A program made the translations under genes and the position numbers. Below are positions 1-64,000 of a stretch of 64,000 nucleotides of DNA, in pieces. Source of the stretch: Selaginella tamariscina. Lineage: Eukaryota; Streptophyta; Lycopodiopsida; Selaginellales; Selaginellaceae. Positions within the stretch are counted from its first letter, which is position 1; every line of letters begins with the position of its first letter. Under the pieces are notes generated by a model that saw only the letters and a program-made list of their open reading frames with translations, made no database searches and was not told the origin of the DNA. The stretch spans positions 313,898-377,897 of the forward strand of contig PUQB01000296.1 of NCBI GenBank assembly GCA_003024785.1, read 5' to 3'.

Positions 1-174
1 GCATGCAAAAGTAAGATGATCCACATTCCTTATCCTCAGGCATATCCTGTGGCATATCCTGTGAATATCCTGTAGGAATCTGCATATCCTGTGTCCGGAA
101 TCCTGAGGAATATCCTGTAGGAAATCCTGCAACCCATCTGTATCCGGAATCCTGTATTGTATCGGGTCGTGACA
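1..174 (-). repeat. Gypsy-1 3' LTR (U3 part only, cut by window edge)
   Basis: The sequence up to GGTCGTGACA (ending at 174) matches about 5540-5730 of the other LTR. On the element strand the LTR begins TGTCACGACC, preceded by a purine tract (complement of 175-189). It is made largely of degenerate ATCCTGTAGG-type direct repeats. Confidence 0.85.
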
Positions 175-189
175 GCACCTCCTCCCTAA

Positions 190-1268
190 AGACGAGTTCC
201 ACGAGTCTTGGACCTGGTTTAGCAGGATAATGCCGATGGAAGGCAGCAACCTTGGAAGAAGCATGGAGTAAGTTGGATGCAGGTTCCCAAGTGCGATCAG
301 TAGGCAAATACCCTTTCCAATCCACCAAGTATTGGAGTTGGTGACGATGAAGACGAGATCAAGGATGGCTGCAACTTCGTACTCAGGTTCAGTGTCAATG
401 ACCACAGGAGGGGGAGGAGAAGAAACGCGACCGGGAAGAGAAGAAGGATGATACGGCTCCAACAAAGGGTGAAACACAGGATGAAGTTTCACCGTGGATG
501 GTAACTCGAGTCGGAAAGCTACAGGATTTACCTCCGCCACGATCCTATAAGGGCCCAATCGTTGAAAATCCAACTTAGAAGAAGGCCTGTTGGTGCGAAT
601 GTGTCGACGAAGAAGCCACACGAGATCACCAATCTTGTATGCAGGTGCCGGCTGACGGTGAGCATCAGCATGATGCTTGTATCGTTCCTGTGCCTGTGAA
701 GATGAACCTGGAGATCATCCTGTACCTGCCGAAGATGCTGAAGACGATCCTGTACTGCAGGAGCGGAAGAAGGAGAAGCGGGAGGAGCAAAGTCAAAACG
801 TGGATGGTGGCCTGTAAGAGCAAAGAAAGGTGTCTGTCCTGTAGATGCGTGGATGGAGTTGTTGTAGGCAAACTCCGCCATTGGAAGGAGGTCCAACCAG
901 TTGTCCTGCTGGTAACTGATGAAGCAACGAAGATACTGTTCTAAGGTCTGAATTGTGCGTTCGGACTGCCCATCGGTTTGTGGGTGATATCCTGAAGAAA
1001 GATCCGCTTTGACCTGTAGACTCCGAAGAAGCTCTCGCCAAAACTTGGACATGAATTGTGGACCTCGATCGGAAACAATGCTCTCAGGAAGACCATGATG
1101 TCGGAACACCTCGCGGATCACCAACTCGGCAGTTGTCTGACCTGTAGCTGTCTTGTTGCAGGGTAGGAAATGAGCCTGCTTGGTGAAACGGTCAACCACC
1201 ACAAGAACTGCATCAAACCACGAGAAGGAGGAAGATCTGTGAGGAAATCCATAGAAATGGATCTCCAA
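190..1268 (-). pseudogene. Gypsy-1 integrase core (C-terminal half) and chromodomain
   Basis: The part of the polyprotein that inserts element cDNA into the genome and tethers it to chromatin. The translation shows the integrase core with [11 protein letters not shown], the second catalytic Asp in SDRGPQF, and the catalytic Glu region GYHPQTDGQSERTIQTLEQYLR, followed by the NSIHASTGQTPFF block typical of gypsy integrases. The first catalytic Asp (SISMDFLTDL) is in the overlapping upstream frame near 1230-1260. A frameshift near 660-700 breaks the C-terminal part. The chromodomain (YLVDWKGYLPTDRTWEP-type) is encoded at about 200-420. Known for the family: chromoviral chromodomains bind histone marks. 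Inference: nonfunctional here because of the frameshifts. Confidence 0.85.
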
Positions 1269-2482
1269 GGAGCAGACGGAACAGGAAGAGGACGAAGAAG
1301 ACCAGAGGGTGCATGATGAGGCATCTTCGACCTGCTACAAGTGTCACAACTCCGTACAAACCTCTCCACAAAACCTCGCAACCCAGGCCACCAATAGTTG
1401 CGAGTCACCAACTCCACTGTCTTGGCCACACCAAAATGTCCTGTAGCCGGGGTATCATGACAATCCTGTACCACACGAGTCCTGGAAATACCAACAGGAA
1501 CGTACAGGAGACCTTCCCGGTACAGGAGTCCATCCTGTATGGTGAACAGGTTGTAGTCTGGACGGGAACTGGAGGAAGAGGAACTTGCAACGTCAGGATG
1601 AATGTGTGAGAACACATTCTTTGCCAAGTCGTCTGTAGCCAACTGCGAACGGACGTCCTGTAGGAGTGTTGAATTTGCTGGAGCCTGATGAACCTGCAGT
1701 GCCGCAAGCCGGAAACGATCAGGACCCAACAACACTTGCCTTTGACAGTCAAATGCAGGATCGCCCGGGCTTGGTGCAAGGTAAGAGCGCCTAGACAATG
1801 CGTCCGCCTTGCCATTCCGAAAGCCGGGCCTGTAGACGATGACGAAGTCAAAACGTGATAGGAACTCTGCCCACCTAGCCTGTCGCCGACTGAGAACTCG
1901 AGCCGTTTGAAAGTACTCCAGGTTCTTGTGATCCGTAAGAACTTGTACAGGATGTGCAGCACCTTCCAGGAAATGCCGCCACTCCTCAAACGAATCCACA
2001 ATGGCCTTGAGTTCCTTGTCATGAATCTCGTAGTTGATCTCCGCACAGGAACTTACGAGAGTGAAAGCTACAGGATGAAGCAACTTGTCCTCTCCAACTT
2101 GCGATAGGACGGATCCTACTGCAAAATCCGAGGCATCTGCTTCAATGAAGAAAGGATGAGAAGGGTCAGGATGTGCTAAAATCGGAGCTGTCGTGAAAAC
2201 GTCCTTGAGTGTTGTGAACGCGTGTTCCGCCTTGTCGGACCAAGAGAAAAGTCCTGTGCGCTTGGTGAGTTCTGTGAGTGGAAGTACACGCTTGGAGAAG
2301 TCCTGTATGAACCGCCTGTAGAAGTTTGCAAAGCCAAGGAAACATTGTACATCTCGTACCGACTTGGGCCTCTCCCACTCCACGATGGTCTTCACCTTGT
2401 GCATGTCCATGGAAACGCCAGCAGGAGAGACGATGTAGCCCAAGAACTCCACCGAATCCCTATCGAAAAAACACTTCTCCAA
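1118..2482 (-). pseudogene. Gypsy-1 RT C-terminus, RNase H and integrase N-terminus
   Basis: A 454-codon open frame. It starts in the RT thumb ([38 protein letters not shown]) and continues into RNase H with the gypsy-type signatures [49 protein letters not shown] and GKADALSRR. Then comes the integrase zinc-binding region (CHDTPATGHFG ... CDTCSRSK) and the first core strand SISMDFLTDLPPSRG, after which the frame shifts. A serine run (SSSSSSS) lies in the RNase H-integrase linker. Upstream the frame overlaps the RT fragment at 2460-3009 through a frameshift. Confidence 0.87.
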
Positions 2483-3009
2483 CTTCGCGTACAGGCCATG
2501 CTCGCGAAGCCGCTAAAACTAGTCGTACATGCTTGTCATGTGCCGCCTGGTCCTTGGAGAAAATCAAGATGTCGTCGAGGTAGATCACCACAAACTGGTC
2601 CAAGAAGTCACGAAAATGTCGTTCACCATGTGTTGGAACACGCTGGGGCATTGGTAAGGCCGAAAGGCATTACCGTGTACTCAAAATGTCCATACCTTGT
2701 ACGAAAGGCAGTCTTCCACTCATCGCCGGGACGAATCCGTACAAGGTTGTAGGCCCGTAAGTCGATCTTCGTGAACACCTTTGCTCCTCGCAGCCGATCG
2801 AGAAGTTCCGGGATCAATGGCAACGGGTACCGATTCCGAATGGTGACTTGATTCAAACCCCTGTAGTCCACAACCAAACGTAAACTCCCATCCTTCTTCT
2901 TGACAAAGAAGATAGGCGCTCCTGCAGGGGACTTTGAGTGACGAATGAAGCCGGATGCCAAGTTGTCCTCGATGTACTGACGAAGAACCTCCAACTCTGT
3001 GGGTGACAA
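2460..3009 (-). pseudogene. Gypsy-1 reverse transcriptase palm/fingers
   Basis: Two overlapping frames carry the reverse transcriptase. One (3009-2623) has [55 protein letters not shown] and MPFGLTNAP. The other (2651-2460) has [13 protein letters not shown], the YxDD catalytic box. The FTKIDLR Asp and the YLDD pair are the expected metal ligands. The Gly of the usual DLRGAY motif is missing and a frameshift separates the two frames near 2630-2640, so the enzyme is broken. Confidence 0.87.
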
Positions 3010-4143
3010 TGCATAAATCGGTCCGAATGGTGGAGTCTTTCCTTCCGCAAGATCAATAGGACAGTCGTAGGACCTGTGAACAGGAAGAACTGCAGCCTTG
3101 TGCTTGTCAAAAACGTCCTTAAAGTCGTGGTACTTGGATGGTAGGGAAGAAGGAGGAGAAGGAGAAGGAGAAGGAGAAAAACAAGGAGTCGGATACAGGA
3201 AAGGTAGAAGAGGACGTAGGAGTTACTTGAAAGGCAAAAAGGTGGAAGGAGCAGGATCAGTGGCGAGTTCATGCATGGTAGTGGTAAGAACTCGGAGAGG
3301 AGAAGGAGGGAGCTGTGACTGAAAAAGAGGAAGGATCTTGGGGGTGGAACAGAAGCAGGGTAACAGAAAGAAGAGGATTGGAAAAAACCTGTGTGGGTGT
3401 TGATGAGTGTACAGGATTGGAAGAATCCTGTACAGGAGTCCGTGGTTGCGCAGAGTGGAAAAGCCTGCGAATGTGCTGACGAATCAACAGGAGGTGGATC
3501 CTGTTGAGGAGGAACCTTCGACACTGATACAGGATTGGAAGAACCCTGTACAGGACACCGCAAACTTACAGGAGTGGAGAGAGCCTGCGGATGTGCTGAG
3601 GAACTGACATGAGGTGAATCCTGTCGAGGAGGAGTCTTCAACACTGGTACAGGAACAGGCACGGTCAATCCTGTAGCTTGTACTGCCTCAGATACTAAGG
3701 ATGTATCCTGCACACAGGAAGGTACAGGATTGATCCTAGCTTGGAGAGGAAAACGTGAGCGTCCTAGACCTCCAGTCGATCTGCGGATTTGCAACAACGA
3801 ACCATGGCATGCCCAAAATGATGGGAGTCGACCGAGTCTTGATCAAGTTGAAGGAAATTGAACAGTTGAATGTGCCATACTGCAGGAGAGAGGTTCGGTA
3901 GCATGGGTAACCACCAGAAGCAATTAGACGCCCATCGGCCACCTCTACAGGAACTGCACGCTTCAACTTCACCACCGAAATGCCATGTTGAGTTGCAAAC
4001 GTGTCATCCATGAAGCATGCATTTGCACCAGTGTCTAACAAGGCAAACTCCATGAGCTCTCGATTATTAAGATGAATGTGTACAGGAAACTTAAGTGATG
4101 GGATGGTATGAGCAGCACCAATGGAGCCTGCACCTACGTCCAA
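3010..4143 (-). pseudogene. Gypsy-1 aspartic protease and Pro/Ser-rich linker
   Basis: The clear part is 3736-4143, an aspartic (retropepsin-type) protease with the active-site motif LLDTGANACFMDD and the later ILGMPWF motif. It would cleave the Gag-Pol polyprotein. The protease frame is -1 relative to the end of gag, the same offset as in Gypsy-3. Downstream (about 3010-3735) is a low-complexity Pro/Ser/Val linker built on repeated TACAGGATT / AATCCTGTA words, spread over several frames before RT begins. Confidence 0.8.
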
Positions 4144-4154
4144 CTTCGCGGCTC

Positions 4155-5129
4155 CTAGACGAAGTGGACATTGGAGTTTTCCGACTGAACTTCAGCTTCA
4201 ACTTCACGCGTCTTGAAGTTCCTGGCTTTAATAGGACAATCTGCCACCTTGTGTCCTGCTCCACCACAATACAAGCACAGGTTCTCACTGCGACGACGTT
4301 GCTTCTCAGCAGCGGAAAGAGGGCCACGCTTGGATTTCTCAACCTCCATAGGAACTACTCCAGAAGGTGGTGCAGGAACATGTACACAGCTGCAGGATTG
4401 GTTTGCAGGAACTGCTGACGGGATCTTTCCTGACGACGCTCGAACAAACGGTTGTCGCAACGAACAGCTTGTTGCATGATCTCCGCTAATGTTTGGGCAT
4501 CCGGTAACGTAAGGAGAAGGTCCTTCACGTCGTCCCTCAACCCAAAACGGAAGTGTTCGATCAATGCAGTCTCGTCCCATGGAATGTTCGTGCAAAGTTG
4601 CTGAAATTCGGATGCATAGACGGAAGCTGGTCGGGATCCTTGAGTGAGCTTCCGTAACTTCGTGCATGCAGAACGGTACTTATCAGGATCTCCAAAACAG
4701 GCTTCAAAGGCAGCCACGAAACCTTCAAAGTCTTCCATCAATGGGTCGTCACGCTCCAGCAAGGGGCAACCCAAGCCCGTGGAGATCCACTTAGTAAGGA
4801 TGCCAAAAGACCCACCTTTTGAGCATCAGTCGAGTAGCGCCGTGGTTGCATACGGATCAAGAGCCGGATCTGATTCAGGAAACCTTGGAAATCGGCACGA
4901 TTGCCACTGAACTTCTCTGGCATGCTAACCTTCGGCTCCGAAGAAAAGTTTGATGAAGAGGGAACCACCGATGCCTGGGAGAGAGCCTGCGCAGCAGCCT
5001 TGGAGGATGCATCAGCAGCTGCATGTGCCCAGTGGTGGAACCTTGCAGGTCGGTGACCACTTGGCGCAAAGTGGCCAGCTCATGAAGTAACATTTGGTGC
5101 TCGCGTTGAAAGCGCTCAAAATCAGCCAT
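4155..5129 (-). pseudogene. Gypsy-1 gag (capsid/nucleocapsid), frameshifted
   Basis: Gag starts at the ATG at 5129 (MADFERFQREHQMLLHEL, a likely coiled coil). The capsid region (MPEKFSGNRADFQGFLNQI, EDFEGFVAAFEACFGDPDKY, ALIEHFRFGLRDDVKDLLL) is recovered from three frames. The nucleocapsid zinc knuckle LCLYCGGAGHKVADC (CX2CX4HX4C) lies at about 4240-4290. The final residues SENSNVHFV match the intact Gag of Gypsy-3 (34258-35235) closely. At least two frameshifts (about 4760-4900 and 4380-4660) break it. Confidence 0.86.
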
Positions 5130-5205
5130 GATCTAGGAAAGAAAAGAAGGAAATGAAAGAAAGGAATCAAGAAAAAGGTAGCTGGAAAACGGAGAACTAT
5201 GAAGC

Positions 5206-5217
5206 AGTTACTATCAA
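5206..5217 (-). promoter_or_regulatory. Gypsy-1 self-priming primer-binding site
   Basis: On the element strand TTGATAGTAACT lies 2 bp after the LTR end (TTGACA). It is the exact reverse complement of AGTTACTATCAA inside the LTR (5456-5445), just downstream of a CATAAAA TATA-like box. There is no TGGTATCAGAGC-type tRNA-Met site here. Confidence 0.75.
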
Positions 5218-5219
5218 AC

Positions 5220-5730
5220 TGTCAAGCCACGATCCAGGAACCAGGAAGAACAGGATTCCAAGAGGAAGGCTTGACTCAGGAACAGGATAGGAAACAGACA
5301 GGAACTAGGAACTAGGAGCAAGAAAGAGCAGGACAGGATCCAGGAGCAGACAGGAACAGGATAGGATCCGGAGCAAGACAAGAAGGAAGCAAAGAGTAAG
5401 ACAGAAAAGACAAGAACAAGAACAAGAATACGTAAAGACTGGTGTTGATAGTAACTAATTATACAACAATTAGGTCAAGCTTTTATGCTCACAACTCCAA
5501 GAGCTAATCTAGGCATGAGTGCTAAAAGTGATTGCATGCATGCAAGGCTAAGATGAGTCCACATGTCCCTTATCCTCTAGGCATATCCTGTGGCATATCC
5601 TGTAGGAATATCATGTAGGAATCCTGCAACCGAATCCTGTGTCCGGAATCCTAGTAGGAATATCCTGTAGGAAAGTCTTGTAACCCATGTCCTGTATCCG
5701 GAAACCTGTATTCTGTATCGGGTCGTGACA
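5220..5730 (-). repeat. Gypsy-1 5' LTR
   Basis: On the element strand it runs TGTCACGACC ... GGCTTGACA. The U3 part (about 5560-5730) is a run of ATCCTGTAGG-like direct repeats. The TATA-like box is at about 5480-5490 (complement), and the presumed transcript start AGTTACTATCAA is at 5456-5445. It is longer than the Gypsy-3 LTRs (407 and 416 bp) because the U3 repeats and an A/G-rich R-U5 run are expanded. Confidence 0.85.
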
Positions 5731-5781
5731 GCATCCTGTATCCTGTATCCGGAATCCTATATCCTGTATCGGGTTGTGACA
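5731..5781 (-). repeat. Partial extra copy of the LTR terminus next to Gypsy-1
   Basis: After the LTR end at 5730 (GGTCGTGACAGC) about 50 bp of CCTGTATCC words follow and end in a second, slightly diverged terminus (GGGTTGTGACAGC). This looks like a tandem duplication of the LTR edge, or the end of an older LTR. Confidence 0.5.
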
Positions 5782-5802
5782 GCAGAAGGAACAAATTTGA
5801 CA

Positions 5803-5997
5803 CTAAAATAAATAGAATTTTTGAAGGGAGCATGGACTTCCCTTTGTACGGTGTTTAACTCTTTTGCTCAAACACCCACCATGACCATCCCCACTAGCAC
5901 TAGGTGATGTCCCTACCACAAGAGATGATAGGCAAATTAGAAGCAGATAAAAATTCATTGACAAGAATGTTGTGTGTGAAAATTTGATGAATGACAA
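5803..5997 (-). CDS. Short ORF with signal-peptide-like N-terminus, unrecognised
   Basis: A 64-codon ORF (MSFIKFSHTTFLSMNFYLLL...) with a hydrophobic stretch at residues 13-28 followed by a Ser/Gly-rich and basic tail. The inverted copy near 25450-25610 keeps a similar region (SLVVGISPSA) but has stops and indels. I do not recognise a family. It may be a remnant of a secreted-peptide gene or chance. Confidence 0.2.
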   Translation of the reverse strand: MSFIKFSHTTFLSMNFYLLLICLSSLVVGTSPSASGDGHGGCLSKRVKHRTKGSPCSLQKFYLF

Positions 5998-7221
5998 GCT
6001 AGTTAAACACGAGGTAAGGTGACCAGTTGAATAAGTATTCCATTTATTTTATGGTGACATAGGTTTACATAGAATGTGCCATGTCATAATCTCTCAATAT
6101 CCCACTTGCTCATGCTATAAGTTTCAAATGAAAAGAACACACCCTAATCATAGTTACACACTTTGCATGCATATGTATTACGTTTTAATTTAAATATTAT
6201 TTATAAATCCTAATGTAGAAATATTTATACACATGCCAACACTTTTAAAATATGTATCTTTGGGCAGTTATTGGGGTTAATTTGTGTTATTATATATATT
6301 TTTTTTCCAACATTAAATAGACTAATAATTAGATGAACATACAGTGTGCTCCATGTAACAACGATGTGTAGACACTCTATTTTGTAACTTCTTTTGAAAT
6401 GTGAGTCATATTTATAATTCTGCATTACATGTGTCTACTCATGTGCGTGAGCCAGTAGAATAATTCCTAGTCCTGAGGATTTATGTGGAAATATTATGGG
6501 TCTATTCTATTCTATACAGTAATGTGGTAGTGGGCGTACACCAATTATAGTATAAGACTTATTTGTTCATAAAATAAAAAAGAACATATTTAATTATAAG
6601 AATATATAAATAATATTATACACACACATACATTTACTCACGTATTCCATGATTTGTAAAGGTTTAAATGAGTGAATTTAATTGTTTTATATATAAAACA
6701 ATTCTGAATGTCATAATTGCTAATTATTATCCACAATGACAACGTACAATATATTATAACAAAAGAAAAATTAATTTTTATTTACTTATTAATCATGAGT
6801 AAGCCACATTCATATCTGGCATATTCAAATTGTGTGCAGAATTTAATCATTACTGTATTTACATCACGAACAAGAAATTGAGTAATTTTTATTATTAAAA
6901 ACTATATTTACTTATAATAAGTGATGTATCATCTGGGTAGCCTTTGTTTTAATAACAATTAAGACACGACAATTATTATAATTAAGTTATGATGAATACA
7001 AAAATCTTATGTATTTCTATTATGTGATAAGTTCATATAGCAAAATTTTTTGGTTAATTATAAGATTCTTATCAGATTAATAATTAATTTATAATAAAAA
7101 TGAAACTTCAATATTATTTTTAATTATCTATAAATTCAAAAATTATAATAGTAATTCATAAAATTAATTAATTAATTATATTATTAAATCAAAGGGTTAA
7201 CTTCCAAGTGGAAATTTGAAT

Positions 7222-7225
7222 TTGT
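7222..7225. repeat. Target site duplication TTGT, transposon copy 1 (left)
   Basis: TTGT precedes the left TIR here and follows the right TIR at 21818-21821. The inverted duplicate of this locus (24268-24271, complement) has TTGT once with no insertion, which fixes the element boundaries. Confidence 0.85.
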
Positions 7226-7252
7226 ATGCAAGTTGTAACTAAAATGGGCATG
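7226..7252 (+). repeat. Left terminal inverted repeat, copy 1
   Basis: It begins ATGCAAGTTGTAACTAAA and ends GGGCATG. It matches the complement of 21791-21817 at 25 of 27 positions. Confidence 0.88.
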
Positions 7253-7728
7253 GCTATAGTCCCATTTCTTAATAATTAGCAATTTTAGCTATTTAATTAG
7301 CATTTTCTAATATTAAAGGAATATTCTTTAGAATATATGTTTGAAAAGAGAATATTCTTTAAAATATCTATTTTGTATTCTACCCTTTAATAAATTATAG
7401 CATTCATTGAACAAAAATTAATAACATTATAAAAGTAGAATGTATTAAATTATATAATATATTGCCTAATATAACAATTAAGGAAGAGCATAAGAAGTAC
7501 ATTATATAAATATTGATGTTGTTATCAAAATATATTATATTTAAATATAACATTATTAATTAAAAATTTGTAGTAGTAATAATATATATATAAAATCCTA
7601 TAATAATACAGTCAATCTTCCATATCATTTTTAAATTTATATAGTTAAGTATACAATTGGTACTATTATTAAAGAGTTTATAATAATTATGAATATTAAA
7701 TATATGATATTTTAATTTTGTAATTGCT

Positions 7729-10700
7729 TTAAGCTTCAGAAAACATACATTCCCTTGCAGTTTTGTTAATCGTGACTTTATCAACGCTTCTTGACATCCA
7801 CCCATATCGAATGGATTTAACATTTATAAAACATGCTGGGTCTTTTTGATTGGGAGACCATGTTTTTTCTAGGCATCCATTATATCTTTCGCTCTCCTTC
7901 TCGTGTCGCCTTTTTTGTGGTTTGAACCATGCAACCTTAACAATACTATTTTTTGTGATTACTTCAGGTGTGTCGATAATTTGACCCATCCAAATAGGCT
8001 GATTATATGACGCATCTGGAGTAATGAGAACCATCATTAGTTTTTGAAGATCCTTACAGCAATCAAAGTATGCTTTAGGTTTTTTGGTTCCTTTGTCCAA
8101 CAAAGTGTGGGGTTTGCACTTCCACATCACTACTGGCTTCTATGTCGTCTATGCTCAGTGATGTCATTTCAATCTCCTCTCGCCACCTTGTTTTAGGCCA
8201 GAAAGGGTGTTGCAATTCTGTACTTGTGACAGTAGGCCCTTCCAACTCTCGAACAACAGTCTCCCAATAGTTGACCACATGCTTATATAGTTCTGAGTAA
8301 CCAATTGCCTTATCAGAATTCTTTGGCATCGATTTTTGAACCCATGCCACATATTTTTTGATGCCATCAATAATAACCTCTTGTTCCTTGAGCTAGGCAC
8401 TCAATGGAATAGGGTCTGGTTGTCCTTCTGGGAGAAGTGGCTTTCCATCCTCTCCACTTTTGAAGAGCATTAAGCCCTCTTTCGGTAACCACTCCTGCTC
8501 TGATGGCCGTAACTTGTACTGCATAATAGGTATACCATCTCGTATGGAGAAAAGAATTGTAGCGGCACAAGGTGACCAACTAAGAATCACTCCCTTCTTT
8601 TATATACTCCTTGAGAAATTTTTTGAAGTCTGGCACCTCAGTCACAAGCAAAGCACAACTTTTTTTGGAGATGCAATTTTCAAAAAGATTCATCATATGC
8701 GGTAAGGTAAGTGCACTTGTCCTTTTTGTAGAGTTGGAGACCTTGCTGAAGAACGCATCAATATCTTCATGAGTGTGACCAACCATAAGGAAACTGAGCG
8801 TGATTGTTTCAAACACACCTTTGGCAACAAGCATTGACAAGTATGCTAGCACATATCTAGAAAATAAAAGTAAGTATGAGCTTGAGAAACCCTTAAGTAA
8901 AATGATTTACCTATTTTTGTTCTCGCCTGCACAATTATCCATTTGTAAAAGCAAATGACGAGGAAGCTTATTTGATGTTGAGGACACATGTACACTATTT
9001 GAGCTAGATCCCTCCACTGAACCAGAACTCTCAACAGGGCCATCTATTTTTGTGCAGGCTGTTGACAATGCTCTCATATTCCCAAGTAGCCTCATGTGTT
9101 CATGAGAGCATTATGTAAAGGTTGAAGGTGTTGTTTCTTCACTTTGAGATCACTGATAGGACTTGTCTGTGAGTGGGCTTCAAGGTTTCTGAAACACATG
9201 GCTAATGACCCAATAGTGAAATTGGAGTCGCTAGACCAATGTGGAAGTGAAAAGTGTCCATATGACTCACAACCGTGTCCATGTGTTAAGCACACCTGTC
9301 AATGAAATCGGAAGTTTCATGACATTTCCAAGGCACTTTGGTGTTGCAAAGAGCTTTGGAATGCTGGTCTTTGAATGATCCATCTTGTCATGGATCAAGC
9401 ACAGGTACTCTGATGGGCGTGACACAGAAAGCATGCGGTGTGCATAGTACTGAGACGGCAAGTTTGTTGTGCAATCATGTGGGCCTCCATCTTCCTTTGA
9501 ATGGTAGTGATCTCCACCAAGGTTTTTGCACAAGCCTCTGCAGCCTTCAATGATGTACAAGTGTCACACTTAGAAAAGCTAGAGTGTTTTGCAATCTCCA
9601 CATCCTTAAAATGAGTATTCCATATGTTGTTGAAGGTACTAGTGTAGATTGCTTGGAGCCCCATCAACTAAGGCACTTGTTCACATGTTCACACAGTTTC
9701 AATTGAGTGTAGATTGAAGGCAAAACCTTGAGATTTTCCCTGACCCCTGCATTTGTGGTTCGGCATTTGTGAGGCATCCTGTCTGCATTTGCTTCCACAA
9801 AAGCCTTGAGTATCTCTATGGCTGCCATGATGTGAGAGCGGGTTTTGACCAAGCGAGTGTTCCCATGAACTGAGGTTCGCGCTCCATCTAGCCACTCATC
9901 CCTCCGACGGTAGAACGTGGTCTTTGGGATCCCGTATATACTGTACCAAGCTTTGAAGCAGATGGCCACCTTATTAAATACCATGGATGTACTCTGATAA
10001 CCTGTGTCCGAGGCCATTCCATCAATACACCCAGTTAGTGCAGCATATACAAACTCATGCCTTTGCTTTTGGGTGAGCATACGAAAGACATGTCTACATT
10101 GGGTAATTTCATTCCGGTCTGCCATTTGACAACACTTCTTTTGCAACAGTCAATCGTGGAAATGCTCGTAAACTTTCGGAAGATGTAGGATCCATCTTTA
10201 CCCTCTTGCTGAAACTTGCAGGGGAAATCTACAACCCATGAATCGCCTTTTTCTTACAATAGGACCAATGCAAGAAACCTCTTCAAATATGAGTTGTTCT
10301 TCCGGGTTATTATTATTGAAATCCAACCCACAATATGTTGAACCATCTTGCCGTCTTAATTTAGATGTTCGCCACCTCACGAGGGATCCAGGATACAATG
10401 TGCCATTAGGTGAAACCTCTGTCACAACTACACCCACGAAGTCGGACCCTAGTTTCTCTTCTAACACTGCTTCCATTGGATTTATAGCTGTGATGATGCC
10501 TCTTCCGACTTCAATCTCACGAAGAAAGAGAATCACCTCATCCATCACAGCAGGCAAGCCATCATCTGGTAAACTCGTGCTACTATTTGTTTGTGACTCT
10601 GCATATTCTGTGTCAGCCTTGACTTCATCCAAATTTCACAATACAGGAGAACCCTCCTCAAATTCCATTCCCAGAACCTCAACATGCTTGTAAATGGTGT

Positions 10701-10838
10701 TCACCCATACGTACACACAAGATCCTTGGGCATATTGTGATATGATGCATTATTATCTCGAACTTCCACAGTTCCAGTGCCAACTATCTCGTTGTTCCGA
10801 AGAAGACATACTTTATCTCCAGTATTAAACATATTGTC
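7729..10838 (-). pseudogene. DUF7869-type (RNase H-like) transposase candidate, copy 1
   Basis: Likely the transposase of the element. In protein order: an N-terminal beta-rich region (VLFLREIEVGRGIITAINP ... GLDFNNNNPEEQLIFEE), a Cys pair region (CCQMADRNEITQCRHVF), a helical segment (SIYGIPKTTFYRRRDEWLDGAR), FSKCDTCTSL, and then a putative catalytic core: CLIHDKMDHSK, LLQMDNCAGENKNRYV and FLMVGHTHEDIDAFFSKV. These spaced acidic motifs match what I know of DUF7869 proteins, which resemble DDE integrases; the catalytic assignment is inference. A 54-bp intron (8857-8910) interrupts the codon of R in NKNRYV. The C-terminus is at 7729. Compared with copy 2, this copy has extra frameshifts (about 10225, 9770, 9290, 9110), so it is broken. 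An upstream leader exon (11712-11888) and a palindrome-rich intron precede it. Confidence 0.75.
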
Positions 10839-11711
10839 CTGCACATAAATAATTGTATTATTTATGATATCTGTTTATGCAATATTTCTAAGAAATCTGA
10901 ATTATAGTTACTTAATAATATGCATGTGCAATAATACATAATTATGTTTAGAGATAATATCTCATGTTTGATTAATACAACTGATGGGCGGGATTAATCC
11001 CGCCCACGAATCCTTCCGACGAGGAACGGTTGGCGGGATTAATCCCGCCGACTCAACCCCTTCGGAGAGAGTCGGCGGGATTAATCCCGCCTTGGACTCC
11101 CTCCGACAAGGAAGAGCTGGCGGGATTAATCCCGCCGACTCTCTCCGATGAGGAAGGGAGTTCGGCGGGATTAATCCCGCCCACAATTCTTACGACGGGG
11201 AATGGGTGGCGAGATTAAACCTGCACATAACTCTCTCCAAAACTATGATTTCAAAGAGATCTTGGGATAAATCCTGTCCCCAAATCTTTAAAACAGGGAT
11301 GTGATGGCGAGATTAATCCCGCCACCCCTTCCCTGCCTCCTAAAAATGGTGGGCGGGATTAATCCCGCCGACAACTCTTTCTAATAAATCTGGTAACTCT
11401 TCATCAGTTGAGAAGGTTATCGGCGGGATTAATCCCGCCACTCTTTTTCAGTGGCGGAGAAGCATTGCCCGAGAGATGGTGGCGGGATTAATCCCGCCAC
11501 CTCTTCGAAGAGGCGAAAAAGAAATGGCCGGATTAATCCCGCCGCCCGATTAACCTAGAATATTAAGTTAAAAGGATATTTAAACGAGATAAATCCCTAA
11601 CGGAATATATTATAATCCTAATGCATTCCTAAACCCTAAATTGTAATTTTAAGAGAGAATGTAAGAGAGTGAATCTTTATAAGTATTTTTAAATTTGTTT
11701 ATAATACTTAC
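10839..11711 (-). other. Proposed first intron of the transposase gene, copy 1
   Basis: On the minus strand the donor is CAA|GTAAGT at 11712/11711 and the acceptor TGCAG|GACAAT at 10839/10838. The intron contains palindrome array A. If spliced this way, the leader ORF (QCCLQ) joins the main ORF (DNMFDTGDKV) in phase 0. Confidence 0.55.
10983..11553. repeat. Palindrome array A, copy 1
   Basis: About a dozen copies of the 18-bp perfect palindrome GGCGGGATTAATCCCGCC and one- or two-base variants are separated by 25-60 bp. Spacers are themselves partly related (CGACTC...GAGTCGG), making longer imperfect palindromes. Translated in any frame this gives GLIPP/GGINPA peptides, which are artefacts. 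Confidence 0.92.
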
Positions 11712-11888
11712 TTGTAAACAGCACTGAAGGCGCCGTGCTTTCCTATAAAGAATAGCACCCAATTTAATCTCGCTCCTGAGATGATCACTATGAAGAAAAA
11801 GAAGATCTAAAGAGTGAAAAATACAGAAATGAAGAAACCTTACCGGAGAAAGAACCAGATCTGAATTTGAGTGGGAAATTAAATGCAT
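11712..11888 (-). other. Proposed leader exon of the transposase gene, copy 1
   Basis: An open stretch on the minus strand beginning near an ATG (complement of CAT at about 11884) and ending at a strong donor, CAA|GTAAGT. The sequence is nearly the same in copy 2 (47175-47351). It could be 5' UTR or encode a short N-terminal extension. Confidence 0.4.
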
Positions 11889-12129
11889 TTTCAAATTTAC
11901 ATGTCAGACCGACAATACATATGTCAGAAATTCAAATTTTTTAAAAGAAAGAAAATAAAATTTAAGATGAGTTGACACAAATATCCGACTCTGACATATA
12001 TACTCTCCAGTTCCAATGAGTATTTTAAATTGCATTTAATGTATTTAAGTGATTCAAGCTGTTTAATATTACGAAATTTTAGACTATATTCTACATTCTT
12101 AGTATTCAAGTATATTTATATTATATATA

Positions 12130-12170
<41 letters not shown>

Positions 12171-13920
12171 TATATAAATATATACTTAATACAATAAATA
12201 AATTGATATATTATTATGTATCATTAAAATATATTCATAGTCTGTTTATTATTATTATTTTCTTAATTACTCGAGTATTTAGTTTTCATTTCCTAGTATC
12301 AATGGGATATTCTTTAATATTTTATTAATATTTGAAGAATATTCTAATATTAAACCTGATTATCATAATTAAATTAGTCTTGTTCTTAATTATTGCAGTA
12401 ATTATTCTACATTTGTATATATTAAATGGATTTTCTCAATTAATTTGTTAATTTCAAGAATATCATGTTAAACCTTATTATCAATATTAAATTAAACACA
12501 CTATGAACATATTTTAAATTATACATAATAATACATCATTTTATCTAATATATAGTCATATATTTAATAATATATATATTAATATCATTTCCTAATTACT
12601 TGAGTAATTAATCTTCTTTATTAATGGATATTCTTTTATTATTTTCTTATTATTCCAAGAATATTCCAATATTAAACATGATTATGATAATTAATTTAGT
12701 TAATTATTTGAGTACTTAATTTACATTTGTATATATTAATGGGATTTTCTCAATTAATTTCTTATTATTTCAAGAATATTTCAATGTTAAACCTTTTTAT
12801 CAATATTAAATTAATATATATTAAAACTATATATGGCTATATATTAGATAAAATCATATATTATTATGTATAATTTAAAATATGTTCATAGTGTGTTTAT
12901 TAATATTATTTTCTTAATTATTCGATGTTGTTTTGCACACATATATAAACACAATCATAAATTTACACACGCATTACAAGAACTTACAAAAACACATATG
13001 CACACACATGCACAACCCTAAACCAAACTGAAGAAATATTGCTTCTTTATTGAAAACATCATGTTCAACCATGTATGATATATGTACTCAATCTGTGTGT
13101 ATGTAACACATTGAATTTACATGTGTAATATTTATATTAAGCTTGTTGGGAGCAAACCCTAAACCCTAAACCCTAAACCCTGTGTATACATGTGTGTACA
13201 AAAATAATTTTCAACACTCTCTCTTCACACCATGCATGATCCATCCTAAACCCTAAACCCTAATATGTAACACAATGAATTTACTCATGTAATATGTATG
13301 TATGTCTTGTGTGTATACACGTGTGTATATATGTACTCTGTATGTATATATGTGTACTTTCTGTCTTCTCTCATACATACACACCATGCATGATCCAGTT
13401 AATATGTACTGTCTCTCTTCTCTCAAACATACAACCATGCATGATCTATAATATGTACTCGGTCTCTCTAATAATTATGTACTAAAATATGTATGTCTGT
13501 GTGTATAATACACACCATGCATGATCCATAATATGTACTGTCTCTCTTCTCTCATATACTATGTATGTATATGTGTAAATAGTGTAAATATATGTGTATT
13601 AAATATGCAATGTGTACAAAAATAATTTTTCAACACTCTCTCTTCTCTCATACATACACCATGCATGATCCATCCTAAATCCAAAACCCTAAACCCTAAA
13701 CCCTAAACCCATGTAATATGTATGTATGTCTGTGTATACACGTGTATGTATATATGTGTATTAATATATGCAATGTGTATGTATGTATTGATACACATGA
13801 AACTTGACACACACATGTTAAATCCCTGCATGATTTATATTTTTGGGGTGTATGTGATACACCCACGCACACGCACGCGCTAATAATATAATGAAAGAAT
13901 ATTCGTTTAGGGCGAATCTA
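11889..13920. other. Central AT-rich zone of copy 1, no gene, telomere-like repeats
   Basis: I see no coding potential. The stretch 12120-12900 is AT-rich with repeated GGGATATTCTTT...AAGAATATTC motifs. Interstitial CCCTAAA runs, the plant telomere word, occur at about 13157-13180, 13246-13262 and 13687-13710. ACACACCATGCATGATCCAT is repeated several times (about 13228, 13380, 13433, 13510, 13660). The zone separates the two divergent genes. Confidence 0.75.
13157..13710. repeat. Interstitial telomere-type repeats (CCCTAAA)n, copy 1
   Basis: Three short runs of CCCTAAACCCTAAA with 2-4 units each are interspersed with TG-rich DNA. They recur at equivalent places in copy 2. Confidence 0.85.
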
Positions 13921-13924
13921 TATT

Positions 13925-14069
13925 TTATTCTTTTTAGGGTTTAAGTATATTCTCAGAAGGAATATTCTATTAGGTTAATATATATATTTAATTCCTTTAG
14001 GGTTTAGGTATATTCTTAGGGTTTCAAGAGGCGGCGGCTGTGAAATCGCGGCGGCGGCTGTGCACACAG
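13925..14069 (+). promoter_or_regulatory. Telo-box-rich promoter/leader exon of the ParB-methyltransferase-like gene, copy 1
   Basis: TTAGGGTTT occurs three times (about 13935, 13998, 14016), followed by a GCGGCGGCTGTGAAATCG leader that ends at a good splice donor, CACACAG|GTGAG, at 14069/14070. Plant promoters of highly expressed genes often carry such telo-boxes. The promoter call is inference; I see no clear TATA position. Confidence 0.45.
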
Positions 14070-14074
14070 GTGAG

Positions 14075-14077
14075 ATC

Positions 14078-14108
<31 letters not shown>

Positions 14109-14373
14109 ATGTATAGGAGTGTGCGTATAAATTTATTTATTAGTTTTATCTCTCGCACACACACGCACACTCCTGTGTATGTATATGTGTGTGTGGGTGT
14201 GTGTTTGTTTATCTGTATGATTTTATTTGTTTCGCTCACACACGCATACACACGATATACATATACACATATATATATATACCTATATACATATATACAT
14301 ACATATATTATGTGTACCAGTATCTGTAAATTTTTTTTTATTGATCTATCTCTCCCACACACACGCACACTGC

Positions 14374-14425
<52 letters not shown>

Positions 14426-15057
14426 ATCAATGCATATTAACAAATAGTATACAACACTAGTTTATATATATGCTTATATATTCATATGGGTTATATATCT
14501 ATATACACACAATATATATGTGTGTTTATCTGTATAATTTTATTTATTTATTAGTTTTATCTCTCGCACACACACGCACATCCTGTGTATGTATATGTGT
14601 GTGTGTGTGTGTGTTTGTTTATCTGTATGATTTTATTTGTTTCGCTCACACACGCATACACACAATATACATACACAATATATATACCTATATACATATA
14701 TACATACATACAACACTAGTTTATATATATGCTTATATATTCACAGACTCTCTCTCTTTTCTATGGATTATATATCTATATACACACATATATGTGTGTG
14801 TTTATCTGTATAATTTTATTTATTTATTAGTTTTATCTTTCGCACACACACGCACACTCCTGTGTATATATATGTGTGTGTGTGTTTGTTTATCTGTATG
14901 ATTTTATTTGTTTCGCTCACACGCATACACACGATATACATATACACACATATATATACCTATGTACACACATATATTATGTGTACCAGTACTGTATAAT
15001 TTTATTTATTTATCTATCTCTTGCACACACACGTACACTCCTATACATACATACTAC

Positions 15058-15112
<55 letters not shown>

Positions 15113-15175
15113 TATATATGTGTTGTTTTTATCTGTATAATTTTTTTATTTATTAATTTTATCTCTCGCACACAC
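14075..15175. repeat. TG/CA and TA microsatellite block, copy 1
   Basis: Alternating (TG)n, (CA)n, (TA)n and ATACATAC runs. A segment of about 300 bp containing CTCTCGCACACACACGCACA is repeated at least four times in tandem with variation. It lies inside the proposed first intron of the plus-strand gene. ORFs here are artefacts. Confidence 0.85.
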
Positions 15176-15184
15176 GCTAAGCCC

Positions 15185-16660
15185 CTCGAGCGGCGGATTA
15201 ATCCGCCGCTATAGGTTTATGGCCTCGCGGCGGGATTAATCCGCCCTATATGGTTGGGCCATGGCGGCGGATTAATCCCGCCGCTCACCCATGCCCTGCG
15301 CGGAATGCGGCGGGATTTATCTCGCCGGCAATGGCCTGTGTGAAGGCCCTAATGGGCGGGATTAATCCCGCCGGATTCCGCGCAGGGCATTTACAGGGGA
15401 TGGGCGGCGGGATTAATCCCGCCGCTCATGAGGCTAACCGAAGAGCCTGCATGAAAGATCCTGCACGGAAGGCTAACCGAAGAGCCTGCATGACATGTCC
15501 TGCGCGTAAGGCGGCGGGATTAATCCCGCCGCCCAGGGAATTCACGCAGGACATGAACGGCGGGATTAATCCGGCCCCACGCTCATGCCCTTCGCGGAGG
15601 GCGGCGGGATTAATCCCGCCGCTCAGGCACTTCCGCAGGATATAAGCGGCGGGATTAATCCCGCCCCCACCCATCCCTGTTCAAAATGCCGCAGCCAATA
15701 TATATGTGTGAGCGCATGATTTACGAGAGGGCGGCGGGATTATCTCTCCGAACCTTCATTACCCGGTGGCGGGATTAATCCCGCCACCCTTTTTTTCCTC
15801 CATTGGTATGTTGAATCAATCCCGACTAACTCTGTCTGAGACGGAGAAGGTTTACAAAATACCAATGGAGGGAACTGAGAAGGGTGGTGGGATTAATTTC
15901 ACCATCCCTTACATGGTGGGCGGGATTAATCCCGCCGCGTACGCATGCCCTGCGCGGAATCGGGCGGGATTTATCCCGCCGCCATTGGCCTGCCTGAAGG
16001 GCCTAGGCGGCGGGATTAATCCCGCAAGATTTCGCACAGGGCATTGGCGTTCGGCGGGATTAATCCCGCCGACTAAGGCCGAGTGAAGGGCCTGGGAGGC
16101 GGGATTAATCCCGCCGACGCCAATTCCCTGCGCGAATCGGGCGGGATTTATCCCGCCGCCATTGGCCTGCCTGAAGTGCCTAGGCGGCGGGATTAATCCC
16201 GCCCGATTCCGCGCAGGGAATTGGCGTCCGGCGGGATTAATCCCGCCGCATAGGGACCGAGTGAAGGCCCTGGGCGGCGGGATTAATCCCGCCGAGTCTT
16301 CAATGCCTGTTGGAGGAATGAATCCGCCACCCTTCCTTTTTCTCCATTGGTGAGTCGGACCAATCCCAAACGTTTCTGTCTGAGACGTAGAAGGTTTCAA
16401 CATACCAATGGAGAGAATTGGGAAGGGTGGGAAATTCATTTAACCATCCTTACATGGTGGGCGAGATTAATCCCGCCTCCTTTCTGGAGTCACTGAAGGG
16501 GTGTGAGAAATAAATCCTGCCCAGTTCTCTCTGAGACCGAGAAGGGTGGCAAGATTAATTCCGCACTCCCGTTCAAGGCCTCCAGAAAGGTGGCGAGATT
16601 AATCCCGCCCACTCTTTCAGGAGGCATTGAAGGGGTGGCGAGATTAATCCCGCCGCACCT
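15185..16660. repeat. Palindrome array B, copy 1
   Basis: About 27 copies of GGCGGGATTAATCCCGCC or close variants (GGCGGGATTTATCCCGCC, GGCGAGATTAATCCCGCC). Spacers repeat CATTGGCCTGCCTGAAG, TTCCGCGCAGGGCA and CTCCATTGGTATGTTGAA in both orientations, so larger hairpins form. The array occupies the last third of the proposed 2.9-kb intron (14070-16955). Confidence 0.92.
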
Positions 16661-16768
16661 TCCATGTGAATATATATGTGTATTAGTATATATAAGTTGC
16701 ATATCTCATTTTATTTACTTTTATCATCTTATCATAATATTTCGAGTAAAAGCTAGGAATCTATGTAA

Positions 16769-16855
16769 AACTGTCCAGAGCTCACATTTGTGGTGGTTCT
16801 AAAACGAAATGTTATCTTTCTTTTGCACTAACACAAATGTGAGCTTCGGACAGTT
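16769..16855 (+). ncRNA. Intronic stem-loop, 24-bp stem, copy 1
   Basis: The left arm 16769-16792 (AACTGTCCAGAGCTCACATT...) pairs with 16832-16855 (complementary except 2 bases) around a 39-nt loop. It sits 100 bp upstream of the intron acceptor. It is present and intact in copy 2 (52141-52227). Shape and size would allow a small-RNA precursor or a structured splicing element; neither is shown. Confidence 0.45.
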
Positions 16856-16955
16856 AATTACGTCTACTTCTCTCTGTGTATTATTTTTGTATATTCGGGT
16901 TTATACAAGTGTGTGTGCGTTTTTATATAATTTATTATAGTGTATTATTTTGCAG

Positions 16956-19900
16956 AAGGACGATTTGATCAAACAAGGAGATCGAGTCATTAGTATGGAG
17001 TCGTCGTCAAATTCTGGGTAAGAATTAAAATAAAATCTGTTATACTCGGATACTTGAACTAATCATTTTTGTATTCAGATGTGGAATTGAGGTGACATTA
17101 AAGACAAGAGCAGGAGAAGAGATGGGCAGGGGGATTCTGGAATCAACTTGGCCATATTTTAAGATAAATGGGAAGCGCATTGGAGCAACCATGGCTGCTG
17201 TCAAATTAACCTCTGTCACATCTCATGGACAAGCAAAACAATGGAAAGTAGATTCGCTAGTCAAGCACCCGAAAGCAGGCTGCGAACCCAGATTGGACGA
17301 TGCTCGACACATATGCCTTGTTCCATCCAATGTCACGTTCTCGGATCCAGAGGTCGTCAGTTACAACATTAATTTCGGGTGGTTTTGTCGACTTGTGGAT
17401 AATGACGTTCACGTGTTCACTAATGATGTTGACCTTGGAGTTCTTCTTCAACTCAACGAAAGCCCATCTATGGAGGGGATCCATCTGGATGTCTACTTCG
17501 AAAATCTTCAGACTCATCGAGTAGGTGTATTGTCAGGAGATATTGCTTCACAATACAGAAAATCAGCAAGTGAGCAATCTTCCCTCTTCACATTGAAGAA
17601 GAACACAGCGACATCATAATGGAGATTGAGAGGGTGGCTCGGTCTCAGGTTCTCTACAGATCACGTTCAATTTGCTTAGGGAGCTTTGGGAGCTGGAAGA
17701 GTGTACCGAGAACACTAGAACAGCTGCAGTCGGGGATCACACATGTTGATTCGGATCGCAAAAGAAAATCATCAATCGTTTTGTCAGCTGCACCTGTGGC
17801 ATCTCATGCTGCAATAAGTCACAAGGAAATGATGTTGGATGATAAGATTTATCCTTGTAGGGTTAAATATTGCAGCGTCAACCCAAACTTCAATTACAGG
17901 CCACTCAACCAGGAACGTGTAGCTGAGCTCATGAGAAGATGAAGGACGACAATTCTTATACCGTTCCACATAATGCTGTTTTGTGTCCATACTATGAAAG
18001 AAGGAAGGGCGCTGACAAAGTCTGGATCACAACACCAGAACAACTCATGAAGATTCAGACGGAGAATAAAAATCTATCAAGTACTACATCATTAGTGGCC
18101 AGCACACAATAACGGCAGCCCAACGACTTCTCGATGAACACAACAAAGGAACGATGGCAACAAAACTTTCCGAGCATACCCGTGAGAAGCTGACAAAAAG
18201 ATCGGCGTTTTTAGCTAAGCCGAATCTCACAATCGAGCAGTACCATAAGTTATCGGCGGAATGGGACGCTGCCGACACCAACCACTACAACAGCAAAATA
18301 TGGGAGAAGTTTAAACACACGCGAGCCGTGTGGGAATCTCTTCAGCGACCACAAAGAGCTACCGCAGGGAATACACAATCTGCGGAATACCGGGTAAGCA
18401 AATTGTTTGGGCGGGATTTATCTCGCCGGTATATTAATCTGTCTTTTTCCTCAGAGAGTTGAAGAAATTGCAGCAGTTGATTTTGCCCAGGTGGGCGGGA
18501 AGGAAACATCCTTTCTGATGATGTTGATTTCTTGCCCCGAAGATAGGATCTTTGCCAAATGGTTGGGGATTATGGAATCCTTTTCAAAAGGAACACTGAA
18601 GAAGAAGCAGACAAGTGAAGGGGAGCCCTCAGAAAAGTCTGCAAAGAAACCCAGTAAGACGCCGAAGGCTAAGTCTGTTCAATCTACAAAGGATGTAGAC
18701 AACGATTTCAAGCTCACATGGTTGAAGCCTTTAAATGGAACAACGATGGAGGAGATGGAAGTCTTGGCTGATTTGGTGATCGATGGCAAACTACAAATTA
18801 ATAACAGCAGCCCAACCTCTCCTTTTCATCTCAAGGCAATGGAGTTGAAGACGGTCAGGCATTTCAAGGAGTGGTTGGGAATACACTGCCACAAACTGGG
18901 TTGGACCTCGACTTCAACATATGAAGAGGTCAGCAAATATTTGCATGTGACGAACGATGATATGCTTGTCGAATGGGTGAACCAATCGGAAGATCTAGGC
19001 AAGAATCTATTGCACGCCAACGCCAAAAAGGAGAACATTGGGATGACGCCTTCTCTTATGGCAGTCCTTCAGCAGCGGAGAACCGAATTGAACCTTATAA
19101 AGGAGGATGCTACGAATCACGACAAGCCCTACAGATGTTTGTTGTTAGATTCGGAGACTTTATGGGGTAACATCACTGCTTGTAGGAAACCGTTTCAATT
19201 GTTCGTGATGGATCGGCGGGTGTCAAAAAATCTTTCGACAGATAGGGCACTAGAGGATCTGGTGGAGAAACTTAGCCGTGCAAGCATATACATAGAAGGT
19301 ATTTATTATTGAATTCATGCTTGCGCTCTTCACTGATACCTACTTTTTCAGGTATTTATTTCTTGATTCTTGCTCATGTCACCGATACTTTTGCCTTCGC
19401 CTTCGCCAAGAAGAATAGACATCGTTGGACAGGATTTTATATGAACGATGCTAATCCCAAGTGCATTGATACGTTGTTCACTTGGTTGTTAGGAATGCGC
19501 CAAACAATTTCAAGCTTCCAAATGACTGGCCAGGCATCTGTTTGCACTCCAACGGCCCTGAACCTCCATCCGATACACCGATAGGTATGAGTGACGTATT
19601 CGGCAATGTACGTTATCCAAACATTACAAGTCAAGCGGCACGGAGCATCGTCAACTTGATAGGGGTCCTCACAGTGATGCGTGGGTTTTTGACTACTGCA
19701 CTAGGGGGTCCGTCTTGAGGAGTGTTACCTTCGGCATACATGTGTGTTTGCCGTTGAAAAGGATAAGACCATGGTTGAGGACCTGAACAAGTGGATAGAT
19801 TGGGTCTCAACTGAGTACCCCAACGATTCCATAAAGGCGTATTTGAGAAAGTTCCCTCCAGATAAGTGCGATAGCTCTGAAGGTGAATCTGGTTCAATCT

Positions 19901-20095
19901 CGGAGTCTGAGAACGAACTTCAATCAGATATTAGACCGGAAGTTATCTCGAGGAGTACAGAACATTCGCACACTCCAGGACCCATGGAAACATCAATAGA
20001 AGATGCAGAAGATCTTGAACCATCTCACAAGCGGCTTAGACCTTCTTCGCCTCACTCAGAAGGTAATAGCGAAGAAGAATTGATAATGAATTGAT
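16956..20095 (+). pseudogene. ParB-like plus amino-methyltransferase-like gene, copy 1
   Basis: A multi-exon gene. Exon 2 starts at 16956 after TTGCAG; ATG at 16995 (MESSSNSG); introns 17018-17078, 18394-18454 and 19299-19351, all GT-AG and 53-61 bp. The N-terminal 190 residues are unrecognised. A ParB/sulfiredoxin-like region follows (about 17830-18150: NYRPLNQERVAEL ... YIISGQHTITAAQRLLDE). Then come a Lys-rich linker, a helical region, a methyltransferase-like fold (LLLDSETLWG at 19137-19167, motif I-like VFDYCTRGSVL ... VFAVEKDK near 19680-19760) and an acidic tail. The motif order is that of beta-class N4/N6 amino-methyltransferases, but the DPPY box is not conserved. Frameshifts (about 17570, 17650, 17935, 18090, 19490, 19665, 19716) break it; some are shared with copy 2. 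Confidence 0.6.
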
Positions 20096-20350
20096 AGAGT
20101 GATGAATAGTTGTAAATGAGTGTAACATAAGGCATTTTTGTATATTTCTTTTATATTTGTACAGAAAATAAATTCTCAAGGATTAATGAAGCTTTTAGTT
20201 CAAACATGGGTCACACATTAACAAGGTAAATAATATACCTTGATAATTTTAAGGTCAGCTAATTATCATTTTGCAGATGTAATGAAATAATTGAGAACAT
20301 GGATTTTCAGCATTGCATGAGGTAAGAGAGGGGTTTGGCGACAATTTCTT

Positions 20351-21529
20351 GTGCCACATGTCAGAATGACAGAGTTCATGCAGGAAATGGATAATAATGC
20401 AGCTCAAAACATCGTTACCATGGGGGCCACTTCATCATCATTTTTATTGGCTTCAATTCCGAAATCAATTTCTTCAGCGCATGCAATATCTGAATCTTGT
20501 AAGGATGATGTACAATTAAATGATGAAGGGATAGGCAACGAGATAGTGGCAACGGATAAATGTGAAAGGGAGCAAACAAGTGATTTGCAAAGTATTCAAG
20601 AGGCAACGCTATCTCATGTTACTCATGGCCATATTGTGTTGTTGGATGTCAATGGTGTTCTGCTTCATCGACAAAGGCCCGAGGATAGAAAAAAGAAATC
20701 AAACAAGGAGATTTCATTCCTTGTCATGGTAAATTTCGATATGATATTATTTTTCGTCCAGGGTTGGATCGTCTCTTTCAAAAGCTTAAGGAGATGGGTG
20801 CGCTTGTGGGGATTTGGTCATGCATGCAGATTCATAACTTAACACCGCTGTTGAATTTACTTAAGAAACATTGTAGTGTTGCAGAAGAGGTGATTCGTAA
20901 AGATTGGATTTTTGACCAGCGAATGTGTCATAAACCTCTCGAATTTCACAATATAAGAAAGGAAAGCAAGCCATACTTCTTCAAGAATGAAAGAATAATT
21001 GGGACTCATGGGGAGATCAGTCGCTTAAGGATAATGAAGAACACAGATGTTAGTAGTAGACGACTCTCCTCAGAAGGCTATGCTCAACCAAAACATTGCT
21101 TGTATTCATCCAATCACTTTCGATCCATATTCTGATACCGATATCATGGATGAGCTAGTGAACTACTTGGATACGTGCCTCAGAAAGAAGAATCTCGAAA
21201 ATTTTTGTGAGCAGTATCCACCGTATCATACATTTCCTGAAGCTTTTCTTTCTCGTGATATTGAATTTTATAAAATGAAGGATAGCAACCGGGCGCTTTA
21301 TAATATTATTCTTAAGGAACGTCAGTTTTTAGATGAGCCTTTATGCAGACCTTCTCTTATCACATCTTATGTATTAACAAGGATGGCAACTCCCAATTGC
21401 ATTCGTGAGAGTGTTAAGTGGTGGCAACAACATCAAGATATTGACCAAAATGATTTGATTAATCCGGAGAGTGATGATTTAGACAAAATGAAAAGATTTC
21501 TTTGTATGATAGAAAGAAAGTATTTATAA
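20351..21529 (+). pseudogene. FCP1/NLI-interacting-factor-like HAD phosphatase gene, copy 1
   Basis: Resembles plant FCP1-homology (HAD superfamily) phosphatases. After a Ser/Asp-rich N-terminus the frame shows GHIVLLDVNGVLLHR (HAD motif I; the second Asp of DxD is Asn here). A shifted frame then carries IIFRPGLDRLFQKLKEMG, GIWSCM (motif II region) and KPLEFHNIRKESKP, and a further shift leads to QMLVVDDSPQKAMLNQNIACIHP (motif IV, paired Asp). The helical C-terminus ends YDRKKVFIKN-like. A frameshift near the A-run at 20690-20705 is shared with copy 2; a second, near 21044, is specific to copy 1. It lies 255 bp after the ParB-methyltransferase-like gene, same strand. Probably a captured host gene (inference). 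Confidence 0.62.
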
Positions 21530-21790
21530 AAAATTAACATGTTGATAAGAAAATGATTTCATTTGTAATTATGTTTGATAGTATTTCTTCATTATTGTAA
21601 ACTATTTTTAGAATAATATGAATATTCTAAGATATTTTAGGAATATTCCTTACTAAGTAAGGTTATTGAAGGATTAATTAATTAATTAATTAATATTTAA
21701 GGCTTAATTACATATTAATTAAATGATTAATTAATAATTAAAACTTAAGTATTAATTAGTAATTTATTTTATATTCCCATTTTCACGTAT
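21530..21790. other. 3' AT-rich tail of transposon copy 1
   Basis: No gene. It contains GAATATTCTAAGATATTTTA and TTAATTAATTAA runs; the left subterminal region also carries AGAATATTCT-type words. Confidence 0.7.
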
Positions 21791-21817
21791 CATGCCCACT
21801 TTAGTTACAACGTGCAT
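21791..21817 (-). repeat. Right terminal inverted repeat, copy 1
   Basis: The complement reads ATGCACGTTGTAACTAAA...GGGCATG. It is followed by TSD TTGT (21818-21821). Confidence 0.88.
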
Positions 21818-22310
21818 TTGTCTGCTGACTTAAAAGAAGGTATTTACTGTATGTGTTTGTGAGTGTGCGTGTGCGTGCATGCGTGTGTGAACTTATCTTT
21901 TCTTGAGTCTTGACAATGGATCACAGACTTCTGTTGTTGAGAACAAGGGGAACAATAACAATGTGGGATTGTCCTTCGTTCCACGTCTTGACGGTAATGT
22001 GTGTGTGTATTGGTATGTATTGGTTTAACGCTGTATTTTATCGTTAGCTCTGAATTTAACCCTCTTGCAAATGAGTACAAGCCCGCCGTCAAGTTCGTAG
22101 TCTCATGGTTGACTTTGGTATATCCAAGATTCCAAATAGTTATTATCTAATTTAATCCCATTATTTAAATTGTGTGTACAGTAGATTAACTTTAAGTACA
22201 AAAATTGATCTCATTTAATATTTATGTAAAATTTATGAACAAGCTTAAATTAAAGGCGAGAGAAGACATTACATGTTATTATATATATATGTATGTATGT
22301 TTCTGTTTCT
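21818..22310 (+). repeat. Left arm, part 2, of the large inverted duplication
   Basis: This continues the arm interrupted at 7225. Inverted matches to 23925-24271 include GTATGTATTGGTTTAACGC, CTTGCAAATGAGTACAAG, CAAGTTCGTAGTCTC and ACAAGCTTAAATTAAAG. No gene is seen. Confidence 0.8.
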
Positions 22311-22625
22311 ATGGACTTTGTGACGTAACCTTGTGCAGCTTATGGAAGACTTTGGCCTCTATTCAAGTAGACATTTCTAACGTGTAAATAATAAGCTGAT
22401 GAATTATTTATATTTAATTTTCATTTTAATTATAGTTTTGGTAAGTTAATCTTATTATCTCTGCTCATAGTTCTGGAACGAAACTCACAAGTCTTAGGGA
22501 ATTAAATAGTAAATTGTGTGCGTGTGTGTGTGTGCGCCGATACGTATGTGCATAAGTACCATTAATATAATTGTACATTCCGTCACACTAAGTTGAACTA
22601 GATGTTCAACTTACTGCAGACTCCC
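22311..22625. other. Region downstream of the hevein-like gene
   Basis: No gene seen. It contains a short GTGTGTGCGTGTGTGTGTG run near 22515 and presumably the 3' UTR of the minus-strand gene. Confidence 0.5.
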
Positions 22626-23149
22626 TCATCCCGTGACTTTTTTTATCACGTTGTTACAGTAATCAGGTCCATAGCCACAGTAGCCAAACTTGCTGCAGCA
22701 CATACCACCAGAACAATCACTCGCACTCTTGCACTCTCCCTGCTTCACGCGGCCGTCTGTCCCACGAAAGATTGCAAGGCTCCCACAGTATTCAGGTCCG
22801 TTACCACAATATCCCCACTTGCTGCAGCACATTCCCTCCGGGCAATCTGATGGACTCGAACATTCTCCTTGAGCAAGCTGCCCTCCACAGTACGGCGCCC
22901 CGTAGCCGCAGTATCCAAACTTGCTACAGCACGCTCCATTCTGGCAATCCGCAGAGCTTGTACACTCTCCATCTCCAAGTCCACCACTCCCACGTACTGA
23001 GGGCCATAGCCACAGTAACCATACTTACTGCAGCAAGCTCCATTAGAGCAATCGGAGGCGCTTTTGCACTCTCCCTGTTTGACAGGAAATGCATTTGAAG
23101 TGACAATGAGCACAGAAAGGAGTGAAAGGAAAAAGATGACCTTAGACAT
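22626..23149 (-). pseudogene. Secreted protein with four 6-Cys hevein-type chitin-binding domains
   Basis: Start chosen at the ATG at 23149 (MSKVIFFLSLLSVLIVTSNAF), a canonical signal peptide; an upstream ORF extension (MYTQLAT) is less likely. Four short domains follow, each of the pattern G-E-C-x5-C-x4-C-C-S-K-[YFW]-G-Y-C-G-[YN]-G-x2-Y-C. They have six Cys, like Amaranthus Ac-AMP-type mini-hevein domains rather than 8-Cys hevein. Linkers are short (QLAQ; SLAIFRGTDGRVKQ). Known for the family: binding of chitin and growth inhibition of fungi. Odd: a one-base loss in domain 1 near 22998-23003 removes its last Cys codon and shifts the frame, while domains 2-4 are open in a single frame to the stop at 22626. 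Either a young pseudogene or a sequencing error. A TATATATA box lies at about 23189-23199. Confidence 0.8.
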
Positions 23150-23188
23150 TGTTGCTAACTGAGTATACATGTATTTAGACTTGAGGTG

Positions 23189-23199
23189 TTTATATATAG
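23189..23199 (-). promoter_or_regulatory. TATA box of the hevein-like gene
   Basis: CTATATATAAAC on the minus strand, 40 bp upstream of the ATG at 23149, so the predicted 5' UTR is very short. Confidence 0.5.
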
Positions 23200-23201
23200 T
23201 C

Positions 23202-23808
23202 TACAGTCTCGAGATCCGACGGCCACATAAAGAGCCGTGTTCTAGTTTTCTTACAAGCATATTTGTACACGTGTGTACACACACACACATATATATATAC
23301 ACACACGCACGCACACACACACGTATATATATGTACGTGACTTAACATCAGTAGTAGATAAATATTTTATTAAATCTATGATAGAGATATTTTGAAGACA
23401 GTATCTATCGCATTGTCCCGTCCATGGCCAGATAAAAAAGCCGTGTTCTACTTTCTTTCTTCAGAAGACTGAGCTGTCCCACCCCCACGCGGGTCGAAAG
23501 AGGTTCTTTATGTGAAAACTCGGGTTCAAATAACTTGATGCAGATCGTCACACCAGGTGCAAACTTTACAGTAGTATACTAGCACGTTCTGACGATGTTT
23601 TATTTAGTTAAATATGTCACTATTCTTTAGGAGTAGGACACTTTGTCTTTAAAATGTCTCTGTAGCTGATGTTAAGTCATACGTACGTGTATGTGGGACA
23701 GTGGGTCACGGATAATTATCCCCACTAGCATATGAGAATATGCAAGGATAATGCTTGTAAGAAGACTAGACACGGCTCTTTATGTGGCCGTCGGATCTCG
23801 AGACTGTC
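23202..23808. repeat. Inner inverted repeat upstream of the hevein-like gene
   Basis: The arm 23202-23260 (CTCGAGATCCGACGGCCACA core) is the near-exact complement of 23751-23808. A second block, TACGTGACTTAACATCA (about 23333-23349), pairs with about 23664-23690. The right arm runs straight into the outer right arm at 23815. Between them lies about 400 bp without a gene. Confidence 0.8.
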
Positions 23809-23814
23809 GACTAA

Positions 23815-23843
23815 AACAGAAACACATATATATATTATATATA

Positions 23844-23901
<58 letters not shown>

Positions 23902-25640
23902 TAACATACTTATATGAACCCAGCACACACAACACAAAGTAATGTCTTCTCTCGGCTTTAATTTAAGCTTGTTCATAAATTTTACATAAATATTAAATGA
24001 GATCGATTTTTGTAATCTACTATATATATGATCCTACAGTATATCTCAACACACAACATTATAATAAAATATTAAATGGGATTAAATTAAATAATAACTA
24101 TTTGGATTATCAAAGTCACGAGAGTCGAGACTACGAACTTGACGGGGCCTTGTACTCATTTGCAAGAGCGTTAAACCAATACATACCCATACACACACAT
24201 TACCAGAAGTCTGTGATAAGTTCACACATGTGCACACACACATATAGTAAATACCTTTAAGTAGCAGACAAATCTCCAATTTTTCAAATCTCCACTTGGA
24301 AGTTAACCCCTTTGATTTAATTATATAATTCTAATAATTTTATGAACTAGTTTTGATACTAATTGTTAAGGTTCTCCGTATATCATTGAATTAATAAAAC
24401 TAGTTCTAATACCAACTATTATAATTTTGAATTTGTAGATAAATTTTAAGTTTCATTATTTATTCATTAATCTGGTAAGAATCTTATAGTTAACCAAAAA
24501 GTTTGCTATATGAACTTATCACATAATAGAAATACATAAGATATATAATTAATTATGATAAATACAAATTGTCATTTCTCAATTTTTATTAAAACAGAGG
24601 CTATGCAGATGACAATCACTTATTATAATAAATATATTTTTAATAATAAAATTTACTCAATTTCTTGTTCGTGGTGTAAATACAGTAATGATTAAATTTC
24701 TACACACAGTTTAAATATACAGTATGAATATGGCTTACTCATGATTAATAAGTAAATAAAAAATTGATTTCTCTTTTGGTTATAATGTATTGTACGTTGT
24801 CATTGTTGATAATAATTAGCAATTATGAATTCAGAATCGTTTTATATAAAAAACAATTAAATTCACTCATTTAAACCTTTACAAAATCATCGAAAACGTG
24901 AGTAAATGTATGTGTGTATAATATTTATATATTCTATAATTAATATGTTCTTTTTTATTTTATGAACCAATAAGTAATTAATGTCTTATACTTATAATTG
25001 AGAATTGTGCGCCTACCACTAGCGTACAGAATATACCCATGATATTTCCACATACATCCTCATTGACTAGGAATTATTCTACTGATTACGAAAGAGAGAG
25101 CACGGTGTATGTTCATTTAATATTAGTCTATTTAATGTTAGAAAAAAATCATAAATAATGAATACAATTAACCTCAAACAACTGCCCCAAAGAGATGTGC
25201 GTTAACTTTATATTTTAAAAGTGTTGGGATGTGATAAATATGTTTGCAATAGGATCTATAAACAATATTTATATAAAAATGTAATACATATACATGCAAG
25301 GTGTAACTGCGATTAGGGGTGTTCTTTTCATTTGGAGATTATAACACAGCACATTCCATATAAACCTCTGTCATTGTAAAACAAATGGAATACCCCGTCA
25401 AGTGGTCCCATTACCTCATGCTTGACTAGCTCGTCATTCATCAAATTTTTAGACACAACATTCTTGCCGATGAATTTTTATCTGCTTTAATTTATTTATC
25501 ATTTCTCGTGGTAGGAATATCACCTAGTGCTAATGGGGTGCGTGGTGAGTTTTGAGTAAAAGAGTTAAACATTATATAAATGGAGAAGCCCATGCTCCCT
25601 TCAAAAAGCCTATCTACTTATTGTTAAATTTATTTCTTTG
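23815..25640 (-). repeat. Right arm of the large inverted duplication (gene-less, transposon-free)
   Basis: Inverted counterpart of 21818-22310 plus 5782-7225. It begins with TA and (GA)n microsatellites (about 23825-23895) and then matches the left arm with many small differences. The transposon insertion point is represented by an empty site at 24268-24271. The hevein-like gene and its TATA box are missing between the inner and outer blocks. No intact gene is seen. Confidence 0.8.
24261..24275 (-). other. Empty site matching the copy 1 insertion
   Basis: The complement reads GATTTGTCTGCTAC: the left flank of copy 1 (TTTGT) joined directly to its right flank (TTGTCTGCT), with TTGT present once. 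Confidence 0.75.
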
Positions 25641-26090
25641 CAATAGGCTAAAGGTTTTGCAATTCCTTAAAAACTTTCTCCACATGTTTTTTAAAATAAT
25701 ATTCATGGATGATATTACTTGTAAAAAAAAAATGAGTTTTTAATGAATAATCAAAAATTACATAATGGAATATCACAATAGGGTTGCTAAAGGACATATT
25801 TAGAGAAAACACAGTACTCATGTCCCCTAGTGCCCTCCTCTCAAACAATGTTTAGCCCCCTCAACACTGAGAGTTGTTAATAAAAATTATGTAAAGGAGT
25901 AAAAGTTATTTGTTTAAATTGGGTACCCTTACATTAAAGGTAATTAACAAATATTATGTAGAGATGTGATAATTGTTTGTATAGTACCTTAACATTGAGG
26001 TACTAGATTTTTAAACTGATGATCAAACAAAAGAGGGTGAACCACAAGTCTCAGATGCTATGTTCAAGGTGATCAACTTAATTGGGTTGT
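25641..26090. other. AT-rich stretch, nothing recognised
   Basis: No coding frame, RNA gene or clear repeat is seen. The words GGTACCCTTACATTAAAGGTA and GTACCTTAACATTGAGGTAC (about 25920-26010) are loosely similar to each other. Confidence 0.4.
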
Positions 26091-26092
26091 GA

Positions 26093-26176
26093 AGGGTCGA
26101 TTACAAAATAGAATATTCTAAAGAATATTCTGTTTTCAAACATATATTCTAAAGAATATAAGAAAATTGAATGACG
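26093..26176 (-). mobile_element. Fragment of the 14.6-kb transposon subterminal region
   Basis: ACAAAATAGAATATTCTAAA and the following bases up to CATATATTCTAAAGAATAT are the complement of the left subterminal part of the transposon (about 7325-7385; 42540-42605). TIRs are absent. Confidence 0.65.
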
Positions 26177-26235
26177 TAACTAAGCCAAATACCTTTCACC
26201 GAAGAGTTATTGGATATGGTAGCGGGACATGATAC

Positions 26236-26302
26236 GTCTCATACAGACTTGGGTCTCTCCCACTCTACGATAGTCTTCACCTTATGCGTGTCCATGGAAA
26301 TT
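26236..26302 (-). mobile_element. Short gypsy pol fragment
   Basis: About 65 bp (CAGACTTGGGTCTCTCCCAC ... GTGTCCATGGAAA) match the RT thumb region of the gypsy elements (for example 2350-2415 and 33130-33190). No other element sequence is adjacent. Confidence 0.7.
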
Positions 26303-26862
26303 TTTCGCCTCCAAGTTACAAATGAATAACAACAAAACAAGGGTTATTTTTTATGTCAAGATCTAAATCATAACAACAACCAGATAGCTCTTATGGGGCA
26401 CAATCATTAAAATTTTGATGTTGAGGATTATGAAATAAGGTCATATAAATTTGTAATATTATCAATATCTGAGCATGTTTATACAAGCTAGGTACTCTTG
26501 TATGTTTGTCGTATTGAACAACACTTATAAATTATGGAGTAGGTACTCCATACAAACTTAAAGAACAAATCAATGTTCTACATGTTGAGTTGGATGCTAA
26601 ATTAATACCCTAGCATTTGGCTCTACATGTGTAATGCCTTATTGCTCAATCTTTATGTGCACAACTTGCTCTTATATCACCATGTTCTTACCAAAATGGA
26701 AATCATCGAAACTTAATTTTGCTCTTGTGAAAAAATGGTATCTTCTTGGTTGGTTGGCCTATTTGGATATTGTGTTGTATTTGTACATTGGTATGTGGGA
26801 ATTATTTGCTTCATTGGACTAGATGAAATTCTTTTACGATTTTTAGTTTCATTCTCAGTGAC
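26303..26862. other. AT-rich DNA, no supported gene
   Basis: A 62-codon plus-strand ORF at 26634-26822 has no recognisable features. GGTACTC words recur (about 26490, 26543). Nothing else is seen. Confidence 0.35.
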
Positions 26863-27400
26863 CTAGTTACTGAGTGGGATACATATTCTTGGAAAAACAT
26901 CTTCAATCAAGCTGATTATATCATATGTTACTAGCTTGCTATGAGTTTGTATTAAGTATCTTAGAATTAAATCATTATTTGAAGGTCTAGTCACACTGTG
27001 TTGTCCAGCGGAATTGACTTGGCACCTCAAACATTGTAAGAATGTGTTTATAAGTCTAGATGAGTTTTCAACAATGTCCACCTTCTTGTCACCCATCCCT
27101 ACATTATGCCACCAACTTGAATGGCTAGGTTTCAGCACCAAAGCTTTTTATTCATCCAAACCTTGTAAACATTATTTTGTGTTAAAGTTATGAAATAAAA
27201 TCAACATGCTTAGTCTAGTGATTTTTTTATTCTATCCACCAAGCAAGCTAGGTATTTTTTAGGTTTTTTTGCTGCATTTCCAACTACCCAAAACACACAT
27301 ACCATATTGGTTATCTTCAATTGGTCCTTAGAACTTTCTACTTCAACAAGCATCTTACATAATTTCATATGTTCTTGATGGGATGAAAGATATATGTACT
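26863..27400 (-). pseudogene. Degraded coding remnant, family not recognised
   Basis: A 92-codon open frame (ends 26863) contains LINTFLQCLRCQVNSAGQHSV. Upstream in another frame, coding-like sequence continues (HQEHMKLCKMLVEVESSKDQLKI ... VFWVVGNAAKKPKKYLACLVDRI) at about 27210-27380. Codon composition looks coding, but stops and shifts separate the pieces. Possibly a piece of a transposon or domesticated gene; I cannot name it. Confidence 0.3.
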
Positions 27401-27479
27401 TCTTTGTGTGCTAGCAAAGGCTCAAAGTGTAATAAAAATAACAATCACATTCACATGCTACATTTCATTATCGCCGAAG

Positions 27480-27950
27480 ATGTTTTTGTCATAGTTTTTA
27501 CCATGACTCGACCCTTTACTTTGGACGTTGACTGTTGTTACCTACTGTACTATGTTGATAAGCTCTAGATGTAGTAGGAAACAAGCCCACTTAGTGCACT
27601 TGGGTATCTAGTGATGGTCCGACCGGGTGTCATTAGGTATTTGCAGGAAACTCTAGGCGAAGCTAGAACTTACCTTCTAAAAAACTCTTACCCTGGTTTT
27701 CCATGTCCCGGTTGGGTTAATGGTTAGTTCCGGTGAGTTCGGCATGTTGGATATGTTTAGAAATACCCCTAGGTTTGACAGGTTAGGGTTTAGGGGTCGA
27801 TGGATAACTCACCAAGTATGTTCCCTCTGGGAATGAGATTTTAGTGCTAGCCCACTTATGTAAACATGAAAACAAGGGGGGGGCTCTGTCACATAAATAA
27901 GGTAGTATATAGGAGTGAGGGTTCCTNCACAATCAACATTTTTCATATGT
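27480..27950 (+). repeat. Dispersed repeat, possibly LTR-derived
   Basis: The first about 125 bp (TTGTCATAGTTTTTACCATGACTC ... TAGTGCACTT) recurs at 63835-63995. Further on are a homopolymeric G run (about 27876-27884), an unresolved base N at 27927, and CACATAAATAAGG, which could be an LTR TATA region. No ORF. The LTR interpretation is inference. Confidence 0.4.
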
Positions 27951-29879
27951 TGATATGCAAGAGTTTAATTATCTTTATTTTAAAACATACCCAAGAAAGA
28001 AGTTAAAAGCGAAAAACAAATTTCACCAAAATGCTTTTATTATTGCATTATCCATAGACTATAAAGAAGATCTTATATCACAATGTTTGTGGATAAAAAG
28101 CCTTCTACTAATATCTAGTATTAGATATGATGGAAGATTTACTTAATTAATAATAATATAAATACTAATAATATCTTAACACTCATGAAGTTCCCATATT
28201 TGGGAGTAGTGTCAAAAAATTATAAATTTTTATATTAAACTCTTTAATTTAATTATTTAAGTAGTAATTATTGATTCATTATTATATAATAAACTAAAAT
28301 TAAATTAGCATGTAACATGTATATGCTTGTATATATTTAATAATATTTTGGAAAGTACAAATAAAGTAATAATGTTTTAACTTTTCTTATTTCAATGTAT
28401 AATATTAAGTTGTAAAATTTAAATTATTAAAATGCATATAATAAAATTAAAAAGAAAAGCACACTTGAGTTGATTCTTAAAATATATAAAACTTACTAGA
28501 ATTGAACTCACAACCTTATAACCTCAACAATTGACTCTTAACCATTTAATAAAAAAAAAATGATACAGTTTTTTAATTACTTAAATAATATGATCTATCA
28601 CAATGTCAATGATAATGATGAAAATTATATAATATAAATTTTATGGGGCGGGGGTACGACGCCACCAAAGTGCTGGAAGCCGCCTACCCCCGGAGGCGGG
28701 CTCTTGACCAACCTTTGTTCTTCCTGATTTGATGATGATTCTCTTCTCCCATATTGCACACTGCATGAGTTTATTAATAATTTTAAATATTATTATCATT
28801 AAATTATTAAATTTATTATATTATAGCATATTATTAGTCACATTTTTTTAACTTATATCATTATAAATTAATATTAAATCTTATTAAATTTTGTTTATAC
28901 ATATTTTAATTTTATTATTATTAAAAAATTTGAGTTTACAAGTACATATATGACTCATATGAATATGTGTGACATGTGCATGTGGACTACAATACATTGG
29001 AGGGAAAGAGGGGTGCTGTTGACTAGCCTGGAATCTAGAAAGGCAAACTTTCCCTATATTTAAACACTAATTTAGTTTATAAGCAAATAAATTTAACTAT
29101 TGTGATTGAAAATGTACTTAATTTGCTCAAATAAATGTCATGAAAGGTTGTATAATTATTAATTTTCATGAGTTATGACTCATGAGTTAAATATGTGACA
29201 ATTTTGAAGAAGATTATTGACTAATTCTTTATATAATCAAACAAGACTATAACATTATATTATCTATTTTTTGTGACCTACAGTTAATTCAAGTTATTTA
29301 TATCTCATAAACAAGGCAATGCAATCTAATGACTCATATTTTTAACTCTTCATTCACTCCCATAGCTATCGTTTTGTCACTATCTCTATTATTAAATTAT
29401 TAATAATATTATTAAAATATATTATATTACATTATTTATTATTATAAACTTTAAAAATACATTATCATTATTAATTTATTTTGTCTCTTAATAAAATTTA
29501 ATATTATTTGTATAATATATTTGAAAATATAATTATAAACTTCTTGGAAAGGGAAGATAAGGGTATGTGATTAGCATTGATTAGACAAGATGGGTGACCC
29601 ACGTGGACATATGCTACACCTTGTAGGACCCATGTTTCGTATATCTTCAAGTCAATGACAGTGAGGGTAGTAATGACAATGTATGTAGGACAAGGCTCAA
29701 TCTAGCATGTGTGGTGGGTACATTTAGTAGTATCAATGACTATATCATCTATTGAATCTTAATGATATTCAATTGGTTAGAATCAAAGGTTAGTGTGGAA
29801 CATATAGACCTCAATAGTGAATTGGGTTGAGGGAGGTTAAAGAGGTATGGTTGAGCTTATGTCAAAGAACTTCTAGGTA
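27951..29879. other. AT-rich intergenic DNA
   Basis: No gene is supported. One GC-rich island at about 28644-28712 (GGGGCGGGGGTACGACGCC and CCCCCGGAGGCGGGCTC) stands out from the AT-rich surroundings; its origin is unknown. Confidence 0.5.
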
Positions 29880-29934
29880 GGGATTCTCCAACTCCACTAA
29901 AAAAGGTGGACAATGTAGTTAGATGAAGTGCAAA

Positions 29935-30335
29935 TTCAATGGTCTGAATAAAACAAAAAGTGCTTCTATGGTCAAGAAGCATTTTATGAATTTTGTAAAC
30001 TCACCATAGATGAATTGGATAGGCAACTTCATGTTACATGAGATGCACTCAAGCCTTGAGAGATTGTAACATTGGGAAAATGTAATTTCATAACTATGGG
30101 GAACAAAAATCTTAATTCAAAGGATATAGAAACAACATTAACAATAATAACGATCAAAAAGATGCTAAGACATTCAATACTTCTAGGTTTGCTACTCCAA
30201 TAGCTAGAACATCACCTCTTGGAGCATGATAGTTTAGACATAGTGATGCTTCTTCACAAGGCTTTGGTTCTACATCAACAAGTACATCATTTCCTTCTAA
30301 TGCCAATGGTGGTGTTTTTAATTACACCATGTAAT
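29935..30335 (+). pseudogene. Remnant of an N/S/T-rich protein, possibly hAT/BED-type transposase
   Basis: The segment about 30121-30332 translates as a low-complexity N/S/T-rich chain (RNNINNNNDQKDAKTFNTSR ... SSQGFGSTSTSTSFPSNANGG) with two internal stops. Just upstream, KTKSASMVKKHFMNFVNSP is reminiscent of the CxxC...H zinc-finger region of plant BED/hAT transposases. The similarity is weak and the family call tentative. Confidence 0.3.
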
Positions 30336-30344
30336 AGTCCATGT

Positions 30345-30476
30345 TGATCTAATAGCCTTGTTAGTGCCACGTGGGTTTAAGATTTAAAATGGATGTTAAT
30401 AAGTTCAACGATCTCGATAGTGTCATGTGATTTTAGATTTAAGATAGTTGTTGATGGGGTTAACAACCCTAATAGT
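30345..30476. repeat. Degenerate GCCACGTGGGTTTAAGATTT repeat, left flank of Gypsy-2
   Basis: Units of the form TTGATAGTGCCACATGGGTTTAAGATTTAAGATGGCCGTTGATGGGGTT, about 55-60 bp, occur here twice, and at 42326-42425, 57755-57830 and more weakly 59320-59430. Confidence 0.6.
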
Positions 30477-30957
30477 TGTCAAGCCACGATTCAGGAACAA
30501 GGAAGTGAGCAGGATTCTGAAACAAGGAGCAGGACATGAAGCAGGACAAGGAGCAGGACAGGGAAGCAGGACATGAACTAGGAAACCAGGAACAAGACAA
30601 GAGCAGGAGGCAAGGAGCAAAACAAGACAAGAACAAGACAAGGCAAGATTGATCGTAGAAAGATTGGTATTGATAGTAACTAATTATACAACAATTAGGT
30701 CGGAGCTTTTATGCTTACAATTCCAAGCTAATCTGGTCATGAGCTAAAAATAGTGCCCTTATCCTCTAGGCATATCCTGTAATATATCCTATAGGCATAT
30801 CCTGTAGGTACATCCTGTAGGAATATCCTGTAGGTATATCCTATAGACATATCCTATAGGTATGTTCTGTAGGAATATCCTGTAGGCATATCCTGTAGGT
30901 ATATCCTATAGGCATATCCTGTAACCTGTATCCTGCATTCTGTATTGGGTCGTGACA
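30477..30957 (-). repeat. Gypsy-2 3' LTR
   Basis: It begins (plus strand) TGTCAAGCCACG and ends GGTCGTGACA, 481 bp. CATATCCTGTAGG-type tandem repeats run from 30770 to 30925. TTGATAGTAACT lies near 30669, next to the TATA-like box complement. Confidence 0.88.
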
Positions 30958-30968
30958 GCACCTCCTCC

Positions 30969-32170
30969 CTAAGGATGAGTTCCACGAGTCTTGGGACCTG
31001 GTTTAGCAAGATAACGCCGATGGAAAGCAGCAACTTTAGAAGAAGCATGGAGTAAGTTGGATGTAGGTTCCCAAGTGCGATCGGTAGGCAAATAACCTTT
31101 CCAATCCACCAAGTATTGAAGTTGGCGGCGATGAAGATGAGAATTAAGGATGGCTGCAACTTTGTATTCAGGTTCACCATTAATGACCACAGGAGGGGGA
31201 GGAGAAGAAGCACGACCAGAAAGAGAAGAAGGATGATACGGCTCCAACAAAGAGGTGTGAAACACAGGATGAAGTTTCACCGTAGATGGTAACTCGAGTC
31301 GGAAAGCTACAGGATTGACCTCAGCCGCAATCCTGTAAGGGCCCAATCGTTGAAAATCCAACTTAGAAGAAGGCCTGTTGGTGTGAATATGCCGACGAAG
31401 AAGCCACACGAGATCACCAATCTTGTATGCAGGTGCCGGTTGACGATGAGCATCAGCATGACACTTGTACCGTTCCTGTGCCTGCTGAAGATGAACCCAG
31501 AGATCCTCATGTACCTGATAAAGATGCTGGAGACAATCTTGTACTGCAGGAGCGGAAGAAGGAGAAGTAAGAGGAGCAAAGTCAAAACGTGGATGATAGC
31601 CTGTAAGAGCAAAGAAAAGTGTTTGGCATGTAAATGCGTGAACGGAGTTGTTGTAGGCAAACTTCGCCATTGGAAGAAGGTCCAACCAGTTGTCATGTTG
31701 GTAACTGGTGAAGCAGCGAAGATATTGCTCCAAGGTTTGAATCGTGCGTTCTGACTGCCCATCAGTTTGTGGATGGTATCTTGAAGAAAGGTCTCTTTAA
31801 CCTGTAGACTCCGGAGAAGTTTTCGCCAAAACTTGGACATGAATTGTGAGCCTTGATCAGAAATAATGTTCAAGAAGACCATGGTGTCGAAATACTTTGC
31901 GGATCACCAACTCAGCGGTTGTCTGGCCTGTAGCAGTCTTATGACATGGTAGAAAATGAGCCTGTTTGGTGAAACGGTCAACCACCACAGAACTGCATCA
32001 AATCCACGAGAAGGAGGAAGATCTATGAGGAAATCCATAGAAATGGATCTCCAAGGAGCAGAAGGAAGGAAGAGGACGAAGAAGACCAGAGGGCGCGTGA
32101 CAAGGCATCTTCGACCTATTGCAGGTGTCACAACTCCGTACAAACTTGTCCACAAAACCTCGCAACCCAA
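30969..32170 (-). pseudogene. Gypsy-2 integrase and chromodomain
   Basis: The 254-codon frame 31733-30969 carries the C-terminal integrase (EQYLRCFTSYQHDNWLDLLPMAKFAYNNSVHA), the GPYRIAAEVNPVAFRLELP segment and a chromodomain (YLVDWKGYLPTDRTWEP ... VAAFHRRYLAKPGPK) to the stop at 30969. This is the best preserved chromodomain of the three elements. The catalytic core upstream (31740-32170) is in other frames: ISDQGSQFMSKFW (second Asp region) and [15 protein letters not shown] (first Asp). The zinc-binding region lies further up near 32090-32270. Confidence 0.85.
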
Positions 32171-33751
32171 GCCATCAATAGTTGCGAGTCACCAACTCAA
32201 CTATCTTGGCCACACCAAAATGTCCTGTAGCCGGGGTATCATGACAATCCTGTACCACACGAGTCCTGCAAACACCAACAGGAACGTACAGGAGACCTTC
32301 CCGGTACAGGAGTCCATCCTGTACTTGTAGTCTGTACGGGAACTGGAGGAAGAGGAACTTGCGATGTCAGGACTAATGTGTGAAAACACATTCCTTGCCA
32401 AGTCGTCTATAGCCAATTGCAAACGGATGTCCTGTAGAAGTGTGGAATCTGTGGAGCCTGATGAACTTATAGTGCTGCAAGCCAAAGTCGATCAGGACTC
32501 AACAACACTTACTTTTGATAGTCATATGTAGGATCACCTGAGGTTGGTGCAAAGTAAGAGCGCCTAGACAATGCATCTGCCTTGCCATTTCAAAAACCAA
32601 GCCTGTGGATAATGACGAAATCAAAACGTGATAGGAATTTCGCCCACCTAGCCTGTCGCCGATTGAGAACTCGAGTCGTTTGAAAATACTCCAGGTTCTT
32701 GTGATCCAAAGAACTTGTACAAGATGCGTAGCACCTTCTAGGAAATGCCGCCACTCCTCGAACGAATCCACAATGGCCTTGAGTTCCTTGTCATGAATCT
32801 CGTAATTGATCTCTGCCAAAAAGAACTTACGAGAGTGAAAAGCTACAGGATGAAGCAACTTGTCTTCTCCAACTTGTGATAGAATAGATCCTACTGCAAA
32901 ATCCGAGGCATCTACTTCAACGAAGAAGGGACGAGAAGGATCAGGATGTGCTAAAATCGGAGCTGTCGTGAAGGCGTCCTTAAGTTGTTGAATGCATGTT
33001 CCGCCTTGTCAGACCAAGAGAACACTCCTGTGCGCTTGGTGAGTTTCGTGAGTGGAAGTACATGCTTGGAGAAGTCCTGTATGAAACGCCTGTAAAGTTT
33101 GCAAAGCCAAGGAAACATTGTATGTCTCGTACAGACTTGGGCCTCTCCCACTCCGTGATAGTCTTCACCTTGTGCATGTCCATGAAAATGCCAGCAGGAG
33201 AGACATGTACCCAAGAACTCCACAGTATCCCTGTCGAAGAAACACTTCTCCAACTTTGCATACATGCCATGCTCGCAAAGCCTCTATAAGACTAGTCATA
33301 CATGCTTGTCATAAGCCGCCTGGTCTTTGGAGAAAATCAAAATGTCATCGAGGTAGATTACCACAAACTGGTCCAAGAAGTCACAAATGTCGTTCACCAT
33401 GTGTTGAAACACAGCTGGGGCATTGGTAAGTTCGAAAGCCATCACCGTGTACTCGAAGTGTCCATACCTTGTATGAAAGACAGTCTTCCACTCATCGCAT
33501 GGACGAATCCGTACAAGATTGTAAGCCCTCGTAAGTTGATCATCATGAACACCTTTGCTCCTTGCAGTCGATCGAGAAGTTCCGGGATCAATGACAACAA
33601 GTACCGGTTCAAAATGATGAGTTATTCAAACCTCTGTAATCCACAACCAAACGTAAACTCCCATCTTTCTTCTTGACAAAGAAGATAGGTGCTCCTGCAG
33701 GGGACTTTGAGTGACGAATGAAGCTAGATGCCAAGTTTTCCTCGATGTACT
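32171..33751 (-). pseudogene. Gypsy-2 RT C-terminal part and RNase H
   Basis: The RNase H frame 32858-32499 ([40 protein letters not shown]) and the RT thumb frame 33265-32951 ([19 protein letters not shown] ... [15 protein letters not shown]) are clear. The palm including the YLDD box is encoded about 33340-33400, with stops and frameshifts. The frame ends where Gypsy-3 is inserted, in the sequence for LRQYIEENL. Confidence 0.82.
33747..33751. repeat. TSD GTACT of Gypsy-3 (left)
   Basis: GTACT here and at 39522-39526, on both sides of the nested element. Confidence 0.92.
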
Positions 33752-34158
33752 TGTCACGACCAGATACAGGATACGAGTTACAGGATATGCCTATAGGATA
33801 TACTATAGGATATGCCTGCAGGATATTCCTACAGGATATGCCTATAGGATACCTACAGGATATGCCCAGGATATTCCTACAGATATACCTACAGATATAT
33901 GCCTATAGGTATACTACAGGATATGCCTAAAGGATAAGGGTCACTATTTTTAGCTCATGACCATATTAGACTCATGACCAGATTAGCTTGGAGTTGTGAG
34001 TATAAAAGCTCCGACCTAATTGTTGTACAATCAGTTACTATCAACACCAGTCATTCTACGATATTCTTGTCTTGTTCCTTGTCTTGTTTCCTTGCTCTTG
34101 CCTTGTTCTTGAGTCAAGCCTTCTTGTTGTTATCTTGCTCTTAGGTCGTGGCTTGACA
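33752..34158 (+). repeat. Gypsy-3 5' LTR
   Basis: TGTCACGACC ... GTGGCTTGACA. U3 has about a dozen ACAGGATATGCCTATAGG-like tandem repeats (33775-33945). TATAAAA is at 34001-34007. Confidence 0.92.
34001..34044 (+). promoter_or_regulatory. Gypsy-3 LTR core promoter and presumed transcript 5' end
   Basis: TATAAAAG is at 34001-34008 and AGTTACTATCAA at 34033-34044. A start about 32 bp after the TATA box would make AGTTACTATCAA the first bases of the mRNA. The same arrangement exists in Gypsy-1 and Gypsy-2. Confidence 0.7.
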
Positions 34159-34160
34159 GT

Positions 34161-34172
34161 TTGATAGTAACT
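34161..34172 (+). promoter_or_regulatory. Gypsy-3 self-priming primer-binding site
   Basis: TTGATAGTAACT starts 2 bp after the LTR and is exactly complementary to AGTTACTATCAA at 34033-34044. This matches the Tf1/sushi self-priming design, in which the folded mRNA 5' end, not a tRNA, primes minus-strand synthesis. Confidence 0.75.
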
Positions 34173-34257
34173 CTTTCATAGCTTTTCGATTTTCAGCTAC
34201 TTTTTTTTCCTTGATTCTTCTCCTTCGTTTTTCTCCTTTTTTTTTCTTTCATAGATC

Positions 34258-35235
34258 ATGGCCGATTTTGAGCAATTTCAACGCGAGCACCAAATATTGC
34301 TTCATGAGCTAGCCACTTTGCGCCAAGTGGTCACAGATCTGCAAGGTTCCACCAACGCGGCGCATGCAGCTGCTGATGCATCCTCCAAGGCTGCTGCACA
34401 GGCTCTCTCTCAAGCATCCGTGATTTCCTCTACATCGAACACTTCTTCGGAGCCGAAGATTAGCATGCCAGAAAAGTTCAATGGCAATCGTGCCGATTTC
34501 CAAGGGTTCCTGAATCAGATTAGGCTTTTGATCCGCATGCAACCACGCCGCTACTCGACTGATGCACAAAAGGTTGGCCTTTTGGCATCCCTACTAGTTG
34601 GATCTCCACGGGCTTGGGTTGCCCCTTTGCTGGAACGTGACGACCCATTGATGGAAGACTTTGAAGGTTTCGTGGCTGCCTTTGAAGCTTGCTTTGGAGA
34701 TCCCGATAAGTACCGTTCCGCATGCACGAAGTTACGAAAGCTCACACAAGGATCTCGACCAGCTTCCGTTTATGCATCCGAATTTCAGCAACTTTGCACG
34801 AACATTCCATGGGACGAGACTGCATTGATTGAACACTTCCGTTTTGGGTTGAGGGATGATGTGAAGGACCTTCTCCTTTCGTTACCGGATGCCCAAACAT
34901 TAGCGGAGATCATGCAACAGGCCGTTCGCTGCGACAACCGCTTGTTCGAGCGTCGTCAGGAAAAATCCCGTCAGCAGTTCCTGCAAACCAATCCTGCAGC
35001 TGTGGTACATACTTCTGCGACACCTTCTGGAGTAGTTCCTATGGAGGTTGAGAAATACAAGCGTGGCCCACTTTCCGCTGCTGAGAAGCAACGTCGCCGC
35101 AGTGAGAATCTATGTTTGTATTGTGGTGAAGCAGGACACAAGGCGGCGGAATGTCCTATTAAAGCCAGGAAGTTCAAGACGCGTGAAGTTGAAGCTGAAG
35201 TTCAGTCGGAAAACTTCAATGTTCACTTCGTTTAG
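34258..35235 (+). CDS. gag: Gypsy-3 Gag
   Basis: An intact 325-residue structural protein that would form the virus-like particle. Start at ATG 34258 (MADFEQFQREHQILLHELAT), 86 bp after the priming site. Residues 1-30 are a probable coiled coil and 35-60 Ala/Ser-rich. About 65-230 is the retrotransposon capsid fold (FNGNRADFQGFLNQIRLLI, PLMEDFEGFVAAFEACFGD, WDETALIEHFRFGLRDDVKD). About 250-275 is basic (AAEKQRRRSENL), followed by one CCHC knuckle, LCLYCGEAGHKAAEC. It ends NFNVHFV-stop. The pol frame is at -1 relative to gag and overlaps its end. Frameshifted relatives are at 5129-4155 and 41676-40708. Confidence 0.93.
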   Translation: MADFEQFQREHQILLHELATLRQVVTDLQGSTNAAHAAADASSKAAAQALSQASVISSTSNTSSEPKISMPEKFNGNRADFQGFLNQIRLLIRMQPRRYSTDAQKVGLLASLLVGSPRAWVAPLLERDDPLMEDFEGFVAAFEACFGDPDKYRSACTKLRKLTQGSRPASVYASEFQQLCTNIPWDETALIEHFRFGLRDDVKDLLLSLPDAQTLAEIMQQAVRCDNRLFERRQEKSRQQFLQTNPAAVVHTSATPSGVVPMEVEKYKRGPLSAAEKQRRRSENLCLYCGEAGHKAAECPIKARKFKTREVEAEVQSENFNVHFV

Positions 35236-36056
35236 GAGCCACGAAGTTGGACGTAGGTGCAGGCTCCATTGGTGCTGCTCATACCATTCCATCACTCAAG
35301 TTTCCTATACACATTCATCTCAATAATCGAGAGCTCAAGGAGTTTGCCCTGTTAGACACTGGTGCAAATGCATGCTTCATGGATGACACTTTTGCAACTC
35401 AACATGGCATTCCGATGGTGAAGTTGAAGCGTGCAGTTCCTGTAGAGGTGGCCGATGGTCGTCTGATTGCTTCTGGCGCAGTTACCCATGCTACCAAACC
35501 TCTCTCTTGCAGTCATGGCGCATTCAACTGTTCAATTTCCTTCAACTTGATCAAGACTCGGTCGACTCCCATCATTTTGGGCATGCCATGGTTCGTTGTT
35601 GCAAATCCTCAGATCAACTGGAGGTCTAGGACGTTCACGTTTTCCTCTCCGGCAACCAGGACCAATCCTGTACCTTCCTGTGTGCAGAATACATCCTTAG
35701 TGTCTGAGGCAGTACAAGCTACAGGATTGACCGTGCCTGTTCCTGTATCAGTGTTGAAGACTCCTCCTCGACAGGATCCACCTCCTATTGGTTCGTCAGC
35801 ACACTCACAAGTTCTCCTCACTCCTGTGCATCCACGGACTTCTGTACAGGATTCTTCCAATCCTGTACACTTGTCAACATCCACACATGTTTCTCCCAAT
35901 CCTGCCTCTTTTCATTACTCTTCTTCTGTTCCACCCCCAAGATCCTTCCTCTTTTTCAATCACAGCTCCCTCCTTCTCCTCTTCGAGTTCTTACCACTAC
36001 CATGCATGAACTTGCCACTGATCCTGCTCCTTTTCATCTTTTTGCCTTCCAAGTAA
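35193..36056 (+). CDS. pol: Gypsy-3 pol N-terminus: aspartic protease and linker
   Basis: This frame overlaps the end of gag in -1 register (…SLRLGATKLDVGAGSIGAAHT) and has no obvious ATG, suggesting recoding or fusion translation. The protease motif LLDTGANACFMDDTF and the partner motif IILGMPWFVV identify a retropepsin-like enzyme that processes Gag-Pol. Downstream is a Pro/Ser/Val-rich linker with repeats based on CVQ(D/N)TS / VQDSSNPV, encoded by TACAGGATT...AATCCTGTA inverted words. The frame ends at 36056, before RT, because of a frameshift. Confidence 0.82.
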
Positions 36057-37167
36057 CTCCTACGTCCTCTTCTACCTTTCCTGTATCTGATTCCCCTGTT
36101 TTTCAATCTCCTTCTCCTGTTCCTTCTTCTCTCCTTCTTCCCTGCCATCCAAGTATCACTCCTTTCAGAACGTTTTTGACAAGCACAAGGCTGCAGTTCT
36201 TCCTGTTCACAGGTCCTACGACTGTCCTATCGATCTTGTGGAAGGAAAGACTCCACCGTTCGGACCGATTTATGCACTGTCACCTACAGAATTGGAGGTT
36301 CTTCGTCAGTACATCGAGGAAAACTTGGCATCCGGCTTCATTCGTCACTCAAAGTCCCCTGCAGGAGCACCTATCTTCTTTGTCAAGAAGAAAGATGGGA
36401 GTTTACGTTTGGTTGTGGACTACAGAGGTTTGAATCAAGTCACCATTCGGAACCGGTACCCGTTGCCATTGATCCCGGAACTTCTCGATCGGCTGCAAGG
36501 AGCAAAAGTGTTCACGAAGATTGACTTACGAGGGGCTTACAATCTTGTACGGATTCGTCCAGGCGATGAGTGGAAGACTGCCTTTCGTACAAGGTATGGA
36601 CACTTCGAGTATACGGTGATGCCTTTCGGACTTACCAATGCCCCAGCCGTGTTCCAACACATGGTGAACGACATCTTTCGTGACTTCTTGGACCAGTTTG
36701 TGGTAATCTACCTCGATGACATTTTGATTTTCTCCAAGGACCAGGCGGCTCATGACAAGCATGTACGACTAGTCTTACAGAGGCTTCGCGAGCATGGCCT
36801 GTATGCGAAGTTGGAGAAGTGTTTCTTCGACAGGGATACTGTAGAGTTCTTGGGCTACATCGTCTCTCCTGCTGGCGTTTCCATGGACATGCACAAGGTG
36901 AAGACTATCGCGGAGTGGGAGAGGCCCAAGTCTGTACGAGATGTACAATGTTTCCTTGGCTTTGCAAACTTCTACAGGCGTTTCATACAGGACTTCTCCA
37001 AGCGTGTACTTCCACTCACGGAACTCACCAAGCGCACAGGAGTGTTCTCTTGGTCCGACAAGGCAGAACATGCATTCACAACACTCAAGAACATCTTCAC
37101 GACAGCTCCGATTTTAGCACATCCTGATCCTTCTTCGTTGAAGCAGATGCCTCGGATTTTGCAGTAG
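36057..37167 (+). pseudogene. pol: Gypsy-3 reverse transcriptase
   Basis: The frame from about 36190 to 37167 is a complete [43 protein letters not shown], the catalytic Asp in [30 protein letters not shown], the YLDD box in [13 protein letters not shown], and the thumb [15 protein letters not shown]. The core itself is intact; a frameshift before it (about 36050-36190) and one after it (about 37125, in HPDPS) separate it from the protease and RNase H. Confidence 0.9.
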
Positions 37168-37685
37168 GATCTGTTCTATCACAAGTTGGAGAAGATAAGT
37201 TGCTTCATCCTGTAGCTTTTCACTCTCGTAAGTTCCTTTCGGCGGAGATCAATTACGAGATTCATGACAAGGAACTCAAGGCCATTGTGGATTCGTTCGA
37301 GGAGTGGCGGCATTTCCTGGAAGGTGCTGCGCATCCTGTACAAGTTCTTACGGATCACAAGAACCTGGAGTATTTTCAAACGGCTCGAGTTCTCAGTCGG
37401 CGACAGGCTAGGTGGGCGGAGTTCCTATCACGTTTTGATTTCGTCATCATCTACAGGCCTGGTTTTCGAAATGGCAAGGCGGATGCATTGTCTAGGCGCT
37501 CTTACCTTGCACCGACCCCGGGCGATCCTGCATATGACTGTCAAAAGCAAGTGTTGTTGGGTCCTGATCGACTTCGGCTTGCAGCACTACAAGTTCATCA
37601 GGCTCCAGGATTCCACACTCCTACAGGACATCCGTTTGCAGTTGGCTACAGACGACTTGGCAAGGAATGTGTTTTCACACATTAG
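37168..37685 (+). pseudogene. pol: Gypsy-3 RNase H
   Basis: The RNase H frame shows [48 protein letters not shown] and [15 protein letters not shown], i.e. most of the gypsy RNase H. The first Asp ([10 protein letters not shown] type) lies at about 37140-37175, just across the frameshift. A second shift near 37605 leads into the integrase frame. Confidence 0.85.
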
Positions 37686-39094
37686 TCCTGACATCGCAAG
37701 TTCCTCTTCCTCCAGTTCCCGTACAGACTACAAGTTGTTTACCATACAGGACGGACTCCTGTATCGGGAAGGTCTCCTGTATGTTCCTGTTGGTGTTTGC
37801 AGGACTCGTGTGGTACAGGATTGTCATGATACCCCGGCTACAGGACATTTTGGTGTGGCCAAGACAGTTGAGTTGGTGACTCGCAACTATTGGTGGCCTG
37901 GGTTGCGAGGTTTTGTGGACAAGTTTGTACGGAGTTGTGACACCTGCAATAGGTCGAAGATGCCTCGTCACACGCCCTCTGGTCTTCTTCGTCCTCTTCC
38001 TGTTCCTTCTGCTCCTTGGAGATCCATTTCTATGGATTTCCTCACAGATCTTCCTCCTTCTCGTGGATTTGATGCAGTTCTTGTCGTGGTTGACCGTTTC
38101 ACCAAACAAGCTCATTTCCTACCATGTCACAAGACTGCTACAGGCCAGACAACTGCTGAGTTGGTGATCCGCAAGTATTCCGACATCATGGTCTTCCTGA
38201 GAGCATTGTTTCTGATCGAGGCCACAATTCATGTCCAAGTTTTGGCGAGAACTTCTCCGGAGTCTACAGGTTAAAGACCTTTCTTCAGGATACCATCCAC
38301 AAACTGATGGGCAGTCAGAACGCACGATTCAGACCTTGGAGCAATATCTTCGCTGCTTCATCAGTTACCAACAGGACAACTGGTTGGACCTTCTTCCAAT
38401 GGCGAGTTTGCCTACAACAACTCCGTTCACGCATCTACAGGCCAGACACCTTTCTTTGCTCTTACAGGCTACCATCCACGTTTTGACTTTGCTCCTCCTG
38501 CTTCTCCTTCTTCTGCTCCTGCAGTACAGGATCGTCTCCAGCATCTTTCAGGTACATGAGGATCTCCGGGTTCATCTTCAGCAGGCACAGGAACGGTACA
38601 AGCATTATGCTGATGCTCATCGTCAACCGGCACCTACATACAAGATTGGTGATCTCGTGTGGCTTCTTCGTCGGCATATTCGCACCAACAGGCCTTCTTC
38701 TAAGTTGGATTTTCAACGATTGGGCCCTTACAGGATTGCGGCTGAGGTCAATCCTGTAGCTTTCCGACTCGAGTTACCATCTACGGTGAAACTTCATCCT
38801 GTGTTTCACACTTCTTTGTTGGAGCCGTATCATCCTTCTTCTCTTCTTGGTCGTGCTTCTTCTCCTCCCCCTCTGTGGTCATTGACGGTGAACCTGAATG
38901 AAGTTGCAGCCATCCTTGATTCTCGTCTTCATCGCCGCCAACTTCAATACTTGGTGGATTGGAAAGGTTATTTGCCTACCGATCGCACTTGGGAACCTGC
39001 ATCCAACTTACTCCATGCTTCTTCCAAAGTTGCTGCTTTCCATCGGCGTTATCCTGCTAAACCAGGTCCCAAGACTCGTGGAACTCGTCCTTAG
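37600..39094 (+). pseudogene. pol: Gypsy-3 integrase and chromodomain
   Basis: The frame 37600-38180 contains the zinc-binding His/Cys region (CHDTPATGHFG ... CDTCNRSK) and the first core Asp (SISMDFLTDLPPSRG). A shift near 38180 places the second Asp (SDRG, about 38206-38217) out of frame. The frame 38231-39094 carries SGYHPQTDGQSERTIQTLEQ with the catalytic Glu, then shifts again near 38405 and 38550. GPYRIAAEVNPVAFRLELP and the chromodomain (QYLVDWKGYLPTDRTWEPAS) reach the stop at 39094. Integrase family and chromodomain are certain; function is unlikely. Confidence 0.87.
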
Positions 39095-39105
39095 GGAGGA
39101 GGTGC
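39091..39105 (+). promoter_or_regulatory. Gypsy-3 polypurine tract
   Basis: TTAGGGAGGAGGTGC immediately precedes the 3' LTR. It overlaps the pol stop codon. It would prime plus-strand synthesis. Confidence 0.8.
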
Positions 39106-39521
39106 TGTCACGACCGATACAGGATACGAGTTACAGGATATGCCTATAGGATATACTTACAGGATATGCCTGCAGGATATTCCTACAGGATATGCCTATA
39201 GGATATACCTACAGGATATGCCTAGGATATTCCTACAGATATACCTACAGGATATTCTTACAGGATATGCCTATAGGATATACTACAGGATATGCCTATA
39301 GGATATACTACAGGATATGCCTAAAGGATAAGGGTCACTATTTTTAGCTCATGACCATATTAGACTCATGACCAGATTAACTTGAGTTGTGAGTATAAAA
39401 GCTCCGACCTAATTGTTGTACAATTAGTTACTATCAACACCAGTCATTCTACGATAATTCTTGTCTTGTTCTTGAGTCAAGCCTTCTTGTTGTTATCTTG
39501 CTCTTAGGTCGTGGCTTGACA
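39106..39521 (+). repeat. Gypsy-3 3' LTR
   Basis: It matches the 5' LTR with differences mainly in the number of ACAGGATATGCC repeats and a shorter U5 (several CTTGTTCCTTG repeats missing). It ends GTGGCTTGACA, followed by TSD GTACT. Confidence 0.92.
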
Positions 39522-39526
39522 GTACT

Positions 39527-40611
39527 GACGAAGAACCTCCAATTCTGTAGGTGACAGTGCATAAATCGGTCCGAACGGTGGAGTCTTTCCTTCCACAAGA
39601 TCGATAGGATAATCATAGGACCTGTGAATAGGAAGAACTGCAGCCTTGTGCTTGTCAAAAACGTCCTAAAAGGAGTGATACTTGGATGGCAGGGAAGAAG
39701 GAGGAGAAGAAGAAGGAACAGGAGAAGGAGATCGAAAAACAGGGGAGTCAGATACAGAAAAGGTAAAAGAGGACGTATGAGTTACTTGGAAGGCAAAAGG
39801 ATGAAAAGGAGCAGGATCAGTGGCAAGTCCATGCATGGTAGTGGTAAGAACTCAGAGAGGAGAAGGAGGGAGCTGTGATTGAAAAAGAGAAAGAATCTTA
39901 GGGGTGGAACAGAAGAAGAGTAATTGGGAGAAACATGTGTGGATGTTAACAAGTGTACAGGATTGGAAGAATCCTATATAGAAGTCCGTGGATGCATAGA
40001 AGTGAGGAGAGCATGTGAGTGTGCTGATGAACCAATAGGAGGTGGATCCTATTGAGGAGGAACCTTTGACACTGATACAGGATTGGAAAAACCCTGTACA
40101 GGAATCCGCGAACTTACAGGAGTTGAGAGAGCATGCGAATGTGCTAAGGAACTGACATGAGGTGAATCATGTCGAGGAGGAGTCTTCAACACTGATACAG
40201 GAACATGCACAGTCAATCCTGTAGCTTGTACTGCCTCAGACACTAAGGATGTATCCTGCACACAAGAAGGTACAGGATTAATCCTGGTTGCCGGAGAGGA
40301 AAACGTGAGCGTCCTAGACCTCCAATCGATTTGAGGATTTGCAACAATGAACCATGGCATGCCCAAAATGATGGGAGTCAACTGAGTCTTGATCAAGTTG
40401 AAGAAAATCAAACAATTGAATGCGCCATGACTGCAAGAGAGAGGTTTGGTAGCATGAGTAACTACGCGAGAAGTAATCAGACGACCATCGGCCACCACTA
40501 CAGGAACTACACGCTTCAACTTCACCACCGGAATGCCATGTTGAGTTGCAAAAGTGTCATCCATGAAGCATGCATTTGCACTAGTGTCTAATAGGGCAAA
40601 CTCCTTGAGCT
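39527..40611 (-). pseudogene. Gypsy-2 RT N-terminus, linker and protease
   Basis: Continuation of the interrupted Gypsy-2 pol. The RT N-terminal segment ([11 protein letters not shown] region) is at about 39527-39590. The Pro/Ser linker with TACAGGATT words follows at 39600-40250. The protease is at 40250-40611 (MDDTFATQHGIPVVKLKR, IILGMPWFIV); its active-site LLDTGANAC equivalent is changed near 40575-40605 (LLDTSANAC-like). Frameshifts are present. Confidence 0.8.
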
Positions 40612-40616
40612 CTCAA

Positions 40617-41676
40617 TTATTGAGATGAATGTGTACAGGAAACTTGAGTGATGGAATGGTATGAGCAGCACCAATGGAGCCTGCACCTATGTCCAACTTC
40701 GTGGCTCCTAGACGAAGTGAACATTGAAGTTTTTCGACTGAACTTCAGCTTTAACTTCACGCGTCTTAAACTTCTTGGCTTTAATAAGACATTCCGCCAC
40801 CTTATGTCCTGCTTCACCACAATACAAACATAGATTCTCACTACGGCGACGTTGCTTCTCAACAGCGGAAAGTGAGTCACATTTGTATTTTCTCAACCTC
40901 CATAGGAACTACTCCAGAAGGTGTCGTAAGAGTATGTACCACAGCTGCAGGATTGGTTTGCAGGAATTGCTGACGGGATTTTTCCAGATGACGCTCGAAC
41001 AAGCGGTTGTCGCAGCGAACGGCCTGTTGCATGATCTCCACTAATGTTTGGGCATCCAGTAACATAAAGAGAAGGTCCTTCACGTCATCCCTCAACCCAA
41101 AATGGAAGTGTTCAATCAATGCAGTCTCGTCCCATGGAATGTTCGTGCAAAGTTGCTGAAATTTGGATGCATAGATGGAAGCTGGTCAAGATCCTTGTGT
41201 GAGCTTTCGTAACTTCGTGCATGCAGAACGGTACTTATTGGGATTTCCAAAGCAAGCTTCAAAGGCAGCCACAAAACTTTCAAAGTCTTCCATCAATGGG
41301 TCATCATGCTCCAGCAAAGGGGCAACCCAAGCCGGTGGAGATCCAATTAGTAGGGATGCCAAAAGACCAACCTTTTGTGCATCAGTCGTGTAGTGGGTGT
41401 GGTTGCATGCGGATCAAAAGCCTGATCTAATTCAGGAACCCTTGAAAATCGGCACGATTGCCATTGAACTTTTCCAGTATGCTGATAAGAAGTGTTTGAT
41501 AGAGAGTTAACCACGGATGCTTGAGAGAGAGCCTACGCAGCAGCCTTGGAGATGCATCAGCAGCTGCATGCGCCGCGTTTGGTGGAACCTTGCAGATCTG
41601 TGACCACTTGGCGCAAAGTGGCCAGCTCATGAAGCAATATTTGGTGCTCGCGTTGAAATTGCTCAAAATCAGCCAT
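40617..41676 (-). pseudogene. Gypsy-2 gag
   Basis: It starts at the ATG at 41676 (MADFEQFQREHQ). The capsid frame 41119-40877 (HFHFGLRDDVKDLLF) and the knuckle frame (LCLYCGEAGHKVAECL, ending NFNVHFV at 40708) are clear. At least four frameshifts and some stops lie between 41670 and 41120. Same architecture as Gypsy-3 Gag. Confidence 0.83.
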
Positions 41677-41759
41677 GATATATGAAAGAAAAAAGGAGGA
41701 AAACAAAGGAGGAGAGAATCAAGGAAAAAAGTAGCTGGAAATCGAAAAGCTATGAAAGG

Positions 41760-41771
41760 AGTTACTATCAA
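41760..41771 (-). promoter_or_regulatory. Gypsy-2 self-priming primer-binding site
   Basis: On the element strand TTGATAGTAACT, 2 bp after the LTR end, complementary to AGTTACTATCAA within the LTR (about 42007-42018 on the complement, adjacent to the TATA-like box). Confidence 0.72.
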
Positions 41772-41773
41772 AC

Positions 41774-42325
41774 TGTCAAGCCACGATCTAGAAACAAGGA
41801 AGTGAGCAGGATTCCGAGAACAAGGAAGCTTGACTCAGAAGCAGGACAAGGAGCAGGACAGAAACTAGAGCAGGACAGGAACTGGAGTAGGATAGGAATT
41901 AGAGCAGGACAGGAACTAGGAACCCGAAACAAGACAGGAGCAGGAGGCAAGGAGCAAAACAAGACAAGAACAATGACAAGACAAGATTGATCGTAGAAAG
42001 ACTAGTGTTGATAGTAACTGATTGTACAACAATTAGGTCGAAGCTTTTATACTCATAATTCCAAGTTAATCTGGTCATGAGCTAAAAATAGTGACCCTTA
42101 TCCTCTAGGCATATCATGTAGTATATCCTATAGACATATCCTGTAGGAATATCCTACAGGTACATCCTGTAGAATATCCTGCAGGTACATCCTGTAGGTA
42201 CATCCTGTAGGTATATCCTATAGGCATATCCTGTAGGAATATCATGTAGGTACATCCTGTAGGCATATCTTGTAGGTATATCCTATAGGCATATCCTGTA
42301 ACGTGTATCTTGCATCCTGTATCGG
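41774..42325 (-). repeat. Gypsy-2 5' LTR (terminus truncated)
   Basis: It begins (plus) TGTCAAGCCACG. The U3 repeats at 42100-42300 end at TGTATCGG and stop before the expected GTCGTGACA. It is followed by the GCCACATGGGTTTAGG repeat flank. Confidence 0.82.
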
Positions 42326-42441
42326 CCTTAATAATGCCACATGGGTTTAGGATTTAGGATGGCCATTGATGGGATTGAATGCCCTTGATAGTGCCACATG
42401 GGTTTAAGATTTAAGATGGCCGTAATAGACATACATACACA
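42326..42441. repeat. GCCACATGGGTTTAAGATTT repeat between Gypsy-2 and transposon copy 2
   Basis: Two units of the dispersed family also seen left of Gypsy-2 (30345-30476). It ends ACATACATACACA before TSD ATAA. Confidence 0.6.
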
Positions 42442-42445
42442 ATAA
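42442..42445. repeat. Target site duplication ATAA, transposon copy 2 (left)
   Basis: ATAA here and at 57199-57202. A related uninserted repeat at about 57845-57890 has ATAA once in the corresponding place (57863-57866). Confidence 0.82.
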
Positions 42446-42472
42446 ATGCAAGTTGTAACTAAAATGGGCATG
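42446..42472 (+). repeat. Left terminal inverted repeat, copy 2
   Basis: Identical to the left TIR of copy 1 over the 27 bp. Confidence 0.88.
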
Positions 42473-42952
42473 GCTATAGTCCCATTTCCTAATAATTAGC
42501 AATTTTAACTATTTAATTAGCATTTTCTAATATTAAAGGAATATTCTTTTAGAATATATGTTTGAAAATAGAATATTCTTTAGAATATTCTATTTTGTAT
42601 TCTACCCTTTAATAAATTATAGCATTCATTGAAAAAAAATTAATAACATTATAAAAGTAGAAGGTATTAAATTATATAATATATTGCCTAATATAACAAT
42701 TAAGGAAGAGCATAAGAGGTACATTATATAAATATTGATGTTGTTATTAAAATATTAATATTTAAATATAACATTATTAATTAAAAATTTGTAGTAGTAA
42801 TATATATATATAAAATCCTATAATAATATAGTCAATCTTTCATATCATTTTTTAAATTTATATAGTTAAGTATACAATTTGTACTATTATTAAAGAGTTT
42901 ATAATAATTATGAATATTAAAATATATGATATTTTATAATTTTGTAATTGCT

Positions 42953-45900
42953 TTAAGCTTTAGAAAACATACATTCCCTTGCAGTTTTGTTAATCATGAC
43001 TTTATCAACGCTTCTTGACATCCACCCATATTGAATGGATTTAACATTTATAAAACATGCTGGTCTTTTTGATTGGGAGACCATGTTTTCTCTAGGCATC
43101 CATTATATCTTTCGCTCTTCTTCTCGTGTCACCTTTTTTGTGGTTTGAACCATGCAACCTTAACAATACTATTTTTTGTGATTACTTCAGGTGTGTCGAT
43201 AATTTGACCCATCCAAATAGGCTGATTATATGACGCATCTGGAGTAATGAGAACCATCATTAGTTTTTTGAAGATCCTGGCAACAATCAAAGTATGCTTT
43301 AGGTTTTTGGTTCCTTTGTCCAACAAAGTGTGGGGTTTGCACTTCCACATCACTACTGGCTTCTATGTCGTCTATGCTCAGTGATGTCATTTTCAATCTC
43401 CTCTCGCCACCTTGTTTTAGGCCAGAAAGGGTGTTTGTAATTCTGTACTTGTGACAGTAGGCCCTTCCAACTCTCGAACAACAGTCTCCCAATAGTCGAC
43501 CACATGCTTATATAGTTCTGAGTAACCAGATGCCTTATCAGAATTCTTTGGCATCGATTTTTGAACCCATGCCACATATTTTTTTGATGCCATCAATAAT
43601 AACCTCTTGTTCCTTGAGCTGGGCACTCAATGGAATAGGGTCTGGTTGTCCTTCTAGGAGAAGTGGCTTTCCATCCTCTCCACTTTGAAGAGCATTAAGC
43701 CCTCTTCGGTAACCACTCCTGCTCTGATGGCCGTAACTTGTACTGCATAATAGGTATACCATCTCGTATGGAGAAAAAGAATTGTAGCGGCACCAAGGTG
43801 ACCAACTAAAGAATCACTCCCTTCTTTTATATACTCCTTGAAAATTTTTTTGAAGTCTGGCACCTCAGTCACAAGCAAAGCACAACTTTTTTTGGAGATG
43901 CAATTTTCAAAAAGATTCATCATATGCGGTAAGGTAAGTGCACTTGTCCTTTTTGTAGAGTTGGAGACCTTGCTAAAGAACGCATCAATATCTTCATGAG
44001 TGTGACCAACCATAAGGAAACTAAGCGTGATTGTTTCAAACACACCTTTGGCAACAAGCATTGACAAGTATGCTAGCACATATCTAGAAAATAAAAGTAA
44101 GTATGAGCTTGAGAAAACCCTTAAGTAAAATGATTTACCTATTTTTGTTTTCGCCTGCACAATTATCCATCTGTAAAAGCAAATGACGAGGAAGCTTATT
44201 TGATGTTGAGGACACATGTACACTATTTGAGCTAGATCCCTCCACTGAACCAGAACTCTCAACAAGGCCATCTGTTTTCTGTGCAGGCTGTTGACAATGC
44301 CTCTCATATTCCCAAGTAGCCTCAAGTGCAGACGTGTTCATGAGAGCATTATGTAAAGGTTTGAAGGTGTTGTTTTTCTTCACTTTGAGATCACTGATAG
44401 GACTTGTCTGTGAGTGGGCTTCAAGGTTTCTGAAACACATGGCCAACGACCCAATAGTGAAATTGGAGTCGCTAGACCAATGTGGAAGTGAAAAGTGTCC
44501 ATATGACTCACAACCGTGTCCATGTGTTAGCACACCTGTCAATGAAATCGGAAGTTTCATGACATTTCCAAGGCACTTTGGTGTTGCAAAGAGCTTTGGA
44601 ATGCTGGTCTTTGAATGATCCATTTTGTCATGGATCAAGCACAGGTACTCTGATGGGCGTGACACAGAAAGCATGCGGTGTGCATAGTACTGAGACCGGC
44701 AAGTTTGTTGTGCAATCATGTGGGCCTCCATCTCTTTTGAATGGCAGTGATCTCCACCAAGGTTTTTGCACAAGCCTCTACAGCCTTCAATGATGTACAA
44801 GTGTCACACTTGGAAAAGCTAGAGTGTTTTGCAATCTCCACATCCTTAAAATGAGTATTCCATATGTGTTGAAGGTACCAGTGCAGATTGCTTGGAGCCC
44901 CATCAAACTAAGGCACTTGTTCACATGTTCACACAGCTTCAATTGAGTGTAGATTGAAGGCAAAACCTTGAGATTTTCCCTGACCCCTGCATTTGTGGTT
45001 CGGCATTTTGTGAGGCATCCTGTCTGCATTTGCTTCTACAAAAGCCTTGAGTATCTCTATGGCTGCCATGATGTGAGAGCGGGTTTTGACCAAGCGAGTG
45101 TTCCCATGAACTGAGGTTCGCGCTCCATCTAGCCACTCATCCCTCTGACGGTAGAACGTGGTCTTTGGGATCCCGTATATACTGTACCAAGCTTTGAAGC
45201 AGATGGCCACCTTGTTAAATACCATGGATGTACTCTGATAACCTGTGTCCGAGGCCATTCCATCAATACACCCAGTTAGTGCAGCATATACAAACTCATG
45301 CCTTTGCTTTTGGGTGAGCGTACGAAAGACATGTCTACATTGGGTAATTTCATTCCGGTCTGCCATCTGACAACACTTCTTCTTGCAACAGTCAATATTG
45401 GAAATGCTCGTAACACTTTCGGAAGATGTAGGATCCATCTTTACCCTCTTGCTGAAACTTGCAGGGGAAGATCTACAACCCATGAATCGCCTTTTTCTTA
45501 CAATAGGACCAATGCAAGGAACCTCTTCAAATATGAGTTGTTCTTCCGGGTTGTTATTATTGAAATCCAACCCAGAATATGTTGAACCATCTTGCCGTCT
45601 TAATTCAGATGTTCGCCACCTCACGAGGGATCCAGGATACAATTTGCCATTAGGTGAAACCTCTGTCACAACTACACCCACGAAGTCGGACCCTAGTTTC
45701 TCTTCTGACACTGCTTCCATTGGATTTATAGCTGTGATGATGCCTCTTCCGACTTCAATCTCACGAAGAAAGAGAATCACCTCATCCATCACAACAGGCA
45801 AGCCATCATCTAGTAAACTCGTGCTACTATTTGTTTGTGACTCTGCATATTCTGTGTCAACCTTGACTTCATCCAAATTCCACAATACAGGAGAACCCTC

Positions 45901-46083
45901 CTCAAATTCCATTCCCAGAACCTCAACATGCTTGTAAATGGTGTTCACCCATACGTACACACAAGATCCTTGGGCAATATTGTGACATGATGCATTATTA
46001 TCTCGAACTTCCACAGTTCCAGTGCCAACTATCTCGTTGTTCCGAAGAAGACATACTTTATCTCCAGTATCAAACATATTGTC
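42953..46083 (-). pseudogene. DUF7869-type transposase candidate, copy 2 (better preserved)
   Basis: The N-terminal half is one open frame, 46083-44929. It begins DNMFDTGDKVCLLRNNEIVG (beta-rich, KOW-like appearance). Then follow VYVWVNTIYKHVEVLGMEFE, a Cys-rich strip (CCKKKCCQ) and a segment with helix-turn-helix character (YSIYGIPKTTFYRQRDEWLD). After a frameshift the core frame (44800-44139) gives CLIHDKMDHSKTSIPKLFA, TGVLTHGHGCESYGHFSLPH and LLQMDNCAGENKNR. A 55-bp intron (44084-44138) leads to YVLAYLSMLVAKGVF and FLMVGHTHEDIDAFF. The three Asp-containing motifs (about 44617-44643, 44150-44173, 43984-44007) are the candidate catalytic residues. The C-terminal region (KPHTLLDKGTK ... VKVAWFKPQK) ends at 42953. 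Frameshifts remain near 43130, 43420, 43690 and 44870. The family assignment is from motif memory; DDE function is inferred. Confidence 0.75.
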
Positions 46084-47174
46084 CTGCACATAAATAATTG
46101 TATTATTTATGATATCTGTTTATGCAATATTTCTAAGAAATCTGAATTACGGTTACTTAATAATATGCATATGTAATAATACATAATTATGTTTAGAGAT
46201 AATATCTCATGTTTGATTAATACAACTGATGGGCAGGATTAATCCCACCCACGAATCCCTCCGACGAGGAGAGAGTCGGCGGATTAATCCCGCCGCCGAT
46301 CAACCCCTTCGGAGAGAGTCGGCGGGATTAATCCCGCCGCCGACTCAACCCCTTCGGAGAGAGTCGGCGGGATTAATCCCACCTTGGACTCCCTCCGATA
46401 AGGAAGAGCCGGCGGGATTAATCCAGCCGCCTCTTCCTCCTTGGGGGGAGTCCGGCGGATTAATCCCGCCGACTCTCTCCGGCGAGGATGAGTCGGCGGG
46501 ATTAATCCCGCCGACTCTCTCCTCGTCGGAGAGAGATGGCGGGATTAATTCCGCCTTGGACTCCCTACGACAAGGAAGAGCCGGCGGGATTAATCCCGCC
46601 GCCTCTTCCTTGTCAGAGGGAGTCTAAGGCGGGATTAATCCCGCCACAATTCTTACGATGGGGAATGGTGGCGGGATTAAACCCGCACATAACTCTCTCC
46701 AAAACTATGATTTCAAAGAGATCTCGGGATAAATCCTGTCCCCAAATCCTTAAAACAAGGATGTTGGTGGCGAGATTAATCCCACCACCCCTTCCTTGCC
46801 TCCTAAAATGGTTGGCGGGATTAATCCCGCCGACAACTCTTCTAATAAATTCTGGTAACTCTTCATCAGTTAGAAGGTTATCGGCGGGATTAATCCCGCC
46901 ACTCTTTTTCAATGGCGGAGAAGCATTGCCCGAGAGATGGTGGCGGGATTAATCCCGCCACCTCTTTGAAGAGGCAAAAAAGAAATGGCCGGATTAATCC
47001 CGCCGCCCCGGTTAACCTAGAATATTAAGTTAAAAGGATATTTTAAACGGGATAAATCCCTAACGGAATATATTATAATCCTAATGCATTCCTAAACCCC
47101 TAAATTGTAATTTTAAGAGAGAATGTAAGAGAGTGAATCTTTATAAGTATTTTTAAATTTATTATAATACTTAC
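46084..47174 (-). other. Proposed first intron of the transposase gene, copy 2
   Basis: Donor CAA|GTAAGT at 47175/47174 and acceptor TGCAG|GACAAT at 46084/46083 on the minus strand. It contains array A and is 218 bp longer than in copy 1, the extra length being palindromic repeat DNA. Confidence 0.55.
46230..47010. repeat. Palindrome array A, copy 2
   Basis: About 15 copies of GGCGGGATTAATCCCGCC and variants. Nested within it is a 108-bp imperfect palindrome at 46538-46645 centred on one core repeat (46583-46600). Confidence 0.92.
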
Positions 47175-47351
47175 TTGTAAACAGCACTGAAGGTGCCGTG
47201 CTTTCCTATAAAGAATAGCACCCAATTTAATCTCGCTCCTGAGATGATCACTATGAAGAAAAAAGAAGATCTGAAGAGTGAAAAATACAGAAATGAAGAA
47301 ACCCTTGCCGGAGAAAGAAACCAGATCTGAATTTGAGTGGGAAAGTAAATG
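47175..47351 (-). other. Proposed leader exon of the transposase gene, copy 2
   Basis: It corresponds to 11712-11888 of copy 1. It is open in one frame (MHLLSHSNSDL ... RHLQCCLQ) up to the donor, with Q|D joining in phase. Confidence 0.4.
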
Positions 47352-49320
47352 CATTTTCAAATTTACATGTCAGGACCGACAATACATATGTCAGAAATTC
47401 AAATTTTTTAAAAAGAACAGAAAATAAAATTTAAGATGAGTTGACACAAATATCCGACACTCTGACATATATACTCTCCAGTTCCAATGAGTATTTTAAA
47501 ATTGCATTTAATGTTATTCAAGTGATTCAAGCTGTTTAATATTTACGAAATTTTAGACTATATTCTACATTCTTAGTATTCAAGTATATTTATATTATAT
47601 ATATATATATATATAAATATATACTTATACAATAAATAAATTGATATATTATTATGTATCATTTAAAATATATTCATAGTCTGTTTATTATTATTATTTT
47701 CTTAATTACTCGAGTATTTAGTTTTCATTTCCTAGTATCAATGGGATATTCTTTATTAATATTTAAAGAATATTCTAATATTAAACCATGATTATCATAA
47801 TTATTTCAAGAATATTCATGTGTTAAACCTTATTATCAATATTAAATTAATATATATTATTAAAACTATATATGACTATATATTAGATAAAATGATGTAT
47901 TATTATGTATAATTTTAAAATATGTTCATAGTGTGTATATTAATATCATTTCCTTAATTACTTGAGTAATTAATCTTCTTTATATTAATGGGATATTCTT
48001 TATTATTTTCTTATTATTCCAAGAATATTCCAATATTAAACATGATTATGATAATTAATTTAGTTAATTATTTGAGTACTTAATTTATTTTGTATATATT
48101 AATGGGATTTTTCAATTAATTTCTTATTATTTCAAGAATATTTCAATGTTAAACCTTTTTATCAATATTAAATTAATATATATTATTAAAACTATATATG
48201 GCTATATATTAGATATAAAATTATATATTATTATGTATAATTTAAAATATGTTCATAATGTGTTTATTAATATTATTTTTCTTAATTATTCGATGTTTGT
48301 TTTGTACACATATATAAACACAATCATAAATTTACACACGCATTACAAGAACTTACAAAAACACATATGCACATACATGCACAACCCTAAACCAAACTGA
48401 AGAAATATGTTCCTTCTTTATTGAAAACATCATGTTCAACGCATGTATATATGTACTCAATCTGTGTGTATGTAACACATTGAATTTACATGTGTAATAT
48501 TTATATTAAGCTTGTTGGGAGCAAATCCTAAACCCTAAACCCTAAACCCTGTGTATACATGTGTGTACAAAAATAAATTTTCAACACTCTCTCTTCACAC
48601 CATGGATGATCCATCCTAAACCCTAAACCCTAAACCCTAATATGTAACACAATGAATTTACTCATGTAATATGTATGTATGTCTGTGTGTATACACGTGT
48701 GTATGTATATATTATGTGTACTTTCTGTCTTCTCTCATACATACACACCATGCATGATCCATGTTAATATGTACTGTCTCTCTTCTCTCAAACATACACA
48801 CCATGCATGATCTATAATAATATACTCGGTCTCTTTAATATTATGTACTAATATGTATATATGTCTGTGTGTATAATACACACCATGCATGATCCATAAT
48901 ATGTATTGTCTCTCTTCTCTCATATACTATGTATGTATATCTGTGTATAATATGTGTAAGTATATATGTGTACTAATATATGCAATGTGTATAAAAATAA
49001 TTTTTCAACACTCTCTCTTCTCTCATACATATACACCATGCATGATCCATCCTAAATCCAAAACCCTAAACCCTAAACCCTAAACCCATGTAATATGTAT
49101 GTATGTCTGTGTGTATACACATGTGTATGTATATATTATGTGTATTAATATATGCAATGTGTATGTATGTATTGATATACATGAAACTTTAACACTCTCA
49201 TGGACACACACATGTTAAATCCCTGCATGATTTATATTTTTGGGGTGTATGTGATACACCCATGCACATGCACGCGTTAATAATATAATGAAAGAATATT
49301 TGTTTAGGGCGAATCTATAT
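47352..49320. other. Central AT-rich zone of copy 2, no gene, telomere-like repeats
   Basis: Same as 11889-13920, with several deletions (for example near 47580-47620 and 47760-47830). CCCTAAA runs at about 48527-48550, 48614-48640 and 49060-49087; CACCATGCATGATC repeats. Confidence 0.75.
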
Positions 49321-49324
49321 TTTA

Positions 49325-49466
49325 TTCTTTTTAGGGTTTAAGTATATTCTCAGAAGGAATATTCTATTAGGGTTAATATATATATTTAATTCTTTAGGGT
49401 TTAGGTATATTCTTAGGGTTTCAAGAGGCGGCGGCTGTGAAATCGGCGGCGGCGGCTTGCACACAG
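49325..49466 (+). promoter_or_regulatory. Telo-box-rich promoter/leader of the ParB-methyltransferase-like gene, copy 2
   Basis: Three TTAGGGTTT boxes, a GGCGGCGGCTGTGAAATCGG leader and splice donor ACACAG|GTGAG at 49466/49467. The proposed intron runs to 52330. Confidence 0.45.
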
Positions 49467-49469
49467 GTG

Positions 49470-50359
49470 AGATCTGTGTGTGTGTGTGTGTGTATATGTA
49501 TGTATGTATATATGTATAGGAGTGTGCGTATAATTTTATGTGTACCAGTATCTATAAATTTTTTTTTGATCTATCTTCCCCACACACACGCACACTACTT
49601 TATATATATATATATAATCAATGCATATTAACAAATAGTATACAACACTAGTTTATATATATGCTTATATATTCATATGGTCTATATTACACACATATAT
49701 ATGTGTGTGTTTATCTGTATAATTTTATTTATTTATTAGTTTTATCTCTCGCACACACACGCACACTCCTGTGTATATATATGTGTGTGTGTGTGTTTGT
49801 TTATCTGTATGATTTTATTTGTTTCGCTCACACACGCATACACACAATATACATATACACATATATATATACCTATATACATATATACATACATATATTA
49901 TGTGTACCAGTATCTATATAAATTTTTTATTGATCTATCTCTCCCACACACACGCACACTGCTTTACATATATATATATATATAACATTGATTATATAAT
50001 ATATACATATTAACAAATAGTATACAACACTAGTTTATATATATGCTTATATATTCACAGACTCTCTCTCTTTCTCTATGGGTTATATATCTATATACAC
50101 ACATATATATGTGTGTGTTTATCTGTATAATTTTATTTATTTATTAGTTTTATTTTTTCGCACACACACGCACACTCTATGTATATATATGTGTGTGGTG
50201 TGTTTGTTTATCTGTATGATTTATTTGTTTCGCTCACACGCATACACACGATATACATATACACACATATATATACCTATGTACACACATATATTATGTG
50301 TACCAGTACTGTATAATTTTATTTATTTATCTATCTCTTGCACACACACGTACACTCCT

Positions 50360-50428
<69 letters not shown>

Positions 50429-50505
50429 TATATATATGTGTGTGTTTTTATCTGTATAATTTTTTTATTTATTAATTTTTTCTCTCGCACACACGTTAAG
50501 CCCCT
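49470..50505. repeat. TG/CA and TA microsatellite block, copy 2
   Basis: As in copy 1 but with about 300 bp less of the tandem CACACACGCACACTCC-containing segment near its start. It contains a 40-bp (TA)n run near 50385-50425. No coding content. Confidence 0.85.
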
Positions 50506-50506
50506 C

Positions 50507-52032
50507 GAGCGGCGGGATTAATCCCGCCGCTATATGGTTGGGGCCATGGCGGCGGGATTAATCCCGCCGCCGAGGCCCTTCACGCAGGCTATGGGCGGCG
50601 GGATTAATCCCGCCGCTCTAGGACAAACCGAAGAGCGGCGGGATTAATCCCGCCGCCCATGGCCTGCGTGAGGGGCCTCGGCGGCGGGATTAATCCCGCG
50701 CTCACCCATGCCCTGTGCGGAATGCGGCGGGATTTATCTCGCCGGCAATGGCCTGTGTGAATGCCCTAATGGGCGGGATTAATCCCGGCGGATTCCGCGC
50801 AGGGCATTTACAGGGGATGGGCGGCGGGATTAATCCCGCCGCTCATGAGGCTAACCGAAGAGCTTGCATGAAAGATCCTGCACGGAAGGCTAACCGAAGA
50901 GCCTGCATGACATGTCCTGCGCGTAAGCGGCGGGATTAATCCCGCCGCCCAGGAAATTCACGCAGGACATGAACGGCGGGATTAATCCCGCCGCTCTTCG
51001 GTTTGTCCTAGAGGCGGCGGGATTAATCCCGCCGCTCAGGCACTTCCGCAGGATATAAGCGGCGGGATTAATCCCGCCCCCACCCATCCCTGTTCAAAAT
51101 GCCGCAGCCAATATATATGTGTGAGCGCATGATTTACGAGAGGGCGGGGGATTAATCTCTCCGAACCTTCATTGCCCGGTGGCGGGATTAATCCCGCCAC
51201 CCTTTTTTCCTCCATTGGTATGTTGAATCAATCCCGACTAACTCTGTCTGAGACGGAGAAGGTTTACAAAATACCAATGGAGGGAACTGAGAAGGGTGGT
51301 GGGATTAATTTCACCATCCCTTACATGGTGGGCGGGATTAATCCCGCCGCGTACGCATGCCCTGCGCGGAATCGGGCGGGATTTATCCCGCCGCCATTGG
51401 CCTGCCTGAAGGGCCTAGGCGGCGGGATTAATCCCCCGACTAAGGCCCGAGTGAAGGGCCTGGGAGGCGGGATTAATCCGCCGCGACGCCATGCCCTGCG
51501 CGGAATCGGGCGGGATTTATCCCGCCGCCATTGGCCTGCCTGAAGTGCCTAGGCGGCGGGATTAATCCCGCCCGATTCCGCGCAGGGAATTGGCGTCCGG
51601 CGGGATTAATCCCGCCGCATAGGGACCGAGTGAAGGCCCTGGGCGGCGGGATTAATCCCGCCGAGTCTTCAATGCCTGTGGAGGAATGAATCCGCCACCC
51701 TTCCTTTTTTCTCCATTGGTGAGTCGGACCAATCCCAAACGTTTCTGTCTGAGACGTAGAAGGTTTACAACATACCAATGGAGAGAATTGGGAAGGGTGG
51801 GGAAATTCATTTAACCATCCCTTACATGGTGGGCGAGATTAATCCCGCCTCCTTTCTGGAGTCACTGAAGGGGTGTGAGAAATAAATCCTGCCCAGTTCT
51901 CTCTGAGACCGAGAAGGGTGGCAAGATTAATTCCGCACTCCCGTTCAAGGCCTCCAGAAAGGTGGCGAGATTAATCCCGCCCACTCTTTCAGGAGGCATT
52001 GAAGGGGTGGCGAGATTAATCCCGCCGCACCT
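50507..52032. repeat. Palindrome array B, copy 2
   Basis: About 27 core palindromes. It includes a copy-2-specific 150-bp hairpin at 50551-50700 (loop about 50620-50631) and lacks one block present in copy 1 (compare 51430-51490 with 16030-16135). Confidence 0.92.
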
Positions 52033-52140
52033 TCCATGTGAATATATATGTGTATTAGTATATATAAGTTGCATATCTCATTTTATTTACTTTTATCATC
52101 TTATCATAATATTTCGAGTAAAAGCTAGGAATCTATGTAA

Positions 52141-52227
52141 AACTGTCCAGAGCTCACATTTGTGGTGGTTCTAAAACGAAATGTTATCTTTCTTTTGCAC
52201 TAGCACAAATGTGAGCTTCGGACAGTT
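52141..52227 (+). ncRNA. Intronic stem-loop, copy 2
   Basis: Arms 52141-52164 and 52204-52227, the same 24-bp stem with two mismatches as 16769-16855. The loop differs by one base. Confidence 0.45.
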
Positions 52228-52330
52228 AATTACGTCTACTTCTCTCTGTGTATTATTTTTGTATATTCGGGTTTATACAAGTGTGTGTGCGTTTTTATAT
52301 GATTTGTATTCATAGTGTATTATTTTGCAG

Positions 52331-55300
52331 AAGGACGATTTGATCAAACAAGGAGATCGAGTCATTAGTATGGAGTCGTCGTCAAATTCTGGGTAAGAAT
52401 TAAAATAAAATCTGTTATACTCGGATACTTGAACTAATCATTTTTGTATTCAGATGTGGAATTGAGGTGACATTAAAGACAAGAGCAGGAGAAGAGATGG
52501 GCAGGGGGATTCTGGAATCAACTTGGCCATATTTTAAGATAAATGGGAAGCGCATTGGAGCAACCATGGTTGCTGTCAAATTAACCTCTGTCACATCTCA
52601 TGGACAAGCAAAACAATGGAAAGTAGATTCGCTAGTCAAGCACCCGAAAGCAGGCTGCGAACCCAGATTGGACGATGCTCGACAGATATGCCTTGTTCCA
52701 TCCAATGTCACGTTCTCGGATCCAGAGGTCGTCAGTTACAACATTAATTTCGGGTGGTTTTGTCGACTTGTGGATAATGACGTTCACGTGTTCACTAATG
52801 ATGTTGACCTTGGAGTTCTTCTTCAACTCAACGAAAGCCCATCTATGGAGGGGATCCATCTGGATGTCTACTTCGAAGATCTTCAGACTCATCGAGTAGG
52901 TGTATTGTCAGGAGATATTGCTTCACAATACAGAAAATCAGCAAGTGGAGCAATCTTCCCTCTTCACATTGAAGAAGAACACAGCGACATCATAAGGAGA
53001 TTGAGAGGGTGGCTCGGTCTCAGGTTCTCTACAGATCACGTTCAATTTGCTTAGGAAGCTTCGGGAGCTGGAAGAGTGTGCCGAGAACACTAGAACAGCT
53101 GCAGTCGGGGATCACACATGTTGATTCGGATCGCAAAAGAAAATCATCAATCGTTTTGTCAGCTGCACCTGTGGCATCTCATGCTGCAATAAGTCACAAG
53201 GAAATGATGTTGGATGATAAGATTTATCCTTGTAGGGTTAAATATTGCAGCGTCAACCCAAACTTCAATTACAGGCCACTCAACCAGGAACGTGTAGCTG
53301 AGCTCATGGAGAAGATGAAGGACGACAATTCTTATACCGTTCCACATAATGCTGTTTTGTGTCCATACTATGAAAGAAGGAAGGGCGCTGACAAAGTCTG
53401 GATCACAACACCAGAACAACTCATGAAGATTCAGACGGAGAATAAAAATCTATCAAGTACTACATCATTAGTGGCCAGCACACAATAACGGCAGCCCAAC
53501 GACTTCTCGATGAACACAACAAAGGAACGATGGCAACAAAACTTTCCGAGCATACCCGTGAGAAGCTGACAAAAAGATCGGCGTTTTTAGCTAAGCCGAA
53601 TCTCACAATCGAGCAGTACCATAAGTTATCGGCGGAATGGGACGCTGCCGACACCAACCACTACAACAGCAAAATATGGGAGAAGTTTAAACACACGCGA
53701 GCCGTGTGGGAATCTCTTCAGCGACCACAAAGAGCTACCGCAGGGAATACACAATCTGCGGAATACCGGGTAAGCAAATTGTTTGGGCGGGATTTATCTC
53801 GCCGGTATATTAATCTGTCTTTTTCCTCAGAGAGTTGAAGAAATTGCAGCAGTTGATTTTGCCCAGGTGGGCGGGAAGGAAACATCCTTTCTGATGATGT
53901 TGATTTCTTGCCCCGAAGATAGGATCTTTGCCAAATGGTTGGGGATTATGGAATCCTTTTCAAAAGGAACACTGAAGAAGAAGCAGACAAGTGAAGGGGA
54001 GCCCTCAGAAAAGTCTGCAAAGAAACCCAGTAAGACGCCGAAGGCTAAGTCTGTTCAATCTACAAAGGATGTAGACAACGATTTCAAGCTCACATGGTTG
54101 AAGCCTTTAAATGGAACAACGATGGAGGAGATGGAAGTCTTGGCTGATTTGGTGATCGATGGCAAACTACAAATTAATAACAGCAGCCCAACCTCTCCTT
54201 TTCATCTCAAGGCAATGGAGTTGAAGACGGTCAGGCATTTCAAGGAGTGGTTGGGAATACACTGCCACAAACTGGGTTGGACCTCGACTTCAACATATGA
54301 AGAGGTCAGCAAATATTTGCATGTGACGAACGATGATATGCTTGTCGAATGGGTGAACCAATCGGAAGATCTAGGCAAGAATCTATTGCACGCCAACGCC
54401 AAAAAGGAGAACATTGGGATGACGCCTTCTCTTATGGCAGTCCTTCAGCAGCGGAGAACCGAATTGAACCTTATAAAGGAGGATGCTACGAATCACGACA
54501 AGCCCTACAGATGTTTGTTGTTAGATTCGGAGACTTTATGGGGTAACATCACTGCTTGTAGGAAACCGTTTCAATTGTTCGTGATGGATCGGCGGGTGTC
54601 AAAAAATCTTTCGACAGATAGGGCACTAGAGGATCTGGTGGAGAAACTTAGCCGTGCAAGCATATACATAGAAGGTATTTATTATTGAATTCATGCTTGC
54701 GCTCTTCACTGATACCTACTTTTTCAGGTATTTATTTCTTGATTCTTGCTCATGTCACCGATACTTTTGCCTTCGCCTTCGCCAAGAAGAATAGACATCG
54801 TTGGACAGGATTTTATATGAACGATGCTAATCCCAAGTGCATTGATACGTTGTTCACTTGGTTGTTAGGAATGCGCCAAACAATTTCAAGCTTCCAAATG
54901 ACTGGCCAGGCATCTGTTTGCACTCCAACGGCCCTGAACCTCCATCCGATACACCGATAGGTATGAGTGACGTATTCGGCAATGTACGTTATCCAAACAT
55001 TACAAGTCAAGCGGCACGGAGCATCGTCAACTTGATCAGGGGTCCTCACAGTGATGCGTGGGTTTTTGACTACTGCACTAGGGGGTCCGTCTTGAAGGAG
55101 TGTTACCTTCGGCATACATGTGTGTTTGCCGTTGAAAAGGATAAGACCATGGTTGAGGACCTGAACAAGTGGATAGATTGGGTCTCAACTGAGTACCCCA
55201 ACGAATCCATAAAGGCGTATTTGAGAAAGTTCCCTCCAGATAAGTGCGATAGCTCTGAAGGTGAATCTGGTTCAATCTCGGAGTCTGAGAACGAACTTCA

Positions 55301-55496
55301 ATCAGATATTAGACCGGAAGTTATCTCGAGGAGTACAGAACATTCGCACACTCCAGGACCCATGGAAACATCAATAGAAGATGCAGAAGATCTTGAACCA
55401 TCTCACAAGCGGCTTAGACCTTCTTCGCCTCACTCAGAAGGTAATAGCGAAGAAGAATTGATAATGAATTGTAGAGTGATGAATAGTTGTAAATGA
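52331..55496 (+). pseudogene. ParB-like plus amino-methyltransferase-like gene, copy 2
   Basis: Exon starts at 52331, ATG 52370; introns 52393-52453, 53770-53830 and 54675-54727. The N-terminal domain (GIEVTLKTRAGEEMGRGILE ... IFPLHIEEEHSDIIRRLRGW) is longer than in copy 1 but stops at 53054; a coiled-coil stretch (LLRKLRELEECAENTRTA) follows in another frame. ParB-like core: VNPNFNYRPLNQERVAELME at about 53255-53315, and after a shift YIISGQHTITAAQRLLDEH at about 53460-53517. The methyltransferase-like part has LLLDSETLWG (54513-54543) and, in the open frame 54858-55496, ITSQAARSIVNLIRGPHSDA, VFDYCTRGSVLKECYLRHTC and FAVEKDK. This resembles beta-class motif X/I (…LDPFxGSGTT…xGIE). The canonical DPPY is absent, so catalysis is doubtful. 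An acidic C-terminus with a possible basic patch (HKRLRPSS) ends the protein. Confidence 0.62.
53770..53830 (+). other. 61-bp intron carrying one palindrome copy
   Basis: GTAAGC ... TCCTCAG. It contains GGGCGGGATTTATCTCGCC, a variant of the array palindrome, well away from arrays A and B. Same in copy 1 (18394-18454). Confidence 0.7.
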
Positions 55497-55727
55497 GTGT
55501 AACATAAGGCATTTTTGTATATTTCTTTTATATTTGTACAGAAAATAAATTCTCAAGGATTAATGAAGCTTTTAGTTCAAACATGGGTCACACATTAACA
55601 AGGTAAATAATATACCTTGATAATTTTAAGGTCAGCTAATTATCATTTTGCAGATGTAATGAAATAATTGAGAACATGGATTTTCAGCATTGCATGAGGT
55701 AAGAGAGGGGTTTGGCGACAATTTCTT

Positions 55728-56918
55728 GTGCCACATGTCAGAATGACAGAGTTCATGCAGGAAATGGATAATAATGCAGCTCAAAACATCGTTACCATGG
55801 GGGCCACTTCATCATCATTTTTATTGGCTTCAGTTCCGAAATCAATTTCTTCAGCGCATGCAATATCTGAATCTTGTAAGGATGATGTACAATTAAATGA
55901 TGAAGGGATAGGGCAACGAGAATAGTGGCAAACGGATAAATGTGAAAGGGAGCAAACAAGTGATTTGCAAAGTATTCAAGAGGCAACGCTATCTCATGTT
56001 ACTCATGGCCATATTGTGTTGTTGGATGTCAATGGTGTTCTGCTTCATCGACAAAGGCCCCAGGATAGAAAAAAGAAATCAAACAAGGAGATTTCATTCC
56101 TTGTCATGGTAAATTTCGATATGATATTATTTTTCGTCCAGGGTTGGATCGTCTCTTTCAAAAGCTTAAGGAGATGGGTGCGCTTGTGGGGATTTGGTCA
56201 TGCATGCAGATTCATAACTTAACACCTGTTGAATTTACTTAAGAAACATTGTAGTGTTGCAGAAGAGGTGATTCGTAAAGATTGGATTTTTGACCAGCGA
56301 ATATGTTATAAACCTCTCGAATTTCACAATATAAGAAAGGAAAGCAAGCCATACTTCTTCAAGAATGAAAGAATAATTGGGACTCATGGGGAGATCAGTC
56401 GCTTAAGGATAATGAAGAACGCACAGATGTTAGTAGTAGACGACTCTCCTCAGAAGGCTATGCTCAACCAAAACATTGCTTGTATTCATCCAATCACTTT
56501 CGATCCATATTCTGATACCGATATCATGGATGAGCTAGTGAACTACTTGGATACGTGCCTCAGAAAGAAGAATCTCGAAAATTTTTGTGAGCAGTATCCA
56601 CCGTATCATACATTTCCTGAAGCTTTTCTTTCTCGTGATATTGAATTTTATAAAATGAAGGATAGCAACCGGGCGCTTTATAATATTATTCTTAAGGAAC
56701 GTCAGTTTTTAGATGAGCCTTTATGCAGACCTTCTCTTATCACATCTTATGTATTAACAAGGATGGCAACTCCCAATTGCATTCGTGAGAGTGTTAAGTG
56801 GTGGCAACAACATCAAGATATTGACCAAAATGATTTGATTAATCCGGAGAGTGATGATTTAGACAAAATGAAGAAGATTTCTTTGTATGATAGGAAGAAA
56901 GTATTTATAAAAAATTAA
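55728..56918 (+). pseudogene. FCP1/NLI-interacting-factor-like HAD phosphatase gene, copy 2
   Basis: Same layout as 20351-21529. Motif I: GHIVLLDVNGVLLHR (about 56008-56052). The central FRPGLDRLFQKLKEMG and GIWSCM lie in a shifted frame (56135-56215). The long frame 56229-56918 contains EFHNIRKESKPYFFKNERII, QMLVVDDSPQKAMLNQNIAC and the helical C-terminus to YDRKKVFIKN. In this copy the C-terminal 229 residues are uninterrupted, whereas the copy-specific shifts near 55912-55930 damage the N-terminal part. The A-run frameshift after HRQRPQDRKKK is shared with copy 1. Confidence 0.63.
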
Positions 56919-57171
56919 CATGTTGATAAGAAAATGATTTCATTTGTAATTATGTTTGATAGTATTTCTTCATTATTGTAAACTATTTTTAGAATAATAT
57001 GAATATTCTAAGATATTTTAGGAATATTCCTTACTAAGTAAGGTTATTGAAGGATTAATTAATTAATTAATTAATATTTAAGGCTTAATTACATATTAAT
57101 TAAATGATTAATTAATAATTAAAACTTAAGTATTAATTAGTAATTTATTTTATATTCCCATTTTCACGTAT

Positions 57172-57198
57172 CATGCCCACTTTAGTTACAACGTGCAT
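57172..57198 (-). repeat. Right terminal inverted repeat, copy 2
   Basis: Same as 21791-21817. It is followed by TSD ATAA (57199-57202). Confidence 0.88.
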
Positions 57199-57900
57199 AT
57201 AAATTTATTATATAAGACTAGGACACATGCCCACTGTTGGTGGGCTTAATTATTTAATAATAATTTATCCCTTAACCTAGTTGTTATTCTTAACTTGATC
57301 AAGTTATTTCTAAGCTGGACCATTAAACCAATTATTATTCTTAATATTGTGAGTTTATTCTTATGTTGGACCCTTAATCCAGTTGTTATTATTAACATAA
57401 TGAGCTTATCCTTAATATTTTATGCATAAGCTTAATTATTTAACAATCTTTAACCCATTTATTTGATTCTTAAGCTAAACCCTTAATCCAATTGTTATCC
57501 TTAATGCGGTGAATTTATTCTTAAGTTAGACCCTGGACCCAATTCTTGTTCTTAACTTGGTGAATTTATTCTTAAGTTCTTATACATGGAGTTAACTATT
57601 TAATGACCCTTAACCCAATTAATATTCTTAACCTAATGAGTTTAGCATTAAGCTATATACTTAACTTCCTAGGTTAACTAGGTTAAACACCTTATGTATA
57701 GACTTTTAACCCAATTCTTATCCTTAACCCTGTGGGTTTATCGTTAATCACCCATGCCATGTGTGATGTGGATTTAGAATTTAGGGTGGCCATATAATGG
57801 GGCCATGTGAATTTAGATTTATGATGATCATTTATAAGGCATTGATGATAGATATACATTGAATAAATTTATTATATAAGATAGTACATGTGTCCATTGT
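57199..57900. repeat. Degenerate tandem repeat and duplicated flank, includes an empty site
   Basis: Units of about 60-70 bp of the type ACCCTTAATCCAATTGTTATCCTTAA...GAGTTTATTCTTAAG run from 57280 to 57760. AAATTTATTATATAAGA followed by GTTGGTGGGCTTAATTATTTAA occurs both at 57202-57260 (right flank of copy 2) and at 57867-57925, where it is joined to GATATACATTGAATAA without the transposon. No gene. Confidence 0.65.
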
Positions 57901-58295
57901 TGGTGGGCTTAATTATTTAATTAATAATTTACTATTACTCAATTGTTGCCCACTTTCCACTAGCGGGTGGTATTTGACCGGTAGTAAATTAAAATAATGC
58001 CACGCCATTAATTATTACTACCACTGTGCTTTTCCATTAGAGTGGTTAATTGAATTAAAAAATAAACTAGCAGTGCATAATTTTCATTTAACTGGTTATT
58101 ATAAAGAGGGTTTTTACATATATATATTATACATACATATGTAATAAATGTGCACCTACTCAGTATTTTTAATTAAAAAAATATATTAAATCTCCAACTT
58201 TTTCATTGTTATTTTCTTATATAGAATTATTAATTATAATTTACTAGTGTCTCTCTTTATATGTGTGTGTGTGTGTGTGGGTGTATAACAATGTA

Positions 58296-58330
<35 letters not shown>

Positions 58331-59020
58331 CACACACTATATATATATATTATATATATATATATTATACACAAGCATGTGGTTGTTGAGAGAAAGAGAG
58401 AGATCTTTCAGTTATTACATATTTCATATATAATATAAAATATATATATATATATATATAATTATATACTCACGTACATATGTATGTATGCTTATTTATA
58501 CATAAGAATTATTTATTTTGATTATACTTATAAAGAAATTTCTCATATATGTCATTTATGTCATAAAAAAAGACTCTTCAGAGATCTGCATATTATTTGC
58601 AATAACTTTGTTCTTTCTGCAAAATAAGTATATAAAATAATGTGTGTGTCTAATATATATATATATATATTCTTACATGTAAATGAGTGATATTTTGCTG
58701 AATCTTATGTTCGCTCTTTATTTTAAAGTTCTAATTTATCGTTTTTCATTGATTTTTTTGAAAGCTATAAAAAGCAAAACCTAATTTCATTAATCTTGAT
58801 ACACGTGTCATTCAATTATGCTCGGTAGTCATACAAGCGAGCAAAATTGCCTGATTATTTGGCTACCACCGAAAAAGCCATGTAGGCGCCACATAGGTGC
58901 CACGTAAGTGCCAATTAGAATAATTAAATAACCAGCAAGTGGAAAACTAAACCATAGTAAAATAAATAATTTCTTTTATTTTAATTGGTTGAGGCAATTA
59001 ACCACCCGCTAGTGGAAGTG
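57901..59020. other. AT-rich DNA with microsatellites
   Basis: (TG)n, (CA)n and (TA)n runs at 58260-58375 and 58435-58465. GCCACGTAAGTGCC / GGCGCCACATAGGTGCC repeats near 58885-58912. No gene is seen. Confidence 0.6.
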
Positions 59021-59440
59021 GGCCTTAGGTTCTTGGTGAGTTCTTAGGTTTTACTTAACTATTTAATAATTTTTTACCTAATTATTATTCTTAACATGAT
59101 GATTTTATTCCTAAGTTGAGCCCCTAATGCATTAACTTGGTGAGTTTATCACTAAACTAAAACCTTAATCTAATTGTTATCCTTAACTTGGTAATCTTAA
59201 CCTAGTTATTATCCTTAACTTAATGAGTTTATTCTTATTATTATATTTAACCTAACTCTTAACCCAGTTATATTTTTAAGCTAGACCCTTAACCCACCTT
59301 AACCTCATGAGTTTAGGATAACCATCAGATTGAATTTAGGATAACTATTAAAAGAAACTTAGGATGACTGTTGAATAGAATTTATGATGGCCTTTGGATA
59401 TAATTTAAGATTGGTTGTTGATGGGGTGTTCATAACAGAC
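59020..59440. repeat. Second block of the CCTTAACCCA-type degenerate repeat
   Basis: Repeats resembling those at 57280-57760 (CTTAACTTGGTGAGTTTATC...), then GATTGAATTTAGGATAACTAT units similar to the dispersed GTTTAAGATTTAAGATGG family. Confidence 0.55.
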
Positions 59441-59652
59441 AAATTTGATCTTTAATGATTAATATTTGCTAAAGAAATTATGCATATTTAATATATTTAA
59501 AATACACACACACATATATATAGGAATATTCAAGGACATTTAAAGAATATTCTATTGTGGGCCACATGAGATGAGTGTTTAACCATGGCACTTTGGCCCC
59601 AATCTATTTCATTACAAACTTATGAATTTACCTTTCAATTAAAATTAATTAA

Positions 59653-59715
59653 GGCCCATTAACTTAGTTGGTCAAAGCGTCATGTTAATAATGAGAATCG
59701 AAACTTGCATGGGCA
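59653..59715 (+). pseudogene. tRNA-Ile(AAU)-like module, deleted
   Basis: GGCCCATTAACTTAGTTGG at the start (box A-like) and CGAAACTTGCATGGGC at the end. Part of the anticodon and variable region is missing. Confidence 0.5.
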
Positions 59716-60232
59716 ATCGAAACATTTAAGGTAATGAGATTTAACATCCAAAGAATGTTCTAGGTCCATAAATCCAAAGAATATTCTTAAAATATTTATG
59801 AATATTTAGGGAATATTCTATTATAAGTAAATTTAACATCCAAAGAATATTCTAGGTCCATAAATCTAAAGAATATTTATTGACATCTAAGGAATATTCT
59901 ATTGTAAGTCACATGGGAGGAATATAAAGGTAAGTGTCTAATTGTGGCACCTGTTTCTATAAACTTACGAAACATTTCACTTCTACCACTAGTTAAGACC
60001 CATTATTTTAGTTGGTCAAAGCATCGTGTAAAGGATAATGAGCTTTAACATTTAAAGAATATTTTAGGTCCATAAAACCAAAGAATATTCTAGGAATATT
60101 ATGGACATCCTATGGAATGTTCTATTGTGGGCCACATAAGAGGAATATGAAGGTGAGTGTCTAACCATGACACATTTTCACTACAAACCTATGGATTATT
60201 TCAATTTTACTTTTCAATACAAACACAGTTAA

Positions 60233-60305
60233 GGCCTATTAGCTCAATTGGTCAAAGCGTTTGTTAATAACGCAAAGGTCGTAAGTTTGAAACTTATATG
60301 GGCCA
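60233..60305 (+). pseudogene. tRNA-Ile(AAU)-like module, best preserved
   Basis: 73 nt. Acceptor stem GGCCTAT/ATGGGCC pairs (one G-U). D arm TAGCTCAATTGG (box A). Anticodon loop TTAATAA with AAU. T arm GTAAG/CTTAT. Several stem mismatches, so probably not a working tRNA. Confidence 0.6.
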
Positions 60306-60689
60306 ATTTATTTGTACCATGGAACATTTAGAATAATGATTTTAAGATATTTATGGACACCTAAGGAATATTTTATTGTGGACCATGGAACATTTAGGGT
60401 AATAAGATTTAACATCTAAAGAAATATTTTAGGAGTATTTATGGACATCTAAGGAATATTTTATTGTGTGCCATATGAAAGGAATATGGTGAGTGTCTAC
60501 CATGGCACTTGGGCCCAATATGTTTCTTGTCATAGTTCTAACATGGTGGGTTGACTACCTGGGTAAAGATTGTGGTATATGTGGGTAAAAGACCCAAGCA
60601 GACTTGGGTCATCACGACTAGGGGCCTTTTCATAAACACCAATTGGCCCTTTGTCTAGTTGCATAAGGGGAGAGGGAAAGGTTCTAACA

Positions 60690-60760
60690 TTTGGTATTAA
60701 AGCGGTTTTGAGTTCGATTCTCATTAGGGGATGAACTTTGTAAAGCTCACATCACTAAGG
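60690..60760 (+). other. Possible decayed retroelement primer site
   Basis: TTTGGTATTAAAGCGG resembles the tRNA-Met primer site TGGTATCAGAGC placed after a ...TCTAACA LTR end. The preceding segment (60570-60670) recurs at 61140-61230. Weak. Confidence 0.2.
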
Positions 60761-60839
60761 TTAGCGCACTTGTCCTTGCCTAACTAAACCCCTCTGGCCC
60801 GATTAACATGTGATGTGAATACAAGTGAGCTAGGTGCGA

Positions 60840-61125
60840 GTCAAGCGTGACTAGAAACGCCTTTAGTTGCACCTTCTAGGAGGAAGGGCATGAGTAGAAA
60901 CGAGTATAGCCAGCGAGCTAGGTGCGAGTCAAGCGTGAGTAGAAACGCATTTAGTTGCACTTTTTAGGAGGAAGGGCATGAGTAGAAACGCCTCTGGTTG
61001 CACCTTCTAGGAGGAAGGGCATGAGTAGAAATGCCTCTGGTTGCACCTTCTAAGAGGAAGGGCATGAGTAGAAATGCCTCTGGTTGCACCTTCTAGGAGG
61101 AAGGACATGAGTAGAAATGCCACTA
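60840..61125. repeat. 43-bp minisatellite
   Basis: Three exact-period steps (starts 60990, 61033, 61076, next at 61119) of a unit containing GCCTCTGGTTGCACCTTCTA and GGAGGAAGGGCATGAGTAGA. More diverged units lie at 60860-60990. Confidence 0.88.
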
Positions 61126-62414
61126 AGGTTGGTGCATATTGGGATATGTAGGCAAAAGACCGGGTCATCACGACATGGGGCCCTCTCATAAACACCAATT
61201 GGCCCTTTGCCTAATTGCATAGGGTAGGACTCTAAGTCTTTTGCCTAATGGGGCCTTTGAGTCAGACTCTTAGGGTTATCTTGGAAGACTTTTAGGGTTA
61301 TCTTGGAAGACTTAACGTTGCTCAACATTGAATGGCCACTTGGCAGCCACGTGTTGCCGCGTGTTGACCCTTCGAGCTAAAACTCTGACAAAACTACAAA
61401 CCATTTCAACCATCAATATAAAAACTATTTAAAACCCATTATTTTTGGTCAAAGCATTGTGCTAAGGGTAGTGACCTTTAACATCTAAAGAATATTCTAG
61501 GTCCATAAAATCAAAGAATATTCTAGGAATATTAGGGATATTTATGGAATGTTCTATTGTGGGCCACAAGGAATATGAAGGTGAGTGTCTAACCATGATA
61601 CATGTTTCGCTACAAACCTATGGACCATTTCAATCCGTGCGTACATTGACGACCTTCTGATTCTCCAAAGAATATTTTAGGATAATGATTTTAAGAATAT
61701 TTATGAACATCTAAAGAATATTTTATTGTGGTCCACATGAAAGGAATATGAAGGTGACTGTTTACCATGGCACTTAGGCCCAATATGTTTCACTATAAAC
61801 TACGAACCATTTCAACCATTAATATAAAACTAGTTAAGACCCATTATCTTAATCATTATGTTAAGGGTAATGAGCTTTAACATTTAAAGAATATTCTAGG
61901 TCCATAAAACCAAAGGTCAATTTATTTGTACCATGGAACATTTATAATAATGATTTTAAAAATATTTATGGGGAATATTTTATTGTGGACAATAGAACAT
62001 ATAAGGTAATGAGATTTAACATATAAAGAATATTTTAGGAATATTTATGAACATTTAAAGAATATTTTATTGTGTGCCATATGAAAGGAATATGAAGGTG
62101 AGTGTCTACCATGGACTTGGGCCCAATATGTTTCACTATAAATTACAAATCATTTCAACCATCAATACACAACTATTTAAGACCCATTATTTTAGTTGGT
62201 CAAAGCATTGTGCTAAGGGTAATGAGCTTTAACATCTAAAGAATATTCTAAGTCCATAAAACTAAAGAATATTCTAGGAATATTATGGACATTTATGGAA
62301 TGTTCTATTGTGGGCCACATGAGAGGATATGAAGGTGAGTGTCTAACCATGACACATGTTTCGCTACAAACCTATGGACCGTTTCAATTTACCTTTTAAT
62401 ATAAATATTGTTAA

Positions 62415-62487
62415 GTTTATTAGATCAGTTGGTTAGAGCGTCTTGCTAATAATGCGAAAGTTGTAAGTTCAAAACTTACATGGGCCA
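62415..62487 (+). pseudogene. tRNA-Ile(AAU)-like module
   Basis: 73 nt. GATCAGTTGGTTAGAGCGTC, loop CTAATAA (AAU), T arm GTAAGTTCAAAACTTAC, end ATGGGCCA. The 5' acceptor strand is decayed. Confidence 0.58.
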
Positions 62488-62864
62488 ATTTATTTATTTA
62501 ACATACAAAGAATATTTTAGGAATATTTATGGACATTTAAGGAATATTTTATTATGAGCTACATGAAAGGAATATGAAGGTGAGTGTCTACCATGGCACT
62601 TGGGCCAATATGTTTCACTATAAACTACAAACCATTTCAACCATCAATACAAAACTAATTAAGACCCATTACAATATGGGTAATGAGCTTTAACATTTAA
62701 AGAATATTCTAAGTCCATAAAACCAAAGAATTTTCTAAGAATATTATAGACATTTATGGAATGTTTCTATTGTGGGCCACATGAGAGAATATGAAGGTGA
62801 GTGTATCTTTCACTACAAACGTATGGATTGTTTCAATTTTACTTTTCAATACAAACACAGTTAA

Positions 62865-62937
62865 GGCCCATTAGCTCAATTGGTCAAAGTGTTGTGCTAA
62901 TAATGTGAAGGTTGTAAGTTGGAAAATTACATTGACC
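62865..62937 (+). pseudogene. tRNA-Ile(AAU)-like module
   Basis: It starts GGCCCATTAGCTCAATTGG, with loop CTAATAA. The 3' acceptor strand is altered (ATTGACC). Confidence 0.58.
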
Positions 62938-63233
62938 GATTTATTTGTACCATGGAACATTTAGGGTAATGAGAATATTTTAAGTCCGTAAAAGCAAAGA
63001 ATATTCTAAGAATATTATGGACATTTTTGGAATGTTTTATTGTGGGCCATGAGAGGAATATGAAGGTGAGTGTCTAATGAGAATATTAGGTCCATAAAAC
63101 CAAAGAATATTCTAGGAATATTAATTGTGGGCCGCATCAGAGGAATATGAAGGTGAGTGTCTAACCATAACACATGTTTCAGTACGAATCGTTTCAATTT
63201 TACATTTTAATACAAACACAGTTAATGCCATTA

Positions 63234-63296
63234 ACCTAGTTGGTGAGAGCGTTGTGCTAATAATGCAAATGTCGTAGTTCAAAACTTACATGGGAC
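63234..63296 (+). pseudogene. tRNA-Ile(AAU)-like module, shortened
   Basis: ATGCCATTAACCTAGTTGG ... GTGCTAATAATGC ... GTTCAAAACTTACATGGG. Confidence 0.5.
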
Positions 63297-63465
63297 CATG
63301 AAACATTTAGGGTAATGAAATTTAACTTCAAAAAATATTTTAGAAATATTTATGGACATGTAAGGAATATTTTATTGTAGGCCACATGAAAGAATCTACC
63401 ATGCACTTGGCCAATATGTTTCACTACAAACTACAAACCTTTTCACTTCTACCTTGTAATACAAA

Positions 63466-63539
63466 GGCTTATTAGCTTAGTTGGTTAAAGCATTGTGTTA
63501 ATAACGTGAAGGTCGTAAGTTTAAGATTTTCATGGGCCA
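63466..63539 (+). pseudogene. tRNA-Ile(AAU)-like module
   Basis: GGCTTATTAGCTTAGTTGG, loop TTAATAA, GGTCGTAAGTTTAAG, end CATGGGCCA. Confidence 0.55.
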
Positions 63540-63540
63540 T

Positions 63541-63800
63541 TTCTTAACTTATTAATGAGATTTAAGATTCAAAGAATATTTTAGAAATATTTATGGACAT
63601 CTAAGGAATATTCTATTGTGGGCTAATTTATTAACTTATTAATGAGATTTAACATTCAAAGAATATTTTAGAAATATTTATGGACATCTAAGGTATTCTA
63701 TTGTGGGCTAATTTATTAACTTATTAATGAGATTTAACATTCAAAGAATATTTTAGAAATATTTATGGACATCTAAGGAATATTCTATTGTGGGCCACAT
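63541..63800. repeat. About 90-bp direct repeats, three tandem copies
   Basis: TTATTAATGAGATTTAACAT and the following AGAATATTTTAGAAATATTT...GTGGGCTAATTTATTAAC repeat with starts near 63549, 63639 and 63722. Confidence 0.75.
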
Positions 63801-63834
63801 GTGAAGGTGAGTGTCTACCATGGCACTTGGCCTT

Positions 63835-64000
63835 TGTCATAGTTTTTATTATGACTCCTTTTTACTTTGGATGATTGATTATTACTTACTGAACTAACTA
63901 TGACTCCTTTTTTACTTTGGACATTGATTGTTGTTGCATATTGAACTATGTTGATAAGTCCTAGGTGTAGAAGAAATAGGCCCGCTTAGTGCACTTAATA
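63835..64000 (+). repeat. Second copy of the dispersed repeat seen at 27480
   Basis: TTGTCATAGTTTTTATTATGACTCC ... GCTTAGTGCACTT matches 27487-27605, with an internal partial duplication. The window ends inside it. Confidence 0.6.

Follow-up and report, generated by a model that had tools for sequence, protein, structure and literature searches.

A high-copy, 14.6-kb TIR transposon of Selaginella tamariscina with a probable DUF7869 transposase and internal palindrome arrays

In a 64,000-nucleotide stretch of the Selaginella tamariscina genome (hereafter the window), we found two copies of one transposon of about 14.6 kb, at positions 7226-21817 and 42446-57198. The element is a high-copy class II transposon (DDE/D, cut-and-paste type) of a land plant, bounded by terminal inverted repeats (TIRs), and it is very likely mobile through the action of a DUF7869 transposase. 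DUF7869 proteins, listed in Pfam as being of unknown function, thus gain a likely transposase role with defined ends and a defined target duplication, and a genome of 300 Mb contains more than 1600 tagged copies of a long element of the cut-and-paste type. Each element also holds two arrays of the 18-bp palindrome GGCGGGATTAATCCCGCC, one 5' of the transposase gene and one 5' of a second gene (gene 2). These arrays are a new observation, absent from the first-pass annotation of this DNA.

That annotation had described two near-identical units with 27-bp TIRs and differing 4-bp target site duplications (TSDs), and its coordinates proved exact. The element termini read ATGCA..TGCAT, the left and right TIRs agree at 25 of 27 positions, and a scan of the window allowing up to 7 mismatches returned four TIR ends and no others. 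When joined, the flanks of each copy correspond to contiguous paralogous sequence in the window, without the element and with a single TTGT (copy 1) or a single ATAA (copy 2), that is, to an empty site for each insertion. The ends, TSDs and empty sites were as follows.

7222 to 7225, unstranded: left TSD of copy 1, TTGT
7226 to 7252, plus strand: left 27-bp TIR of copy 1
21791 to 21817, minus strand: right 27-bp TIR of copy 1
21818 to 21821, unstranded: right TSD of copy 1, TTGT
42442 to 42445, unstranded: left TSD of copy 2, ATAA
42446 to 42472, plus strand: left 27-bp TIR of copy 2
57172 to 57198, minus strand: right 27-bp TIR of copy 2
57199 to 57202, unstranded: right TSD of copy 2, ATAA
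24233 to 24346, minus strand: paralogous empty site corresponding to copy 1; a 10-base difference lies within a few bases of the junction
57848 to 57931, plus strand: paralogous empty site for copy 2, the BLAST match reaching no more than some 20 bases into the left flank

The units were near-identical at their ends and in the genes, but less alike in the centre: when aligned, the two copies shared 99.2% identity across the final 5.8 kb and 96.3% across the initial 4 kb, whereas central pieces were 86-96% identical, with rearranged repeats.

A search of the source genome for the 27-mer TIRs had been suggested as a check, and the pattern search of the host assembly gave 3592 TIR ends compared to 0 for the reversed pattern. 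Transposase tags numbered 1682 in the assembly and gene-2 tags 1685, and the two genes adjoined each other in the sample of copies inspected; 7 of the 100 listed transposase tags, on contigs beyond C136, were left out of the tag follow-up. A DNA query from the 3' end of the element had no match in the host genome, probably because common words are skipped. An exact 4-bp TSD was seen in 13 of the 23 end pairs examined, which spanned up to about 20 kb; this count includes one internally deleted copy and leaves out C869, of which only one end was considered. The 13 TSDs were TTGT, ATAA, TGGT, AAGA, TCTA, CTAT, AACG, TTAT, ATAA, AATT, ATGT, ATTA, and TATC, and the remaining 10 end pairs had none. 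Variable ends without TSDs, which the annotation would have counted against a transposon, were therefore not the overall pattern, and its reading of the units as a long TIR transposon is borne out by exact ends, 4-bp TSDs, empty sites, and thousands of genomic ends. Among 14 copies picked for their ends or for a transposase match, and thus not an unbiased sample, genes 2 and 3 retained almost their full set of codons in every copy, and so did the transposase gene in 13, the other (C660) being partly N and not judgeable there. A divergent second DUF7869 family was considered and rejected, as the C660, C869, C633, and C1 copies, four of the 300 matches, belonged to the same family.

The genes and palindrome arrays of the two copies lie at the following positions.

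7729 to 10832, minus strand: transposase gene of copy 1 (DUF7869, PF25273), frame broken by 1-bp indels
42953 to 46077, minus strand: transposase gene of copy 2, its frame interrupted by 1-bp indels
10990 to 11540, unstranded: left palindrome array of copy 1 with 10 core sites, lying 158 bp upstream of the start of the transposase gene
46235 to 47060, unstranded: left palindrome array of copy 2, 17 core sites
15232 to 16651, unstranded: right palindrome array of copy 1 with 21 core sites; its end is 343 bp upstream of the start of gene 2
50514 to 52023, unstranded: right palindrome array of copy 2, 24 core sites
16995 to 20094, plus strand: gene 2 of copy 1, modelled as an orphan protein of about 975 aa, with 4 inferred exons and the motif ISGQHTITAAQ
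52370 to 55472, plus strand: gene 2 of copy 2
20366 to 21529, plus strand: gene 3 of copy 1, NIF/FCP1-type HAD domain with motifs DVNG and VDDSP
55743 to 56918, plus strand: gene 3 of copy 2

In Pfam, the transposase protein matched DUF7869 alone and no other transposase family, in line with the candidate named by the first-pass annotation. Because a relative (P0001) has a predicted RNase H-like fold resembling integrases and transposases, and because invariant aspartates lie where the three residues of a DDD site would be expected on the topology of the P0001 model, there is a strong case that the DUF7869 protein is the probable transposase of the element. The homologue alignment left out 10 of 61 sequences (P0039, P0043, P0046, P0047, P0054, and P0057-P0061). 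Homologues were found in bryophytes, sea urchins, and many metagenome-type records, while the DUF7869 profile gave 196 pattern matches in viral contigs, 0 of them confirmed, and 0 matches among PDB sequences; a Foldseek search of PDB and viral models returned nothing at E ≤ 0.001. As to the several multi-exon genes that had been described, the transposase gene model, taken from copy C84, does have one intron of 54 bp, but introns were rejected as the source of most frame breaks, which are 1-bp indels private to each copy and likely due to long-read errors.

Gene 2 was under purifying selection about as strong as that on the transposase, and for this reason it appears to be functional in the element rather than carried along passively. 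Its earlier label as a ParB/methyltransferase-like protein was not upheld by profile searches: nothing matched in Pfam, either with the whole protein (at E 1) or with two sub-domains (at E 10), or in NCBIfam, where two sub-domains were searched at E 10; there was only a chance-level match to phrog_21535, of unknown function, in PHROGs (E 0.13), and one chance-level match among PDB sequences (E 0.75). When about 5.8 billion proteins were searched, 0 of 6011 candidates passed, with relatives sharing no 5-residue words escaping such a search. By eye, one ParB-like motif can be made out in gene 2; no single frame in the window spans the ParB-like region, and gene 2 had too few relatives to align.

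The proposed FCP1-like protein was confirmed, the NIF domain of gene 3 scoring 47.2 bits in Pfam compared to a curated cut-off of 21.8. The catalytic motif of NIF/FCP1-type phosphatases is DxD; in gene 3 it is altered to DVN in 14 of 14 copies, and VDDSP is kept in all 14. Selection on gene 3 was undetectable (shared nonsynonymous to synonymous changes 21:6, p 0.44). Its search against the same protein set, with the same escape of relatives sharing no 5-residue words, passed 0 of 2071 candidates, and PDB sequences gave chance-level matches only.

The palindrome arrays comprise 26-46 sites per copy and are internal to the element, not adjoining the TIRs. In 14 copies the left array begins 151-201 bp from the start of the transposase gene; the start of gene 2 was located in 13 copies, and in these the right array stops 343-388 bp ahead of it. 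The palindromic site has the look of a control element. Special protection of CpG sites in the arrays was rejected, since the high CpG ratio was gone once the palindromes were masked.

In the mechanism that we propose, the DUF7869 transposase would bind the TIRs, cleave through an RNase H active site of the D-D-D type, and integrate the element at cuts staggered by 4 bp, without an evident target sequence. The gene 2 product would be a sequence-specific regulator acting on the palindrome arrays beside the 5' ends of both transcription units, so that the element would stay expressed or free of methylation, in the way that VANC acts in VANDAL elements. This VANC-like mechanism, drawn by analogy, is the one we prefer, and we hold it tentatively. 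Alternatively, the protein that binds the arrays may be the transposase or a host factor (e.g., of the homeodomain type), with gene 2 doing something else, such as assisting transposition, a possibility that we place not far below an even chance. Other plant transposases are known to bind at multiple internal sites, the TAATCC half-sites of the palindrome resemble sites of homeodomain-type proteins, and the spacing to the gene starts is promoter-element-like; the location of the arrays away from the TIRs, however, speaks against it. Should the gene 2 protein indeed act through the arrays, a non-MuDR plant transposon might have evolved its own sequence-specific anti-silencing or partition-like system, independently of VANDAL and VANC, in which an orphan protein, perhaps of distant ParB descent, would load on dozens of 18-bp palindromes flanking two transcription units. 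We regard this wider proposal as speculative and on balance unlikely. If true, such a system may explain the high copy number of an element of this length. The element is in any case a possible second, unrelated case of a transposon keeping a non-transposase gene together with short-motif arrays, and the repeated evolution of motif-directed anti-silencing by transposons becomes testable.

In its 4-bp TSD, its plant host, and its probable DDD transposase, the element fits the Sola superfamily, and by these features it is probably closest to a large member of that group. The passages of PMC10741241 that characterize Sola give a 4-bp TSD, a DDD transposase, TIRs of 11-1124 bp, occurrence in moss, and some members of >15 kb. 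The TSD length (seen at 13 of 23 end pairs and at both empty sites), the 27-bp TIRs, the size range, and the occurrence in moss are all shared, and a DDD transposase is probable here too, whereas those passages do not mention two extra genes or palindrome arrays. On the same grounds, the claim that the element belongs to no described family is doubtful. A DUF7869 lineage forming a separate superfamily outside Sola is rather unlikely given this likeness, although the word DUF7869 was named in no paper found in the literature searched and the protein lacks a match to the other Pfam transposase families.

Genes 2 and 3 could instead be captured host genes, passengers in a DUF7869 transposon as in Pack-type elements. 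The absence of detectable constraint on gene 3 fits such an origin, as does its NIF domain, a family also present in host proteins. This is nevertheless improbable, as the constraint on gene 2 is like that on the transposase and the gene-2 tag occurs in the same copy number, no homologue of either gene was found within the limits of the protein search, and the codons of both are nearly all kept in the copies compared, biased as that sample may be. A segmental duplication or assembly repeat mimicking a transposon, which the mere two copies visible in the window might suggest, is refuted by the differing TSDs, the empty sites, and the >1600 dispersed tags, leaving it practically no chance.

Among other known systems, CACTA/EnSpm elements have CAC..GTG termini and a 3-bp TSD, in contrast to the termini and 4-bp TSD found here. 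Kolobok elements (including KolobokP) carry accessory proteins, and Kolobok and piggyBac share the 4-bp TSD length, but their TSD is given as TTAA in the relevant part of PMC9587614, and TTAA was seen in 0 of our 13 TSDs. KDZ/Zisupton and other TET/JBP-carrying fungal transposons also combine a transposase with an extra gene, thought to be anti-silencing, but, as far as the corresponding sections of PMC12730594 describe them, their transposases and cargo are different, and the TSD is 8 bp in Zisupton and Dileera and 7 bp in Kyakuja. The VANDAL elements of Arabidopsis, which are MuDR-type and carry VANC, differ in transposase class (our protein matched DUF7869 only in Pfam, with no MULE transposase), in TSD length (7-12 bp for Mutator in the part of PMC10741241 concerned), in their motif (YAGTATTAY rather than an 18-bp palindrome), and in that gene 2 here has no profile match. 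In the portions of PMC5735166 and PMC10398659 that describe them, VANDAL elements are multi-gene, bear noncoding arrays of short motifs next to their genes, and retain a non-transposase gene, and these three features are shared by the present element.

The two TIR-bounded units proposed in the first-pass annotation were recovered at exactly those positions, 7226-21817 (copy 1) and 42446-57198 (copy 2), sharing 27-bp TIRs alike at 25/27 positions and flanked by different 4-bp target duplications (TSDs), TTGT for copy 1 and ATAA for copy 2. A 27-mer scan of the window, allowing up to 7 mismatches, found these four ends only, and past 27 bp no clear repeat was found between both ends of copy 1. 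The description of the units as near-identical held for the last 5.8 kb (99.2%) and the first 4 kb (96.3%), but not for the middle, where pieces matched at 86-96% and repeats were rearranged. When the flanks of copy 1 were joined, they matched a contiguous stretch at 24233-24346 on the minus strand, with a single TTGT, no element, and a 10-base difference a few bases ahead of the junction. The joined flanks of copy 2 matched 57848-57931, with a single ATAA; this match is the weaker of both because it covers only ~20 bases of the left flank. These empty sites are the proof that both copies arrived by insertion.

Elsewhere in the window, fragments resembling Ty3/Gypsy LTR retrotransposons (1-5700 and 30500-42300; integrase- and protease-like frames, by eye) accompany 13-bp tandem repeats of the TATCCTGTAGGCA type. 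In the non-coding centre of both elements, a heptamer of plant telomere type (AAACCCT/CCTAAAC) is repeated in short arrays at 13154-13181, 13674-13710, 48615-48640, and 49051-49087. The sole N of the window is at 27926.

In the host assembly (300.7 Mb, 1391 contigs), the TIR pattern gave 1840 + 1752 matches with at most 1 mismatch, and the reversed pattern gave 0. Exact 4-bp TSDs flanked 13 of 23 end pairs, compared to 0.09 expected (binomial p ~5e-26). They included 8 of the first 12 pairs (2 from the window and 10 genomic), 3 of eight additional pairs, and the copy on contig C1, while the pair on C660 had none; no fixed target sequence was seen among the 13 TSDs. The remaining one of the 13 belongs to an internally deleted copy:

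G000:C633:255001-262500, 2135-5525: internally deleted copy, ~3.4 kb, both ends present, TSD AATT

This derivative retains ~2.3 kb on the left and 1.1 kb on the right, with the interior missing, and would be a Ds-like copy, presumably moved in trans. Doubled right ends 249 bp apart were seen on C80 (from 563531), and doubled left ends 523 bp apart on C660 (from 92500); these are perhaps nested insertions or products of aberrant transposition.

A 27-base transposase tag occurred at 1682 places in the assembly and a gene-2 tag at 1685. Among the matches listed (93 of the first 100 transposase tags, on contigs C1-C136, and the first 100 gene-2 tags), 53/93 transposase tags had a listed gene-2 tag 8.9-11.0 kb off in the element orientation, and 53/100 gene-2 tags were paired; wrong-side and wrong-strand controls gave 2 and 1. 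The element inserts with a 4-bp duplication and has dispersed to high copy, and its transposase and gene 2 occur jointly among the matches listed, with gene 3 too in the copies examined. If the listed share holds throughout, the genome would contain ~1000 near-complete copies, amounting to several per cent of its length. The same assembly carries an rbcL on C1148 that we read as green-plant type, with a full Pfam domain and residues suggesting unedited C-to-U sites; a weak RuBisCO match at G000:C908:137911-138201 lies in a 48,820-aa open frame, probably an N run or repeat.

Reading frames were broken by private one-base indels in most copies, both window copies included. In C84 and C80, the transposase frame was open save for one TAA, which lies inside a 54-bp GT-AG intron, giving a model of 1021 residues. 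The proposed DUF7869-type transposase candidate was upheld by profile search (Pfam DUF7869, E 9e-47), and no other Pfam domain matched the model. Homologues numbered 61 of 3212 candidate proteins, among them proteins from Riccia sorocarpa, Physcomitrium patens, Ceratodon purpureus, and sea urchins. In an alignment of 51 of the 61, invariant residues (numbered by the relative P0001) included D169, M171, D172, D327, N328, K334, N335, G362, H363, T364, H365, D367, and D369. The three motifs CLIHDKMD, LQMDNCAGENKN, and GHTHEDID were each readable in 13/14 element copies. DUF7869 was mentioned nowhere in the literature searched.

Gene 2 was modelled with ~975 residues in four inferred exons and had no homologue among 6011 candidate proteins. 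Its earlier label as a ParB/methyltransferase-like protein found no match among Pfam or NCBIfam profiles, and PHROGs gave a single chance-level match (E 0.13); all that supports this putative assignment is the motif YYIISGQHTITAAQ, present in 14/14 copies, which we take to resemble a ParB motif. For gene 3, the FCP1-like label was borne out by a NIF domain (47.2 bits against a Pfam cut-off of 21.8), in a model spanning one frame change, either an indel or an intron. All 14 copies keep VDDSP and have DVNG at the place of the catalytic motif, where DxD is usual.

Compared to the most diverged copies (C1b and C69), omega ranges were 0.22-0.55 (transposase), 0.28-0.58 (gene 2), and 0.40-1.08 (gene 3). 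Nonsynonymous to synonymous counts of shared variants were 24:33 (binomial p 2e-9), 58:54 (3e-10), and 21:6 (0.44), respectively, p-values that are only a rough guide since the copies are related. Singletons (76:35, 115:56, and 35:11) were closer to neutral, as expected from dead copies and sequencing noise. Constraint acts on the transposase and, clearly, on gene 2, and was not detectable for gene 3 among the shared variants.

All 14 copies carry 26-46 sites of the palindrome GGCGGGATTAATCCCGCC (at most 3 mismatches), spaced mainly 44-46 bp apart. In the C84 copy, the arrays are:

3785-4503: palindrome array
8016-9568: palindrome array

The left array, 5' of the transposase, begins 151-201 bp from its start in the 14 copies, and the right array stops 343-388 bp ahead of the gene-2 start in 13/14, this start not being found in C69. 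Conservation was at least 88% at every one of the 18 positions (512 sites); the six outer positions, which played no part in choosing sites (chosen by the inner 12 bases), were 88-97% conserved versus 31-60% in spacers. No sites were found in the window outside the elements or in five shuffles of C84. The CpG ratio of the arrays was near 1 (six copies); that of the spacers alone was an unremarkable 0.63-0.75 (14 copies), so these ratios do not point to protection of whole arrays against methylation decay.

The DUF7869 protein would carry out DDD cut-and-paste transposition. The gene-2 protein might, rather tentatively, bind the palindrome arrays and keep both transcription units active; binding by the transposase or host factors instead is about equally probable. 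The pattern for the proposed gene-2 action is VANC21 of VANDAL21, which, in the passages drawn on here, binds a short motif that forms arrays in noncoding parts of VANDAL21 itself, and takes methylation off (PMC5735166, PMC10398659). Among known kinds, Kolobok, piggyBac, KDZ, CACTA, and MuDR each miss a tested feature. Sola elements, as far as the passages drawn on describe them, are DDD transposons with 4-bp TSDs and 11-1124-bp TIRs; most measure 2-9 kb and some exceed 15 kb, and they are present in moss and seemingly uncommon in flowering plants (PMC10741241). The tested features of our element fit this account, a likeness to Sola by description rather than by Sola sequence.
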